Shown: positions 1 through 64,000 of the stretch, in pieces | How the letters are laid out: each line of letters opens with the position of its first letter | Numbering within the stretch: position 1 is the first letter of the stretch | Assembly (NCBI GenBank): GCA_023140195.1 | Contig: JAGLME010000015.1 | Span: forward strand, 248,001-312,000 | Origin: Thermoplasmata archaeon | GTDB taxonomy: Archaea; Thermoplasmatota; Thermoplasmata; RBG-16-68-12; SOIM01 | Direction of reading: 5' to 3' | Length of the DNA: 64,000 bases | Made by a program: the position numbers and the translations under genes | Notes under the pieces: model-generated | The model's input: the letters and a program-made list of their open reading frames with translations, nothing else | Database searches by the model: none | Told to the model about the DNA's origin: nothing

Positions 1-1023
1 GAGGACCTGCGGATAATGGACCTTATCGTACATCTGGAGGAGGTAGGCCAGGCAGTCGTCAGAGATGGGGGATCTTCCACTCTGATGGAGATAGCCAACT
101 TCATGAAGAAATGGAACGAGATGGACGACGGGATGGTGAGGATACAGACCCACGGGAAGGACAAGAAGATCTCCTACAAACTGCTGGACCCATCCATTCT
201 GAGCGCGCCCATATTCAAAGAACTGCATTCTTCAATCATCATGAGCGGCACCCTCCACCCGGTCAACATGTACAGGGACCTACTGGGTCTGGAACCCGAA
301 AGGACGATGTCTGGTAACTACCCTTCGCCTTTTCCCAAGGAGAACAGGTCGGTTGTGGTGACTCCAAGCCTAACAAGTTTGTACGCCAAGAGGACCGAGA
401 GCATGTATGCTTCCTACGCCCAGAACATCATGTGGATCGCAGATGGCCTGCCAGGGAACATCGCAGTGTTCTTTCCGTCCTACGCCTTTCTGCAGAAGAT
501 CAAGGAGGGAATGGGACAATGGAAGGGCAAGGACCTGCTGCAAGAGAGGTCGAGAATGAAGAAGGAAGAGAAGACCGCCCTGCTGGAGGAACTGAAGGTG
601 AAGAAGGAGAAGGGTGGAGCAATCCTCATGGGCGTCCTGGGAGGTTCGCTCTCCGAAGGTATCGATTTCAAGAACAACCTGCTGCACTCGGTCGTGGTCG
701 TCGGTCTTCCCCTGAGCCCACCCAGTATAGAGAACCAGGCCCTCAAGGACTATTATTCCGATAAGTTCGGTCCCAGGAAGGGATTCGAGTATTCGGTCAT
801 CCATCCGGCTCTGAACAAGGTCCTCCAGGCCGCCGGGAGGTGCATCAGGAGCGAGAAGGACAAGGCGATCATATTCCTCATGGACTCCAGATACACGCAG
901 GACCGGTACTCGAAATGCATGCCCCTAGGCTTCGATTTTGACGTGTCCAGGGACGTGCGTGGGAACGTCTCCAGGTTCTCCAAAAGGGCCTTCCCGGAAC
1001 TGGTCACGGTCAGAGTATCTTAA
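1..1023 (+). CDS. XPD/Rad3-type DNA helicase, C-terminal part (5' end outside window)
   Basis: Frame open from base 1; helicase C-terminal motifs GSLSEGIDF, VVVVGLPLSPPS, QAAGRCIRSEKDKAIIFLMDSRY. Confidence 0.85.
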   Translation, partial: EDLRIMDLIVHLEEVGQAVVRDGGSSTLMEIANFMKKWNEMDDGMVRIQTHGKDKKISYKLLDPSILSAPIFKELHSSIIMSGTLHPVNMYRDLLGLEPERTMSGNYPSPFPKENRSVVVTPSLTSLYAKRTESMYASYAQNIMWIADGLPGNIAVFFPSYAFLQKIKEGMGQWKGKDLLQERSRMKKEEKTALLEELKVKKEKGGAILMGVLGGSLSEGIDFKNNLLHSVVVVGLPLSPPSIENQALKDYYSDKFGPRKGFEYSVIHPALNKVLQAAGRCIRSEKDKAIIFLMDSRYTQDRYSKCMPLGFDFDVSRDVRGNVSRFSKRAFPELVTVRVS

Positions 1024-1056
1024 CTTATTTCTATTCGGTCGGCGATTAGTGCGCCG

Positions 1057-1665
1057 ATGCACATTCGGACCGGGGCGGAGGCCGAGATACACCTGGATGA
1101 ATGGGAAGGCCGCAAGGTCGTGAACAAGATCAGGGTGAAGAAGGGCTACCGGGACCCGGAACTGGACGAAAGGCTCAGGTCGAAGAGGATCAAGACAGAA
1201 GTCAAGCTCATGAGGGAGTGCAGGAAACTGGGCATATCGGTCCCGATAATCTATGATGTAGACCTCACTGGCAACAAGATCATGATGGAATTCGTGGAGG
1301 GCGAAAGGGTCAAGGACATCCTGGATTCCGACCGGAAGGACAAGAAGGGTCTGTGCTGGGAGATAGGGGAGAAGGTCGGCAGGATGCACAGAGAAGGCAT
1401 TGCACATGGGGATTTGACCACCTCAAACATGATACTGAATGGAGAGAGACTGTATTTCATCGATCTCAGCCTGGGGGAGAAGTCGGAGGAACTGGAGGTT
1501 CTGGGTGTGGACCTTCACCTTCTGAGGGAAGCGTTCTTGAGCGCCCATTCCAAGGTCTTCGATCTGTTCGAGGAGGTTCTCAAGGGGTACCTCGCCTCAT
1601 ATCCAGAAGGGTCTGATGTGATACAGAAGATGAAAGACATCGAATCCAGGGGGAGATACACCTGA
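1057..1665 (+). CDS. bud32: Kae1-associated serine/threonine kinase Bud32
   Basis: Short kinase with GAEAEIH, IAHGDLTTSNMI, YFIDLSLG motifs. Confidence 0.9.
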   Translation: MHIRTGAEAEIHLDEWEGRKVVNKIRVKKGYRDPELDERLRSKRIKTEVKLMRECRKLGISVPIIYDVDLTGNKIMMEFVEGERVKDILDSDRKDKKGLCWEIGEKVGRMHREGIAHGDLTTSNMILNGERLYFIDLSLGEKSEELEVLGVDLHLLREAFLSAHSKVFDLFEEVLKGYLASYPEGSDVIQKMKDIESRGRYT

Positions 1666-1673
1666 TACGGTTC

Positions 1674-2210
1674 GTGACCACCAATGAAGGCAAGTTCAGA
1701 GAGGTCTCCAGGATGCTGGCTGAGGCCGGGATCGAATCCGAGATGGTCGATCTGGATTACCCTGAGATTCAATGCGATACACTGGAAGAAGTGGTCAAGA
1801 ATGCCTTGAACTGGTTATCTGGCAAGGTGGAAGGGGATTTCTTGATAGATGATTCGGGATTGTTCATATCTTCTCTGGGGGGCTTTCCTGGCGTGTATTC
1901 CTCGTACGTCTTTCACACCGTTGGTTGCGAGGGCATACTGAAGATCCTTGAGGGCGTGGAGGACAGAGATGCTGAATTCAGGTGTTGCTTTGGTCTGCAC
2001 TGGCGTGACGAGGACAAGTTGTTCCCAGGCGTTTCGCCCGGGACAATGGCCAAGGATGAGAGAGGCGAGAGAGGATTCGGCTACGATCCCATCTTCGTGC
2101 CGTCTGGACATCAGAAGACGTTTGCCGAGATCTCCACTGAAGAGAAGAACGAGCTCTCCCACAGGGGCAAGGCACTGGAAAAGGTGCTGGAGTTTCTCAA
2201 AGGACAGTGA
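1674..2210 (+). CDS. XTP/dITP pyrophosphatase (RdgB/HAM1 family)
   Basis: TTNEGKFREV N-terminus, DDSGLFI, GFGYDPIFVP, SHRGKAL motifs. Confidence 0.93.
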   Translation: MTTNEGKFREVSRMLAEAGIESEMVDLDYPEIQCDTLEEVVKNALNWLSGKVEGDFLIDDSGLFISSLGGFPGVYSSYVFHTVGCEGILKILEGVEDRDAEFRCCFGLHWRDEDKLFPGVSPGTMAKDERGERGFGYDPIFVPSGHQKTFAEISTEEKNELSHRGKALEKVLEFLKGQ

Positions 2211-2255
2211 GACAACCATATAGGAACGTTAATATCCCCGACATACTTTCGAAGA

Positions 2256-3236
2256 ATGTCTGATGGTGATGAGCAGATGGATGAGAACCGAGTGCTTCTA
2301 ACTGGCGGTGCCGGATTCATTGGCAGTCATCTAGCGGACAAGCTCATCGAAATGGGCAAGGATGTAGTCTGCATAGACAATTTCAGCTCAGGCAAGATGG
2401 AGTACATCGACCATCTGATGACAAACCCGAAGTTCTCTCTTATCAGAGCTGACCTTTTCAAAGAGGATTTCACCGAGGCTTTGAGGGACTGCGATGTCGT
2501 CTTTCATGTTGCTGCGAACCCGGATGTTAGGTTGGGAGCGGACGATACGGGGGTACATCTCGATCAGAACGTAACCGTCACCCACAATGTGCTTGAGGCC
2601 ATGAGGAAGAAAGACGTCGAGAACATACTCTTCACTTCCACTTCAACCGTCTATGGAGAAGCCTCTGTCATTCCAACGCCTGAGGACTATGGCCCCTTGG
2701 AACCCATTTCGCTTTACGGTTCATCCAAGCTTGCCTGCGATGCCCTGATCTCTGCCTATTGCCACACCTTCGGGATGAAGGCGGCAACCTACAGGTTCGC
2801 GAATGTCGTGGGACCGAGAAGCACTCATGGGGTCACGTATGATTTCGTTCACAAACTGAGGAAAGACCCTCAGAAACTGGAGATCCTCGGCAAGGAGCCA
2901 GGTACTAAGAAATCGTATTGCCACATCGACGATTGTGTTTCCGGGATGATTACAGGCTGGGAGAGACTTGAAGATAGGTTCGAGGCGTTCAACATCGGCA
3001 GTGACGATTCCATCTTCGTGAAGCAGATAGCGGACATTGTGTGCGAGGAGATGGGTCTGGAGAACGTGGAGTACTCATGGACCGGCGGAGTGGATGATGG
3101 AAGGGGCTGGAAGGGTGACGTAAGGACCATGCTCTTGGCCACTGATATGCTCAAAGGCCGGGGATGGATGCCTAAGTACAACAGCGAAGGCTCGATAAGG
3201 GAAGCTGCTACGTACATTATCCAGGAACTCGGCTGA
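2256..3236 (+). CDS. NAD-dependent epimerase/dehydratase (UDP-glucose 4-epimerase-like)
   Basis: TGGAGFIGSHL Rossmann motif, YGSSK catalytic motif. Confidence 0.9.
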   Translation: MSDGDEQMDENRVLLTGGAGFIGSHLADKLIEMGKDVVCIDNFSSGKMEYIDHLMTNPKFSLIRADLFKEDFTEALRDCDVVFHVAANPDVRLGADDTGVHLDQNVTVTHNVLEAMRKKDVENILFTSTSTVYGEASVIPTPEDYGPLEPISLYGSSKLACDALISAYCHTFGMKAATYRFANVVGPRSTHGVTYDFVHKLRKDPQKLEILGKEPGTKKSYCHIDDCVSGMITGWERLEDRFEAFNIGSDDSIFVKQIADIVCEEMGLENVEYSWTGGVDDGRGWKGDVRTMLLATDMLKGRGWMPKYNSEGSIREAATYIIQELG

Positions 3237-3286
3237 AAACAGAATGGCAACCTTTATTAGACGACCTTTTCTTTGCTGGTAAGCAG

Positions 3287-3361
3287 GGGCCCGTAGGGTA
3301 GTTTGGCCTATCCTAGTGGCTTTGGGAGCCATTGACTCCGGTTCAAATCCGGGCGGGCCCA
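3287..3361 (+). tRNA. tRNA-Pro (anticodon TGG)
   Basis: Acceptor GGGCCCG/CGGGCCC, anticodon stem GTGGC/GCCAT with loop TTTGGGA, T arm CCGGTTCAAATCCGG. Confidence 0.9.
3342..3361 (+). repeat. attL core (within 3' end of tRNA-Pro)
   Basis: TTCAAATCCGGGCGGGCCCA, identical to 50410-50429. Confidence 0.88.
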
Positions 3362-3371
3362 TACCCTTCTA

Positions 3372-3382
3372 GGTTCAGAACC
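3372..3382. promoter_or_regulatory. Palindrome GGTTCAGAACC inside attL, candidate integrase/excisionase arm site
   Basis: Perfect inverted repeat, 10 bp inside the att core; counterpart at 50391-50401. Confidence 0.5.
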
Positions 3383-3412
3383 ATTAAGTAATCGGGGAAA
3401 TATGTCCCAAAT

Positions 3413-4702
3413 ATGGCGAAAAAGGGAAGAGGGTCCCGTTTCACGAAGTTACTAGACGATCCCGAAGTCCGCAGGTGGTATGAGAACAATGCAAGAGGAT
3501 CTGTTGTTACTGCCGATGTCTATCTTCGTCGATTGGGCAATTTCTGTGAGGCTCACAGCACGACTCCAAAGAAGTTTGCTGCCAAGAGTGAGAAGGATAT
3601 CTATGGCATCTTGCTGGACTATGTCAGCAAACTCGAGAAAGAGGGGAAGTCTGGCTCCTACATCAGTTCAATAATGAAAGCACTGAAGTCCTGGCTGGCA
3701 TTCAATGACAAGGAAGTGAAAAGAAAGATCAAGATCCGAGGGGCAGATGCTACTCCAACTCTGAAAGATGAAAGAATCCCCACTCCCCTGGAACTAAAGG
3801 GTATTCTTATGTCAGGAGACAAGAAGACCCGCGTTGCGTGCGTATTGGTCGCTCATTCGGGCTTTAGACTCCAAACGTTGGGCACATATCTCGGTGACAA
3901 TGGTCTTCGGGTAGGAGATTTTCCAGAACTTCGAATTGACGGTGATCACGTGGATTTCTCAGAGGTCCCAGCGATGATTGTGGTAAGGCCGGAACTGAGC
4001 AAGGCCGGACACAAGTACATCACCTTTCTTTCAGAGGAGGGCTGCGAATACCTTAAGGAGTATCTGGAAGAGCGCATGAGAACCGGGGAGAAGCTGAGCA
4101 ATCGATCATCGATTGTCAGGCCAAAGACGGCAGCCAAGCAGTTCATATCTACAACGAACATTGGAGACACGATTAGACATGCGATAAGGAAGGCTGGATT
4201 CTCTTGGAGACCCTACGTGTTGAGGTCCTATTTTGATACGCAGCTGATGTTGGCGGAATCCAAAGGCCACCTCCTCAGAGACTATCGCACACTCTGGATG
4301 GGCCACAAAGGCGATATTGAGCACACTTACACGACGAACAAGAGCAGGTTGCCTCCTCAAGTCATAGACGACATGCGGGAAGCGTACAGAAAGAGCCAGG
4401 AGTTCCTTCAGACGAAGAGACCTGAGGGCCCCAAGGAGGAGGACCTGAAGTTCATGTTCCGCGCCGAATTACTTCGGATGGCCGGCTACGACGACGAAGA
4501 GATGGAAAAGGCAGGACTTCTTGAACTCCCTGAGGATGAGTTCAGGGAAGCTGTTCAAGAACGGTTGCTCGGTGCAAAAGGGAACAACAATTACAGTCAG
4601 AAGGCAATATCCATGGATGAGGTTGATAAGTATCTTGAAGAAGGATGGGAGTTCGTCACAACGCTTCCAAATGACAAAGTGGTAGTGAGGTGTCCATTGT
4701 GA
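3413..4702 (+). CDS. Archaeal tyrosine recombinase/integrase
   Basis: N-terminal SAM-like core-binding region; C-terminal HSGFRLQTL, YVLRSYFDTQL, MGHKGDIEHTYTTNK; adjacent to tRNA. Confidence 0.85.
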   Translation: MAKKGRGSRFTKLLDDPEVRRWYENNARGSVVTADVYLRRLGNFCEAHSTTPKKFAAKSEKDIYGILLDYVSKLEKEGKSGSYISSIMKALKSWLAFNDKEVKRKIKIRGADATPTLKDERIPTPLELKGILMSGDKKTRVACVLVAHSGFRLQTLGTYLGDNGLRVGDFPELRIDGDHVDFSEVPAMIVVRPELSKAGHKYITFLSEEGCEYLKEYLEERMRTGEKLSNRSSIVRPKTAAKQFISTTNIGDTIRHAIRKAGFSWRPYVLRSYFDTQLMLAESKGHLLRDYRTLWMGHKGDIEHTYTTNKSRLPPQVIDDMREAYRKSQEFLQTKRPEGPKEEDLKFMFRAELLRMAGYDDEEMEKAGLLELPEDEFREAVQERLLGAKGNNNYSQKAISMDEVDKYLEEGWEFVTTLPNDKVVVRCPL

Positions 4703-4795
4703 GGATTGGTGGCCGCACTCTGTTTGCCAACGCCTATCTCAACGTCAGTACAAGGACGGAAGTATGCTAAGTCAGAGGGAGCATATGGGCAAGAA

Positions 4796-4822
4796 TGTCG
4801 TTGTTCTCATTGAACAACGACA
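4796..4822. repeat. Dispersed palindrome, copy 1 (TGTCGTTGTT-ctcattg-AACAACGACA)
   Basis: Perfect 10-bp stem, 7-nt loop; related copies listed separately. Confidence 0.6.
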
Positions 4823-4909
4823 AAACTTCCTGTGTCTTCTCCAATTGGACATCTGAGGGGAGCAAATGATAGAGGTGGAAAGGATTAGAAGAGACTTTCG
4901 AGAGAACAG

Positions 4910-4927
4910 AAGGGGGCTTACGGCGGT
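4910..4927 (+). repeat. 18-bp direct repeat AAGGGGGCTTACGGCGGT, copy 1
   Basis: Identical to 7645-7662. Confidence 0.6.
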
Positions 4928-5067
4928 GACCTGGCACCCTTCACCCCTTCTTCTTGTGTGGCCAGTATGTTTCTCTGTTGGTTTTCGGATGAGAATATGT
5001 ATCAAGAGCGATGCTGAGAATCTTTTTTCGTTTTTTCTAACTATAATGCTGACGATATGAATTGTGT

Positions 5068-5640
5068 TCAACTCAAAGGAGTGGAGAACGTTACCTGCGA
5101 TATCAGTTCACCGTTTGGCCCCCAAATCAACTGGATGGTGTACTGTGATTTTGAGCCAAGCCCCGTGAACAAGAGATAGTCCCCCCCATCAACCTTCTCG
5201 TCTCCTTCGCTATCGTGGTAAGTGTCATTACACATGTCATCACCATGATGGAGAATCAAGCTTCCATCTCCGTCGCTCTGAAAGAAGTAGGTTCCCTTGC
5301 CTGTGGTATTTTCGACGATGATGTTCAGCATCGTTGGATGTGGATTATTACTCAACTTCCCAAAGGTCAAATTAGCCGTAGTGGCATTGATTACTTCAAC
5401 ACCTGAGAACGAGCCAGTCGGAGTGGGGATAGGCGGGTCTACGCGTGGGCCATCAGGCGGGATGATATAGAGGATCAAGGCAAGGGCTCAGAGGGCCGCA
5501 GACAAGAAGGATTAGCATCAGACAGACGCAGACGACGCTAGCGGGGATGGGCGAGATCTCACCCCAGTATTCATCATCAGAGTCAAACCCATCCCCAATA
5601 TATCCAAACTGGATTTCCCCATTCCGAGTTTTGCAGTCGC
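5068..5640 (-). pseudogene. Frameshifted archaeal type IV pilin-like gene
   Basis: One frame reads GEISPIPASVVCVCLMLILLVC (pilin-type SPI plus hydrophobic helix); +1 frame continues ALALILYIIPPDGP...SLILHHGDD...YTIQLIWGPNGELISQVTF. Confidence 0.5.
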
Positions 5641-5757
5641 TTACTTCCTCTGACTTGCGTTTCTATCACTTCTCGAAAGCATGCGCTGGAACTGATTGCT
5701 TACGGATTTCTCCTCTGATGGCCAGTCAATCTGTGCGCACAGACTGCTAGTGGAATC

Positions 5758-7170
5758 TTAACGGTACCACGGATTCTCGACCAAGAACCAGAGCATGTAC
5801 ATGCTGTAGTAGAGGACGGGGACGGGATCGATGCTGATGATTCGGTATGCGTTGGTGTTCGGCGGGGAACCTGGTGGTGGTGCAGTCGGATTGACAACCG
5901 AGTTGGGAAGGTTAGTTATGATTAGGCCGTTCACTGTCACCGGATTCCAGTAGTCCGGAACGACCACATCGATGCAGAACGTCGGTTGGCTGGCTACTGT
6001 ACGGAAAGTGCTTTCAATGTCAACGCTGAACAGCTCATGCTTCCCGTCGTACTCGTTGAAGTCGGCGTAGACGAAGGACGGACTCAGTGGGAACAGGACG
6101 CAGCCAGGGTCGAAGTAGTAGTAGACCCAGGCGAGTCTATCCGTATGCCATTCATTATCGACCTTGACCAATATCGAATCCGTTGCCGTGGCGACGGCGA
6201 TGACCGTCGCCTTTGCCTCAATCTTATAATGATAGAGGTCACCGAGATTATCCATCCTCGAGCAGTCGAGTTCTGCTACCCATAGGCCTGTGTGTTCATC
6301 GTAGGTCGCTGGGAGCGTTAGAAACCACGTGTCTCCAGGGACTATGGTGATTTCGTATCGAACGTCTACGAGGGTGCCGTAGTAGTCCACTCTCGATTTC
6401 AGCGTCGGGCACGTGCAATTGTTGGAAAGGATTGCATCCCATTCTTCTGGTGGGTCGACGGCCATTTTTGGCTCGACTATCTCAACATCGACATAGGGTT
6501 GCGGATCCTCGTAGTCGATGGTGAGCTTCGGTTCCGTGCTCGGCCACGGGGGTGGCGCGGGGTCCCTGGTAAAGAAGCCATTGCTACAAGCGTCGCCTTC
6601 ACTGTCACCGCCTTCGTGGGCCATTCTCAACATCACGCCGTAGTTGTCAAATGTCCCGTCGTACCAATCCTGAACAAGATCGGTTATCTCGAAGTCAAGA
6701 ATGCCCATCTGAACATCAGAATCCTCTCCCGAGGGTTCTGCCGCATAGTCGGGTTCCTTGTTCCAAGTGACTGAAGATTCTCCCCAATACGTACGGGCTC
6801 TGTACGCGTGCACGTTCGTTGGGAGGTCGAAATCTATGCAAGTAACGCCGGTCGGTCCTTGGACGGTCAAAACAGCATTCGTTACTACGTATCCTTGTCC
6901 AAGCGAGGACAGATCGAACTTCAGAAGGAATCTGTTGTTAGTCATAGGACCCGATCCGATTCCGGCTGTTCCATCTTTTCCGTAATTCGTGGTCGGATTT
7001 GCCTGACTGATGTGCGAATCGATATCGCTCGGCTGTATCACCATCTGATATGCTCTTACTCCATCCGGCAGGACGAGAATTACACCCTGCATCAACAAGC
7101 TCACAGTGAGAACTATCAGGATAGCTCTCATCACTATCTTCTTTCTTTCTCTCATATGTTCCCTCTCCAT
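5758..7170 (-). CDS. Exported DNRLRE-domain surface protein
   Basis: N-terminal hydrophobic segment; QPSDIDSHISQANPTTNYGKDGTAGIGSG...RFLLKFDLSSL typical of DNRLRE domains. Confidence 0.7.
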   Translation of the reverse strand: MEREHMRERKKIVMRAILIVLTVSLLMQGVILVLPDGVRAYQMVIQPSDIDSHISQANPTTNYGKDGTAGIGSGPMTNNRFLLKFDLSSLGQGYVVTNAVLTVQGPTGVTCIDFDLPTNVHAYRARTYWGESSVTWNKEPDYAAEPSGEDSDVQMGILDFEITDLVQDWYDGTFDNYGVMLRMAHEGGDSEGDACSNGFFTRDPAPPPWPSTEPKLTIDYEDPQPYVDVEIVEPKMAVDPPEEWDAILSNNCTCPTLKSRVDYYGTLVDVRYEITIVPGDTWFLTLPATYDEHTGLWVAELDCSRMDNLGDLYHYKIEAKATVIAVATATDSILVKVDNEWHTDRLAWVYYYFDPGCVLFPLSPSFVYADFNEYDGKHELFSVDIESTFRTVASQPTFCIDVVVPDYWNPVTVNGLIITNLPNSVVNPTAPPPGSPPNTNAYRIISIDPVPVLYYSMYMLWFLVENPWYR

Positions 7171-7445
7171 GTGGTGTCCTAAAGGTCCTCTTTGAGCCTC
7201 ATATCCATTCCCAGATTCCTTTCTCAGTCACATGGACACCGTTTCGCCATGGATAGGAGATATAAATAAGTGTTGCGTCTTTCTCATTCCTAGAGTTACT
7301 ACAAAAGAGAATATCCTATCACACGCACTACATCGCGGTGCCCTATTGAATTGCCACATTTCATGAGCCGTGCGACCTCTGCCCTCAGCAGTTCGATCGC
7401 GTCTGCTTACAGTAAAAGCAAACAACAACGCTCAGAAGGTCATCC

Positions 7446-7477
7446 CTCACTGATTCCATATTCCTTGAATCAATGAG
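7446..7477. promoter_or_regulatory. Inverted repeat CTCAcTGATTC-N10-GAATCAaTGAG
   Basis: 11-bp arms with one mismatch in an intergenic region. Confidence 0.4.
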
Positions 7478-7644
7478 TATTCCCCTACAAATATGCTACC
7501 ATCCGCTGGCAGACATGATTTGGATGACATGCTTCTTCAGTCTGTGTGGCAGTAAAAAAGAAAAGAACAGGACCCGTTCCCGAGCCCCTTGTCTCAAGGA
7601 ATTCCAGACATTTCCTATCCGATCAGGCAAGATCCGACCGACCT

Positions 7645-7662
7645 AAGGGGGCTTACGGCGGT
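7645..7662 (+). repeat. 18-bp direct repeat AAGGGGGCTTACGGCGGT, copy 2
   Basis: Identical to 4910-4927. Confidence 0.6.
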
Positions 7663-7695
7663 CGTGAGAATGTGACCTATGGAAGGAGGTGCCAA

Positions 7696-7726
7696 AATGT
7701 CGTCCATCCCTATGCAAGAAGACATT
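7696..7726. repeat. Dispersed palindrome-like element (AATGTCGTCC...AGAAGACATT)
   Basis: Terminal AATGTC/GACATT plus family resemblance. Confidence 0.4.
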
Positions 7727-7835
7727 TTGTTCACTCAGAACATTGGCAAGGTATTTATCATTTGATCTGTTATCTTATTCCATCATAAGGGGGCGCCGAG
7801 GCGGGGCGCAATAGAAATACCGATATGGAAGGGAG

Positions 7836-8312
7836 GTGAGAATTGTCATGCCTTTAGTGAATAAAAGAACAGAGACCCAGGAGGAGTTCGACAGGGCAAA
7901 ACTGGAAGAGTCTGTTAGACGGGCTGGAGCTACTGAAGAGACGGCAAAAGAGATTGCATCGAGAATCGATCCCGCTACATTGAAGACAACCGAGGAAATT
8001 AGGAGACATGTAGTCGAAGAGTTGAGAAAGACGGATGCGGCTATTGCCGAACGATATGAGAGAACAAGGAATCTTGCAGCAAAGAAAGCAATGGAAGCAG
8101 TAATGGGCACAGTTAGGTTGCACATGGAAACTATGAAAGCATTGGGCGCGAACACAGGCGATACGATTGTCATAGAGCACCTGGAGAATACACATACCTT
8201 GAGAGCAGAAACTGCTTCTGTCGAAAGAAAGGAGATGCATCTGCACAAGAGGGACTTGGAAACACTGGGTGCAACCGAGGGAGCAAGACTGGCTGTGAGA
8301 CGAAGCACATAG
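7836..8312 (+). CDS. ATP-cone domain protein with C-terminal double-psi-barrel-like region
   Basis: VNKRTETQEEFDRAKLEESVRRAG...IRRHVVEELRKTDAAIAERYERTR resembles ATP-cone; C-term VRLHMETMKALGANTGDTIVIEH / MHLHKRDLETLGATEGARLAVRR. Likely start ATG near 7848. Confidence 0.65.
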   Translation: MRIVMPLVNKRTETQEEFDRAKLEESVRRAGATEETAKEIASRIDPATLKTTEEIRRHVVEELRKTDAAIAERYERTRNLAAKKAMEAVMGTVRLHMETMKALGANTGDTIVIEHLENTHTLRAETASVERKEMHLHKRDLETLGATEGARLAVRRST

Positions 8313-8313
8313 T

Positions 8314-8335
8314 GGAGGAAAAACCCTCCTTTTTT
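8314..8335 (+). terminator. Hairpin plus T-tract downstream of ATP-cone gene
   Basis: GGAGG-aaaaac-CCTCC followed by TTTTTT and a second T-run, directly after the stop codon. Confidence 0.6.
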
Positions 8336-8359
8336 CATTTTTTTGGGAAAAGAACCCCG

Positions 8360-8390
8360 CCTCTTGAATCTATGAAGAGGACATTCCTTC
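8360..8390 (+). repeat. Dispersed palindrome (CCTCTT-N9-AAGAGG + ACATTCCTTC tail)
   Basis: Same layout and tail as copies at 20229 and 27851. Confidence 0.45.
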
Positions 8391-8682
8391 TATGAGTGGA
8401 TTCGATATTACCAAGAAGTTTCGATTTCAGGATGTCCTTCCTGTTTGAACAAAGGAACTCCTTGTTTTCTGTGCATCGGTCGCAACTGTCCGATGCGTTT
8501 CCTGTCGCAACCACGCTACAAGAATCCACACCTGCTGAGGACCTCTGCAATCGATTCGACCGCGCGATCCGGCGAGAGATTTGATAGGCTCAACCGCATA
8601 CTGAGAACTTGGCAAGACATACGGTATGGTCCTTCAAGAAGCAAGAACACTCATCTAGGGGCTAGGGAGTATTCTGATACAA

Positions 8683-9006
8683 TTATCGCCCTTCTATGCG
8701 AAGAGCCCCCAATTCGCATGCTATGTTGTCAGTGAGCTGATATACGAACAGGCCACCGCGCTTCCGCCCCTTGGGAGATTCGGGACTATATCGGTTCAAA
8801 AGGTCTGCCTCCAAGAGCTTTCGAACCTTTGCCATGCACATGGACAGCTTCAGACCAGTAGAATAGCATATCTCTTCGATCGTAAGCGGCTGTTCCAGAG
8901 CACATGCCAGTATGAAGATGTCTTCTTCATCAACTTCAACATCGGACTTGTTCTGGAGATAGCTTTTCAAATCCTCGAACTTGCCAAGAGTCTTTTCTCG
9001 GTTCAT
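8683..9006 (-). CDS. Winged-helix transcriptional regulator
   Basis: ALEQPLTIEEICYSTGLKLSMCMAKVRKLLEADLLNRY HTH pattern. Confidence 0.65.
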   Translation of the reverse strand: MNREKTLGKFEDLKSYLQNKSDVEVDEEDIFILACALEQPLTIEEICYSTGLKLSMCMAKVRKLLEADLLNRYSPESPKGRKRGGLFVYQLTDNIACELGALRIEGR

Positions 9007-9055
9007 ATGATTGGTTACCTCAGCAATGCAAGAACGCTACGTCGGTTGCCAAAAG

Positions 9056-9073
9056 GATAATGTTATCATTATC
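9056..9073. promoter_or_regulatory. Candidate operator GATAATG-TTAT-CATTATC
   Basis: Perfect 7-bp inverted repeat about 50 bp upstream of the regulator start. Confidence 0.45.
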
Positions 9074-9409
9074 AGACGGGATAATAGTGAGGCGAACCTG
9101 CTAGCTGTTGAGACCTTCCCTATGAACTAAGACCTATCCTTGGGGTTGGGGACGATGTTACTTTCAGTGGGTACAGCCAAATGGGTCTCTTAATCGAAAG
9201 GTACGCAACAACCAAAAGGACTGGGAAGGGCGAAAGAATCTCCATCCCGAACGCCGTCGTCATGAGGAACGTGACCGTGAAGATGTCTCCAGAACTCGGT
9301 TAGGACATGGCAACAACAAACGGAATGAGCTAAGGTTCTTATCAGATTGGAAAACCAGTGTCGAAAGCCTTTTAAGTTGTCGAGAATTCAAAACTGCTTA
9401 GAGGATAGA

Positions 9410-9670
9410 ATGCGTTGTGAAGATTGTGACAATGAGGTTTCCCTCGAGGCTCAGTTTTGTCCGTTCTGCGGAGTCGAAATACGAACGACAACGAAGACTG
9501 TGGGTACGATCGAAGAAGCTGGGAGAAGGACAGTGGACCTGGGAAAGAAAGCGGTCGAGAAAGGAAAGCCGGTTCTAAAGGACGCCGCCCGCTTGACAGG
9601 AAAAGCTCTTGGCAAGCTGGGCTCTGCCACTAAGAAAGCTGGGAACAAGCTCAAGGGTACTGAAGAGTAA
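9410..9670 (+). CDS. Zinc-ribbon protein with Lys/Ala/Gly-rich amphipathic tail
   Basis: MRCEDCDNEVSLEAQFCPFCGVEI CxxC-N-CxxC; tail KKAVEKGKPVLKDAARLTGKALGKLGSATKKAG. Confidence 0.65.
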   Translation: MRCEDCDNEVSLEAQFCPFCGVEIRTTTKTVGTIEEAGRRTVDLGKKAVEKGKPVLKDAARLTGKALGKLGSATKKAGNKLKGTEE

Positions 9671-10028
9671 TCGAGTAAACTGAGATACCCAGATCGCCCG
9701 TAAGACTCATTGACATTGAGGGAACGAACAGAGAAGTCTCTGCCCTTCGGGTCGACAGTGTTCTTGCTCATTTATCACGTATTGGTAAGAATGGACAACA
9801 ATAGTGTAAAGAGTGCTCAGATCAGTGAGGTAGGTGGCTCTCCTCCGCGAGAATTGCTCCGAAATCATTAAGTCGGCTTCTCAAATCAGGAACCGGATAT
9901 CATGGGAAATGGAGAAATTGTCGTCGGAAAGAAGGTCATAAGACCGTCTTGGTGGAATCGAAGGAGTGTACTAAGTTCACGGTGCACAAATATGAGGAAC
10001 AGAACCCAAGACTATAGGACATTCTGGC

Positions 10029-10598
10029 TTGCTTGGAGTCAGATTTGAAGAAGCAATAAATATGCTTCAGAAACATGTATTTCCTGAGAAGATGGACGAA
10101 GAGGGCCCTCAAATGGATTCCGAGATTGATCTACACCTGAAGAAGAAGGAAGTCGTCCGCAAACTGGCCGAGCTGTCACAATATGAGGAGGACCTGAAGT
10201 CGAAAGAAGCTGATCTCCGAGAATTGCACCGCAGACTGTCTCAACGAGAGGATGAGATAGAGAAGAAAGAGGAGCACCTATCCCTATGGGAAAAGGAACT
10301 CAGGGGGATAGCCGCGCAGGTCGCCGAAGAGAAGAGAATAATGAAAGAGACAGTCGAGCCGGATGAGATGCCTACTATGGCGCCCGGAGATGCCGAAATT
10401 CCTGTCGAGGAGAAGGAGAAGACAGCCATATGGGCCGAGAGTCTTCCAGAAGTAGAACCGATACAAGAAGAACCCATGGAGGAGGAACAACTCATATCGG
10501 ACGACCCAATAGAAAAAGATAGCGAGCAAGATGTCCCTAGAGAAGTCCCCTTGAAAAAGGTCAAAAAGAAGAAAAAGAGGTTTGGGCTGTTCAAATAG
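10029..10598 (+). CDS. Coiled-coil acidic protein with basic C-terminus
   Basis: Long heptad-like charged helix, terminal KKVKKKKKRFGLFK; likely start Met downstream of 10029. Confidence 0.5.
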   Translation: MLGVRFEEAINMLQKHVFPEKMDEEGPQMDSEIDLHLKKKEVVRKLAELSQYEEDLKSKEADLRELHRRLSQREDEIEKKEEHLSLWEKELRGIAAQVAEEKRIMKETVEPDEMPTMAPGDAEIPVEEKEKTAIWAESLPEVEPIQEEPMEEEQLISDDPIEKDSEQDVPREVPLKKVKKKKKRFGLFK

Positions 10599-10604
10599 AA
10601 AGAA

Positions 10605-10631
10605 TGTCGTCGTTCTTTTCGAAGTGCGACA
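10605..10631 (-). repeat. Dispersed palindrome copy (minus strand TGTCGcacTTCgaaaaGAAcgaCGACA)
   Basis: Minus-strand sequence nearly identical to 20229-20255. Confidence 0.65.
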
Positions 10632-10635
10632 TAAA

Positions 10636-12240
10636 TCACTGGGATACCAATCTTCTTTGAAAGCGAAGCCCGAAGCCTCCTATCGGGTCCGCGATGGGTG
10701 GAGAAACCTCATGCTCTTCTCTGAAGTGTGATGATAGACATCCCCTGGAATCAGACAACAAACGACCCTCCCTATGATCCCCAACGTCTATTACCCTTAT
10801 GACGTCATGAAGCTCGAAGGCCTCACCATCCTTCCACTGACCAGTGACCTTCATATCCACCTCTTCTGAAACGGATACTATGGCCTGCACCGCAGAGCGA
10901 CTGAACTTGACCGTAAGGGTTGTGTCATTTTGTATGCCCCACCATTCGGGTTCGATGACCTCGTTCAGCAGAAGAGATGTTGGGTCAATGTCCTCGGCCA
11001 TGGCATTCTCGGTTGTGATGTAGGCTGTGATCCATCTTCCTCCGGACTTGAGGTTGAGGGTATTGGGATCGATATCCAATCTGGCTTCGGCGTGAGCGGT
11101 CCCCTCGATATAGTAAACCCGGTTTCCGGATGTGGTGCACATATTGATTCCACACATCGCGAAATACCGGAAGTGAACGGTACCGATTACAAACGTTGAC
11201 CAAGTGGTACCATCGTACCAAACTATGTTGTGTCCAGAGATCTCTGATGCGCCTGCGTAGATTCTGTTCTCGAAGACGAAACCTCTTGTGAAGATCTCAT
11301 AGGACAGATTCTCGCCAGTCCAAGTCATTCCGTCCTGTGTCTTCCAATGCCATCCCCATCGGTAGCTCAGGGCATGAAGATGACCACTGTAGTTCACTAG
11401 TCCGAATATGCCGTGTCCGCCCAGCTTCCATTCCGTGTCACCGTCCACCGCTCCGCCCAAGGAATACCACCAGGTGTTGTTCGAAGGGTAGTATCTAAGA
11501 ACCGAAGCAGAGTCATAGGTGGAAAGATACAGATTTCCGTTGAATTCTTCGAGCTTGGCTCCGTCGTCGAATCTGCCGATATCTGCACGAGAATTGTTCG
11601 TCCAATGCCAATCTTCGGCAGACATACAGGGTGCGTTGTCACAATACTTCACAAAGAAGTAGTTCGAATTCCCCGGTATGGATGTACATATGGTTCCAGC
11701 AGCGTACAGGCGGTCGTTGAAGACCTTGAAATCTTCAATCCAACCAGAGACGCTCGTGGACGAAAACCAAACATCCTCGGGTATTGAACCGAAGGTTGTA
11801 CCGTCGAAATAGAGAAGCGGTCCAGTGGTTGAACGCTTCGTGCCCCTATTCCCCCAGAATGCAACGCCTCCGTATGTGCCGGACGAATACACAAAGTACA
11901 CACCTGCGTCTTTCCACTTCGTGCAGACATCGGTCACTGGGTCATACCTGTAGATGTAGGGATGGTTCGATGCACTCGCGGAACCAATGTAGAGATAACC
12001 TTGATACTCGAGCATTGTCGTGAAAATGTCACCGTCAGGAACAGAACATGGGAGAACTGAAAGCTCATCTTCATTGACGGTCATGGGATTGCTGTGTTCA
12101 GCGAGATCAGAGACTCCCCTCGTGAGGCTGTCATTGGCCAAAACAGAAGCAGTCAAAGTGGTACTGATGATCAAAGAGCTGCTCAATAGCACAAGGATGA
12201 TTCCTGATATGCTACCCCCCTTTCTGCGAACCTCACACAT
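10636..12240 (-). CDS. Exported surface protein sharing its C-terminal domain with the 18695..20191 product
   Basis: Signal peptide MCEVRRKGGSISGIILVLLSSSLI; C-term LDIDPNTLNLKSGGRWITAYITTENAMAEDIDPTSLLLNEVIEPEWW. Confidence 0.7.
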   Translation of the reverse strand: MCEVRRKGGSISGIILVLLSSSLIISTTLTASVLANDSLTRGVSDLAEHSNPMTVNEDELSVLPCSVPDGDIFTTMLEYQGYLYIGSASASNHPYIYRYDPVTDVCTKWKDAGVYFVYSSGTYGGVAFWGNRGTKRSTTGPLLYFDGTTFGSIPEDVWFSSTSVSGWIEDFKVFNDRLYAAGTICTSIPGNSNYFFVKYCDNAPCMSAEDWHWTNNSRADIGRFDDGAKLEEFNGNLYLSTYDSASVLRYYPSNNTWWYSLGGAVDGDTEWKLGGHGIFGLVNYSGHLHALSYRWGWHWKTQDGMTWTGENLSYEIFTRGFVFENRIYAGASEISGHNIVWYDGTTWSTFVIGTVHFRYFAMCGINMCTTSGNRVYYIEGTAHAEARLDIDPNTLNLKSGGRWITAYITTENAMAEDIDPTSLLLNEVIEPEWWGIQNDTTLTVKFSRSAVQAIVSVSEEVDMKVTGQWKDGEAFELHDVIRVIDVGDHREGRLLSDSRGCLSSHFREEHEVSPPIADPIGGFGLRFQRRLVSQ

Positions 12241-12408
12241 CTCAACTCCACCAGTATCGGAATTGTCTGGCTTGTATAAGACGACGCTTGTTCTGAATTC
12301 CATATGCTTTTAAGGAAACTCGCCCGTCTCTGCATAGCGCGAATCTGAAAGGACGATTATTGACGTGTATCCATTGGCTTGAGTTCTGCAACGCACCCGG
12401 TCGTTCGT

Positions 12409-12873
12409 CTACTCTGATTGGGCCGTCCCACCTTTCGGTTCCTTGACTCCTTCTCCTCTCCTCGCGACGGCACCCATCCCGATCAGGGCCACGATTAGGA
12501 GGACAACGTTGACTATCAGTCCCACAGAGAACCAATTCTCGATATCCGGTACACTGATCGGACCTGGATGATTCAACCAGGAGTAGATTGCGATGATCGC
12601 CTCGACGACAACGAATGGAAGTGCCACAAGAATGGAGGTGTGTCTTCTGTCGGCAGCCAATGCCTTCGCTTTCGCCAAGGGGAGGTATCTCTTGCATCTC
12701 GGACACATCTCCAGTTTCTGCTCACATTGCTCGTGCAGAGCGAGACCGCACCAGTCACATTCGGTTGCCTTGTTCCCCGAAGCTATTTCGGAACCGCAGA
12801 CCGCACAAGGCTCAAGCTGCTGGACTTCCTCCCTGACTTCCACCTCTGGATCCACGTAGGACTCCTTTTCCAC
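12409..12873 (-). CDS. Zinc-ribbon/RING-like protein with two predicted TM helices
   Basis: CAVCGSEIASGNKATECDWCGLALHEQCEQKLEMCPRCKRY plus hydrophobic segments. Confidence 0.65.
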   Translation of the reverse strand: MEKESYVDPEVEVREEVQQLEPCAVCGSEIASGNKATECDWCGLALHEQCEQKLEMCPRCKRYLPLAKAKALAADRRHTSILVALPFVVVEAIIAIYSWLNHPGPISVPDIENWFSVGLIVNVVLLIVALIGMGAVARRGEGVKEPKGGTAQSE

Positions 12874-14823
12874 TCAGACCACCTCTTTCACCCTCTCACT
12901 CTCTTCGGTCTCAGGAGGGCTCTCAGCAATCCCATCCCCGACGACTTCTTCCATCTCCATCTCCTTTTCTTTTTCGAGGAGGGTTTCTTCCACTTCTCTT
13001 ATCTTCTTTCTGGCCATCAGGAGAGGTCTCTTGTAGCCTACCACTGCTCCGATCATCATGACGATTATCATGAAGATGACGGCAATCCAGGGTTTGTAGT
13101 TGGATCCGTAAACCACTATCCCGAGTGACTGCGGTTCGCCGGTGTTGTTCAGATTGTCAGTGCTGCGGTAATAGATGGTGTGCCCTCCAACACTGTCGAA
13201 CCTGAAAGGTCCTGTGTACGTTCTCCAGTCCGTCTCATCGTCCAACCTGTATTCGATGACTTCAACCCCGCAACCTCCCCGATCATCGGCCGAGAGTTCG
13301 AACTCGGTCTCGAGCTCCACATATGGAATTCCATCCCTGTCCAGTCTTGGCTCTCCGATGTGAACCTGAGCTTGGGGGGCGGTGTCATCCACATACACTG
13401 TACGGTTATTCGTGATTTCCGCATTTCCAAGGAAGTCGACAGAATACCATTCGATGAATCTCAATCCGTCCGTCGTGCCAAGACCAACTAGGTCGCCCTG
13501 AGAGTAGTCAGTCCAAGGCCCCCAATCAAACACCAACTGAAAGACCCGGTAACTTGTCCGTTCTCTTCCGACTGCCAGCTCTGGCTCGTCATCTCTGATC
13601 CATTCAATATAGATGGGGGTCGCTGGGTCCAGGCTTTTTATCCAGGCAATCCCACCCGACACATACTTCGGCTCGGTGACGCTCAATGTGGCAATTGGTG
13701 GAGAATCGTCCACTATGACTTGTCGAACGTTCATATCTTCCAGATTTCCAAGGCTGTCAAAGCTGGAGAAGTTGATATAGTGAACTCCTTCACCAGCAAT
13801 CGTGAATTGTCCCGTTTCCGAATAATTCCACGGACCCAGACTGTCGACATAGTACAGGACATGCGCCCAATCGGCGACGTGGCTAATCACTAATCCCAAG
13901 GGAGTTGTCGATTTGATGTAGAGGTCTGGGCCTTTGTAATGGTAAGGATCTCTTGGAAGGAGTGATGTAATGGGACCGGGAAGAACGTCGAGTTCAATGG
14001 TCACCCTATTATTGATCTCATTCGTTTCGGTAACGTTGTCATAATAGTCCACTGTTATGTTGAAGAAGAAATGTCCGGCTGATGGAGCTGTCCACGAGAA
14101 GTTGAAAGGTCCAACAGAACTCCCTGCATCGATTGTTGACGCCGTGTCCTGGCCGATCACTCCCGATGCATTGCCTAACACAATCGTATTCGGTTCAGAG
14201 ATAAGGGGTCTGCCAACGTTTGCGATGTTGGACGAAATGGTTGCTGTGCTGAATGAAGCGACCGCCATCGGCGGGAAATAGGGTACGCCATTGATCCTGA
14301 TATCAGTGGGTATCAGATCCACACTTGAGCACACGACATCCCACTGTTGCGAGTTGTTGAAACCTCCTCCGCTCACCCAATTCATCTCGTTGTTGTACGA
14401 GCCTCTTGGAGATACTGGATCGCCTGCAGACCCCGTTCCGTTGCTCGTCGCATTCTGGGCCAGGTCGCCTGAAGGTGTGCAATCAACCTGAATCCTGTAT
14501 AGGTCTCCATCAGTCCAGTTTGTCTCCCTTTGATCCCAAGGAAGGGTGTAGGAATAGAAACCGCCCATCGTGCCGACAGGGTCCCAAGTTGTGTTTGAAG
14601 GGAAACCCTTCCAGGTGGCATTATGCTGTACCCAGACACGGAAGTTCGTGTCATAAGAGAGAAGAAGGCCATCACTGTCGAAGATCATGCCCCAGATGTA
14701 TTGGTCGTCATCCGCGGCTCTGACTGTCTCAGTGAAGAACAAGGGCACTGCAAATGAGAACACTGCAAAAACCACCAGCATCGCTCCCACTTTCTTGACC
14801 ATTTCTTCCGACTGCCAATTCAT
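12874..14823 (-). CDS. Exported CARDB-type repeat protein with C-terminal membrane anchor
   Basis: Signal peptide, SNIANVGRPL...VDYYDNVTETNEINNR CARDB-like segment, Ig-like OmpL47-type repeats, C-terminal TM. Confidence 0.75.
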   Translation of the reverse strand: MNWQSEEMVKKVGAMLVVFAVFSFAVPLFFTETVRAADDDQYIWGMIFDSDGLLLSYDTNFRVWVQHNATWKGFPSNTTWDPVGTMGGFYSYTLPWDQRETNWTDGDLYRIQVDCTPSGDLAQNATSNGTGSAGDPVSPRGSYNNEMNWVSGGGFNNSQQWDVVCSSVDLIPTDIRINGVPYFPPMAVASFSTATISSNIANVGRPLISEPNTIVLGNASGVIGQDTASTIDAGSSVGPFNFSWTAPSAGHFFFNITVDYYDNVTETNEINNRVTIELDVLPGPITSLLPRDPYHYKGPDLYIKSTTPLGLVISHVADWAHVLYYVDSLGPWNYSETGQFTIAGEGVHYINFSSFDSLGNLEDMNVRQVIVDDSPPIATLSVTEPKYVSGGIAWIKSLDPATPIYIEWIRDDEPELAVGRERTSYRVFQLVFDWGPWTDYSQGDLVGLGTTDGLRFIEWYSVDFLGNAEITNNRTVYVDDTAPQAQVHIGEPRLDRDGIPYVELETEFELSADDRGGCGVEVIEYRLDDETDWRTYTGPFRFDSVGGHTIYYRSTDNLNNTGEPQSLGIVVYGSNYKPWIAVIFMIIVMMIGAVVGYKRPLLMARKKIREVEETLLEKEKEMEMEEVVGDGIAESPPETEESERVKEVV

Positions 14824-14905
14824 TGCATCTCCTCCCAGTGAAACGGAATCTTACTGGAGTACATCAAGTTTCCTCAGATGTGATTTGGGGATACACGGTT
14901 CACTC

Positions 14906-17806
14906 CTACCACCCCACGAACGTGAACCTCCCCAATACGATGCCTGACATGGAAATCTGAAAACCTTCTGACACCTGGACAACCGAATCGTACACTCCAG
15001 ACGGCATTTCTCCCGCATGGAACTTCCACATCTCGAAAACCATGTAGGCCATTCCAACCACATTCGGAATGTTGTCGCAGAACCAATCCAGGGAATTGGT
15101 ACCCGCTGGTTTCAAGGGCAAAGCAAATGTGCCCGATCCCGCCTGGTAGATTATTGTGAACACACCGACGCTGTACGTGCTGCTCCCCGTTCCACCGGCT
15201 GAGTCCAGTGGAATGACCATGTAGTAGTACTCGCTGTTCTGATTGCCGATGATTCCCGCATCCCTCCAATACGTCTTAGTCGTGTTCGCTATTGGAGACA
15301 GCGAGAGATCGTGGAGACCGTCCCTCTTGTCGCTTCTGAAGACAAGATATCGATCAGCACCGACTGGAGCAATCCAGCTCAGATTGACGTCGTTTCCTTC
15401 GATCGAGGCGGATAGGCTCTTTCTGAATATGACCGAGTCTCCCAGTCCTTCCTGGAATCTAATCATCGATGCGGGGGAACCTACGAACGTGTACGTTGCC
15501 TGCAAGCTCAGTGAAATCTCATATCCCTCGCCCATTCTCGCTGGAGAGTCGTTGATGCCGGGACCCATCGAGGGATAATGGCTCACCCAGTGACCGTTCA
15601 AGTCCATCCACCTGATGAGATCGACATTTGGGATTCCAACGGCATAATCGCTAATGTTCTGATCTTCGAAGGGGTCCAGCGGTAGAGAGAAAGCGTTCAA
15701 ACCGGAAATGAATGATCTTGTCCATTTGCCGGCGGTGTTGCTGGTGATGCTCATGTTTCCCAGCCCATTCACGGCTCTCACGACATAGTAGAACTCTCTT
15801 GGAGCACTCAGGTTGGCTGCATCAACGTCCGTCCAGTTCGTTCTGAGCGGATCGGTATCGGCGGACGTGTCGTAAGCCGGGGTGGAGAAGTCGAATTCCC
15901 TCTGGTCGGTGCTTCGATAGATGAGATAGTGGTCTATCGAGGTCGAGTTCGAGACCGTCCAATTCAGGAAGATGCCGTCGTTGTCTGTCACCTGTGCGGT
16001 CAGGTTAGCAGGTGGCGGTGGTGGGAGTGGAGGGCTTTCCACCATGAATTCGATCGTGTGGAAGTTGTTGTTCTCAGATAATTCGGATATGGCGTCTCCG
16101 TAGTCAACTTCTATCGTTATTTCATATGAACCCGGGACAGGCGGAGCCGTCCAGACGCCCTGATGCAAAGAAGACTTCTCTACCCTGCCCAACGGTGGAA
16201 CCACTCCTTGATAGAAGGGAGAACCGGGAGATGTCGAATTGTAGAATGCTACACTGGAAGTCAATGTCGCGGCTTCTCCTCCGTTGTACACCTTCGCGGA
16301 TATCGTGTTCATGCTCCCTGCAAGTACACGCGTTGCCGTGGAGGGTGTAACTTCCATGGGCATGTAGTCAGGAAGAACTATTCCACTCTCGTACCATCGC
16401 AGGTAAACATCAAGATCGGGCCCGCTGCCAAGCAAACCGCTCGGGTCGGTCCACACGACGACCACATTGCCAAGATTGTCCGCGTCCAGCCCGGGACGTT
16501 TGGAGGGTTGGTAATTGTCAAGGAGGTCATTGGTGAGGGACATTGTGTCATTCCAGATTCCGGTGAGGGCATCCCATTTCTTGTAGAACACGTCTCCTCT
16601 GTTGGGGCCTGCCCCGTCAACGTCGCTTGTGTCGATCCAAGCAATGTGAACATTCCCTCCGGGATCGGTGCAGATTCTGGCATCACTCGAGTATCCTGTG
16701 TTCGCCGGATCATTCGATACGAGAACTCTTGGTTCCCACTCTTCTGTTGTTGAATTCAATTTCCTGTAGAATATGTCAGCATCAGCTCCACTTCCGCTTT
16801 GCTCGCCTTGATCCTCCCAGATAATGTGAACGTTCCCAAAGATGTCCGACGCAATGCCCCAGAAGTTCGTAGCAGTCGAATCACTCTCGTCGTCGTCGTT
16901 GACATGGGAAATCGGACCCCAAGTGTTAGTGTTCACATCAAGTCTCCTGTGAAAGACATCTTGGTCACTTCCATTGGAACTGGCACCGGAGATGTTCGCG
17001 GCGTCCTCCCAAGCAACGTGTACATTTCCAGAGGGGCCAACAGCTATGTGGGGATTATCTGAGTTTGTCGAGTTGTCAAAGACCGCCATCCGCTGTCCCC
17101 AGAACTCCGTGGTTCCATTCCATTTCTTGTATTGGATATTGAGACCAGGGGAACTGGTGCGCCAAGTAAGATGCACGTTCCCAAGATGGTCTGCTGCCAG
17201 ACTGGGGTGGACATCGTGTAAGTTGCTAGGTTCATCCGTAGCGAGCACCCTGGCTCCCCATCCATTCGTAGTGGCATTCCACATTCTCCAGAAGATATCA
17301 GCGTTGCTTCCACTTCCGTTGAGGTCGCCAAACTGTTGCCATACGATGTGTACATTTCCGAATGAATCGGTCTCGACATCGGGGAGGCGTGACGATTCAG
17401 TGTTGTTTGCATTATCGTCTGTTATCAGAACTCTTGTCTCCCAAGACAGAGCCGTGGAATTCCATTTTCGATAAAAGATGTCCCCGTCTGGTCCGCTTCC
17501 GTCAAGGACTCCGTCGACCCACACTACGTGCACATTTCCAGAATTGCCTATTGACACGACTGGGCGTAGGGATCCATCGAGGTTGTCGATGCCGTCTGTG
17601 ACTAGAATCCTAGGATCCCACCAGCCCGCCTGTGCTGATTGACTTGAAAGTGAAGTGAGAACGACAAATACGTTTGGAATGATCAGAGCCAAGGCCAGTA
17701 GTCCAATGCCGAGTCTTCTTGAAGAAGTTCCAAGCGATTTGGCTTCTCTCATCTCCTCCATCATCCTCTCCGAGCTTTCAGCGCCGCCATTATCTGGTAA
17801 TGACAT
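14906..17806 (-). CDS. Large exported protein with beta-propeller-like repeats, CARDB-like and FN3-like regions
   Basis: Repeated GNVHVVWxD...DIFYRKWN units; ISELSENNNFHTIEF CARDB motif. Confidence 0.75.
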   Translation of the reverse strand: MSLPDNGGAESSERMMEEMREAKSLGTSSRRLGIGLLALALIIPNVFVVLTSLSSQSAQAGWWDPRILVTDGIDNLDGSLRPVVSIGNSGNVHVVWVDGVLDGSGPDGDIFYRKWNSTALSWETRVLITDDNANNTESSRLPDVETDSFGNVHIVWQQFGDLNGSGSNADIFWRMWNATTNGWGARVLATDEPSNLHDVHPSLAADHLGNVHLTWRTSSPGLNIQYKKWNGTTEFWGQRMAVFDNSTNSDNPHIAVGPSGNVHVAWEDAANISGASSNGSDQDVFHRRLDVNTNTWGPISHVNDDDESDSTATNFWGIASDIFGNVHIIWEDQGEQSGSGADADIFYRKLNSTTEEWEPRVLVSNDPANTGYSSDARICTDPGGNVHIAWIDTSDVDGAGPNRGDVFYKKWDALTGIWNDTMSLTNDLLDNYQPSKRPGLDADNLGNVVVVWTDPSGLLGSGPDLDVYLRWYESGIVLPDYMPMEVTPSTATRVLAGSMNTISAKVYNGGEAATLTSSVAFYNSTSPGSPFYQGVVPPLGRVEKSSLHQGVWTAPPVPGSYEITIEVDYGDAISELSENNNFHTIEFMVESPPLPPPPPANLTAQVTDNDGIFLNWTVSNSTSIDHYLIYRSTDQREFDFSTPAYDTSADTDPLRTNWTDVDAANLSAPREFYYVVRAVNGLGNMSITSNTAGKWTRSFISGLNAFSLPLDPFEDQNISDYAVGIPNVDLIRWMDLNGHWVSHYPSMGPGINDSPARMGEGYEISLSLQATYTFVGSPASMIRFQEGLGDSVIFRKSLSASIEGNDVNLSWIAPVGADRYLVFRSDKRDGLHDLSLSPIANTTKTYWRDAGIIGNQNSEYYYMVIPLDSAGGTGSSTYSVGVFTIIYQAGSGTFALPLKPAGTNSLDWFCDNIPNVVGMAYMVFEMWKFHAGEMPSGVYDSVVQVSEGFQISMSGIVLGRFTFVGW

Positions 17807-17960
17807 ATGTAAGACCCCGTATTAATGGAAATTGGTTCAATATTCAATGGTTTTGAGCGTTTTTCCCTATACTTACAGTCTTCCCAGGTTGCGTTATTTC
17901 GTCTCAGCTTTAATCAGTAGAGTCCAATAGCCGTATTCTCCTCCATCTTTTTTCGTTGAA

Positions 17961-18332
17961 TTGATCTCACGCGTTTCAAGTGTTTCGGTCATCAATGCAA
18001 TGAGTGTTCTGTGGCCTATTCCTTTCAGCAAACGGCACAGTCAATCTAGGGTGGGTCTCCCCAGACAAGCAGCAATCTATGCGATTATGACGAGACTGGA
18101 CGCACGGGGGGAGCCAAGTACTTTCCGACCTCTCTATTTCGGTGAATCTGGGAATCTTTCAGAGAGAGGTTTCTTGCGTTCCCATCACAAGTTTGGTTGT
18201 TGGATGAACGAAGCTGGCTCCGCACGGAATCTCTTCATAGCAATCTATACCATGCACCGGAGTACGGAGGCCAGAAGGCGAAATGTTGAGGCTCAGTTGA
18301 TCTCTATGTACAGCCCAACCTGCAACGATTGA
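17961..18332 (+). CDS. GIY-YIG-like nuclease-superfamily protein
   Basis: AAIYAIM...RPLYFGESGNLSERGFLRSHHKFGCW...NVEAQLISMYSPTCN. Confidence 0.6.
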   Translation: MISRVSSVSVINAMSVLWPIPFSKRHSQSRVGLPRQAAIYAIMTRLDARGEPSTFRPLYFGESGNLSERGFLRSHHKFGCWMNEAGSARNLFIAIYTMHRSTEARRRNVEAQLISMYSPTCND

Positions 18333-18507
18333 AGAGTCTGAGAGAATCTGTTCTATTCGACTCAATCTAATGCAGTACAGACAACTGGACCCAGAATTCA
18401 TTGGAGTATTGTGGAATCTTGTCACCCTGAAAATGTCGTACCTGGGTATCTACCCCTCTCGATTCAAAAACCACCTCTCCTGTGAGTGTCCCAAAAGCAG
18501 GATATTC

Positions 18508-18534
18508 TGTCGCACTTGATAATGAAGGAAGACA
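18508..18534 (+). repeat. Dispersed palindrome copy (TGTCGCACTTGataatGAAGGAAGACA, followed by T8)
   Basis: Resembles 20229 copy; T-tract follows. Confidence 0.5.
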
Positions 18535-18694
18535 TTTTTTTCTCAATTTTTCTACTAGCTTTGGGCGATTGAGGTGTCCCTGCATTGGTCAAAAGGTTGT
18601 TCCAGAGTTTTCTTATATCCAGTCTTCCATTCTTTTCTCAGGAGAAGACCATGGAGCAGAGGAGGGAGGGGATGAGACCTTCCGGAGGGGTTGC

Positions 18695-20191
18695 ATGCAA
18701 GAAATGAAGGATCGGAGAATGATAGGAAACTCGAGTAGGATTGTGCTCTCTGTCGCCATTGCGATGACGTTGTCGGTATTGGGGGTGCCTCAGATTTCGG
18801 AGCCCGAACCTGCTCAGGTGGGTGACTGGAACATCTATACGGTAGACTCTGCGGGTGACGTAGGCTTTGCTAGTTCGATTGCTCTGGGCCCAAACGGTGT
18901 TCCGCACATAAGCTACTATGACTGGAAAAACATGACGCTCAAATATGCTCATTGGACGGGAGAAGGATGGAATGTTGAAACCGTCGACTCTTCTCACACT
19001 CCAGGCTATTCGGCTGGAAGGACTTCTTCAATAGCCGTAGACAGCAATGGCTATCCTCACATAAGTTATGAGTATCATTTCTATGTCTCCGGATACATCT
19101 GGAGCAACCTAAGATACGCATACTGGAATGGAAGCGCTTGGAACATCCAGACTGTGGACCCTGGTCAATGGCTGGGTTTCTGGAGTTCAATAGCCCTCGA
19201 TAGGAACGGCCATCCGCATATAAGCTACAAAGACAGTCAATTCCCTGGAGGACTCAAGTACGCGAAGTGGAATGGGACGGCGTGGAGCATCGAGGATGTA
19301 GAACTCTCTCGCGAATATGCTGTCGGTGGGTTCCCTTCTCTGGCCCTCGACAGAAATGACAATCCTCACATAAGCTATGTGGACGGCAATGACGATGGCG
19401 GCATCAGATATGCAAGATGGAACAGGAGCGCGTGGATCTTCGATACCGTGGACGCTGGTCCTGGTGGTTGGTTTTGGCATCCCACATCCTTGGCCCTCGA
19501 CAAGAATGACAATCCTCACATTGGCTATTATAACAACGAGATTGGCGACATCAAGTATGTAAAATGGAATGGAAGCTCGTGGAATATCGCTTCAGTTGAT
19601 TTGATTGGTGCTTCTAGTGTGCCTGTTTCCTTGTCTCTCGACAAGAATGACAATCCTCACGTAAGCTATGTTGACTCCTTCATCGATGAGGTCCTCATCG
19701 TTGAGGTCAAATACGCAGAATGGAGCGGAACCGATTGGAGCATCGAGACAGTTGATTATGGTTCCCGTAGTTCCCTGGCACTTGACAGCAACGACGATCC
19801 ACACATAAGCTACCTTAATTGGACTAACAAAGACCTCAAGTATGCCACCAAAGCCGAACTAGCCTCGGCAGAACGCTCCATCACGCTCGACATCGATCCC
19901 GACACACTGAACCTCAAATCCAAAGGTAAATGGATAACCGCCTATCTCACAACTGAGAATGCCCACGCCGATGATATTGACACTTCGTCTCTTCTACTGA
20001 ATGATGTCATCAGGCCCGAATGGTGGGACATACAGAACAACACAACTCTGATGGTCAAGTTCGACCGAGTTGCGGTCCGGGCCATAGTACCCGTCTCAGA
20101 TTCGGTGGATATCAAAGTCACAGGTCAGTGGACGAACGGCGAGAGCTTCGAAGTGCACGATATGATAAAGGTTATCAATCCCGGACAATAG
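18695..20191 (+). CDS. Exported repeat (beta-propeller-like) protein
   Basis: Signal-like MQEMKDRRMIGNSSRIVLSVAIAMTLSVLG; repeated SSIALDxNGxPHISYxD...LKYAxWNGxxW units. Confidence 0.75.
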   Translation: MQEMKDRRMIGNSSRIVLSVAIAMTLSVLGVPQISEPEPAQVGDWNIYTVDSAGDVGFASSIALGPNGVPHISYYDWKNMTLKYAHWTGEGWNVETVDSSHTPGYSAGRTSSIAVDSNGYPHISYEYHFYVSGYIWSNLRYAYWNGSAWNIQTVDPGQWLGFWSSIALDRNGHPHISYKDSQFPGGLKYAKWNGTAWSIEDVELSREYAVGGFPSLALDRNDNPHISYVDGNDDGGIRYARWNRSAWIFDTVDAGPGGWFWHPTSLALDKNDNPHIGYYNNEIGDIKYVKWNGSSWNIASVDLIGASSVPVSLSLDKNDNPHVSYVDSFIDEVLIVEVKYAEWSGTDWSIETVDYGSRSSLALDSNDDPHISYLNWTNKDLKYATKAELASAERSITLDIDPDTLNLKSKGKWITAYLTTENAHADDIDTSSLLLNDVIRPEWWDIQNNTTLMVKFDRVAVRAIVPVSDSVDIKVTGQWTNGESFEVHDMIKVINPGQ

Positions 20192-20228
20192 TGGCGTATC
20201 TGCCGATCTTTGTCCCGAAGGATCATCT

Positions 20229-20262
20229 TGTCGCACTTCGAAAAGAAGGACGACATTCCTTC
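20229..20262 (+). repeat. Dispersed palindrome copy (TGTCGcacTTCgaaaaGAAggaCGACATTCCTTC)
   Basis: 38 bp after the stop of the exported protein; near identical to minus strand of 10605-10631. Confidence 0.65.
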
Positions 20263-20370
20263 TGTGCTCTGGCGGGACGATATTGGAATTCGGACCTTAA
20301 GCTCAAAGACGAGGGAATGTTAGCAGTTCACGTATTATAGAAACTGCAAGCCTGTCCATCATAGAACCCG

Positions 20371-23300
20371 CTATTCCAATCCCTCTTCGCGGTCAGCGTT
20401 TTCTTCAACATCCAAACGCCTAGACTGAGTAGCCTCTGATGTCGTCCCTTCTCTCGCAGAATCCTTCTCTTCAGACGGGTGTTTCTTGCGCGTTCTCCAC
20501 GCTATGAAAACCACGATTATGGTGACGATTATCAACACAAGGATGATCCACCAATAGTCTATGGCGGTGAGTGGCTCTTCTCCCGGTTTCTCTCCAACTT
20601 CTTTGGTTGTGAAGATTGTTTCGCTGACTGTCACTAAGCTGTTGCCTGCTATGTCCTTGGCCCATGTTGTGATGATGATTCGATAAGTTGTGTTCTTCTC
20701 CAATTCCTCTTTTGGAATGAAGAAGAGCGTACTACCATCAATTGTCCAACTCAGAGATCCTTCCACTTCCACAGTGTCATTCATCAGGTTGAATGAGCTG
20801 CTTGTGGCAGACTGATTCATCCTCTCGGTGAAAGTCACCACGATGTTCGTTGTCGTCTCCAAGTCTCTCTCTCCATCATATGGTGATATGCTGACTATCG
20901 CGGGTGGTGTTGTGTCCAATTCAATGTCGTCAGAGTAAGTAATGGACTCAAGACCAGCATTGTCCTTGATCTGGTAGTAGACCTTCTTCTTTCCATCTCC
21001 AGACGTGAGCATCCACGCTCTAGTCGATGAGGGAGACTCCCAAGGTTCGGTATCCCACAAACCGTCATTGCTGTATCTGACTTGAGAGACGCCCGAGAAC
21101 TTATCTGAGTAAGTCAACCTCAGGCTCACTGATGCTGAGGAGGTCAATTCGGCCCCGTCGTTGATGACTATAGAACCTGTGGGAGGCTTGGTATCCAAAC
21201 CTATGTAGTCCAGATAGGTGATTGACTCCAAACCCGAATTGTCTTTGACCTGGTAATAGATGATCTTTATACCATCGTCACTCTCGATCGTCCATGGCTC
21301 CATTGGAGAGGGTGTCGCCCAGAGCTCCGTATCCCACACACCATCGTTGTTGCTGTACCTGACGAGAGAAACGCCTGAGGTTATGTCGGAATACCCCAAT
21401 GTCAATGCTACCAATGTTGAAGTTGTCCATGCATCCCCATCGTTTATCATGATTGAACCTGTTGGCTCTGTTGTATCCAGACCAATCATATCTGAATAAG
21501 TGATGGACAGCAACCCGACATTGTCCTTGATCTGATAGTAGACGGTCTTTGTTCCATCTCCACGTGTTAGCGGCCATTCTTTAATTGGGAAAGGTATCTC
21601 CCAGGACTCGGAATCCCAGGTGCCATCATTGCTGTATCTCACTTGAGAGACACCTGATGTTGGGTCTAAGTACGTTAGTGAAAGAGTCACCCAAGCGGAT
21701 GTTGTCCATGCATCTCCATCATTTACGATTATTGAACCTGAGGGAGGTGTGGTGTCCAAACCTATATCGTCCGAGTAGATGTTGGAAAGGAGTCCAGCAT
21801 TGTCCCTAACCTGGTAGTAGACATCCTTCGTCCCGTCCCCACTTGCTAGATTCCACGCCTTCGTGGGTGAAGGAGCCTCCCAGGGTTCGGTATCCCAGAC
21901 GCCATCATTGCTGTATCTCACTTGCGATACGCCGGACAGAGCATCTACGTAAGTGAGCATCAGGGTCACGGATGTTGTCGTTGTCCATGTATCTCCACTG
22001 TTTATGATGATCGAACCCGTTGGAGGGGTCGTGTCCACACATACAATTGCGTCCGCAGACGTCGGTGCTGGTTCACCGTTCCCTGAGGTGTCATTGGCGA
22101 TCGTGTAGAACTCGTAGAAACCATCTCCATGCGGGGATGTAAATAGGAAGCTTCCCACGGCAAGCGTACCAGAGATGGTGTTATCGTACGCCCACTCCTC
22201 CCAATCAAGCCAGGTGATGTTATCGGGACTGTACCTATAATAAAGTGAGATATTTGCCAGCCCATAGTCGTCCGTGGCTATCCAGTCAATGTTGAATGTC
22301 GAGGTCGTCTGCCAAAATGGCAATATCAAGTTTGCTTTTGACTCGGGCGGCATGATGTCCTCCGTACTCCTCGTGTATAGGATATCGTTGTCCCCGTCTC
22401 TGCTGTCCGCCCAAGCAACGTGAACCACACCAGTGCCAATAGAAATAGACGGGTAGGTTGTCCATTCTATCCCCACAAACGTTGCAATCTCTTCCTCAGG
22501 CTGCCAGCTCGTGCCATCAAAATACCTATAGTAGATGTCAGTATCCCCTAGCCCCCCTTCCATCCAAACCACATGCACGTTCACACCATCAACCGCTAAG
22601 ACAGGGGCGAACTGTGTCTCCGTCCCCACATCCGAACTTATCTCTTGGTCGGGTTGCCAACTTACCCCGTCAAAGTACCTGTAAAAGATGTCGGAGTCTC
22701 CGTCGTATTTCCTGTCTGCCCAAACGGTGTGCACCTTCCCCCCATTTGCAGCGACTGATGGCAATATTTTGTCCCACATGAAGTCAGTGCTGAGCTCTTC
22801 ATCAGGCTGCCAGCTTATGCCATCAAAGTGCTTGTAGCGGATTCCAAAGAGGCCAAAGGTACTGTTTTCCCAGACGACATGCACTCTTCCGTTCTCTGCA
22901 GCGATTGAGGGGTTCGTATGATCTGCGAACCACGGGTCAGGACTAATTTGCTGCTTGGGTTGCCAGGTTGCTCCATCGAAGCGCATGTAGAAGATATCCC
23001 AGTCCCCGTCACCATAGTCGTGCCAAACCACATGCACACGCCCATTGTCCACTGCGACTTCCGGAGCAGCCTCTTGATTAACCCTCAGGACATCGGTGCT
23101 TAAGCGCAGTTGTGGTTGCCAAGTAGCTCCGTCAAAATGCCCATAGTAGATGTCTGATGTGGTTAGATTCCACTCTTCCCAAACGATGTATACTTTGCCA
23201 TTCTCAACCACGATCGAAGGATTCATTTGCCATTCACTTGCATCATCAATGCTGATTTCCTGCTCAGGTTGCCAACTGGTACCGTTGTAGTATCTGTAGT

Positions 23301-23604
23301 ATATGTCGTAGTCTCCATCTCCGAAATCTGCCCATACGGCATGTACTTCATCGTCTTCCGCTGCAAGAGACACATTCCACTGTTTTTCGGTGGCGATGTC
23401 GGTGCTTATCACCTGTATCGGTTCCCAAAACCTAGCAGCGGCATTTTGGTTCAAGATGGTCATCGGCACGATCATACACAATAAGAGGACAATTAACAGA
23501 GACACCGCTTCCAGATTCCCTCTCTTCTGATACTTTCTCAACCATCTTACACTTGGCAACGCTAATTCCTCCCTCCTGAAATGCATTTCCACACCACCAC
23601 TCAT
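20371..23604 (-). CDS. Large exported protein: N-terminal propeller-like repeats, Ig-like repeats, C-terminal TM
   Basis: WQPxxxIS...VHVVWxDxxxGDxDIYYRYFDG repeats; TTPPTGSIIINxGDxWTTxxxVxLxLTYxDxxSGVSQVRYSNDG repeats; C-term WWIILVLIIVTIIVVFIAWRTRKK. Confidence 0.78.
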   Translation of the reverse strand: MSGGVEMHFRREELALPSVRWLRKYQKRGNLEAVSLLIVLLLCMIVPMTILNQNAAARFWEPIQVISTDIATEKQWNVSLAAEDDEVHAVWADFGDGDYDIYYRYYNGTSWQPEQEISIDDASEWQMNPSIVVENGKVYIVWEEWNLTTSDIYYGHFDGATWQPQLRLSTDVLRVNQEAAPEVAVDNGRVHVVWHDYGDGDWDIFYMRFDGATWQPKQQISPDPWFADHTNPSIAAENGRVHVVWENSTFGLFGIRYKHFDGISWQPDEELSTDFMWDKILPSVAANGGKVHTVWADRKYDGDSDIFYRYFDGVSWQPDQEISSDVGTETQFAPVLAVDGVNVHVVWMEGGLGDTDIYYRYFDGTSWQPEEEIATFVGIEWTTYPSISIGTGVVHVAWADSRDGDNDILYTRSTEDIMPPESKANLILPFWQTTSTFNIDWIATDDYGLANISLYYRYSPDNITWLDWEEWAYDNTISGTLAVGSFLFTSPHGDGFYEFYTIANDTSGNGEPAPTSADAIVCVDTTPPTGSIIINSGDTWTTTTSVTLMLTYVDALSGVSQVRYSNDGVWDTEPWEAPSPTKAWNLASGDGTKDVYYQVRDNAGLLSNIYSDDIGLDTTPPSGSIIVNDGDAWTTSAWVTLSLTYLDPTSGVSQVRYSNDGTWDSESWEIPFPIKEWPLTRGDGTKTVYYQIKDNVGLLSITYSDMIGLDTTEPTGSIMINDGDAWTTSTLVALTLGYSDITSGVSLVRYSNNDGVWDTELWATPSPMEPWTIESDDGIKIIYYQVKDNSGLESITYLDYIGLDTKPPTGSIVINDGAELTSSASVSLRLTYSDKFSGVSQVRYSNDGLWDTEPWESPSSTRAWMLTSGDGKKKVYYQIKDNAGLESITYSDDIELDTTPPAIVSISPYDGERDLETTTNIVVTFTERMNQSATSSSFNLMNDTVEVEGSLSWTIDGSTLFFIPKEELEKNTTYRIIITTWAKDIAGNSLVTVSETIFTTKEVGEKPGEEPLTAIDYWWIILVLIIVTIIVVFIAWRTRKKHPSEEKDSAREGTTSEATQSRRLDVEENADREEGLE
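20930..22040 (-). repeat. Tandem repeat array, four units of about 90 aa, within the large surface protein
   Basis: Four T(T/K)(P/E)PxGSI units with conserved SGVS(Q/L)VRYSN core. Confidence 0.7.
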
Positions 23605-23883
23605 TAAAGAAATTTGGTCAGCGATATAAAAGGATGTTTGTACTAACTTCTATATGTTCTTAAAATCTTCTGGTGTTGAGATAACCTGCCCAGTACTCCA
23701 ATTGTCTTCAAGTCGTAAGAAAGCTATCCCGTCCTTAGCACTTGAGATTGTGCAGTCAGGAATGTCATGGTTGCAGGCCCTTGCCTGTTGCTTGGCCACT
23801 CACTCGCCTCTGACATGCTGGAAATATGGACATTCGTCACAGCTAGTAGTGTTCTCCGACATTCCTCTATCTTCAATCGAGAA

Positions 23884-23910
23884 TGTCGTCATTCATAGGG
23901 AACAATGACA
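23884..23910. repeat. Dispersed palindrome copy (AATGTCGTCATTC...AATGACATT)
   Basis: Terminal TGTC/GACA and TCATT/AATGA inverted arms. Confidence 0.5.
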
Positions 23911-23964
23911 TTTACTGCAAATGCACTTCAAGCACAGACGGGAAGGTCGCTGTGGTGACCTGAC

Positions 23965-26900
23965 CTATTGTTCTGTCGGTTGTTGCTTTTTCTTTCTTCT
24001 CCAGAGAAGCATTGCCACAACGACAGTCACTATTGTCACTAGAATCAGGAGGTAGAGGGGTACTCCGCCCATGAGGCCATTGGGACTGGATGGATTAGTG
24101 TCTATGGTGAACTCCGTTCTCTTCTCGTTGAGGTTACCAGCTCTATCGACTATTCTTACTATGACGGTGTGAGAGCCGTCATCCAACCCCGTGAATGTAT
24201 GTGTAGTTGTCAATCCAACATCCCAAAAGCTCTGGTCGTCCAATGCTACTTCGTAGCGCTCTATCCCTGATGTTTCGTCGTAACCTGTCCATACAACCGT
24301 CACACTGGAAGCGGTCAGGGTTCCATCACTGCCTGGATCGCTAGTTGTCAGAGTATCGATTCTTGGTTCGGTTCTATCAATCTTAAGAGTCAAGGTCTTT
24401 GCGCTTTCGATATTTCCGGCTATGTCAACCGAGTAGAATTCTATCCTATGTGACCCGTCGCTTGTTATGTTGAGCATGCCCGAATAATCCTGCCACACAC
24501 CACTATCTATCCTATAGCTTGTGTGTCGAACATCACTTGTCACATCAGATGCATCGAGCGCAATTGTCACATCGCTTGTATACCATTCATTTGTACCCAG
24601 TGTTCCAGAGAGTGATGAGCCCGTCCTCGGAGGTTTGGTATCAATCTTCAGCTGGACCGACTTCGTGTTCTCAGTATTCCCTGCATTGTCCACTGAGTAG
24701 TACTCCACCGTGTGTATCATATCGCCAGTAACCATGAAGGGAGTGCTGTAGGTCTGCCACATACCCCCATCTATCCTGTAATTCGTCTGCAGAACACCAC
24801 TTGTCACATCTGATGCGTTGAGGGTGATTGTCACCTCACCTGTGTACCATTCATTCAATCCCTGTTTCCCAGAAAATGATGAATCGGTGTCTGGAACTCC
24901 AGTATCAATCTTCAGCTGGACCGATCTTATATTCTCAGCATTCCCTGCGTTGTCCATTGAGTAATACTCCACTGTGTGTATGCCATTGTCACCGACAACG
25001 ATGGGGCCGCCACAAACCTGCCATATGCCCCCATCTATCCTGTAATTCGTCTGCAGAACACCGCTTGTGCCATCGGATCCAATCAGGGTGATTGTCACAT
25101 CACTTACGTACCATCCATTTGTTCCAAGTGTCCCCAAGAGTGATGAACTCGTGCTTGGATTCACAGCATCAATCTTCAGCTGGACCGACTTCGTGTTCTC
25201 AGTATTCCCCGCGTTGTCCACTGAATAGAATTCCACTGTGTGTATCATATCGCCAGTAACCATGAAGGGAGTGTTGTAGGTCTGCCACATACCCCCATCT
25301 ATCCTGTAATTCGTCTGCAGAACACCACTTGCCACATCAGATGCACTGAGGGTGATTGTTACTTCAGTTGTATACCATCCATTTGTTCCAAGTGTCCCCA
25401 AGAGTGATGAACTCGTGCTTGGAAGCACAGTGTCAATCTTTACTTGGACCGATTTCGTGCTTTCGATGTTCCCTGCGTTGTCCACTGAGTAATACTCCAC
25501 CGTGTGTATCATATCACCAGTAACCATGAAGGGAGTGTTGTAGGTCTGCCAAATGCCCCCATCTATCCTGTAATTCGTCTGCAGAACACCACTTGTCACA
25601 TCTGATGCGTTGAGGGTGATTGTTACTTCAGTTGTATACCATCCGTTTCCTCCTGATGTCCCGGAGAGTGCGGAGCCCGAGCTCGGAGCCACAGTGTCAA
25701 TCTTCACTTGGACCGATTTCGTGCTTTCGACATTCCCTACATTGTCTACTGAGTAGTACTCCATTGTGTGTATCCCATTCGCACTGACAATGAAAGACCC
25801 GCTGTAAGCCTGCCACGAGCCTCCATCTATTCTGTAGTTCGTGTATTGAACACCACTTGTGACATCAAATGCGTTGAGTGTGACTGTAACAGGGGAAATG
25901 TACCAGCTGTTTGCTCCTATGGTCCCAGCAAGGCTTGAACTGGTGCTTGGCGCAACGGTATCAATCGTAACCGTGTCTGAGCCATACGAAGTCTCCCAAT
26001 TGCCAACAGTATTCCTTGCCCTTGTTTCAATAACATGGGCGCCATCAGAGAGGGAGGCTGTGATGAATTCAAATGATTCCACAGCTTCATCAAAAGCGCC
26101 ATCAGAGGCCGTGGCCGGTAGCCAGGGCCCGCCGTCCACTCTGTACTGAACGTCTATTATCGCGTTAATGCTCACGTCATTGCCCGCGTTAACTCTGCGT
26201 CCATCAAAGAACTCATAATACTTCGGATTTCGGTTCTCGAGAGGGACTTCTTCAGCAAGGCCTGTATATGATAGAGAACTACTGGTTGTGGGATTGGGGA
26301 CATAAGGGTCTAGGTTCGTGTTGGGGATCGTATCTTCTGGATCCAGAAGCCCGTCAGCGTCACTATCGAACCAGCCGATTTGTCCCACTGTCCCAGCGGA
26401 AAGGGACCATGAAGCTGTGTCCATCATGCAACCGGAATTGTCGGTCTCACGGACATTGAGATAACCACTGTATTCCCCGGGATCCATATATTCATCCGTC
26501 GCGTAGAACATATGTCCTGTCTCGTGAGCTAGGACCTGGTCCATCCTGTCTATCCCCCAACCGTTGTTATCGTAAGTCATCATGACGAAGGGGCCTCCCC
26601 AAATAAAGGCATACGCAGAGAATCCATCTTCGAAAGATCCGTCTGGATCGTTGAGACTGTCCACTACGAAGATTGTATATGCCCAGTTCTTGTTGTATGT
26701 GCTTCTCACGTAGTTGTTCAAATCCCTGACCTGCCGGTAGAAATCCCCGGAAGTATACCCGAGATTCCCCAGGATTTCATTGATCCACAGACTTTGGTCA
26801 TAATAGGGCCTCGTAATTGGTTCATAGCTTGTTGGCTGTGCTCCGTAGGTGTAGATGTTGAATTCGAGACGTCCATTGGGGATTTGTGATTCCCACCAGT

Positions 26901-27474
26901 CCAAACCAATCAATATCTTGTCATAAACAGCATCCATACGTGTGGAGTCCCAAGTTTCGGTATCTGGATCAATTGCACCATCGCTCTCAGCAAATATCGT
27001 GGTGACTGCCACGGTGCCTATCATATATTCTGTTTGGTCTTCTGGTCCTGGGGGACTTTGCGGCAAACGAGGCGGAGGCGACTGAAGCACAGGTTCTTGG
27101 GCCTCGCCGTCTGGAAGCGACTCGTTCCCACTACTGTATTCAGACCGACCATCTGGTCCCGAGGGACTTCGTGGCAAAGAAGAAATAGGCAACGGCAATG
27201 CGGGTTTGTGACGCTCACCACTAACAGCGAATTCTGTCATATCGCTTTCAAATCCTTCCTGAGCTCTTTGCAGTCCTTCCGAAATCAGGGGATTTCTCGT
27301 TTCATATGAGATTCTTGGCGTGTGTCCGCTCAATGTTGCCGGATTGTCTAACGAACCTGTTGAGGTTCTTATTGAGAATTCTCCTGCGCTCACTTCCTGT
27401 GGCACATAACCCATAATCCCTAGTCCAACAGACGTTACTATCGATACTGCTAACAGAACGCAGCAACCTTTCAT
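23965..27474 (-). CDS. Exported HExxH metalloprotease-like protein with C-terminal Ig-like repeat array and TM anchor
   Basis: Signal peptide; LAHETGHMFYATDEY zinc motif; multiple ~88-aa TSSSLxGTxGxNxWYxxxVTITLxASD repeats; C-term LYLLILVTIVTVVVAMLLWRRKKK. Confidence 0.78.
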   Translation of the reverse strand: MKGCCVLLAVSIVTSVGLGIMGYVPQEVSAGEFSIRTSTGSLDNPATLSGHTPRISYETRNPLISEGLQRAQEGFESDMTEFAVSGERHKPALPLPISSLPRSPSGPDGRSEYSSGNESLPDGEAQEPVLQSPPPRLPQSPPGPEDQTEYMIGTVAVTTIFAESDGAIDPDTETWDSTRMDAVYDKILIGLDWWESQIPNGRLEFNIYTYGAQPTSYEPITRPYYDQSLWINEILGNLGYTSGDFYRQVRDLNNYVRSTYNKNWAYTIFVVDSLNDPDGSFEDGFSAYAFIWGGPFVMMTYDNNGWGIDRMDQVLAHETGHMFYATDEYMDPGEYSGYLNVRETDNSGCMMDTASWSLSAGTVGQIGWFDSDADGLLDPEDTIPNTNLDPYVPNPTTSSSLSYTGLAEEVPLENRNPKYYEFFDGRRVNAGNDVSINAIIDVQYRVDGGPWLPATASDGAFDEAVESFEFITASLSDGAHVIETRARNTVGNWETSYGSDTVTIDTVAPSTSSSLAGTIGANSWYISPVTVTLNAFDVTSGVQYTNYRIDGGSWQAYSGSFIVSANGIHTMEYYSVDNVGNVESTKSVQVKIDTVAPSSGSALSGTSGGNGWYTTEVTITLNASDVTSGVLQTNYRIDGGIWQTYNTPFMVTGDMIHTVEYYSVDNAGNIESTKSVQVKIDTVLPSTSSSLLGTLGTNGWYTTEVTITLSASDVASGVLQTNYRIDGGMWQTYNTPFMVTGDMIHTVEFYSVDNAGNTENTKSVQLKIDAVNPSTSSSLLGTLGTNGWYVSDVTITLIGSDGTSGVLQTNYRIDGGIWQVCGGPIVVGDNGIHTVEYYSMDNAGNAENIRSVQLKIDTGVPDTDSSFSGKQGLNEWYTGEVTITLNASDVTSGVLQTNYRIDGGMWQTYSTPFMVTGDMIHTVEYYSVDNAGNTENTKSVQLKIDTKPPRTGSSLSGTLGTNEWYTSDVTIALDASDVTSDVRHTSYRIDSGVWQDYSGMLNITSDGSHRIEFYSVDIAGNIESAKTLTLKIDRTEPRIDTLTTSDPGSDGTLTASSVTVVWTGYDETSGIERYEVALDDQSFWDVGLTTTHTFTGLDDGSHTVIVRIVDRAGNLNEKRTEFTIDTNPSSPNGLMGGVPLYLLILVTIVTVVVAMLLWRRKKKQQPTEQ
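24370..25990 (-). repeat. Tandem DNA repeat, units ~264 bp
   Basis: Phrase ccatctatcctgtaattcgtctgcagaacaccac recurs about every 260-270 bp. Confidence 0.75.
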
Positions 27475-27850
27475 AATTCGTCACGCCTCCACGTCTCTGT
27501 TCACCGGTTCGCCATTCCTCTGTAGGCATACCGTCTTGTTCTTACTTAAGTCTTATTTCACATTGTCCAATAGAAGGCTCGCAGGATGGAATCGTGAGGA
27601 TGTCACTTCTGACTGGTGGCTTCTCCAGAGAAATGTCCTTTCACAGGCTGGCGTAGAGTTGTCCAACTTCATATTGAACTAAGTCATTCTCATAGCTACT
27701 CTTCAAGCACAACTAGACACAAAGATAACAAGGGACGGAAGGACTCTGATTGATACCTCGGTTCTCTGATTGCAGCAATAACATATCTACGGGGTTCCGT
27801 TGCTTATCGTGTTGTAGAGAAGACTCAAAAACATCAGCTTGCCCTGGAAA

Positions 27851-27885
27851 CGTCGCAGAACAATGAGAACTACGACATTCCTTCC
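27851..27885 (+). repeat. Dispersed palindrome copy (cGTCGcagaacaatgagaactaCGACATTCCTTC)
   Basis: Shares CGACATTCCTTC tail and TGTCG-type arms. Confidence 0.5.
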
Positions 27886-27908
27886 ATTTTTGAGGGCCCG
27901 CAGGAGGC

Positions 27909-28145
27909 TTGGCTTGTAATCTCACGGTGGCAGGAATCGTTCCTCATAATACATCAATACAACTCAAATCTGGCTGGAACCTTGTCGGGTTCCCTTCCTT
28001 CAACTCCTCCTACACAGCTGCAGATTTGAAATCGAGCACCGGGTCTTCAAGAATAGAGGGATACGATCCGTTGTCGACTCCGTATTATCTGCGAGAGTTG
28101 GGGGATTTGGAGATTCTTGAACCAGGATATGAATACTGGGTCTGA
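27909..28145 (+). pseudogene. Orphan C-terminal fragment of an exported protein
   Basis: IQLKSGWNLVGFPSFNSSYTAADLKSS...YYLRELGDLEILEPGYEYWV looks like a C-terminal module without its N-terminal protein. Confidence 0.5.
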
Positions 28146-28600
28146 GTAGAGTCCAATGCAACATGGATTGTTAAGTCCTCGTAGGTGCAAATCAATCTGT
28201 CAGATTATGAAGACAACTTAACTCTTGTAGTCGAGCAAAGTCAGCCAATTGTCCAGTTTTATCCGAAACTCCTCAACTGTCAACTCTGCCTTCTCTGAGG
28301 AAATCAACAATCGAAGGGGATGGTCGGAAGGAAGATGAGAAGACACAAGCGCTTTGATTCCCTTCGTAGAGATAGCCCGCGGAATATCATCCTGAGCACG
28401 ATCCTCACGAGTCTGTCTGTTTTGAGATGTTCGCTCTTTCATCGCACCACCGCTCCAAAAAGCACCAAGAGCCCTCCCTGTTCGTGTCCCGTGGTCACAT
28501 GAGTGATTCTATGCCTTTCAGAACCCGCTGTGAAAACCCGCTCCAAGTGCTTTCTGGAGGCAACTCCCTTTAATGAAATCCAAAGCCTGTCTGTCATAGT

Positions 28601-30109
28601 CTACTCCTCATCATCAGGACCCCCATCCTCCTGGCGTCCAAAGAAATAGCATCCCTCTTCCCCGCAACCTTTGCACTCTTCATCGCACTCAGTTCCCGAT
28701 GCCCATCGATCCTCGCACCTGAACCCCCTGCAGTGTTTCTTGTCACATCGATCCGGTGCTTCTATGCATCTGATCATGCAACTGTCGAACTCAGTACAGA
28801 ACTTGCACTCTCCATCGTTCTCACATCTGGCCTGACAGTGGAAGCGGCACCTATCGCAGTACCCATCACAGAATCTTCCCTGACAATTGTCTCTCTGACA
28901 TCTCCTGCAGGCTATCTTTTTGGGCCGACCGCCACAAGTCTCTTCCACATCTTCTTCCTCTATCGATTCCTCCTCTTCGGGGGACGTCTCCTTTTCATAT
29001 CCACCTCCTTCGTCCATCTTCACATCAACCTCCTTTTTTTCATTCTCATCATCGGACCCGGGGGTACAACCTACGCACCCCAATTTCATCAAGTTCCTCC
29101 TCCTGCACTCGTTCTCACACTTCAACGAACAGAAACTGAGGTGGCAGAGCTCGGCCATCTCCACGAGCACGTTCGGGACCCTTCGACCGCACTTGTGGCA
29201 CACTTTCGACCCGTTACACTCATGGTTCTCGTAGCACTCATCTAGGGAGTCGTTGCAGAAGATCTCCTTGCAGAAACCGCAACGGATCAGGGAGGACGGA
29301 ACCTCCAGGCACTTTGAGCATCTCTCCTCGCGGACTCGTTTGGCAAGGTCCTGATTGTCTCCGCACATCTCACTAGAAGACTTCTGGATTGGTTCTGGCA
29401 TGATTCTCTGGGTTGCGGGCAGGATGGTTGTTGTCGCGGAGTCGATGTCTGCTTTGACAGGCTTGACGCTCATCTCTGCCTTTGCAGGTAATTCCTCAGC
29501 TGGCATCCTGACCTTTCTCTTCAGAATGAGCCTCTTTTTCGGCTTCTTGACTTCAGTTCCTTCTTTCAGGGAGACTGGAGATATGTCGAAATTCTTCTGT
29601 GGATGAGATGGACGGGGCGTTTGCGTGACGATTCTGTTGTTGTCAGCTATTTTGAGACTTTCCCAGAGTCGCAAACTCGGTTTTGTCGTCAGGATGGAAT
29701 AGGATCCCGAACCATGTTGAGCGAGTTCCTCGCGGCTTGGAGGCTGATCATATGTCTTGATGTGTCGGAGCTGTCCTCGGCGATTTCTCTTCCTAACGAC
29801 CCATCTTTGGTTCAAAAGGGAGGCGAGGTTCTCATGGTTTGGATCGGGTTTCTTGTCCGAAGGATTGGTGTTCTTGGCTTGGAAAGCACCAAGGAGAAGA
29901 AGCATCAGGTTTAGCAGGATCCCAAGGCTCAGGGCTCGGCGGAGGATGCCTTGGAGCCAGCCGAGGCTCAGACCGAGGCTTGGAATGCTTACTCCTGACC
30001 GAGGCTTTGTATTGCCCCCGTGCATTGCTTCCGAGGATTCGCAAGTTCCCGAACTCGGTCCTCTGTAGGACATTTGCATGCACCTTGTCGCGAGATTCTT
30101 CCGAGACAT
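28601..30109 (-). CDS. Cysteine-rich membrane-associated protein with multiple zinc-binding-like modules
   Basis: TM-like LGILLNLMLLLLGAF; CSKCLEV...CGFCKEIFCNDSLDECYENHECNGSKVCHKCG; CRRCQRDNCQGRFCDGYCDRCRFHCQARC... Confidence 0.6.
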   Translation of the reverse strand: MSRKNLATRCMQMSYRGPSSGTCESSEAMHGGNTKPRSGVSIPSLGLSLGWLQGILRRALSLGILLNLMLLLLGAFQAKNTNPSDKKPDPNHENLASLLNQRWVVRKRNRRGQLRHIKTYDQPPSREELAQHGSGSYSILTTKPSLRLWESLKIADNNRIVTQTPRPSHPQKNFDISPVSLKEGTEVKKPKKRLILKRKVRMPAEELPAKAEMSVKPVKADIDSATTTILPATQRIMPEPIQKSSSEMCGDNQDLAKRVREERCSKCLEVPSSLIRCGFCKEIFCNDSLDECYENHECNGSKVCHKCGRRVPNVLVEMAELCHLSFCSLKCENECRRRNLMKLGCVGCTPGSDDENEKKEVDVKMDEGGGYEKETSPEEEESIEEEDVEETCGGRPKKIACRRCQRDNCQGRFCDGYCDRCRFHCQARCENDGECKFCTEFDSCMIRCIEAPDRCDKKHCRGFRCEDRWASGTECDEECKGCGEEGCYFFGRQEDGGPDDEE

Positions 30110-30201
30110 CCAAGAATCAAATGGCGATACGTTTTTAAGCTATTTTGTTGTTTAACTAAAGAGATTGAGGAATTTCCATAGAAATAGCTAAAGGTGGGCG
30201 A

Positions 30202-31092
30202 ATGGGAAGGAAGTCCAAGATCAAGTCGCCTGAAGAGTACTTCGTCAGGGAACCTTTCGCCTCGGTGTTGCGTGTTCTTCACTCAGCAACCGATCCCAAC
30301 GGAGAATGGATAAGGTTGAAGCCCAAAGAGATTCGCCAACGAATGAAATCTGTTGAAATTTCTGCCAGCAGATTGTCGCAGGTCTTGGGCGAGTTGGTCT
30401 CATGGGGGCTTGTGGAGAAGAATTCTGAAGGGTATGCATTTTCAGAGGATTGGGTCTTTGATCTGAGGAAGGACTACATCCGGTTCTGGGTATCCAACTG
30501 CGAATGCGGCGAAATAGCTTGGCGAAATGAAGGCTGGGCGATCCTGGGAGTGGGTCTAGATGATTCTGTGGAGTCTGCAGAGATCAGGCGCGAAGTCATG
30601 GATTTGGCCACAAAGACTGGTTATCTTAGAGAGAAGATTCACAACTTGATGGTCAAGGAGCGATTGAAGGGCATTGCTGAGCATTTGAGGAAGGTGTTGA
30701 ATTCCAGTGAGCTTTCCGAAAAGAAGAAGGGTTACGTTCTTCACTATGTGAGAAAGGAGGTGAGGTACCCATTCATTGTGAGGGCCGCACACAAGTTGCC
30801 CGATGAGGAGAAGGGGGAGAAGGAAGATGTCAAGAGCAAGGCTGAAGCACGACTGGAAATCGATGTCAGGAAGTATGAGCCTGAGTGGGGATCGATAATG
30901 GTCCCGAAGTTGAAGAGCGAGAAGTTGTCACGAGTAATTTTGGACATTGCGAAGGAGTATGACAAGGGAAGAGAGTCTGAATTCGACCGTGAGTGGCTTG
31001 ATTGGTTGTTCTTTGAAGAGTTTTCACAAAGTGATTTTCAATTCGAATGCGGTCCATTGCTTGCATTTGGGGATTTCACTAAGATACCTTGA
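30202..31092 (+). CDS. Winged-helix domain protein, unknown function
   Basis: KEIRQRMKSVEISASRLSQVLGELVSWGLVEKNSEGYAFSEDW. Confidence 0.5.
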   Translation: MGRKSKIKSPEEYFVREPFASVLRVLHSATDPNGEWIRLKPKEIRQRMKSVEISASRLSQVLGELVSWGLVEKNSEGYAFSEDWVFDLRKDYIRFWVSNCECGEIAWRNEGWAILGVGLDDSVESAEIRREVMDLATKTGYLREKIHNLMVKERLKGIAEHLRKVLNSSELSEKKKGYVLHYVRKEVRYPFIVRAAHKLPDEEKGEKEDVKSKAEARLEIDVRKYEPEWGSIMVPKLKSEKLSRVILDIAKEYDKGRESEFDREWLDWLFFEEFSQSDFQFECGPLLAFGDFTKIP

Positions 31093-31251
31093 CCTGAGCA
31101 TTCGTGAAACCGCATGATTTGTCAGGAATGCCACAGTACAACGGCTTGCCTGCAGGTTGTGTGAGGAATCTAGTTCTCTTCAGCGCGGCAACATCTTTGT
31201 CAAGAGAAACACTTTCTTATATCGAGGAAAGAGTATCTCGCAAGGAGGAGA

Positions 31252-32081
31252 TTGCTGATGCATTGGGAGATTACTAGGACCCGAGGAAGGCGTGAAATAG
31301 GATCCAAATTTGAGATTGAGTTGAGAGGAAGGAGGGGGACCGGAGACAGACTCTCTTACAGAGTCTTGGGTGTTACCGGGGATTTCTACCTTCAGGGGGG
31401 TGTTTCACGTCGAGATTTATACCAATCTCAAAGACTCTTGACAGTGGAATAATCAAAGTCAATGTCACACTAAGTTTGAAGCCCACGGATATAGAACTGA
31501 TTGAAACAAAGAGGGCTGGTAATGACCTTGAACTCTCAGCAACAATGAACACACTTTTTGTGCGTTCAAACACGGTTCATAGCGAAATCAGATTCGAGGA
31601 CATCGGTTGGGACCAAATAGGAGCTCAACAGAGTAGGCTCTCGCAACGCGAATGGCTGAAGTGCCTGAAGGAAATGGGTTATGGAGACTACTTTGTGATT
31701 GAAATCCCGGTTCCCGAGATTCCAGAGAAGCCCGAGGCTCAAGAAGTGGCAAAAAGGCTGGAAAGAGCGCGGGAAATGCTCTGGAAGCATGAGAACAAGG
31801 AAGTGGTCGCCGAACTCCGACTGGCGCTGGAAGATTTGAGAAAACTCATTCACGTACCAAAGAAGAAATTGAAAGCCAGCATTGTCTCAAAGATAGACGC
31901 GAATTCTCCTGGACAGGAGGAATATCCGAAGAAAAGCGAGAGAATTGACAAAATGGAGAAACAGCTATGGGTCTTCCTTCATATCGCACATCACACAGGA
32001 TACGAAGTCACTCGAGAGGATGCAGAGCTCGCCATTATGGCTACTGTGCCTTTAGTCCGATATTTCTTGAGATGCTTGTGA
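31252..32081 (+). pseudogene. Unknown-function gene apparently split by a frameshift at a G6 run
   Basis: ORF 31252..31452 and the reading frame of 31476..32081 overlap as open frames across GGGGGG at 31395-31400; fused product is plausible. Confidence 0.45.
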
Positions 32082-32267
32082 AAAGGGCAATCGCCTCATA
32101 CTGCCTCTCAAAGACAATTCGACATTACGTTGGAGTAGAGTTCGAAAACCATTGCCTGGACCTCGTCAATTCAACGCAAAGATCTAAGAAGGGACACGTC
32201 ACATTTCTGTGTAGTGCTGAAGATAACCTTGTGCTATCTCAGGACGCACCGAAGACAGAATGCTAAC

Positions 32268-33767
32268 TCAGACAGCATCTTCTGCGTCTGCCCCGTCGCC
32301 AATGATTGAAGAACCAAACAGTCGAGAAAGATTTCTCGGGTAGTTCTCGAGGGCATTCAACAAAGCCTCAGGAAAAGGAAAGTCCCCGTGTTTATTCTTC
32401 CAGACAATGATGCGCTCTCCCTCCCTATCTGGTAAGCTGTGCTCGATATAGACCCTATGTTCTTTGGACATTGCTCTCTCTGTAACACTCTCGAAGATGT
32501 ATGGCGGGGCAATCAGGATAAGTGCAGATAGTACGGGATACGTGGCAAGAACCGCTCCCACGTCATCAGCGGGATCTTCAAAGAACTGTATAGATTCCTC
32601 GGCTGGCAAGAACCTGTCATAGATGACCAACAAGCCAGGCTCCTTCTTTTGGAGCTGATTGCTTTTTCCTTTGGTCTGAATCTTCCGGATGATTTGTTCC
32701 TTCTTGTGCAACGATGATCGGCTCCACGTTCTGAACTTGCCGCGCGAATGCTCGGGTATCTCGTGGGCCAAATCTCTCGGAGCAACGTAAAGTGTCACCA
32801 ATCCCGGGTAGTTCCGCTTGACCATCTTGTTCTTCCTCAGCGCTTCGTCAACGGCTCCTTCCACAACATGTTCCAGCTCTCTAACGTGGTTAGGGGTTCG
32901 GAGATCGCAAATCACGCCTCCTCCTGTAACCTTGTTGTAGAACAACTTCGAATGTACGTATCCGAATGCATCAGAAGCCCGTTTGGCCTCATCTGGAAGG
33001 TTCATGGATGTAATCTCAAGTCCCGCGAGGTGCCCATCAAACTCCGCCATTAGATCAGGAGTTTGAGTCTCTGGGGAAGCCTCTATGAATTCAACTCGAA
33101 TTCCACCCAGATGCAGTTTCAATGCGAAGTCCAGTTCAGCAAGAGCACCATTGTACTCAGCGGCAATGGCCAGCTTCTTGATAACTCCCTCCGATCCCTT
33201 TGTGGTGCTGAGTTTCTGCAGTTTCTGGGCGAAGTGCATCAACCACAGGTAGTTGGGCTCAGAAGCTTGCACGAGCTTTGACCGGAGTGGATGGTCCAAG
33301 GTCTGTGTTTCATCCCAGTCGTCCCTCAGGAGACTCTCCAGATATAGGACAGCTTTGAGCGCATCCTCGCCTGAATCGTATCCACTGCTTGCGCTCTCAT
33401 GAAAAGTGAGGGTCATGTCCCAGAAGTTGATGGAAGCCACAGACTTCTTATCATGATGGAGGGCTTGAAGTTTTCCCGTGGTCTCAGGAATGCAATTTTT
33501 GGTACTCTTCCCTGGGAGAAATCGCATTATTCTCATCGGAGGATGACATTCGTTGCCTTGTGTATTAACAACACAAATCTTCACTCTTGAAGAATACTCT
33601 AGTCGAGGATGGGATTTTGCGAATCGTTGAGGATGATATTTCTCAGCAGGTTCAGGACTTGCCAAAGCGAAGGCATAACTCAGGCTGAATGTGATTGGTA
33701 GATATTCGATCAAAAAGGGTGAGCAGAGTTGTTGTAGTTGTGGAGGTGAGTTGGTTGAGATAGGCAA
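32268..33767 (-). CDS. Putative PD-(D/E)xK-like nuclease/defence-associated protein
   Basis: ALAELDFALKLHLGGIRVEF...TPDLMAEFDGHLAGLEITSM; N-terminal start uncertain (possible start near 33533). Confidence 0.5.
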   Translation of the reverse strand: MPISTNSPPQLQQLCSPFLIEYLPITFSLSYAFALASPEPAEKYHPQRFAKSHPRLEYSSRVKICVVNTQGNECHPPMRIMRFLPGKSTKNCIPETTGKLQALHHDKKSVASINFWDMTLTFHESASSGYDSGEDALKAVLYLESLLRDDWDETQTLDHPLRSKLVQASEPNYLWLMHFAQKLQKLSTTKGSEGVIKKLAIAAEYNGALAELDFALKLHLGGIRVEFIEASPETQTPDLMAEFDGHLAGLEITSMNLPDEAKRASDAFGYVHSKLFYNKVTGGGVICDLRTPNHVRELEHVVEGAVDEALRKNKMVKRNYPGLVTLYVAPRDLAHEIPEHSRGKFRTWSRSSLHKKEQIIRKIQTKGKSNQLQKKEPGLLVIYDRFLPAEESIQFFEDPADDVGAVLATYPVLSALILIAPPYIFESVTERAMSKEHRVYIEHSLPDREGERIIVWKNKHGDFPFPEALLNALENYPRNLSRLFGSSIIGDGADAEDAV

Positions 33768-33891
33768 TTAGGCGGGGCATTTTGAAATGTCAAGATGAGC
33801 TATAATTTGAGTGTGGAACAAGGCCAGCGAAAGCTCTCTGAATCGATCCTGTACACTTGTGAGCGTGCATAATAGTGCTTTCTACAACTTG

Positions 33892-34944
33892 TTAGATCCT
33901 ATATTCCTCGGCCATTCCAAGACATTTCTCTGCTTCCTTGTTCCTATTCAATCTCTGGAGACATACCCCTTTGCTATAACATGCATTTGCATCTTTGGGA
34001 TCTAACTCCAAGGCTTTATCGAAGTATCCAAGAGCTTCATCATATCGTTCTAGGTTGTAAAGAGCAAGACCTTTGTTATAACATGCATTTGCATCTTTGG
34101 GATCTAACTCCAAGGCTTTATCGAAGTATCCAAGAGCTTCATCGTAATCAGCATCAAAGTGGCTCATATTCCCCAGGGTAACATAAAGCTCAGCATCCGG
34201 GGTCTCGCCATACTTTTCAGAATACACCTTCGCTGCATCTTCCATCGATTTCTTGAATCTTCTGTCTTGTGCTGTAACCACTATCTTCTTCTCTGGGTCG
34301 ATACCTTCTCCAAATTTGCTCTTTGCAAGTTCAATACCTTCTTTTTCCTTTTGTACGTACTCTATGGCAGCTTCTCTATCGTTTACTTCCATTCTGTCTT
34401 TCAAATCCTCAAACTTCGCCAAAAGCTTTGATTCCAACTCATCAAATCTCTCCTGCCACTTCGCATCTAAACTGGCAACTTTCTTTCCCACTGCCCTTAC
34501 CTCATCCCCTATATCCGCAAACCTCTTCGAGAGAAAATCACTTAGATCTTCATAGTTCTCGTCAATACCCCCCATCATCAACTCAAGCGTTTCGGTAATC
34601 TCATCATGATAACTTCCCATATCCTCGCTCATAACCTCCAATCTGCTGACCAAGAATTCAAAACGGTCTTCTTCAGAATCTCTCAACTCTACTAAGAAAT
34701 CTTCAATAGCTTCAACTTCAATTTCAGTATCATCTGAATACTTTTCTTCAATGAACTTGGAAATTGGCCCACCTATAATTGGGATCTTTCTAACTTCATT
34801 TGCAACTGCTTCCACTATTACTTTCTTACCTTTTGTCTTAATTGCTCCTAGTGTTTTGTTCTTGATATTAGTTAGGGCTGTCCAAATGTGAGATCTTATT
34901 CCCTCCCTACAACGTATATCCATCGAGGGTTGAAGCATACTCAA
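33892..34944 (-). CDS. Coiled-coil/TPR protein
   Basis: Two TPRs YDEALGYFDKALELDPKDANACYNKGLALYNLER and a third partial. Confidence 0.75.
   Translation of the reverse strand: MSMLQPSMDIRCREGIRSHIWTALTNIKNKTLGAIKTKGKKVIVEAVANEVRKIPIIGGPISKFIEEKYSDDTEIEVEAIEDFLVELRDSEEDRFEFLVSRLEVMSEDMGSYHDEITETLELMMGGIDENYEDLSDFLSKRFADIGDEVRAVGKKVASLDAKWQERFDELESKLLAKFEDLKDRMEVNDREAAIEYVQKEKEGIELAKSKFGEGIDPEKKIVVTAQDRRFKKSMEDAAKVYSEKYGETPDAELYVTLGNMSHFDADYDEALGYFDKALELDPKDANACYNKGLALYNLERYDEALGYFDKALELDPKDANACYSKGVCLQRLNRNKEAEKCLGMAEEYRI
33975..34143 (-). repeat. 67-bp exact duplication, 102-bp period (one 34-aa TPR)
   Basis: 33975-34041 identical to 34077-34143. Confidence 0.85.
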
Positions 34945-35218
34945 AGTTAATAATCCTTTTCGTCAAATTGACATCTCATGGGGAGTGTGGTTTGAGAAAG
35001 CTGGGGAAGGCCCATTTATCTCTTTCTTCAAAATGCCTGTCACAATGCCAGAACTCATGCATTTGACAGTTCTCTCTTTTCCCATCGAGCCCAATGCAAT
35101 CCCTCTTAGTCTCATCGCTATTGGCGCTGTAAGGGCATTCTATCATTAACTTTGGCTCTCTAGTGAACAAGAGTCTGCCATGTCTTCCCAGAGTTCTTTT
35201 TTTGTAATAGAGACATAC

Positions 35219-36523
35219 CTAGTCGTAGTAGCTTACATTCTCTTTCAAGGCTTGGAGAATTATGTCACGATTGGAATGACCCATGATTCTCTCTTCTTCG
35301 AGGCTCTTGAGGGCCTCCTCAATTTCAGTCTTTCCCATGTATCCCTGATTTAGAACATCTTTCAGGAAGAGATTTACGAAGAATTTCTGGTTAATGTCCT
35401 TTTGCACACTCTGCGCCAACTCGATCAGTCCTTCAGGAGATAGCCAACTAACCACGATATCTTTGGGCATTCTGCGGTTTTCCAGGAGTCCCACCCTTGT
35501 CTTCGTACAGAATTCTGTGGCCTTCTTCTGACTCGAAGCACGCGCCAAGATTAGGAGACCTGACATCGACAAATCCAGGTCTCCAGCTTTGAGATTCTTC
35601 TGCGTCAGGGCATAGTCCTTCACTTTTCGTCGCTCCTTGATATTCAGCACTCCGCTCTTCGCATCAACAATGAAGTATCTGAGAGATGCAGGTAGAAATA
35701 CCAGAAAGTCCGGAAGATTTCCTCGTTCCCGAATTGTGTACTGGAAGAACAGATCTCCGCATAGTTGCTTGATGAGTTTCTCGTACACGTTCCCCAGTTC
35801 CAAATCGCTCTTACCCCTTCTCTCGATTTCTTCGATTATCTCTAGCGTTGCCTGGATAATCTCTTCCAAGGGTGCTTCCTCTGCAGGCCTAACTTTCTCC
35901 AGAGAAATCGTGCCCGCCATCTCTTGTTGACGCATGATACACCTGTTGGTTCTTGCCAAGCCCTCAAGATACAGGAGCGTCTTATGTCTGAATTGAGGGT
36001 CTGAGAAATCCTCGAACCGACAGAAGTACACTTCTGAGTAGTAGTTCTCGACGGTCTTGACATCATCAGACTTCTCTCCACCCAGCACAAGGCAAGCATC
36101 CCAATGGGCAATACGGGAAGCAGTCCCGAATACAGAGTTGAGGTCCTTTCTATAGAACTCTCCCACAAAGGGTTCGATTCCAATTCGAAGACCCTGCTTT
36201 GTGAACGTCACTCCATCCGCATCAAGTAGATAACCCTGCCCTTTCAGCTCTCTTCTGATCTCTTCCCGAAGGATGTCTTTCCAGTTGGGAGCCAGGGACC
36301 CACATTCAGTTTTGCTCCAGTCGAAATGGCGCTTCTTGTCACAGTCTGCGCCGTAAATCCGATTGCAGATGTCGCAAAACGCCTCGGATGTTTGAACAAG
36401 AATCTCAGATCCAATTTCACACCCTCGAATGAGTTGTTCCATTGATGGACGGCTACCTTCGTGCTCAAGTCTACCTAGTATCTTGAGATAGGCATCTAGT
36501 CTCTCAATCGATGACGTAATCAC
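35219..36523 (-). CDS. Putative PD-(D/E)xK nuclease with N-terminal Cys cluster
   Basis: VYEKLIKQLCGDLFFQYTIRERGNLPDFLVFLPASLRYFIVDAKSG (E...PD...DAK); CDICNRIYGADCDKKRHFDWSKTEC. Confidence 0.65.
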   Translation of the reverse strand: MITSSIERLDAYLKILGRLEHEGSRPSMEQLIRGCEIGSEILVQTSEAFCDICNRIYGADCDKKRHFDWSKTECGSLAPNWKDILREEIRRELKGQGYLLDADGVTFTKQGLRIGIEPFVGEFYRKDLNSVFGTASRIAHWDACLVLGGEKSDDVKTVENYYSEVYFCRFEDFSDPQFRHKTLLYLEGLARTNRCIMRQQEMAGTISLEKVRPAEEAPLEEIIQATLEIIEEIERRGKSDLELGNVYEKLIKQLCGDLFFQYTIRERGNLPDFLVFLPASLRYFIVDAKSGVLNIKERRKVKDYALTQKNLKAGDLDLSMSGLLILARASSQKKATEFCTKTRVGLLENRRMPKDIVVSWLSPEGLIELAQSVQKDINQKFFVNLFLKDVLNQGYMGKTEIEEALKSLEEERIMGHSNRDIILQALKENVSYYD

Positions 36524-37493
36524 TCTCTCCCTGAACGTACCTGATATCGAACAACTTCAACATTTTCTGCAGCGCGACTTTTCCAATAACCTCCTGCAGT
36601 TTTTCCAGAACACTCTCTCCAGAGATGACAATCTTCTGTATCTTTCTGTCGTCTTTCCCTGCCAACTCGATCTGTCTCACTGGTTTGGCACCAGAGAGAC
36701 CTTGCTCGATTGCTTTGAGAACCTCCGAACTTTCCGGGGAGTGCTTTACCACATCCAGAGAAGACAGTTTGAGAACGTCCTTCAGAATTCCTTCAAGGTC
36801 GTGAAATATGCGGTGGTTCAGTGACGATTCGGAGACGGTGAGGCACCCATCTTTGAGATCTATCCATACTGTCAAGTAGTCTGGGACCCGAAGAATGTCC
36901 TTTTCGTGTTTCCAGAGAGACATGCGTTGTTCTCGAGGGAAATCAAATGTGATGATGAAATAGTCATTTCCTTGGAAGTTCGACTCACTGCAATACACCT
37001 CTGGCTCACCTTCAGGCACTTTCTTGATCTTGAATTCGGTTAGGATCTTGCTGTCGAATACTTCCAAGAACTTAGATTTCAACAACTTCTGAATATCGAC
37101 ACTCCTCTTCCTGATTTCTGAGAGTTCTGCAGGGTCCATTCTCTCCTCGAGGATTCTAATACGACTTGTTTTGGGCCTTTTGGAGAACGAGTTCAGTAGT
37201 TTGAGTTTCAGAAAGATGTCCGCGAAACGCTCACATGTTACAAGCTCCGCAAGTGCTCTATAGACATCCCTTCTTTCTGGAAAGCCAAAAACAGATCTTG
37301 ATTTGGTTACATCGATGCCTTCCCTCGCGAGGAAGTCTATCAGGATCTGATGTCTGCGTGGTGAGCCACCAAAATCAGTTATCTTGTTCAGGAAAGACTT
37401 GGGAAATTTCTTCAAGCCTCCGGTCTTCTTAATCTTCTTGCAGATTTCGATTAGTTTTGCCTTAGCTTTCTCCTCAGTAACCTTGTCGTTCAT
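36504..37493 (-). CDS. Unknown protein, operon partner of the nuclease (overlaps it by 20 bp)
   Basis: Full-length ORF with start 37493, stop inside the start region of the next gene. Confidence 0.6.
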   Translation of the reverse strand: MNDKVTEEKAKAKLIEICKKIKKTGGLKKFPKSFLNKITDFGGSPRRHQILIDFLAREGIDVTKSRSVFGFPERRDVYRALAELVTCERFADIFLKLKLLNSFSKRPKTSRIRILEERMDPAELSEIRKRSVDIQKLLKSKFLEVFDSKILTEFKIKKVPEGEPEVYCSESNFQGNDYFIITFDFPREQRMSLWKHEKDILRVPDYLTVWIDLKDGCLTVSESSLNHRIFHDLEGILKDVLKLSSLDVVKHSPESSEVLKAIEQGLSGAKPVRQIELAGKDDRKIQKIVISGESVLEKLQEVIGKVALQKMLKLFDIRYVQGESDYVID

Positions 37494-37673
37494 GTCGAAC
37501 CCCTCCGGATTTGCTTTGAAATGTTCCCTGACTCTTTAATCTTTGCCCTCCTTGACAATTCAATTGGAGGGCACTCATCCAATCCTTCTCAGATCCAGGG
37601 AATAGTCCTTGCCTCCATACTAGCCTACGCCTCGAACATGGAACCGCAAGCGGAACATTCAGTGGCATCAACC

Positions 37674-38756
37674 TCAACCTCTCTTCATCTCCGTTCCTTC
37701 CAACTTGATACGTCGACCTAGGAATTTCCACGCGAACTCCTTATGTGAGACATTAGGCGCCAGGCGCTCATACAAGCGATAACTGATTCTCAAAGTTGTG
37801 TCACCACTTTTCTTGTCTGTAACGGGCTCAGTCTCCTCGAAGACAACATCAAAACAGGGTGGCTCCTCACCAATTCCTAATCGCGAATCACCGTCTTTGT
37901 GCAGGACCGTCGACAGACGTACAGCAATCGCATCCCACCATGGGATAGGATCGCTAGACATTCCCTTAGTTCGTGGCGTTCCTGTCAGAAAGAGAACAGC
38001 ATTCAAAAGGGCGAAACGCAAGGGTGATAGCAGTTCCTGTGCCACACTCATCATTGCCTGCACATTTGCAGATCCGTGTACGAAATCATTCCTCAGATTC
38101 TTGGCTGCACTGAAGAGTTCCTCACCATTCTCGATGTGACTTTCCAAGAAAGTCTTGATAGGCGTGAGTGTTCGTCTCTGAGTGTTCAGTTTTGTTGCCA
38201 GTGGTCTGTTCAGAGCTTCCAGACCAATCCAGAAATCGAGGAACCCATCAAGTGAATCTGTGGCCCGCAGTCCTTTGCGATAGTGTATCAAAGCTCTAGC
38301 AATGGACTCTCTGTCTTCACGTGACCCTAGATTCTCGAAATGATTGACAAAATCAATCATTTTCGGTGGAAGAATAGAGCCTCTCGAGAGAGGTGGGAGT
38401 GGTGGATAGATGAACTGGAGGTATTCGTGGTCTGTATGTTCCGGATCAATGTCGACAGCAACGAGTGGCTGTGCGGTTGGGAGACTTACTGAAGTTAGCA
38501 ACGACATGTGTGTGGCGAGTGTATCTATCATTGTCCGAGAAGCGGATATGGCATCTTCAATGCTGTCGGCATTCAATTCAGTATCAAACTGAATTCCACT
38601 AACATAGCGATTGCCCACTTTGTCTCGGTCCCAAATGTTTCTCATTCTCAATCTAGTGATATTATCGTGTTCGCCTATATCGAGATCTGTAGGTCCATGC
38701 AGTATCACACCAGGTTTGAGCTCGTATCTAACGGAATATCGTAACATTTTTCTCAT
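37674..38756 (-). CDS. ApeA/HEPN-like protein
   Basis: RATDSLDGFLDFWIGLEALN...LFSAAKNLRNDFVHGSANV with RxxxxH motif (RNDFVH). Confidence 0.6.
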   Translation of the reverse strand: MRKMLRYSVRYELKPGVILHGPTDLDIGEHDNITRLRMRNIWDRDKVGNRYVSGIQFDTELNADSIEDAISASRTMIDTLATHMSLLTSVSLPTAQPLVAVDIDPEHTDHEYLQFIYPPLPPLSRGSILPPKMIDFVNHFENLGSREDRESIARALIHYRKGLRATDSLDGFLDFWIGLEALNRPLATKLNTQRRTLTPIKTFLESHIENGEELFSAAKNLRNDFVHGSANVQAMMSVAQELLSPLRFALLNAVLFLTGTPRTKGMSSDPIPWWDAIAVRLSTVLHKDGDSRLGIGEEPPCFDVVFEETEPVTDKKSGDTTLRISYRLYERLAPNVSHKEFAWKFLGRRIKLEGTEMKRG

Positions 38757-39049
38757 CTCTTCACTGGAATGATGGAATTGCAGAATAAAGTTTTGACAAC
38801 GAACTGATACCCCGTGCTGATACCGACTTGGCAGATGTCTATTTTGGAGATTGGGAAACGGAAAGCACCCGATTCTAGAATGTCTCTGCCTTCTTTCTTT
38901 CTGAATAAGATGTTGAACCTGTATGTTGTTATGGCTAGTAGTATTCGGAAGCCGGCTTGCTTTGGATGTGGCACCAAAACTGAAAAATACTTGACCTTGT
39001 GTGGGCTACACCTGAATATAGAAAGCTGCGTAAGACATGGAGGGCTGAT

Positions 39050-39547
39050 ATGAAGTATCTCGCGTATGGCTCGAATATGTGCACGGGGCGACTTCGAGAT
39101 CGCGTTCCGTCATGCACGGAGCCTTTCCCAGCTCGACTGAAAGGACACGAGCTGAGGTTCCACAAGAGAAGCGTTGATGGATCAGGCAAGGCCGACGCCT
39201 ACTCCACAGATGATCCGAATGACCAAGTCTGGGGCGTTGTGTTCGACATTGACAACTCTGAGAAACCAGATCTGGATAAGGCTGAGGGTCTGAACGAGGG
39301 ATATGACGAAACAGAGGTCGAGGTGGTTGATTACCAGAATATAGGTCACAAGGCAACAATGTACTTCGCCGAAATTGACTACATAGACCCTTTGCTGAAG
39401 CCGTACTCTTGGTACAAGCGCTTCGTCGTCGAAGGTGCTCGACAGCATGGACTTCCAGAAGCATATGTGAGTGAACTGGAATGTGTCGAGTCCCAAGAGG
39501 ATCTAGATGAGGATCGTAATGACGAAAACAGGACCATCCCATGTTGA
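39050..39547 (+). CDS. Gamma-glutamylcyclotransferase-fold protein
   Basis: MKYLAYGSNMCTGRLRDRVPS...WGVVFDID...LDKAEG. Confidence 0.8.
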   Translation: MKYLAYGSNMCTGRLRDRVPSCTEPFPARLKGHELRFHKRSVDGSGKADAYSTDDPNDQVWGVVFDIDNSEKPDLDKAEGLNEGYDETEVEVVDYQNIGHKATMYFAEIDYIDPLLKPYSWYKRFVVEGARQHGLPEAYVSELECVESQEDLDEDRNDENRTIPC

Positions 39548-39629
39548 TACGAAACAGCGCAACAGTGGTGAGAGAAGGAGAGATCAGACCCTTCCATCGC
39601 TCACCTAATTCCACGTTTGGAGGACTTGA

Positions 39630-40451
39630 ATGGATGTTGAAAAACTCTTCAAATCAAGCTGGCACTACGAGGGTGTCCACAAACTGCCTCCCAAGGGAGG
39701 GACTATCAAGACAGCTCGATTCGAGAAACCGAAACTCCAGGAGTTCGGAGGAATAGTACCTGGAGTAGGAGAACCGTACAGGCTGACCGCGATAACCAAG
39801 CACTCTGAAAGAGACGACATGATTCATTGCGGTCTATCTTCGAACCTCTACTTCAAGCTCATGAGAGGCATTCTGAATGGTGGGGTCCCTGACCGCAAAC
39901 ATCTCAAAGGCTTTCGATATCAACTTCTGCTGGAACAGCAGTGCATCGTTGCACTGGCCTCGGTCTTCGAGACATTTGCAAAAAGCATCATCAAAGACGT
40001 CAAGAGATTCAGGCATGTGCCGCACAACTTCGACGAGATAGAGAAATTCTTGCTGAAGAAAGGCATCAAGATACGAGACCTTGGAGATCTGAAGAAAAAG
40101 AACAATTATGAGAGAACAAGAAAGATCGTTGATTATCTCTTCCTGGTTCGCAATCTAATAGTACACAACGGAGGCATTGTTGACGATCCCTTCTGGAGGA
40201 AGTATCGTGGACGGATCAAGAAGAAGACCGTTGGCAAGCTGATAAGAATAGAATACTCTGACCTATCAGCAATGAGGAGCTGGGTATCCTACTTGGTGCA
40301 GGAGATATGCAAGGAGGTTCCAGACTACCACGATGTTTGGCTTGATTTTGTTCAGAGCGTGGGTATCATCATCCCTGGAGAGATTAGGGCTAGGCCCGTG
40401 TTCATCGATGGATCAGTGGGACCGGGATTTGGGTTGGAAGAGGGGAAATGA
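39630..40451 (+). CDS. HEPN-motif protein of unknown function
   Basis: VDYLFLVRNLIVHNGGIVDD with RxxxxH motif (RNLIVH). Confidence 0.55.
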   Translation: MDVEKLFKSSWHYEGVHKLPPKGGTIKTARFEKPKLQEFGGIVPGVGEPYRLTAITKHSERDDMIHCGLSSNLYFKLMRGILNGGVPDRKHLKGFRYQLLLEQQCIVALASVFETFAKSIIKDVKRFRHVPHNFDEIEKFLLKKGIKIRDLGDLKKKNNYERTRKIVDYLFLVRNLIVHNGGIVDDPFWRKYRGRIKKKTVGKLIRIEYSDLSAMRSWVSYLVQEICKEVPDYHDVWLDFVQSVGIIIPGEIRARPVFIDGSVGPGFGLEEGK

Positions 40452-40563
40452 AGCCTCAATTGAGTATTGGGAATAGATGAGTCTGACTTCGTACATTGGG
40501 TATATTGAATGCAAATCCGATGCTATTGTACTGACATCTCGCTTCCTCTGACTTGCCGGGCTT

Positions 40564-41976
40564 TCAACGGCCAAGGATCTCACGGGACAGTTGCTGGCGA
40601 CTCATCAGATCACCGAGGTACTGCAAAACTTCACCGATTCCGCATCCGTCTTCAGCCAGCTCAAGAAGTTCCAACGAACTCTCCTTGTCAATCAAGAGGA
40701 TTCCATCGCTCTTCAGACGCACAAGGTCAGCCGGGTTTATCAGATCCCGTGATAGAGTCGTTGCCAGTACTCCAACAACTCTCGTCCCTGGTGCAACGGA
40801 TCCAATATGTCGAAGTCGAGCGACGAATTTGGTGGCTTTATGCCGAAGATCCGGTTCGGCGATTGTACATTCGATTACAAACGCGACGGTGGGATCTAAT
40901 GCCCAAGCTAGAATGTCAGGGTTTGCCTTGTCTTCTGCTCCGACATGAATGCAGGTGAATCCAAGGAATGACATGAGCTCGACAATGGCTTGCTCAAACC
41001 CTTTGCTAGGTTTCTTGGCTCTTCCACTCAATGCCCTTCTAAAGTCCTCAAGATTTGGATCCACAGATGAGCCCACACTCATCCTAGGGTTCCGTCCGCT
41101 CACTCGATTTCGATATAGATCCAACCGGTCCACAGAGTCTCCTCTGTAGGAGAGTAGGAGCTGGACATGATTCGATAGCTTCGTAACAGGGATCTCACTT
41201 TTGAGAAACACTTGCCTTTCCTTGCCTCTTGACGCAATTTGGAGAGATTGTCGGTCTCGCCGTAGGACCATACCCCCCTCCTTTTCAATTATCCCCACAG
41301 ACGCCTTGCTCAATTTGCAGCCTTCGCGCATCATAGCCTTGACTAAAACATTTTCAGACTCAAGAACTGAGCCCTGCTCGAATCGAAGCCAAATAGGTGC
41401 AATAATCTCAAGTTGACTGTGACACCAAGCATTCTTGTAGTCTTCGCTACCTGTATACGTCCTCACTAGATCATACATCCCTCCGAATGGTTTGTCAAGG
41501 GATGCGAGTCTTGACTCTAGTGATTCAAAACCTTCGGTTCCAATGCTCGCCATGACTGTCGACTCCCCTCCAGACAGAATGAAGCAGCGTGCATCAATGT
41601 TCATCAACCGGAGGCTATCCTGCCTCTTATAGGCCCGGAAGGTAGGTGAATAAGGATTCCCAAATCCAGAATGGTCTATTCTCTGGTAACTAATATCTGC
41701 TTTCTCCCATTCAAATTTCCCCGTCTTGAAGACATCAAGGATCCTTTCTATGTCGTCAATGGGCAGAAGGGCTCCCTCTATCAGCAAATCAGGAAGATTG
41801 GGAGGCTTTGCAGAGAATCTGAACCGTTTTGGTGTCTGTGTGCTCATTATAGCTCGTGTGGACAGGTTCACCCAGTGGGTTTCCCATTTGAAGGCGACCA
41901 AGTAAAACTCGATTGCTTTGTAGTCTTTCCTCAGCTGTTGTGTTGTGTCCAAGAATCGTCGAATGGGGTCTTTCAT
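40564..41976 (-). CDS. Putative Mrr-like restriction-endonuclease-fold protein
   Basis: GFEQAIVELMSFLGFTCIHVGAEDKANPDILAWALDPTVAFVIECTIAEPD. Confidence 0.6.
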   Translation of the reverse strand: MKDPIRRFLDTTQQLRKDYKAIEFYLVAFKWETHWVNLSTRAIMSTQTPKRFRFSAKPPNLPDLLIEGALLPIDDIERILDVFKTGKFEWEKADISYQRIDHSGFGNPYSPTFRAYKRQDSLRLMNIDARCFILSGGESTVMASIGTEGFESLESRLASLDKPFGGMYDLVRTYTGSEDYKNAWCHSQLEIIAPIWLRFEQGSVLESENVLVKAMMREGCKLSKASVGIIEKEGGMVLRRDRQSLQIASRGKERQVFLKSEIPVTKLSNHVQLLLSYRGDSVDRLDLYRNRVSGRNPRMSVGSSVDPNLEDFRRALSGRAKKPSKGFEQAIVELMSFLGFTCIHVGAEDKANPDILAWALDPTVAFVIECTIAEPDLRHKATKFVARLRHIGSVAPGTRVVGVLATTLSRDLINPADLVRLKSDGILLIDKESSLELLELAEDGCGIGEVLQYLGDLMSRQQLSREILGR

Positions 41977-42526
41977 ATCGGTTCAGATGTCGAACTCTTC
42001 CTCGATATAAAAGGCTTGTCGATTCTGCGTTTTCATCATGAAGGACCGCTTCTCACAAAGTTCCTTTCTAATCAAGTATGCTGTGATTCTGGTGAACGAC
42101 AAGCGCAAGTCATTACCAGAAGTCTCCACTAGTGCATAGAGGAGTCGTATAGAATGTCCTGTGTGATCAATGTCCGATTCTTTCTCTACAAACCTATATC
42201 CTCAATTCAAAATTGGGGAGATATTTCCTTTCCCTCACTTCGGATATTCTGCTTTCAAGCGACTCTTTGGAAACCACGCCTCGACTAACAGATTCTGAAA
42301 CGTGATTCCCTTAGGTCAGAATCCTAGGATAGTCTGTGGAATGTGCCAAAGGTCCTTGAGTATTCCACGGATAATTGTCTCGAAAGAGAGTGTCATCCAA
42401 AGGTAAGGAATCCTGGTCGATGGGAATGCTTTCATAGAATGAAACCATGAAGCCTTCACAGGCGAGATTGAGATTGGAGGGAATCTTCTGACACAGCTCA
42501 AAATCGACTCCAAAAGCTGGCCGTCA

Positions 42527-43894
42527 ATGGCGATAATCAGATTTCCAGATCCTTACTTCAAGCTTCAAACCCGGAGTCTATATCTGGATGTCCCGAACAG
42601 CATAGTAGAGAACTTCTTGCATGAAGTTTCAAACATCACACAGAACAAACGACTCAGCACGTCCAAGATGTATGACAGGGTTGTTGCTCTTAGAGATCAA
42701 TTCAACGATGAACTTGGAGAGGAATATGGAAAATGGTTTCGTTTCGTAGTGAAGAAAGGTGGTTTTCAGAAGAAACCGTTTGCAATCCAAGTCAGGATTA
42801 ACTGGAAAGCTTTTGTGACTTTTCTGGACCAATATGCCACTAGAAGCGATCTCTCTCTTGAAGAGAAATATGAGTATATCTCCGAGTGCCGACATTTTAT
42901 TGGGTATATGACATCTGCTCCAAGAGATGAACATATTGCTAGGAATACAAAGGCCATTGCTGCTGATGAAATCTCTGCAGTGAAAAAGCACATTCGAGAA
43001 TTTCTAGCGTCTCTCAAGAGTATTAGGAGCAAGTTACGTTCAAGATTCCTTAGGAAGGGATGGCTCCCAAAGATAACGGTGTTCACCTCCGAGCTCGAAT
43101 CCATTATCCAGGGAATAGGATTGAGTTTCGACAGAGGGCTCATTCCAACGTGTTATAGGGAAATGAGGACTATTCTTGAGAACCTATCATGGGTAGTATT
43201 CGATGACCTGCTATGTTACACAAGCAGCGCAATCCGCTCAAATGAGACATTCATTCCTCCGTATCGAGTCCTTTCAAGAAGATGGTTTGACTGGGCAAAG
43301 AATCCGGGGTTCATGGTTAGGGGTATGGGCGAGTTGGGCAAATCTCTCAATAGGACCATTGGTCATTTCGATATTCTTTTTGAGAGCACTGAGTACGATT
43401 GGGGTAAGAAGAAGATCAAAGACGCTTTTTACAGGAATCTGACATATCCTTTGCTCATGAGCCTCGTGGGCATCAAAGCAGATGTGCCCACGGAACTGAT
43501 TGAATGGGTGCCAACATACGAAAGGAGATGGCTAGAAAGTGTACATCAGATGGACCTCGCGGAACTACTTAGCGACCTTAAGGGGAATAGGCTATCAGAG
43601 TCTGAAAGAATGCTAGCGAGACGAATGTCCAGGGCTATGACGAAGTCCCTCGAACCTCGCTTCACCATGCCATATCTCTCAAATGAAGTCGTTCTTCAAG
43701 TGACTAGCAAAATGCTTGGATTGAATCTTTATGATTTCTATGACAAATATAGTTACTTCGTGCATTCCTATAGCATGTCATGGCAGATTGCCCCCTTCTC
43801 ATCGATACTCGAACTCAAAGTCTTTGAGCAAGAACTCTCACGTTTCCTTCAGATTATTCAAAGCACACTACAAGAAGCATCACAAAGACTATGA
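42527..43894 (+). CDS. Hypothetical protein, alpha-helical
   Basis: 455-aa ORF; contains REMRTILENLSWVVFDDLL and YDKYSYFVHSYS, weakly like DUF5677/HEPN-type helices. Confidence 0.5.
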   Translation: MAIIRFPDPYFKLQTRSLYLDVPNSIVENFLHEVSNITQNKRLSTSKMYDRVVALRDQFNDELGEEYGKWFRFVVKKGGFQKKPFAIQVRINWKAFVTFLDQYATRSDLSLEEKYEYISECRHFIGYMTSAPRDEHIARNTKAIAADEISAVKKHIREFLASLKSIRSKLRSRFLRKGWLPKITVFTSELESIIQGIGLSFDRGLIPTCYREMRTILENLSWVVFDDLLCYTSSAIRSNETFIPPYRVLSRRWFDWAKNPGFMVRGMGELGKSLNRTIGHFDILFESTEYDWGKKKIKDAFYRNLTYPLLMSLVGIKADVPTELIEWVPTYERRWLESVHQMDLAELLSDLKGNRLSESERMLARRMSRAMTKSLEPRFTMPYLSNEVVLQVTSKMLGLNLYDFYDKYSYFVHSYSMSWQIAPFSSILELKVFEQELSRFLQIIQSTLQEASQRL

Positions 43895-44182
43895 CCTTGT
43901 TTCATTGTTACCAACGTGAATCCACTTGGTCGATCTGTATCATGGGAATTCCCAGATCGATTGAGAGGATAGCAACCATACCCGAGGAGAGACTCGTCGT
44001 ATGATTCACTAGAGAAGTCTCCCCATCACACCAGACGATTCTATCCCACACCCTCTCAAATCCAGTCTTCGGCATACCTGAGTCCACCCTCAAACGTCTC
44101 TTCTTCCTTAGCCGTAGAACCCAAAGACACAAGCAATTCTCCTTAGAACAGTTGTTCATTTCTCTTTTTTCTATCTTCTTGA

Positions 44183-44620
44183 TTATCCATTCAAGTTCTC
44201 TGCAGATGGAAACAATCTAGACGCCAGACCATCGATTGATTCTTCACCAAGCAAATCCCCTCTTGTGATTCTGCAATACGTCTTAGGATCGATGTTGGGC
44301 TTCGGTTTCTTCTCAAGGACGCCCAGTCTTTTGTCTTCGTCAAGAATTCGGTATTTCAAACTCATTCCTTGGCTCACATAATCGATCGTGACGAGTACAA
44401 CTGTTCCATTCTTTCTTCGCAAGAGGGACTTATGAACGATCCAATTGGGAACACTGCCCCCTCTTCTGACACTTTTCAACTGCACATATCTGCTGATATC
44501 GTCCACCTTCAGAACAAGATCGTAGCCAAAGGAATCCGTGTGACCTCTCAGGATTTCCAGTTTCTTCCTTTTGGAGGCGAGATGTTGAATCAAATCTGAC
44601 AAGAATTTGAATTCGACCAT
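44183..44620 (-). CDS. Small restriction-endonuclease-like protein
   Basis: HTDSFGYDLVLKVDDISRYVQLKSVRRGG (D...QLK core). Confidence 0.55.
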   Translation of the reverse strand: MVEFKFLSDLIQHLASKRKKLEILRGHTDSFGYDLVLKVDDISRYVQLKSVRRGGSVPNWIVHKSLLRRKNGTVVLVTIDYVSQGMSLKYRILDEDKRLGVLEKKPKPNIDPKTYCRITRGDLLGEESIDGLASRLFPSAENLNG

Positions 44621-44795
44621 TTGTTCTCGATATTTCGAGTCCTTCTCTGTGAATGTCTCTAATGACCTCGTGTTTTCACAACCTTACGTCTTCTTTGCGT
44701 ATCTCATCCAGTAGATTGTGCAGGTATGAAGTTCTTTTGGGAAACGCTTTTGATGAGCTTCTCTATGTGGTATAGGAGGAAAGGGGTGGATAGAA

Positions 44796-45344
44796 GTGAC
44801 CAGACTTAAGACGACTGTCGAGAGGTGTATACACGAACTTATCAGAGACTACAAGGACAATGAACTCTCTTACCTGACTGAGAGCGACGTAGTGGCAAGT
44901 CTTTTGAGCCTGCTGAGAATGAGATTGGATTCTGACTCTGTTCATTGCGAGTTGCGTCCCTATGACAGCAAGAAGAGGTACATTTCTGGAAAACCCCACA
45001 AATGGAAGAAGGAAGCTAGGGGTTGTTTGGTTGACATCGTGATATTGAAGAAGCAAGGTCTCAAGAGGGTCATTAGAGAGAGACAGAGGAGGTATTGGCG
45101 ATATCTATCATTCCCTGTCGCATCATTCAGGGCATCGGTGGAAGTGAAAATCCGTACTTGGAGGAACAAAAGGAATATTCGTGCTGACATTGACAAACTC
45201 AATCTGATTCTTAGGGCCAACCCCCGGTGCCTTGTCTATCTTGTTGTTCTGGACAGGTATGCTCCGGAGGCAGATCTGATGAAGGTTCGTGATTACGCAC
45301 AGAAATATAAGGTGGGATTCTTTTCATACCCACCAAGCAGATAG
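44796..45344 (+). CDS. Putative PD-(D/E)xK-like protein, first gene of a two-gene operon
   Basis: TESDVVASLLSLLRMRL...VDIVIL...ASVEVKIRTW...CLVYLVVLDRY. Confidence 0.5.
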   Translation: MTRLKTTVERCIHELIRDYKDNELSYLTESDVVASLLSLLRMRLDSDSVHCELRPYDSKKRYISGKPHKWKKEARGCLVDIVILKKQGLKRVIRERQRRYWRYLSFPVASFRASVEVKIRTWRNKRNIRADIDKLNLILRANPRCLVYLVVLDRYAPEADLMKVRDYAQKYKVGFFSYPPSR

Positions 45345-45353
45345 AGGGTTTAT

Positions 45354-46031
45354 ATGACGAGTTACACTGTGTGGAAGTTCGTGAAATTCCGCTCGGGTAG
45401 TAACACAATACATGCACATGTGGACGCTGTTCATGCAGCCCCTCCAAGACACGACAAATACGCTGGTCAGATTGCAGACGCCATAGCTAAGATGGCAGGA
45501 TGCAGTGTAATCGTGGCCACTGTGTCGAGAGATATTGCAGATCTAAATAGACCTCCTAACGAAAGCAACCAAGAAGCCATCAAGGAGTACAGACGGGCGA
45601 TTAGGCTCATCTTGGAGCACCTTGGCAATCTTGATGTCAATGGGAAGGCTGCAAGACCCTATCTGCATCTAGCAATTCATGGTATGGCAGACACAGGGGA
45701 TGGCGATATTGAGATTGGAACTCGGTTCGGAGAGACTTGCTCAGAGAATATCAAGGATTGGCTTGTCAACAGAATAGATTCTTGGGGGGAGGAGGTACAG
45801 GTGGACAGGAGGTTCCCCGGAAATCCCTCCAAGTCGTTTCATAGATGCGGTGACAGCAGGAGCGACCTGGAGTATTTGGGCTACGGAGATAACTTCAACA
45901 CATTTCAAGTGGAAATTGGCAGAACGCTGAGAGAGAAATACCGAAGAAAGCTAATCAACAGATTCGCAGAGATTGTCGTGGATTTCAATGATACTTTTGA
46001 TTCCGCTACTACTCGCCAGGACGCGGATTAG
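45354..46031 (+). CDS. N-formylglutamate-amidohydrolase-like hydrolase
   Basis: SRDIADLNRPP, HLAIHGMAD, IEIGTRFGETC, FNTFQVEIGRTLRE; 9 bp after the upstream gene. Confidence 0.6.
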   Translation: MTSYTVWKFVKFRSGSNTIHAHVDAVHAAPPRHDKYAGQIADAIAKMAGCSVIVATVSRDIADLNRPPNESNQEAIKEYRRAIRLILEHLGNLDVNGKAARPYLHLAIHGMADTGDGDIEIGTRFGETCSENIKDWLVNRIDSWGEEVQVDRRFPGNPSKSFHRCGDSRSDLEYLGYGDNFNTFQVEIGRTLREKYRRKLINRFAEIVVDFNDTFDSATTRQDAD

Positions 46032-46334
46032 AGCCTGTCTTGAGCTCTTTGACCAAATGCCTAATGTTCGGGAATCCGAAATAGCCATCTACACTTCGAA
46101 TGTTCAGGATACTGCGAGAACCCCCCAGATAGAAGTCAACGTCTTCCTCTTCTGTCTATGAGTTGGAGACTGACACCAAGCTGTATGTTAGCAGAAGTTC
46201 GCCTATTGATGTGGAGAAAAGTGTAGTTTTGTTTTTCTTGGGATTCACTGGGTACGAAGCATTTAACCAAATGCAGTGAACTAAAGGTCTGTGTTGAACG
46301 CTATACAAGTTAGTCTCAGTTCCCAGCGTTTTCG

Positions 46335-49300
46335 CTATTCCAGCGTTCTTCTTTGAACATGAAATCGAGCGCTCGCCCTAATTTTGGATATCACATCGGA
46401 AGGACCCGCTATCTTGTGTTTCTCCAAGATAAGGAGGTCCTCACGGGTGCCTATGGCCTGCACGCACGTTGCTGCGATCTCAAGACCTTCAATTGTAGGG
46501 TGGGAGGCGAGCCAGCGATCCACAAGGTCGAGAGCTCGGTCCCTCGAATCGTGTCGTTTATCGAACTCTTCCAACCAGTACCCAACTCGCCATTTACCAT
46601 GCCTGTCGGCCAAAAACTCATTCAAGTCTTGAAGCAATTCATCGTCAGACGGATGGTAATCCCTCCTGAGCTTTTCGCTAAGTAGATTCGAAAGATGTTG
46701 TTGGCTCCATTCAGGGACCCCAAGTCGCTGGCATACTTCCGCCAATTCCCTGAGGTCATGCTCGCCTAAACGATCGAGATATGGTACTAGGTTTTCCAGG
46801 TGACCTACTGTCAAATACTTCTGTCTTTCGCTGTCCAAGAAACCGAAGTGAAAGTCGATGTGTTTGAATACGGGGACGTCGTTTGGACATTGAATTATGC
46901 TTGAAGAAGCGAGTTCGAGACACTTCGGAGTGCCAACATATAAGGCCGTCTGTATGAATAAGGGGCTGTAGCCAAGATGGTTCCAGTACTTGGTCAGTAG
47001 TATTTCGGCGTCCCTCGCGGGAATCATCATAAGCAATCTCGAAATCATATAGTGGATATCCAACCTGTCGCTCATGAAATCTTTCGAAATGTTATCCTTG
47101 AACGATTCCAAATGACGTTCTGCTACATTCATGATTTCATTGCACCATACGTAGTGAGCAACACTGAACCAATGAGTTTCGGTCGATAACAACGGAAGTA
47201 TATCTCGTACCACGCTTTGGTCACCGAGTTGGGCCCGCTTCCATAACGCTCTGTGGAAAAGAGGCGGAGTCTGTGGAATAACTCTCAGAATGTCGATTTC
47301 GGTCCATTCTACATTTGTGAGCCACAGGCGAAAGGCCTCTGTTTTCACGAATTCATCATTCTGTGGATTTTCCCACAAAGCCCTTAGCCTTGCCCAAGAT
47401 GCTTGTGACAGTCTGCGACCTCCCCTGCGGGAGTTATTCCAGTTGTCGACGATCATCGCCGTCCAAGGTGAAAATCTCTCTGTACCAGCTATCTCTCGCT
47501 CAATTCTGGCGGCACTTCGCACAATAAACTCGATTGCATTAGGTGTGTCAATTTTGTCGCACATAAACGTAATAGGCCAGCGCAACGATTCGTGCACATC
47601 GCACTGTTTGACAAGATAATCGATAACATCATCACGGATTCCACGTGCCAGTGCAAAACGAAGGTACTTCGCCATCTGTACTTTTGGCGATATACCGCGG
47701 GTGTTCTCTTCATCAGGCAAGCTAGCCCAACACGCCATCAGTGGGTCCAAGATGTCGCTAGGATTGGCTCCGCTACATTGGGTAGCAGCCCAAATCGCTT
47801 CTGGAAGAGTCCCTATTCTGTCCGTTGAGAGTCTCCAACATGCTGCTATCTCGTCCTGTAGATCAGTCAGGCCCAAGAAACCTGCCAATGCCAGAGACCC
47901 CTTTCGATTTCTGTCTGTTACTGTAGAGGATATCAATAGCATTTTCAGTTCCCTTAGGAGTTGTTCTCTGTGTTTCATCTTCGCATGGTCTAATATCCGA
48001 TCGCGCAGACCATCATTAATCCCAGGTGCGAAGTCCCCCCGAGTGCCGAAATATGAAGCACCGCTTTCTGCGCACCCATTGCGCAACCGGGCCAGAAGAA
48101 CCAGTGGATATGCACGTAACCTCTCAGTTACTTCAAGAACTGCTGGGGAGTCTGTTTCTAGAAGACTCCAACAAACAGCATTGATTACCGAATCTGGAGT
48201 GGCGCCCTTTGCCATTCCGCTTTCCATCCACTGCTTGACTTCGCCGATAATAGCCTTATGGTTGCTAGATGTGGGTATCCCAAAACACCGGATGGCTTCT
48301 ACTAGTGACAGGGGATTTCTATTCCGCATTTCTGCGAGAAACTCTCGATGTTGGGGAGAAATCAGAAGGGCACGGCCAATTATTCCCGCGTAGTATGGTT
48401 CTTCCAATACTTCAGAGTCTGACATGGAGTCTGTTAGTATCGTCACCATACTTCCAACAAGCAAAGTCTCCAGGATACGGTCATGACGGAAAACCAATTC
48501 TTCTTGGTCTCTCAATCGACAAAGCATGGAACGTCGAATGAGTTCTCTCATCGCTTTCAGATTTGAGTTCTCTCCCAACCATCTTTTGATTTCCTCCCAA
48601 GAAGGTTGGTGTTCTCGCTTTCGTAGCATATGAAGGCATGTAGTAGAGAGCGCCTTGCGATAATCGGACGACAAATAGGAGGCCCCAGGAGCGGAAGCAG
48701 CATCCTTAAGGCTAGATGTCACGAAGTTCTCGACAACGTCCTCCGCTAAAACATTGAGGTCGCTTTGCTTGGCGTTTGTAAGGAGTGAACTGAGCAAACC
48801 TATCATAACAGGGTCCCTTCCCATTTTGGTGGCCAAGTCACTGGCTTCTGCACTTGAGATTTCCACATCAGCATGGGAAGTCGCTACACGAACAGCCAGT
48901 GTTGCCTCTGCCAAAGTCATGGGGCCAATGATGATGGTATGTATCCAGGGTAATCTGGTGAGATTGTCCTCCATTTGCCCCCAAATGTGAGGCCATACGG
49001 GACACACAACAATGTGTTGTGAGACTGAGGAAGGCGAATCAGGAATGGTCGACGGTTGGGGCCTAGACCAAGAGAGGATCCTATGTAGTAGTCTTGTGGG
49101 CGCTTCCGCCCTGTTCACGTCATCCAAAACAATAAGAAGTTGTGAACCTTCTCGAACGAGCTGCAGGGCAACTCTCCCCGCTTCAGGTGATAAATGCGGA
49201 TGGAGAGCCTGCAAAACCTTGCTAATCACCTCCTCCAACGACAAACACTCATTGACCAAACTGGCAGGTGCCCACAAACCGTATCCACCGGACTGCAAGT

Positions 49301-50066
49301 GATTCTGCAATGCTCGGTAGGCTGTAACACTCTTGCCAAAACCAGATTCACCAACGAGGAACTGAATCGTATACCTATTGCTGCATATCCCCCCTTGAAC
49401 TTCGTCCTCAATCTGGCGCTGGACCCAGCTATCAGGAACTGACAGGAGAAACTCCCTTTCGTAGTGAGTCAAGCTCTGCATGCAAAGGCTTTGTAACAGG
49501 GACTCTGATAGCATCTCGGCATCAATACCAAGGTATTGCTTCCTGAGCCAATGGCCCTCAGAAGTATTGTCCAAAAAATCTGATAAGCGGGACTGATCCC
49601 AAATATCGCACATGACGTCAAATTCTTCCTCCTTTTCGTGAACTGACTGCAAGAGAGTCATGTCGGGACGTTGGTTGGTAGCCAGAATAACAGTGAATTT
49701 TGCCTTGGGAAATTCCTTTCTGATTTCTTGGGCCAAACGGCCAGCCTTGATCAAGTCTCCATCCGTACTCTTCGATGCCGCCTTCGTTTCTGGAGCCGAT
49801 GTCCCGTCGTATAGCCATTTTCTCTTTAGCTCCCTTCTATCTGTCGATGTGGTCTGAAGAATCAGGAAGTGAGGAGGTCTACTTCCCGGGGCGCGGCAGA
49901 ATCCATCTACCGGTGACTTCACTGGTTCCCCAGCGGCATTTACTCCAGTCTGCAAAATGTGTGGGTAGTCTCGGTCCACCTTGTGCAACACTGAAACCAC
50001 CAGGAGCTCAAACTGGCCCCTATCTGTCATTGCTTCGAGAGCTTCAGCCGTATTCAAATTGACCAT
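46335..50066 (-). CDS. STAND-type P-loop NTPase with N-terminal nuclease-like region
   Basis: 1243 aa; Walker A GESGFGKSV, Walker B LLIVLDDVNR; N-term DRGQFELLVVSVL...PVDGFC...HFLILQTTSTDRRELKRKW. Confidence 0.7.
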   Translation of the reverse strand: MVNLNTAEALEAMTDRGQFELLVVSVLHKVDRDYPHILQTGVNAAGEPVKSPVDGFCRAPGSRPPHFLILQTTSTDRRELKRKWLYDGTSAPETKAASKSTDGDLIKAGRLAQEIRKEFPKAKFTVILATNQRPDMTLLQSVHEKEEEFDVMCDIWDQSRLSDFLDNTSEGHWLRKQYLGIDAEMLSESLLQSLCMQSLTHYEREFLLSVPDSWVQRQIEDEVQGGICSNRYTIQFLVGESGFGKSVTAYRALQNHLQSGGYGLWAPASLVNECLSLEEVISKVLQALHPHLSPEAGRVALQLVREGSQLLIVLDDVNRAEAPTRLLHRILSWSRPQPSTIPDSPSSVSQHIVVCPVWPHIWGQMEDNLTRLPWIHTIIIGPMTLAEATLAVRVATSHADVEISSAEASDLATKMGRDPVMIGLLSSLLTNAKQSDLNVLAEDVVENFVTSSLKDAASAPGASYLSSDYRKALSTTCLHMLRKREHQPSWEEIKRWLGENSNLKAMRELIRRSMLCRLRDQEELVFRHDRILETLLVGSMVTILTDSMSDSEVLEEPYYAGIIGRALLISPQHREFLAEMRNRNPLSLVEAIRCFGIPTSSNHKAIIGEVKQWMESGMAKGATPDSVINAVCWSLLETDSPAVLEVTERLRAYPLVLLARLRNGCAESGASYFGTRGDFAPGINDGLRDRILDHAKMKHREQLLRELKMLLISSTVTDRNRKGSLALAGFLGLTDLQDEIAACWRLSTDRIGTLPEAIWAATQCSGANPSDILDPLMACWASLPDEENTRGISPKVQMAKYLRFALARGIRDDVIDYLVKQCDVHESLRWPITFMCDKIDTPNAIEFIVRSAARIEREIAGTERFSPWTAMIVDNWNNSRRGGRRLSQASWARLRALWENPQNDEFVKTEAFRLWLTNVEWTEIDILRVIPQTPPLFHRALWKRAQLGDQSVVRDILPLLSTETHWFSVAHYVWCNEIMNVAERHLESFKDNISKDFMSDRLDIHYMISRLLMMIPARDAEILLTKYWNHLGYSPLFIQTALYVGTPKCLELASSSIIQCPNDVPVFKHIDFHFGFLDSERQKYLTVGHLENLVPYLDRLGEHDLRELAEVCQRLGVPEWSQQHLSNLLSEKLRRDYHPSDDELLQDLNEFLADRHGKWRVGYWLEEFDKRHDSRDRALDLVDRWLASHPTIEGLEIAATCVQAIGTREDLLILEKHKIAGPSDVISKIRASARFHVQRRTLE

Positions 50067-50390
50067 CTCATCTTCGAATCCCCTTTTGGGTTTGTGCCAA
50101 TATCCGGATTACAGACTGTTGGCCAAGTGCCTTGTTTTGACATGCCTTACTCAATATCCCCCTTCTTTCAATCCCCGACAGCCTTGCCGAATATGAATTG
50201 GAGTTCTCATGTACTTATTGTCCTTTTTATGCAGTGAGACATTTGCGTCTCACATTCTATTGTTCGATTCTTGACGGTGCTCTCTCCGATCTCCTGCACT
50301 ATGCGTACTGCATGAACCCCGGAATTCATATTGTTTTTGTCGCCCTTCAAGACCTAGTACTCTTCCCCCGCAAAGCCTTACTTCCCAGCG

Positions 50391-50401
50391 GGTTCCGAAC
50401 C
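50391..50401. promoter_or_regulatory. Palindrome GGTTCCGAACC inside attR, candidate integrase/excisionase arm site
   Basis: Perfect inverted repeat 8 bp inside attR core, counterpart of 3372-3382. Confidence 0.5.
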
Positions 50402-50409
50402 CAAACCCA

Positions 50410-50429
50410 TTCAAATCCGGGCGGGCCCA
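50410..50429 (+). repeat. attR core (orphan tRNA-Pro 3' end)
   Basis: Identical to 3342-3361; no tRNA 5' half upstream. Confidence 0.88.
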
Positions 50430-50465
50430 CTTAGTTCTTCTCAATTCCTTTTTGGCTTATACCAA

Positions 50466-51212
50466 CTAAAGATCTTTCCTGCAGAACCATAAGCCGCCTG
50501 CCACAAACAGAACAATGGTCAGCACCAACACCACGTAGAATGCTTCAGCCAGGGGCAACCCTGCCATGACCCTGTATCCAAAGGCAAGAGGATTGAATAT
50601 TGAGGGCTCTGAGGCGGGATTGGCCATGAGCTCGAAGCTGTAGGTGAAAGACAAGACGAGGGAAACTGCAAATCCGACCAGCACAGTGTACGTGGTTGTG
50701 CGCAGTGGAACGCTAAAGAAGAACGTGAGGGCAAAGACGAACAACAGCATTGGCATGACCATTAGGTGATGGATCAGGAAGAGCGGCAGGTCCAGTCCCC
50801 CCACGATTGCCCATGCAACGCCCCCTGCAATGAGGGTCCCAATCATGAATATGATCAGAAAAGAGATCACGGAAGACAGTGTTCTTCGGACAAGGAAGCT
50901 CAACCGGGATTCTGGACGAGATAGGATGAGATCCAGTGTTTCATCATCATCCAGATCACATATGATGAATGCACCAAAGCTGACCACGATTAGAAACAGG
51001 AACCTCAAAACATCCTCGAACCAGATGAACTCAAACATGCCTGCGGAACCCTCCGGCACAGAGGCCTCTATTGCATCTCTCAAATCCTCTGGAGAGAACT
51101 CCACCACAAGGGCAAACGTCAGGGCGAATATCGCCATTATGATGACTGTGTAACTCGCTCGCTTGGACACCAACATGTCCTTTATGTCAAGTAGTGTCGG
51201 CTGGAGGTTCAT
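50466..51212 (-). CDS. ABC-2 type transporter permease
   Basis: Six hydrophobic helices; adjacent to second permease and ATPase. Confidence 0.75.
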   Translation of the reverse strand: MNLQPTLLDIKDMLVSKRASYTVIIMAIFALTFALVVEFSPEDLRDAIEASVPEGSAGMFEFIWFEDVLRFLFLIVVSFGAFIICDLDDDETLDLILSRPESRLSFLVRRTLSSVISFLIIFMIGTLIAGGVAWAIVGGLDLPLFLIHHLMVMPMLLFVFALTFFFSVPLRTTTYTVLVGFAVSLVLSFTYSFELMANPASEPSIFNPLAFGYRVMAGLPLAEAFYVVLVLTIVLFVAGGLWFCRKDL

Positions 51213-51994
51213 AGATCCTCATTCCGGATTCTGAGTATCGCCAGTGCCAGGAAAGGAAGTGAAAACAGGATGATCACGACGGCGTATGCGATGAACAGTC
51301 CACCTTCGAGGTTGTGCGTCGTGAAGTAGGTTGCGTAGTAATGCGGTGTGAACTTGGCAACATCCACCATGACATCAGAGGTGTATTTCAGGGCATTGGG
51401 CATCATCAAGAACGAGAAGAGTCCGAACGAAGCGATGAACGAAACAAGATTACTCTTGACCAACGTGGATATCAGTAGAGCGACGCACAACGCAAAGAAC
51501 CCAAGGAGGTACATCAGGACTGTTGTGGCCAAGTAGGCCGATGCCGTCAGTTCTGGCACCTGTGGATGGATGAGGAAGTACCCTGGTATCAAGACACCAA
51601 GGAATATCACACCAAATGCCAGTATGGCAGAGACTAGGTGGATCAGCATGTACGTGGGCCTCGTTATCGGGCGGGAAAGAACAAGTCCTATCCTCTCACC
51701 GGTTCTGTCCCCGGACACAGCGTCAAAGATGAAAAGGGGCGCCAGGAATATCGTAACGAGCTTGCTCATTGCACCATCGAAGAAGAACCACTGGAACTGC
51801 AGATCTGGACGATCGATAAAGAGGGCGTATAGCTCACCAGTCACCGTCCCTGCCTCCATAAGAGAATCTAGGAAATAGGCCCCCGCGACGAGCATGTACA
51901 CGGACATGAGAAGGGCCAACAAACCTCTCACTGAGAAGAGCATTCTGTAGGTTCTATGCCAGATCACTGCTAGGAAGTCCACCTTATCATCCAT
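51209..51994 (-). CDS. ABC-2 type transporter permease
   Basis: Hydrophobic, DRTGERIGLVLSRPITR motif, operon with ATPase. Confidence 0.78.
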   Translation of the reverse strand: MDDKVDFLAVIWHRTYRMLFSVRGLLALLMSVYMLVAGAYFLDSLMEAGTVTGELYALFIDRPDLQFQWFFFDGAMSKLVTIFLAPLFIFDAVSGDRTGERIGLVLSRPITRPTYMLIHLVSAILAFGVIFLGVLIPGYFLIHPQVPELTASAYLATTVLMYLLGFFALCVALLISTLVKSNLVSFIASFGLFSFLMMPNALKYTSDVMVDVAKFTPHYYATYFTTHNLEGGLFIAYAVVIILFSLPFLALAILRIRNEDL

Positions 51995-52712
51995 GGCTGG
52001 CCACCTTCAGGAATACCTCATCAAGGTCTTCTGCCTCATGCTTCTGCCTCAATTCTTCTGGGCTTCCCTCCTCGATAAGTAACCCTTCGTGTATTATGCC
52101 AACAGTATCACATATCTTCTCTACATCGCTGAGGATGTGTGTTGAAAAAAGAACTGTTTTACCTTTGTCTGCAAATGCCCTCATGGTATCCAGAACCTCA
52201 TTTCTGCCTATTGGGTCCAGACCTGTGGTGGGCTCATCGAAGAGAAGAGTGTCCGGGTCGTGGATCAGGGCCTGGGCGATACCTATTCGCTGCTTGTTTC
52301 CCTTGCTGATGGCTTTTATTCTCCTGTCAAGATTATCTGTCAGGTTTATCTCTCCAGCTATCTCTTCTATTCTCTTGGAGATGTCTGCTTTGGACATACC
52401 GCTCAGTATGCCCATATATGTGAGGAATTTCCTGGGAGTATCCCACCTTGGCATCCCATACGACTCTGGGAGATAACCTACGTGTCTTCTGGCCTCCACA
52501 CCGTCGTTGAAGACATCTATCCCTTTTATGCTGGCCTCACCGCCTGTGGCATAGACAAGCCCTACGAGTATCTTCAACGTGGTCGTCTTGCCAGCTCCGT
52601 TCGGTCCACAGAAACCATAGACCTGCCCCTCTTCAATGACCAGATCGAGGCCTTTTAGAGCTTGCACGTCTTTGTAGTCCTTCTTCAAACCCTTTATCTC
52701 AATTGCTCCCAT
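51987..52712 (-). CDS. ABC transporter ATP-binding protein
   Basis: GPNGAGKTTTLK Walker A, LLFDEPTTGLDP Walker B. Confidence 0.95.
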   Translation of the reverse strand: MGAIEIKGLKKDYKDVQALKGLDLVIEEGQVYGFCGPNGAGKTTTLKILVGLVYATGGEASIKGIDVFNDGVEARRHVGYLPESYGMPRWDTPRKFLTYMGILSGMSKADISKRIEEIAGEINLTDNLDRRIKAISKGNKQRIGIAQALIHDPDTLLFDEPTTGLDPIGRNEVLDTMRAFADKGKTVLFSTHILSDVEKICDTVGIIHEGLLIEEGSPEELRQKHEAEDLDEVFLKVASHG

Positions 52713-52780
52713 CGGATCTCCTCAAACTGTAGATTAGCGGTGGGATAATAATACTTCTGCGAGAACTCCCAGTCCGAGAT

Positions 52781-53476
52781 TCAGCAGGGCCCATACTTCT
52801 CGATCAATACGGCTTCGGTCACCGCAATGTGTCCTCTTGTCCCATCCCATTTCTTCTCCGATTCCTTGATCTGCAGTCTCTTCTCGAAGTTCGGACCATC
52901 CAGTACCAAGGTCTCATACTCTCCACCCTCACCCGATGGATTGATGCCCTTCTCTTGTTCCAGTCGCTGAAGATTCTTGAGACATTCGTCATCAATCATT
53001 CGACCCAGCCAAGATTCGTCCAGACCTTCTGCCGCTACCCCGATGATCATGACCTCGAACCCAGCTTGAACAATGTCCTCCATCACCCTCATCTGGTTCT
53101 TTCTCCACACCGGGCTGAAGACCTTGACGCCGATCTCTTCTCCGATCCTGTTGAACCTGCTCCACTGGTAGTCCGATGCAATGGCTCCTGTGATCAGACC
53201 TTCCACGTCCAGCTCACTCAGCACGCCTTTTAGTATTTCCAGCTCTTCTTCAGGCTCACCGCTCACTGCAGCCTGCTTCAAAGGTATCCCCATAGCCTCC
53301 GAGTGCAATCTCGTCAGGTGCACATTGGGGATATGGAACAGGTAAGAATCCTCTCCAGGCATCATGGATACCAGATACTTCACGTTCCAGCCTTTCTGCT
53401 GAACAAGGTACACGGCGTATGTCGAGTCCTTGCCTCCGGAGAAGAGGGCGGCCACGTCCATGGGACCGAATCCCAT
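52781..53476 (-). CDS. Diphthine--ammonia ligase-like ATP pyrophosphatase
   Basis: ALFSGGKDSTYAVYL, EGLITGAIASDYQWSR, GEGGEYETLVLDGP. Confidence 0.9.
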   Translation of the reverse strand: MGFGPMDVAALFSGGKDSTYAVYLVQQKGWNVKYLVSMMPGEDSYLFHIPNVHLTRLHSEAMGIPLKQAAVSGEPEEELEILKGVLSELDVEGLITGAIASDYQWSRFNRIGEEIGVKVFSPVWRKNQMRVMEDIVQAGFEVMIIGVAAEGLDESWLGRMIDDECLKNLQRLEQEKGINPSGEGGEYETLVLDGPNFEKRLQIKESEKKWDGTRGHIAVTEAVLIEKYGPC

Positions 53477-53493
53477 TCCGCATTAATACCCTT

Positions 53494-54036
53494 TTATGCT
53501 TCGAAGAGGAGGTAGAGCGAGATCGCTGCCCTTGAGTCCTTCTTGAGTCTGTCCCTTTCGTGCTCCATTGAAGGTTCGCCCTCAACGCTGGTGGCAGACC
53601 TCCCGGTCAAGGATCCTATATCCAGTATCCCAGAATTGTCGACGCAGCTGAGAACTTCGGCGAGCGAGTACTCTTTTCCAAGAAGGCCGTTGAGGTCTCC
53701 GATCCAGACCTTCTTGACGTGACCGTTCTGAGGAAACCCTATCCTCTTCCTGAGGTAGTGATCTCTCAGTTCCATCGCCCGCAGATAGCCTTTGAAGGTG
53801 AGGAAATAGACCTTCCTTCTCCTTCTCTCGTTCTCGACCCTGCCCAATCTGTTCTCTACGTAGCCTTTCTTCTTCAGCGAGGAGAGCGTGATCGATACAT
53901 GGCTCCTCCTGGTTCTCAATACCTCTGCTATGCCTACTTGGGTGATATCCTGAGGGTACTCGGCCCTGCGACCTTCCCGGATGTGGCTCAGCAGATGGAC
54001 TAGAGCCCGCACGGTGGCGGTGGCTCCAATTTTCAT
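53494..54036 (-). CDS. Winged-helix transcriptional regulator
   Basis: ITQVGIAEVLRTRRSHVSITLSSLKKKGYVENRLGRVENERRRRKVYFLT. Confidence 0.7.
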   Translation of the reverse strand: MKIGATATVRALVHLLSHIREGRRAEYPQDITQVGIAEVLRTRRSHVSITLSSLKKKGYVENRLGRVENERRRRKVYFLTFKGYLRAMELRDHYLRKRIGFPQNGHVKKVWIGDLNGLLGKEYSLAEVLSCVDNSGILDIGSLTGRSATSVEGEPSMEHERDRLKKDSRAAISLYLLFEA

Positions 54037-54303
54037 TCTTTCCAGAACTAACCCTCCATTAGAGGGGCCTAGCAGATTGTTCCACACCCTGTGCCTGCCA
54101 GTGGCACTATTATATCTGTTGGAGGTCGTATTTATCTGATTTGGTGCAAATGGCGCACTCGCACATCGACCTGCCAACCATTTCGTGTATTTGATTTCCT
54201 TCCTGATGGACTATATACCTTGCCCTCACATGTAAACGAATTCACTCGTCCTCAACGACAAAAAGGTTTTCTGAATGGAATCCTTACTCGTCGCAGTGGC
54301 AGC

Positions 54304-55008
54304 ATGTTGCTTGATGATCTTTCCACCAAGGAGTTCGAGGAGCGGGTCGATGGTGACACCGTCGTGATCCTTCCTCTGGGCGTCATCGAGGAGCACGGAG
54401 AACATCTGCCATTGAGCACAGATTCCCTTCAATGCGAGTACGTAGTTGAGGAGATTGCCAGGAGGACCAATGCTCTTATTGCACCGCCCATCAGGTACGG
54501 CGTCTGCAACACCACACGCAACTTCCCTGGAACCGTCAGCATCGGTTTCGAGACGCTTCGAAGCCTGGTCTATGATGTCCTGTCCGAGTTCGCCCGGAAC
54601 GGGATCAAGAACGTGGTGATAGTCTCAGGACACGCCGGTTCATCACATCTGGCGGCGGTCAAACTTGCAGCAAAGGACATTGTGGATGAAGAGGACATGA
54701 AGATTCTGGCGCTCTCGGACTACGAGATAATCTATGACAAAGGAGTGGCGGGCAAGGATGAAGGCCATTCGGGCTGGATAGAGACCTCCCGGGTCATGGC
54801 GATCCGCCCCGACCTCATCAAGGGTGAGGGGAAGAAAGGCGTCAACAAGATACCACGGTACATGGTCCTCAGACATCCTGAGAAGCACTGGGAGGGGGTC
54901 ACCGGCGACCCTTCGAAAGCGACCAAGGAGAAGGGCGAGGAGCTCAACGAGATGGTCATAGAGGAACTGGTGAAGATGATCGAGGACATGCGAAGGATGG
55001 AGGTTTGA
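54304..55008 (+). CDS. Creatininase-family protein
   Basis: VVILPLGVIEEHGEHLPLSTDS, NVVIVSGHAG, KDEGHSGWIETSRVMA. Confidence 0.88.
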   Translation: MLLDDLSTKEFEERVDGDTVVILPLGVIEEHGEHLPLSTDSLQCEYVVEEIARRTNALIAPPIRYGVCNTTRNFPGTVSIGFETLRSLVYDVLSEFARNGIKNVVIVSGHAGSSHLAAVKLAAKDIVDEEDMKILALSDYEIIYDKGVAGKDEGHSGWIETSRVMAIRPDLIKGEGKKGVNKIPRYMVLRHPEKHWEGVTGDPSKATKEKGEELNEMVIEELVKMIEDMRRMEV

Positions 55009-55679
55009 TCTTGAATCTCAAGCAGGTTGCTGGCGAGAAGGCCACTGAATATGTACAGGACGGAATGGCTCTGGGTCTTGGGACCGGTTCCACCGTGCGG
55101 TATTTCGTGGAGAAGCTCGGGGGGTTGGTGGCCGAGGGTTTGGACGTAATAGGAGTTCCGACCTCGGAGAGAACCGAAGAACTGGCAAGGAAGGTCGGTG
55201 TGCCTCTGTCCACACTTGAGAAGACCCCGGCGTTGGACCTGACGGTGGACGGCGCGGACGAGGTCGATCCCAACCTGAACTTGATCAAGGGCATGGGCGG
55301 CGCTCTGCTCAGGGAGAAGATGGTCGCTTCTTCCTCCAGGGAGTTCATGGTGATCGTCGATGACTCAAAGGTGGTGGAGAAGCTCGGGACCAAGAGCCCC
55401 CTGCCGGTCGAGGTGACCCAATTCGGCTGGACCTCCGTCAAGGAATGGATCGCGAAGCTGGGCAGCATTCCCAATCGAAGGATCATCGAAGGAAACCCGT
55501 ACCTCACCGACAACCAGAACTACCTCCTCGAATGCGAGTTCAAAGGAATAGACGATCCATACAAACTTGACGCTGACCTTCACAGACTTCCAGGTGTGGT
55601 GGAGACCGGCCTCTTCCTGGACCTGACATGCAGGGTGATAATCGGTAAAGAATCCGGTGTGGTGGAACTCGAGAAATAG
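55005..55679 (+). CDS. rpiA: Ribose-5-phosphate isomerase A
   Basis: LGLGTGSTVRYFVEKL, VDGADEVDPNLNLIKGMGGALLREK. Confidence 0.95.
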   Translation: MILNLKQVAGEKATEYVQDGMALGLGTGSTVRYFVEKLGGLVAEGLDVIGVPTSERTEELARKVGVPLSTLEKTPALDLTVDGADEVDPNLNLIKGMGGALLREKMVASSSREFMVIVDDSKVVEKLGTKSPLPVEVTQFGWTSVKEWIAKLGSIPNRRIIEGNPYLTDNQNYLLECEFKGIDDPYKLDADLHRLPGVVETGLFLDLTCRVIIGKESGVVELEK

Positions 55680-55680
55680 G

Positions 55681-56049
55681 CTACTTCGGATGGCGCCTGA
55701 TATCCCTTATCATCCGCTCTATCTCGGCCATCTTGGCCTTCGCATCCTTCTCCAATACGTCAACAATATCATCCAAGGAGAGCGACAGTTTGTAGGCATG
55801 CACCGGTCTGCCCTTTCCTTCCTTTTTGATGTCCCTCTTCTCCACCCAGTTCCTGTTCCTGAGGTCCTGCATGGCGATGGAAACTTCCGGCTGTCTCAGA
55901 CCGGTTGCCTTCTCTATCTCAACGGATGTGGTCTCCGTTTTCTTGGTCAAACACACGAGTGTTTTGGACACGTTCTTGGACAAGCTAGCCTTTATCAGGA
56001 GATTGATGAAAGTGTGGTCCTTTCCCACCAGTTTTGTCTCCTTGGACAT
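55681..56049 (-). CDS. HTH transcriptional regulator
   Basis: TTSVEIEKATGLRQPEVSIAMQDLRNRNWVEKRDI. Confidence 0.75.
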   Translation of the reverse strand: MSKETKLVGKDHTFINLLIKASLSKNVSKTLVCLTKKTETTSVEIEKATGLRQPEVSIAMQDLRNRNWVEKRDIKKEGKGRPVHAYKLSLSLDDIVDVLEKDAKAKMAEIERMIRDIRRHPK

Positions 56050-56281
56050 ATTAATCTAAGTAGCAATTATTAATATGAGTATATATATTTTTCCACCAGT
56101 TTAACTCGCTTGAAAATGAGAGAGCCAGTGTCCCTTCTGAGCAGCCATGATTCGTCGGTGACTTCACGCAAAATGAAGGCCAGAATCTCCGAGAAAACTC
56201 GATTTCCGCACCTCAAATGCATCCGTGAAACCTAAATCCTAAATACCAGTTGGGACATTGGACAGGTCTGCGAGGCCAATT

Positions 56282-56563
56282 ATGAAGATGCCACGTACGA
56301 TAAAAGGATACTGTCCCTTCTGCGGGAAACACTCAGACCTGGACATCGAGAAGGTGAAGACCAAACCCAGGTCGGAGTTCAGGCGGGGGCAGAGGCGCTT
56401 CAGACGTGTCTCCGCGGGTTACGGAGGGTCAACCAGGGCCATCTATAAAGATAGGGAGAAGCCCACCAAGAGGGTGTACATCCGGTACCGCTGCAGGGAA
56501 TGCAAGAAGGCCCATCACAGGAAGAACATAAGGGCAAAGGTGTTCGAGCTCACGGAGGTCTGA
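56282..56563 (+). CDS. Ribosomal protein L44e
   Basis: [29 protein letters not shown]...[13 protein letters not shown]. Confidence 0.93.
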
Positions 56564-56564
56564 G

Positions 56565-56747
56565 ATGGAGACAGTTCCCAAACCCAGAGGCAAGTTCCTC
56601 AAGATCAAATGCCCGGACTGCGGGAACGAGCAGGGTATTTTCGACAGGGCCTCGACCCAAGTCAATTGCCTGGTCTGCGGAGCGACGCTTGCCAAGCCCC
56701 AGGGGGGCAAAGCGGCTCTCAGGGGTGAGAGCAGGCCGGTGGAATGA
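56565..56747 (+). CDS. Ribosomal protein S27e
   Basis: [40 protein letters not shown]. Confidence 0.95.
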
Positions 56748-57526
56748 TGCTTAGGACCTCTGAATACCCCGGGATCGGGGACCTCGTTATCTGTTCTGTC
56801 CAAAACGTCAAGAACTTCGGTGCTTTCGTCTCACTGGACGAGTTCGGCGACAAGGAAGGTTTTATCCACATCGCTGAGGTCGCGGCGGGTTGGATCAAGT
56901 ACATCAGGGATTACGTCAGAGAGGGCCAGAAGGTGGTCTGCAAGGTCATGAAGGTGGACATTTCAAAGGGCCACGTGGACCTCTCGCTCAAGCAGGTCAA
57001 CGCTCACCAGAGAAGGGAGAAGATCCAGGGATGGAAGAACGAGCAGAAGGCCGAGAAGCTCCTGGAGATGGTGGCCGAGAGTTCCGGCAGCAACCTGGAG
57101 GACTTCTACAAGGAAGTCGGTTCAGTGATGGTGGAGAAGTTCGGTTCGCTCTACCGGACGTTTGAGGACGTCTCGGTCGACGAGAACGCACTGAAGGACG
57201 AAGGCTTCAAGGGCAAGTGGACCAAGGAATTCATCCACGTGGCCAAGGAGAACATCGCTCCCCCAGAGGTCACCATCGACGCCCACATGGAGGTCACCTG
57301 TCCTCTGCCGGACGGGGTTGACCATATTCGGGAAGCACTGCTGACGGCCCAGAAGACCGACAATGTGGACATCAAGATACAATACATCGGCGCTCCCAGG
57401 TATCGAATGGTGGTCAAAGCACCTGATTACAAACTTGCAGAAGAAGAGCTCCTGATGGCATCCGAACGGGTCATCGAATACATCGAGGCCCATGAGGGAA
57501 AGGCGAAATACCAAAGAAAAGAATGA
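56744..57526 (+). CDS. Translation initiation factor aIF-2 alpha subunit
   Basis: [45 protein letters not shown]1 domain. Confidence 0.95.
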
Positions 57527-57543
57527 TGTAGAAAAGGATAGAT

Positions 57544-57714
57544 ATGCGAACGGCGATAAGGAGATGCAAGGGCTGTGACGTCTTCACTCTGAAGGAACAT
57601 TGTTCGAAATGTGGCTCTCAGACCGTCATGGCATTACCCCCCCGATACTCACCCGAGGACAAGTACGGCGATTATAGAAGGAAGCTCAAGAAACTGAAGG
57701 CAAGGTCATCGTGA
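57544..57714 (+). CDS. Nop10-family snoRNP/H-ACA protein (56 aa, absent from the ORF track)
   Basis: MRTAIRRCKGCDVFTLKEHCSKCGSQTVMALPPRYSPEDKYGDYRRKLKKLKARSS. Confidence 0.92.
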   Translation: MRTAIRRCKGCDVFTLKEHCSKCGSQTVMALPPRYSPEDKYGDYRRKLKKLKARSS

Positions 57715-58469
57715 TGGACAAGATAGAGATACATTATGACGAGAAACCGGATCTCGACAATCCAATATTCATAGAGGGACTGCCCGGCATTGGCAATGTG
57801 GGAAAGCTGGCGGCGGAGCATCTCATCGACCAGCTCAAGGGGAAGAAGTTCGCAGATATCATCTCAAAGCACTTCCCTCCTCAAGTGGTCATCGAGGACA
57901 ACGGAGTGGTCAGGCTGGTGGACAACCAGCTGTATTATGCAAAGAGGGACGGTGCGAACCAGGACCTGGTCATACTCACCGGGGATTATCAGGGTCTGAC
58001 TCCCGAAGGCCAGTACGAGCTTTCGGATTTCATTCTTGGAGTACTGAAGGAGCTAAATGTCAAGAGGATTTTCACTCTGGGCGGATACGGGATCGGAAGG
58101 ATGATCAAGAAGCCGCGCGTGCTTGGTGCTGCCACTGAGGAATCCCTGGTCAAGGAGATGAAGAAGCTCGGTGTTGTTTTCTCACGCAACGAGCCAGGTG
58201 CCGGCATTGTGGGTGCCAGCGGCCTGCTCCTCGGGATGGCCAAATACTACGGCATGAAGAGCGTCTGCCTGATGGGCGAGACCTCCGGCTATTTTGTCGA
58301 TCCCAAGAGCGCGCAAGCGGTGCTAGAAGTTCTCGCAAAGATACTGGACGTCACCGTGAACTACGATGAACTGGAGGCCAAGGCCAAGCAGATAGACTCC
58401 ATCACCGCGAGGCTGAAGGAGATCGAGGCCAAGGTGGACCAGGACGAGGACTTGGGTTACATCGGATAG
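57711..58469 (+). CDS. Proteasome assembly chaperone (PAC2) family protein
   Basis: FIEGLPGIGNVGKLAAEHLI, GGYGIGRMIKKPRV, MGETSGYFVDPKSA. Confidence 0.88.
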   Translation: MMDKIEIHYDEKPDLDNPIFIEGLPGIGNVGKLAAEHLIDQLKGKKFADIISKHFPPQVVIEDNGVVRLVDNQLYYAKRDGANQDLVILTGDYQGLTPEGQYELSDFILGVLKELNVKRIFTLGGYGIGRMIKKPRVLGAATEESLVKEMKKLGVVFSRNEPGAGIVGASGLLLGMAKYYGMKSVCLMGETSGYFVDPKSAQAVLEVLAKILDVTVNYDELEAKAKQIDSITARLKEIEAKVDQDEDLGYIG

Positions 58470-58515
58470 TCCGAAAAGCTAATTATCTTACACACGTTAG
58501 GCGTTAATCGTAATC

Positions 58516-59235
58516 ATGGAAGACGAGGACAAGAAGAAGATCTACGGCAAGGGCTACGAGGATGGCCTGAAGGATGCTTGGACTTCTGTCATAAGGCTCA
58601 CGACCAGAGGGCATTCCGTCCACGAGATCAGGATGATATCCAAGGGCATCGTTGTTGCCATTCCCAACAGCGTCACCGAGAAGGTGGCGGATATCGACCC
58701 GTCCACTCTTCTACCCGAGGAAGAACCCTTGCTTCGCTACGATATGACCCGCCCCGTACAGGTAGGACGAGGCCATATCGTCAAGGAGAGGACGCCGGAT
58801 CGGAGCTTCATGATATTCCAAGAATTGGTGGAGCATGGCGCCGCTGGCCTCTGTATCACCAGGATCCTTCCAGATGACCTGAAAGAGACCTACGGAATGG
58901 AGAACGTCAGGTTCGTCTGGCTGACCAGATCTGAGAAGAAGGCGACAGTCCTGGGCGCACTGGGGGCCGAGGAGGAGTTCGTGTCTCCGACGAACCTTGC
59001 GGGTCTGGCGACAATATTGATCGGGTTCATGGAAGCTGGCGGGAACGTGATACTCCTGGAAGGGATCGAGTACCTCATCACACAGAACAGCTTCAGCCCG
59101 GTTCTCAAGTTCCTGATGAACATCAACGAGAAGGCGCTTTTGAGGAACGTCACATTCTTGCTGTCTGTCTCACCTTCAACAATGGACATAAAGGAATACC
59201 AGCAGATATCCAGGGAGATTGGACGTGAGGTCTAG
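58516..59235 (+). CDS. DUF835-domain protein
   Basis: RSFMIFQELVEHGAAGLCITR...VRFVWLTRSE...GNVILLEGIEYLITQNSF. Confidence 0.8.
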   Translation: MEDEDKKKIYGKGYEDGLKDAWTSVIRLTTRGHSVHEIRMISKGIVVAIPNSVTEKVADIDPSTLLPEEEPLLRYDMTRPVQVGRGHIVKERTPDRSFMIFQELVEHGAAGLCITRILPDDLKETYGMENVRFVWLTRSEKKATVLGALGAEEEFVSPTNLAGLATILIGFMEAGGNVILLEGIEYLITQNSFSPVLKFLMNINEKALLRNVTFLLSVSPSTMDIKEYQQISREIGREV

Positions 59236-59263
59236 GCGTGCTTGCCTTTCGAGATGATCTTCG

Positions 59264-59893
59264 ATGAGGGACATGCGCGAGATCGTCAAGAAGGGATATG
59301 AAGAGGGAGATTATCTCGAGTTCTATCGCCTTGATGAAGAGATAGATGAGTATCTATTGGCGAAGGCCAACATCGATAGGATGACCGCTTTCCTGCAAAA
59401 AGGGGCGAAGATACTGGACCTTGGATGTGGTCCTGGGATTCCATATGACAAGTACCTTGCTGAACAAGATTTCAGAATCACCGGCGTCGATTTCGTACAG
59501 AAACATATAGACTGGGCCAAGGAACATGTGCCCGAAGCCACCTTCATCCAAAAGGATATTGCTGAACTTGACTTTGACGGACGATCATTTGATGCAATTC
59601 TGTCCCTCTACACGATTTTCCACATTCCCAGGCAAGAGCACAGAGATCTCTTTCTCAACATGCACCGGACCTTGAAGGATGACGGCTTGCTCCTTGTGAC
59701 GATGGGCACTGGATGTGAAGATGAGATGGAAGTTTGCGACTTCATCGGATCAGAGATGGTCTGGAGCTCCTATCCTCTGGAGGAGAACTTGACACTCGTT
59801 GAGGATTGTGGTTTGGAGATCTTGCACTGGGAGGAAGAGGGCGAGAAAGGTCTTCCTGAACATCATCTATGGATATTGGCTGAAAAGGAATAA
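59264..59893 (+). CDS. SAM-dependent methyltransferase
   Basis: AKILDLGCGPGIPYDKYL, ITGVDF, FDAILSLYTIFHI. Confidence 0.9.
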   Translation: MRDMREIVKKGYEEGDYLEFYRLDEEIDEYLLAKANIDRMTAFLQKGAKILDLGCGPGIPYDKYLAEQDFRITGVDFVQKHIDWAKEHVPEATFIQKDIAELDFDGRSFDAILSLYTIFHIPRQEHRDLFLNMHRTLKDDGLLLVTMGTGCEDEMEVCDFIGSEMVWSSYPLEENLTLVEDCGLEILHWEEEGEKGLPEHHLWILAEKE

Positions 59894-59972
59894 GGGGCAT
59901 CAACTCCGCTGCCCAAACCAAAACCCTAAAGCCAATGATTTGTATGACATGAAAGTAATCCGATTGAATCGT

Positions 59973-60050
59973 GCTCCCGTAGTGTAGCCCGGCCAATCAT
60001 TCGGGCCTTTCGAGCCTGGGACTCGGGTTCGAATCCCGACGGGAGCACCA
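59973..60050 (+). tRNA. tRNA-Glu (anticodon TTC), encoded CCA
   Basis: GCTCCCG/CGGGAGC acceptor, CGGGC/GCCTG anticodon stem with loop CTTTCGA, TTCGAAT T-loop, ACCA end. Confidence 0.93.
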
Positions 60051-60111
60051 CCTTCCCCATTTCAAAATCGGTTTCTGGCGTTACATACGCGTCCGAGACT
60101 CAAAAATGACT

Positions 60112-60291
60112 CTACTCTATCTGGGAGGAATCTTCCTTGTACGGGTCCAGTTCCAGTTTCTTGGCACAGTTCTCGCAGGCGTACTCGTACTCCTCGGTCT
60201 CCGGATTCAGCTTGACGGTGTTCCTGAGCTCGACCATCTTCCCGCAGTACTTGCATTCCACCTGCTTCAACTCGACCATCTGATACCCCAT
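60112..60291 (-). CDS. Small zinc-ribbon protein (59 aa, absent from the ORF track)
   Basis: MGYQMVELKQVECKYCGKMVELRNTVKLNPETEEYEYACENCAKKLELDPYKEDSSQIE. Confidence 0.75.
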   Translation of the reverse strand: MGYQMVELKQVECKYCGKMVELRNTVKLNPETEEYEYACENCAKKLELDPYKEDSSQIE

Positions 60292-60341
60292 CTTGAATCC
60301 TTCACAAAGGATTTTAAACTTCGTGTTTCTAACTACGTTAG

Positions 60342-61031
60342 ATGAACGAGGTCCAGACCGCTTTGGTTCTGTTGGTCGCCATCCTCATAAGTGTGATTCA
60401 TTACCTCAGCCACAAGGTCTCCGGGTTCATGGAGAAGCACCATTACAAGTTGTTGAGCTTCAACGGAGGCCTTTTCCTTGCTCTGCTCTTTCTGATCCTG
60501 CTCCCGGAGGTCATTACGTTCTCGGATACGGCCAGTGTGTACTTCCTAATGCTCCTGGGCTTCGTGATATTCCATCTGGCCGGGAAGTTCCTGTACCAGC
60601 ATGTCAGAAACAAGAAGGAGATGTTGGGAGAACTCAAGGTGATGCACGAGGTCGGTTTCTTCCTGGACCACTTCATGTTGGGGTTCGTCTTGGTGACCGC
60701 GGTCGATGTAGATCCGACCCTTGGTTTTCTGATAGCCATTCCCATCTTCCTTCACACCGTTTCATCATCCATTTCGATGCAACATATACATGAAAGCGCC
60801 AAGACTGGCACCAATAAGATCATTCTGTCTTTGTCAACATTACTGGGCGTCATCGTGGCTGTTGTGCTACAAGTCGAAAGGGACGTTCAGGGCGCTATAC
60901 TTGCTCTGCTACTGGGGATGTTGTTGTACATTGGCATAAGGGATTTCATTCCGAGAGAAGAAAAGGGCTATCCGATTCTGTTCCTGGTCGGTGTTGGCTT
61001 GGTGATGTTGTTCTGGCTTGTCATAGGCTAG
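60342..61031 (+). CDS. ZIP-like polytopic membrane protein
   Basis: Multiple TM helices with conserved His (MHEVGFFLDHFMLG, FLHTVSSSISMQHIHES). Confidence 0.65.
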   Translation: MNEVQTALVLLVAILISVIHYLSHKVSGFMEKHHYKLLSFNGGLFLALLFLILLPEVITFSDTASVYFLMLLGFVIFHLAGKFLYQHVRNKKEMLGELKVMHEVGFFLDHFMLGFVLVTAVDVDPTLGFLIAIPIFLHTVSSSISMQHIHESAKTGTNKIILSLSTLLGVIVAVVLQVERDVQGAILALLLGMLLYIGIRDFIPREEKGYPILFLVGVGLVMLFWLVIG

Positions 61032-61046
61032 GACTAAGCAACGACT

Positions 61047-62093
61047 CTAGATCAGGTACGAGTAGGCGTGAATGACCGCTCTCTCAGCATTCCCAAACCC
61101 GATCGGTATCTGATTCCAATCATCGGTCACGTCTCCGACAGCGTATAATCCTTCGATTGGATTACCAGAGTTGTCTAGCACCCTGCTGTCCGAATCAATG
61201 ATCACATATCCCTCCTCATCCAGCTTCCCTCCTAACAACGCCGCTAGTTCGTTGTTTATCCTGTACACACCGAGTGCCGACATGCCAGTTTCAAACGTCC
61301 TCTCCGACCCGTCGGTGAATTTGAGTCCAAGTACATTATCGTCCAGTCCGAAGAGGCTGGCTATCTCGGTCGTGACTGCCTCAACTTCATGATCTTCGAG
61401 CTTGTCCAGGATGTCCTTCTTTTCGATCTCATTGAGGTCCTCACCCTCGAACATCTCCTTACCATTGGTCAATATGGTCACGGACTTGGCCTCGAACCAG
61501 TCCAGGTCCATGGCCGTGTTCACAGCGAACTTGGTATGTCCGAAGACGGCGACATCTTGCCCTGCCATCCGGTGCCCGTCGCAGAACATGCAGTAGTGAA
61601 CCAGCCCCTTGCCAGCGTATGGCAGAATGTGTTGTATCGATCCATCTATCAGCGGCTGGTTGTCACTGATCCCAGTCGCCAGGATGATGGCCTTGGACTC
61701 GAACACCTCCGTTCTGTTTGTCCTGCTGTTCAGGGCCTTGACCTTGTACGTCTTACCCTTCTCAATGCTGTTGACCTCGAGGAAGTCCTTCAGCTGGACC
61801 TTCTTCTCATGCTTCTTCAGCGCTTCTCTTCCCGAATTCACAAGATCGGCGCCCGAGATGCCATCGGGAAAACCTGGTATGTTGTCTATCCTGGGCACGA
61901 ACCAGACGCGGCACCACTTGCGGCCTTTGTCCAGCACCAAGGCGGTATGGTTCAGGAGTGCCGCCTTCAGTCCGGCATGCAGACCAACCGGACCTCCACC
62001 CACGACTATGAAGTCGTAGACCTCATCCTCTAGCATCACCCAAGGAATAGTCTCTGATATGAAAATCCTTTCTAATCCCCTGGTAGCCAACAT
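61047..62093 (-). CDS. Thioredoxin-reductase-like FAD/NAD(P) oxidoreductase
   Basis: FIVVGGGPVGLHAGLKAAL, HYCMFCDGHRMAGQDVAVFG, GLYAVGDVTDDWNQIPIGFGNAE. Confidence 0.88.
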   Translation of the reverse strand: MLATRGLERIFISETIPWVMLEDEVYDFIVVGGGPVGLHAGLKAALLNHTALVLDKGRKWCRVWFVPRIDNIPGFPDGISGADLVNSGREALKKHEKKVQLKDFLEVNSIEKGKTYKVKALNSRTNRTEVFESKAIILATGISDNQPLIDGSIQHILPYAGKGLVHYCMFCDGHRMAGQDVAVFGHTKFAVNTAMDLDWFEAKSVTILTNGKEMFEGEDLNEIEKKDILDKLEDHEVEAVTTEIASLFGLDDNVLGLKFTDGSERTFETGMSALGVYRINNELAALLGGKLDEEGYVIIDSDSRVLDNSGNPIEGLYAVGDVTDDWNQIPIGFGNAERAVIHAYSYLI

Positions 62094-62138
62094 TCTTTTT
62101 AAATATCACCTGGACTCTATTACCAATAGAGGCGGGGT

Positions 62139-62768
62139 ATGAGGGTCGAACCGACAGAGAAGGACATACAGAACGTTCACAAGATCTACCTTGACCAGTC
62201 CAATATCGATTACGCAAAAGGGCAGTTGAAACTGGGTGACTTGCCTATAATCTGGGCCCGCGCAGACCTTCTCTACGACATGTACATAGAGCTCAAGAAG
62301 ATAGTCGGGGACTCGGCCAACCCTTTGATGCAGAAGATGGGCAAGCCCTACGGGAGGAACTTCTTCAGGACGCTTGGTAGGGCATTCATAGCGGCCCACG
62401 GCAAGACCGACGAGGAGGCTCTCTTGAACTTCCTGGCCGCGGAGAACGCCGTCATTGGCTGGGGAAGGATATCAGTCGAGCGTTCAGGGGACAGATGGAT
62501 AGTGATATCTCCTACTGGCTTCCCGGTAGCCCAGTCCTTCAGAGCAAAGAAGATGTACTCCACCGTCCCGGTCGATTCATACTTTCTAGGATACTTCGAG
62601 GGTTTCGTCTCGGAGCTCTCCGAAGTCGTGTATGTGGGCAAGGAGACCAAGTGCATTGCACTCGGGGACGACTACTGTCAGATGATCTTTGAGCCCAGGA
62701 AGAAGGACAATGGACCACCGAAGCGGCTGGATAAACCTGCAGAGCCAGAACCGGACTACTCAGAATGA
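62139..62768 (+). CDS. V4R/heme-NO-binding-like domain protein
   Basis: GKPYGRNFFRTLGRAF...GYFEGFVSELSEVVYVGKETKCIALGDDYCQMIFEP. Confidence 0.75.
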   Translation: MRVEPTEKDIQNVHKIYLDQSNIDYAKGQLKLGDLPIIWARADLLYDMYIELKKIVGDSANPLMQKMGKPYGRNFFRTLGRAFIAAHGKTDEEALLNFLAAENAVIGWGRISVERSGDRWIVISPTGFPVAQSFRAKKMYSTVPVDSYFLGYFEGFVSELSEVVYVGKETKCIALGDDYCQMIFEPRKKDNGPPKRLDKPAEPEPDYSE

Positions 62769-62802
62769 ATCGCGATGCTGTCAGCCGCGATGGGTGTGAT
62801 CA

Positions 62803-63561
62803 TCATTTCTTCACTCCTGTGACCCAGGAATGAGAGTCCACTATCTCGTACCCTATCTTCTGTGAGAACTTGACCGAGGCCTCGTTGTCCTTGACGACGT
62901 AGAAAATGGGCTTCTTCCCCTTCTCAAGGATTCGATTGGTCAGAACGACGCACATGGACACGGCATACCCCCCTCTCCTGTACTCATCGAACACGAACAG
63001 GAATCCGAGCATCACCACCTTGTCGGTCTCGAAATGGGTCGCGTCCCAGCCGATCAGCTTTCCGTCTTCGCGAATTGCGGCGCTCATGCCGTTGATGACC
63101 CGGTCTCTAACGTGGTCGTAGGCGCCGTCGAAGTACTCCCAGTTATGTGCAACCGTCTCAATGTCGTCTTCCATCAGTGAAGTGACCTCATGGCGCACAT
63201 CGCCCTTCACCCCTTCCTCACCCAGAACAAAGAACCAGCACGGGTTGATGTCCGTCCGCTCGAATTCCTTCTTAAGGTACGGGATGAATATGTCCCTCAT
63301 CCCTGAGAACTGGTATTCCTTGCCGCTCTCCAAGACCCTGACGAGGTCAAGGAAGGACTCCTCATTGTCCGCGTATATGGAGCAGTGGTCCGGCTTGCCC
63401 TTCTGCAGGGTCATCACTCCATGAGGTTCGTCCGGGTCATCCACATAGATTTTCTTGTCCGGGTCCTTCGAGAAGACTCTGGCTATCACCATCGCGTTAA
63501 GTCCGTGTTCCTTGTCCAGAAGCTCCCTGACCTTCTCGAGGTCGGAGAGGAGTGAGGCCAT
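62803..63561 (-). CDS. GNAT-family acetyltransferase
   Basis: VMLGFLFVFDEYRRGGYAVSMCVVLTNRILEKGKKPIFYVVKDNEASVKFSQKIGYEIVDS. Confidence 0.85.
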   Translation of the reverse strand: MASLLSDLEKVRELLDKEHGLNAMVIARVFSKDPDKKIYVDDPDEPHGVMTLQKGKPDHCSIYADNEESFLDLVRVLESGKEYQFSGMRDIFIPYLKKEFERTDINPCWFFVLGEEGVKGDVRHEVTSLMEDDIETVAHNWEYFDGAYDHVRDRVINGMSAAIREDGKLIGWDATHFETDKVVMLGFLFVFDEYRRGGYAVSMCVVLTNRILEKGKKPIFYVVKDNEASVKFSQKIGYEIVDSHSWVTGVKK

Positions 63562-63599
63562 GAGAACGAATTGGGAGATTGGTTAAAATGGTTTTTCCT

Positions 63600-64000
63600 T
63601 CAGAATGCTTGTTCGGAGCGAATGCCGTGAGATTCCAGTTCCTCGATTATTGCTAGTGCCGCTTCCCGGTAGTGTTCCTTGTCGCTGATGTTGCCAGAGT
63701 ATATGGAATGCAGTTCAGGGCTCTTCCCGTCAAGACGTTTCAGAATGTTCTTTCGCGTGCTCCTCTTCAGGTTCAGCTTGTCTACGAGTACGTGGTCGAC
63801 CCCGGTGTCTGAGATACGTCCAGCCAGTTCCAGAAGTTCATCTATCGAAACATGAGGCAGGATCGGTCCAATGAACGCCCAGGTCTTCACACCCTCATCG
63901 CTAAGAGTCCGTAATGCGGAGAGACGTCTTTCGATCGGAGAAGCGTTGGGTTCGAACAGCTTTCGAGTGCCTTCATCAAGGAATGCCACTGTGAATCCCA
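63600..64000 (-). CDS. Radical SAM protein (SplB-like), C-terminal part, runs off window
   Basis: LFEPNASPIERRLSALRTLSDEGVKTWAFIGPILPHVS; frame may continue past 63989. Confidence 0.7.
   Translation of the reverse strand, partial: GFTVAFLDEGTRKLFEPNASPIERRLSALRTLSDEGVKTWAFIGPILPHVSIDELLELAGRISDTGVDHVLVDKLNLKRSTRKNILKRLDGKSPELHSIYSGNISDKEHYREAALAIIEELESHGIRSEQAF

Follow-up and report, generated by a model that had tools for sequence, protein, structure and literature searches.

An archaeal tRNA-Pro-integrated element carries a defence-like gene block with Avs4-like STAND and ApeA-like HEPN proteins

To our knowledge, archaeal antiviral systems beyond CRISPR and restriction–modification (R-M) are poorly charted. 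Two described systems come closest to the genes reported here. Avs4 (AVAST type 4; 8dgf) is a single-gene system, activated by phage portal protein, whose 1534-residue chain joins an N-terminal restriction-endonuclease (REase)-like domain to a STAND NTPase and long C-terminal helical repeats; once terminase or portal is recognised, the nucleases of Avs1–4 cleave DNA of both phage and host (PMC12931631). ApeA, with unfused solved chains of 593–619 residues, has a HEPN core with an Rx4H motif and an upstream helix, preceded by a beta-rich N-terminal domain; it was listed with R-M operons and an intact Rx4-6H, the HEPN RNase motif (Anantharaman et al. 2013, PMC3710099). As to the carriers, archaeal integrated mobile elements are characterized by a tyrosine integrase, a tRNA site, direct repeats and an empty site, and bacterial phage satellites and genomic islands hold hotspots of variable defence cargo on integrative elements (PMC9122126). 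Here, we describe a 47-kb element of a Thermoplasmata archaeon whose right arm, judged from its sequence and that of its relatives, is probably (probability about 0.72) a stack of independent antiviral modules, the best defined of which are an Avs4-like STAND protein and an ApeA-like HEPN protein.

The window, the whole 64,000-nucleotide stretch analyzed, falls in a 433-kb contig of an assembly of 2.98 Mb in 120 contigs, the gene content of which looks archaeal (a Dph6-type ATPase, for example). A tRNA-Pro(TGG) gene (3287–3361, + strand) is the integration target: its 3′ 20 bp, TTCAAATCCGGGCGGGCCCA (3342–3361), constitute attL and recur exactly as attR at 50410–50429 (+ strand), with about 6e-8 occurrences of a given 20-mer expected by chance in 64 kb. 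A tyrosine integrase gene (3413–4702, + strand; PF00589, E 1.6e-7) starts 51 bp downstream of the tRNA. The corresponding site in G004, a complete genome from the same family, is empty and reads epimerase–tRNA-Pro–Dph6. The integrase, the 20-bp repeat and the empty site together delimit the element as 3342–50429, put into tRNA-Pro by the tyrosine integrase, and bear out the first-pass annotation, which had placed the gene block on a mobile element next to attR. Just outside attR lie ABC-transporter genes (50466–52712) that are missing at the same site in G004, indicating that the locus varies outside the element too.

The integrase family is present in 20 of 61 genomes searched and, in related genomes with readable flanks, directly adjoins a tRNA for Pro, Val, Lys, Arg or Ala, a layout repeated in at least eight related loci. 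Relatives' contigs often stop within or shortly past the integrase (L036, L037, L023, L024 and L025, in G002, G001, G003, G001 and G000:C110, respectively), and short N-terminal integrase fragments recur. These breaks probably come from near-identical integrase copies, and such elements are therefore likely under-reported. The element resembles archaeal integrated mobile elements in integrase, tRNA site, direct repeats and empty site; it differs in its cargo, which comprises secreted repeat proteins and defence-like genes, and in that Pfam scans of its larger ORFs recognized no replication, transfer/conjugation or capsid genes.

The left arm (5–28 kb) encodes secreted or surface proteins bearing CARDB, fn3, Big_5, Big_13 and CBM96 domains, which may represent surface-variation cargo; sibling elements carry large secreted repeat proteins similar to those at 5000–28000. 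It is followed by a Cys-rich backbone protein (28601–30109, − strand), homologues of which adjoin the integrase in several other elements, and by a winged-helix-like protein (30202–31092, + strand) that is probably also element backbone, not defence. A relative of the latter (36% identity) lies beside a small tyrosine-recombinase-like gene in another member of the order (G014:C39), which places the start of the island proper near 31.5 kb. The defence-like island previously drawn from 30202 to 50066 therefore holds from about 31.5 kb, its first gene resembling the backbone, and the right arm (31.5–50.1 kb) is a defence-like block of 19 kb and about 15 genes. Small tyrosine-recombinase-like proteins (about 230–285 aa) recur near the integrase or the winged-helix gene in sibling elements (L055 6690–7421, L063 4057–4914 and L076 1254–1955). 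A further element of the same integrase family, at tRNA-Val in G014 (L026, G014:C113), carries TmtA (1.1e-102), RNase III-like and uracil-DNA-glycosylase-like genes (both assigned by eye from sequence) and surface repeat proteins, supporting two kinds of cargo in the element family, namely surface proteins and defence genes. The TmtA-like Sacsin/NOV protein of L026 is 1513 aa long, and an 891-aa protein also lies beside the integrase.

The right arm is dark to standard annotation. Pfam matched only TPR repeats, AIG2_2, an N-formylglutamate amidohydrolase (FGase) domain and, weakly, AAA_16 in the STAND protein and HEPN; PADLOC returned only weak partial matches (PDC-S28, DzbB and TPR) and found no named system with all its genes in the island; NCBIfam matches to right-arm proteins were at chance level; and ten right-arm proteins had no match in PHROGs. 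The view that most of these gene combinations fall outside named systems is thus upheld, PADLOC naming none in the region, with the amendment that two genes do resemble known systems, Avs4 and ApeA. Pfam matched no methylase among the listed island ORFs; the cognate DNA methyltransferase that an R-M system would call for was thus not found. Rfam detected just two tRNAs in the window, promoter and terminator scans performed no better than on shuffles, and TRF found no tandem repeats in the arm. All listed right-arm ORFs are intact, and their codon usage departs from that of host genes by no more than about 2 s.d. (all |z| ≤ 2) and gives no mark of recent arrival.

The STAND protein (46335–50066, − strand; 1243 aa) is an Avs4-like nuclease–STAND–helical-repeat protein by its motifs, homologues and Foldseek matches. 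The first-pass call of a STAND NTPase is confirmed by residues invariant in 11 members: Walker A (S241/G242/G244/K245), Walker B (D316) and GxDP (D418/P419); RHD (527–529) is invariant as well. Full-length relatives with 23–51% identity occur in cyanobacteria, haloarchaea, Campylobacterota and Proteobacteria. tblastn recovered homologues on seven plasmid records from six genera (coverage ≥80%, 23–39% identity), comprising Pseudanabaena, Halalkalicoccus, Haloquadratum, Aliarcobacter (two), Sphingomonas and Acinetobacter. A scan of genome contigs with a three-sequence alignment added homologues in Nostoc, Scytonema and Anabaena (42–50%); the same scan with a single STAND sequence found nothing. 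Among 170 genomes of the host's class, the family occurs in the host alone, and its presence in distant taxa yet absence from the other 169 sampled genomes indicates horizontal spread. One Aliarcobacter plasmid homologue is flanked by Lit and a Shedu nuclease and the other by Shedu and TIR; the Sphingomonas homologue lies near AbiEii, that of Pseudanabaena near a YhaV toxin, methyltransferases and a helicase, and that of Acinetobacter near RelE/Phd inside a urea-metabolism cluster. No clear defence neighbours were seen for the Nostoc and Scytonema homologues, nor for that of Acinetobacter apart from its toxin–antitoxin pair, and both cyanobacterial chromosome copies that could be read stand as single insertions amid housekeeping genes.

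Structural comparison points in the same direction at low confidence. AlphaFold2 models built on four sequences (pLDDT 52.8 and 58.8) have an alpha/beta fold in the N-domain, a P-loop domain and a long tail of helices. In Foldseek searches of 350,542 PDB chains, Avs4 (8dgf) was the top match both for the N-domain alone (probability 0.82, E 0.074) and for residues 1–1199 (probability 1.00, E 1.5e-4). TM-scores of the models to Avs4 do not exceed 0.32, and importin-like helical repeats score nearly as well against the full-length model; with models this weak, the Avs4 match is one of ranking, not of good superposition. PADLOC Avs profiles matched none of eight family members, and no Avs chain appeared in a PDB profile search with the family. 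A mad8 match of one member (7e-4) was not shared by other members and was set aside. The protein shares the single-gene layout and three-part architecture of Avs4; it differs in its shorter chain and lack of an Avs profile match, and the family differs in spanning archaea and cyanobacteria and in a variable third catalytic position. On balance, we lean towards a protein that works like Avs4 without being filed as Avs4. By analogy with that system, its C-terminal helical repeats would bind a conserved viral protein, binding would lead to ATP-dependent oligomerization, and the N-terminal REase-like domain would then cut DNA, so that the infected cell is killed or arrested.

In the N-domain, E20, D54, T73, K83, D104 and K107 are invariant across the 11 members, whereas the position expected for the catalytic Glu of ExK is occupied by Q, A, E or H, a variability that makes nuclease activity uncertain. 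An REase fold that has lost its activity and serves in binding or signalling would account for this variable position; set against it is the 11/11 invariance of E20, D54, K83, D104 and K107, suggesting that the active site persists with one residue shifted, and we regard the inactivated fold as somewhat unlikely.

The ApeA-like HEPN protein (37674–38756, − strand; LRNDFVH, 360 aa) belongs to a divergent family in which R222 and H227 (LRNxxVH, Rx4H) are invariant in five members at 17–28% identity. Its best PDB profile matches are ApeA chains; Pfam and PADLOC gave no ApeA match. Like ApeA, it combines a HEPN core with Rx4H and an upstream helix (FWIGLEAL here) and has R-M associations; it is markedly shorter than the solved ApeA chains, and its profile E-value is just 0.019. 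A homologue in L058 neighbours a type IIG R-M gene (PDLC03604, 5.7e-263) and an Argonaute-associated REase (1.9e-25), and one in L057 lies beside a Schlafen-AlbA protein (SLFN_AlbA_2). The L055 homologue has a NucS-like nuclease nearby and lies 11 kb from an integrase of the same family as here; in L092, a weaker relative adjoins a methylase-like gene (by eye), and a further relative belongs to a second G014 element (L027). The host genome holds a second ApeA-like copy (L091 10899–13767, G000:C31) that adjoins a surface repeat protein and tRNA-Lys; no integrase was evident within the 20 kb read, and the locus is possibly a decayed element. The occurrences in L055, in L027 and near tRNA-Lys indicate that the HEPN gene travels repeatedly with this element family. 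A MauJ match (1.9e-4) of one family member was not shared by other members. The protein may act as an RNase that cuts RNA during infection. The second HEPN protein (39630–40451, + strand; VRNLIVHNGG) matches PF18735 and, in PADLOC, DzbB, both weakly, and shares RNxIVHN with a relative in L065; its homologue had no clear defence neighbours. With R/H conserved in the first family and RNxIVHN kept in the second, both HEPN assignments of the first-pass annotation stand.

Three further genes are probably restriction-linked modules. The protein at 40564–41976 (− strand) has a C-terminal REase-like domain (E328...VIECT...K) whose E...ECT...K pattern is kept in homologues and coincides with a weak PADLOC PDC-S28 match (E 2.7e-5); a 24% homologue in G036 lies about 2–3.5 kb from a McrB-like AAA gene and McrC (PF10117, 1.4e-53). 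A CagL match of its profile in PDB (E 0.018) was judged to be chance. The helical protein family at 42527–43894 (+ strand) is defined by invariant CYRExR and YSxFxHxYxxxWQ motifs; in G377, just 10 bp separate a homologue from a type IIG R-M gene next to a tRNA-Val, and haloarchaeal plasmid homologues had no evident defence gene nearby. An ArdA match in PDB (E 0.19) was likewise discarded as chance. The 145-aa nuclease-like protein at 44183–44620 (− strand; DSFGYDLVLKVDDISRYVQLKS) has homologues around a DxxxxK-like core on four bacterial records, one directly after hsdM–hsdS–helicase genes (type I R-M).

Between and beside these modules lie hydrolase-like and orphan genes. Two earlier assignments were recovered by Pfam: the gamma-glutamylcyclotransferase (GGCT)-like protein at 38999–39547 (+ strand; AIG2_2, E 1.7e-16) and the FGase-like hydrolase at 45354–46031 (+ strand; PF05013, E 5.9e-11), whose homologues had no clear defence neighbours. 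An orphan with a nuclease-like motif (44796–45344, + strand; motif only) ends 9 bp upstream of the FGase gene. At the left end of the block, a 201-aa orphan (31476–32081, + strand) has no match in Pfam, PADLOC, NCBIfam or PHROGs, and an orphan identified by its PD-(D/E)xK-like motif only (32268–33767, − strand; AELDFALKL...PDLMAEF...GLEIT) had no homologues in 246 phylum genomes or in plasmids. Next comes a coiled-coil/TPR protein (33892–34944, − strand; TPR Pfam matches), in which two adjacent TPR units (33968–34146) are 97% identical in DNA at 102-bp spacing, suggesting a very recent duplication. The orphan nuclease-like protein at 35219–36523 (− strand; GNLPDFLVF...FIVDAK) had no convincing homologue; a G430 match (28.9% over 83 aa), lying within a secreted protein that seems unrelated, was rejected. 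Its start overlaps by 20 bp the upstream gene for a 329-aa orphan (36504–37493, − strand), which has essentially no homologues in 170 class genomes. From this overlap, 36504 is likely the translationally coupled partner of 35219, and the two would form one overlapping, probably coupled pair. The proposed count of at least five PD-(D/E)xK-like proteins is thus sustained in part: 40564, 44183 and the STAND N-domain (conserved E20/D54/K83 and a low-confidence fold match) are backed, 32268, 35219 and 44796 are motif-based, and no candidate matches a Pfam nuclease family.

The defence reading of the arm derives from the neighbours of its homologues, most of which lie with known defence genes. Homologues of five different arm genes lie beside R-M, McrBC, Shedu, Lit or AbiE genes, and the sampled neighbourhoods, 1–9 loci per family, include type IIG R-M twice, an Argonaute-associated REase, McrBC, Schlafen-AlbA, type I R-M, Shedu, Lit, AbiEii, TIR and toxin–antitoxin genes. 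The housekeeping context that would have argued against defence was mostly not what homologues showed; clear defence neighbours were lacking for some STAND homologues and for those of the FGase gene, of 39630 and, in haloarchaea, of 42527. The HEPN family and TmtA recur in sibling elements that have the same integrase, in keeping with the defence reading. The concatenated-query homologue search had lower sensitivity, scoring just 2 of 8 own-genome candidates, and a lack of hits in it carries little weight.

The same genes might instead form a graveyard of mixed accessory genes, such as toxin–antitoxin remnants, orphan nucleases and metabolic strays, gathered by an integrative element and with no coordinated defence. 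The GGCT-like, FGase-like, TPR and left-arm secreted surface proteins are not defence markers and several genes lack homologues, which speaks for such a graveyard, but the intact ORFs with host-like codon usage, the recurrent defence neighbours just listed and the conservation of predicted catalytic and nucleotide-binding residues in the HEPN and STAND families make it quite improbable. Inter-element competition, in which the genes, like toxin–antitoxin or plasmid-exclusion modules, stabilize the element or exclude rival plasmids or viruses rather than protect the host, draws on the repeated carriage of the HEPN gene by the element family (L055, L027 and the own-genome copy) and on the toxin–antitoxin genes beside two plasmid STAND homologues. 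It overlaps with the antiviral reading, and sequence alone cannot separate the two; STAND sensors of such architecture are, however, known as phage sensors (PMC12931631), and competition as the main role appears unlikely.

What the sequences show directly is the element with its boundaries, the protein families, their conserved residues and the neighbours of their homologues; from these we infer the defence function, the Avs4-like mechanism and the RNase and DNase activities. The island belongs to a known general kind of defence island, with contents that are unusual: it shares with bacterial hotspots a variable defence cargo on an integrative element, and differs from them in its archaeal host, its different integrase family and a cargo nearly all outside named systems. 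Tentatively, at a little less than even odds, it may hold at least three undescribed defence systems, namely a cross-domain family of Avs4-like nuclease–STAND sensors whose catalytic motif is altered, a compact archaeal ApeA-like HEPN system that one tRNA-integrating element family carries repeatedly, and the coupled 35219/36504 pair of a nuclease and its partner, which has no known relatives. This 19-kb block, unnamed by standard tools, supplies discrete testable candidates, and its STAND family, extending from archaea to cyanobacteria and Proteobacteria, offers a direct route to asking whether archaea sense viral proteins in an NLR-like way and whether their viruses display comparable triggers.
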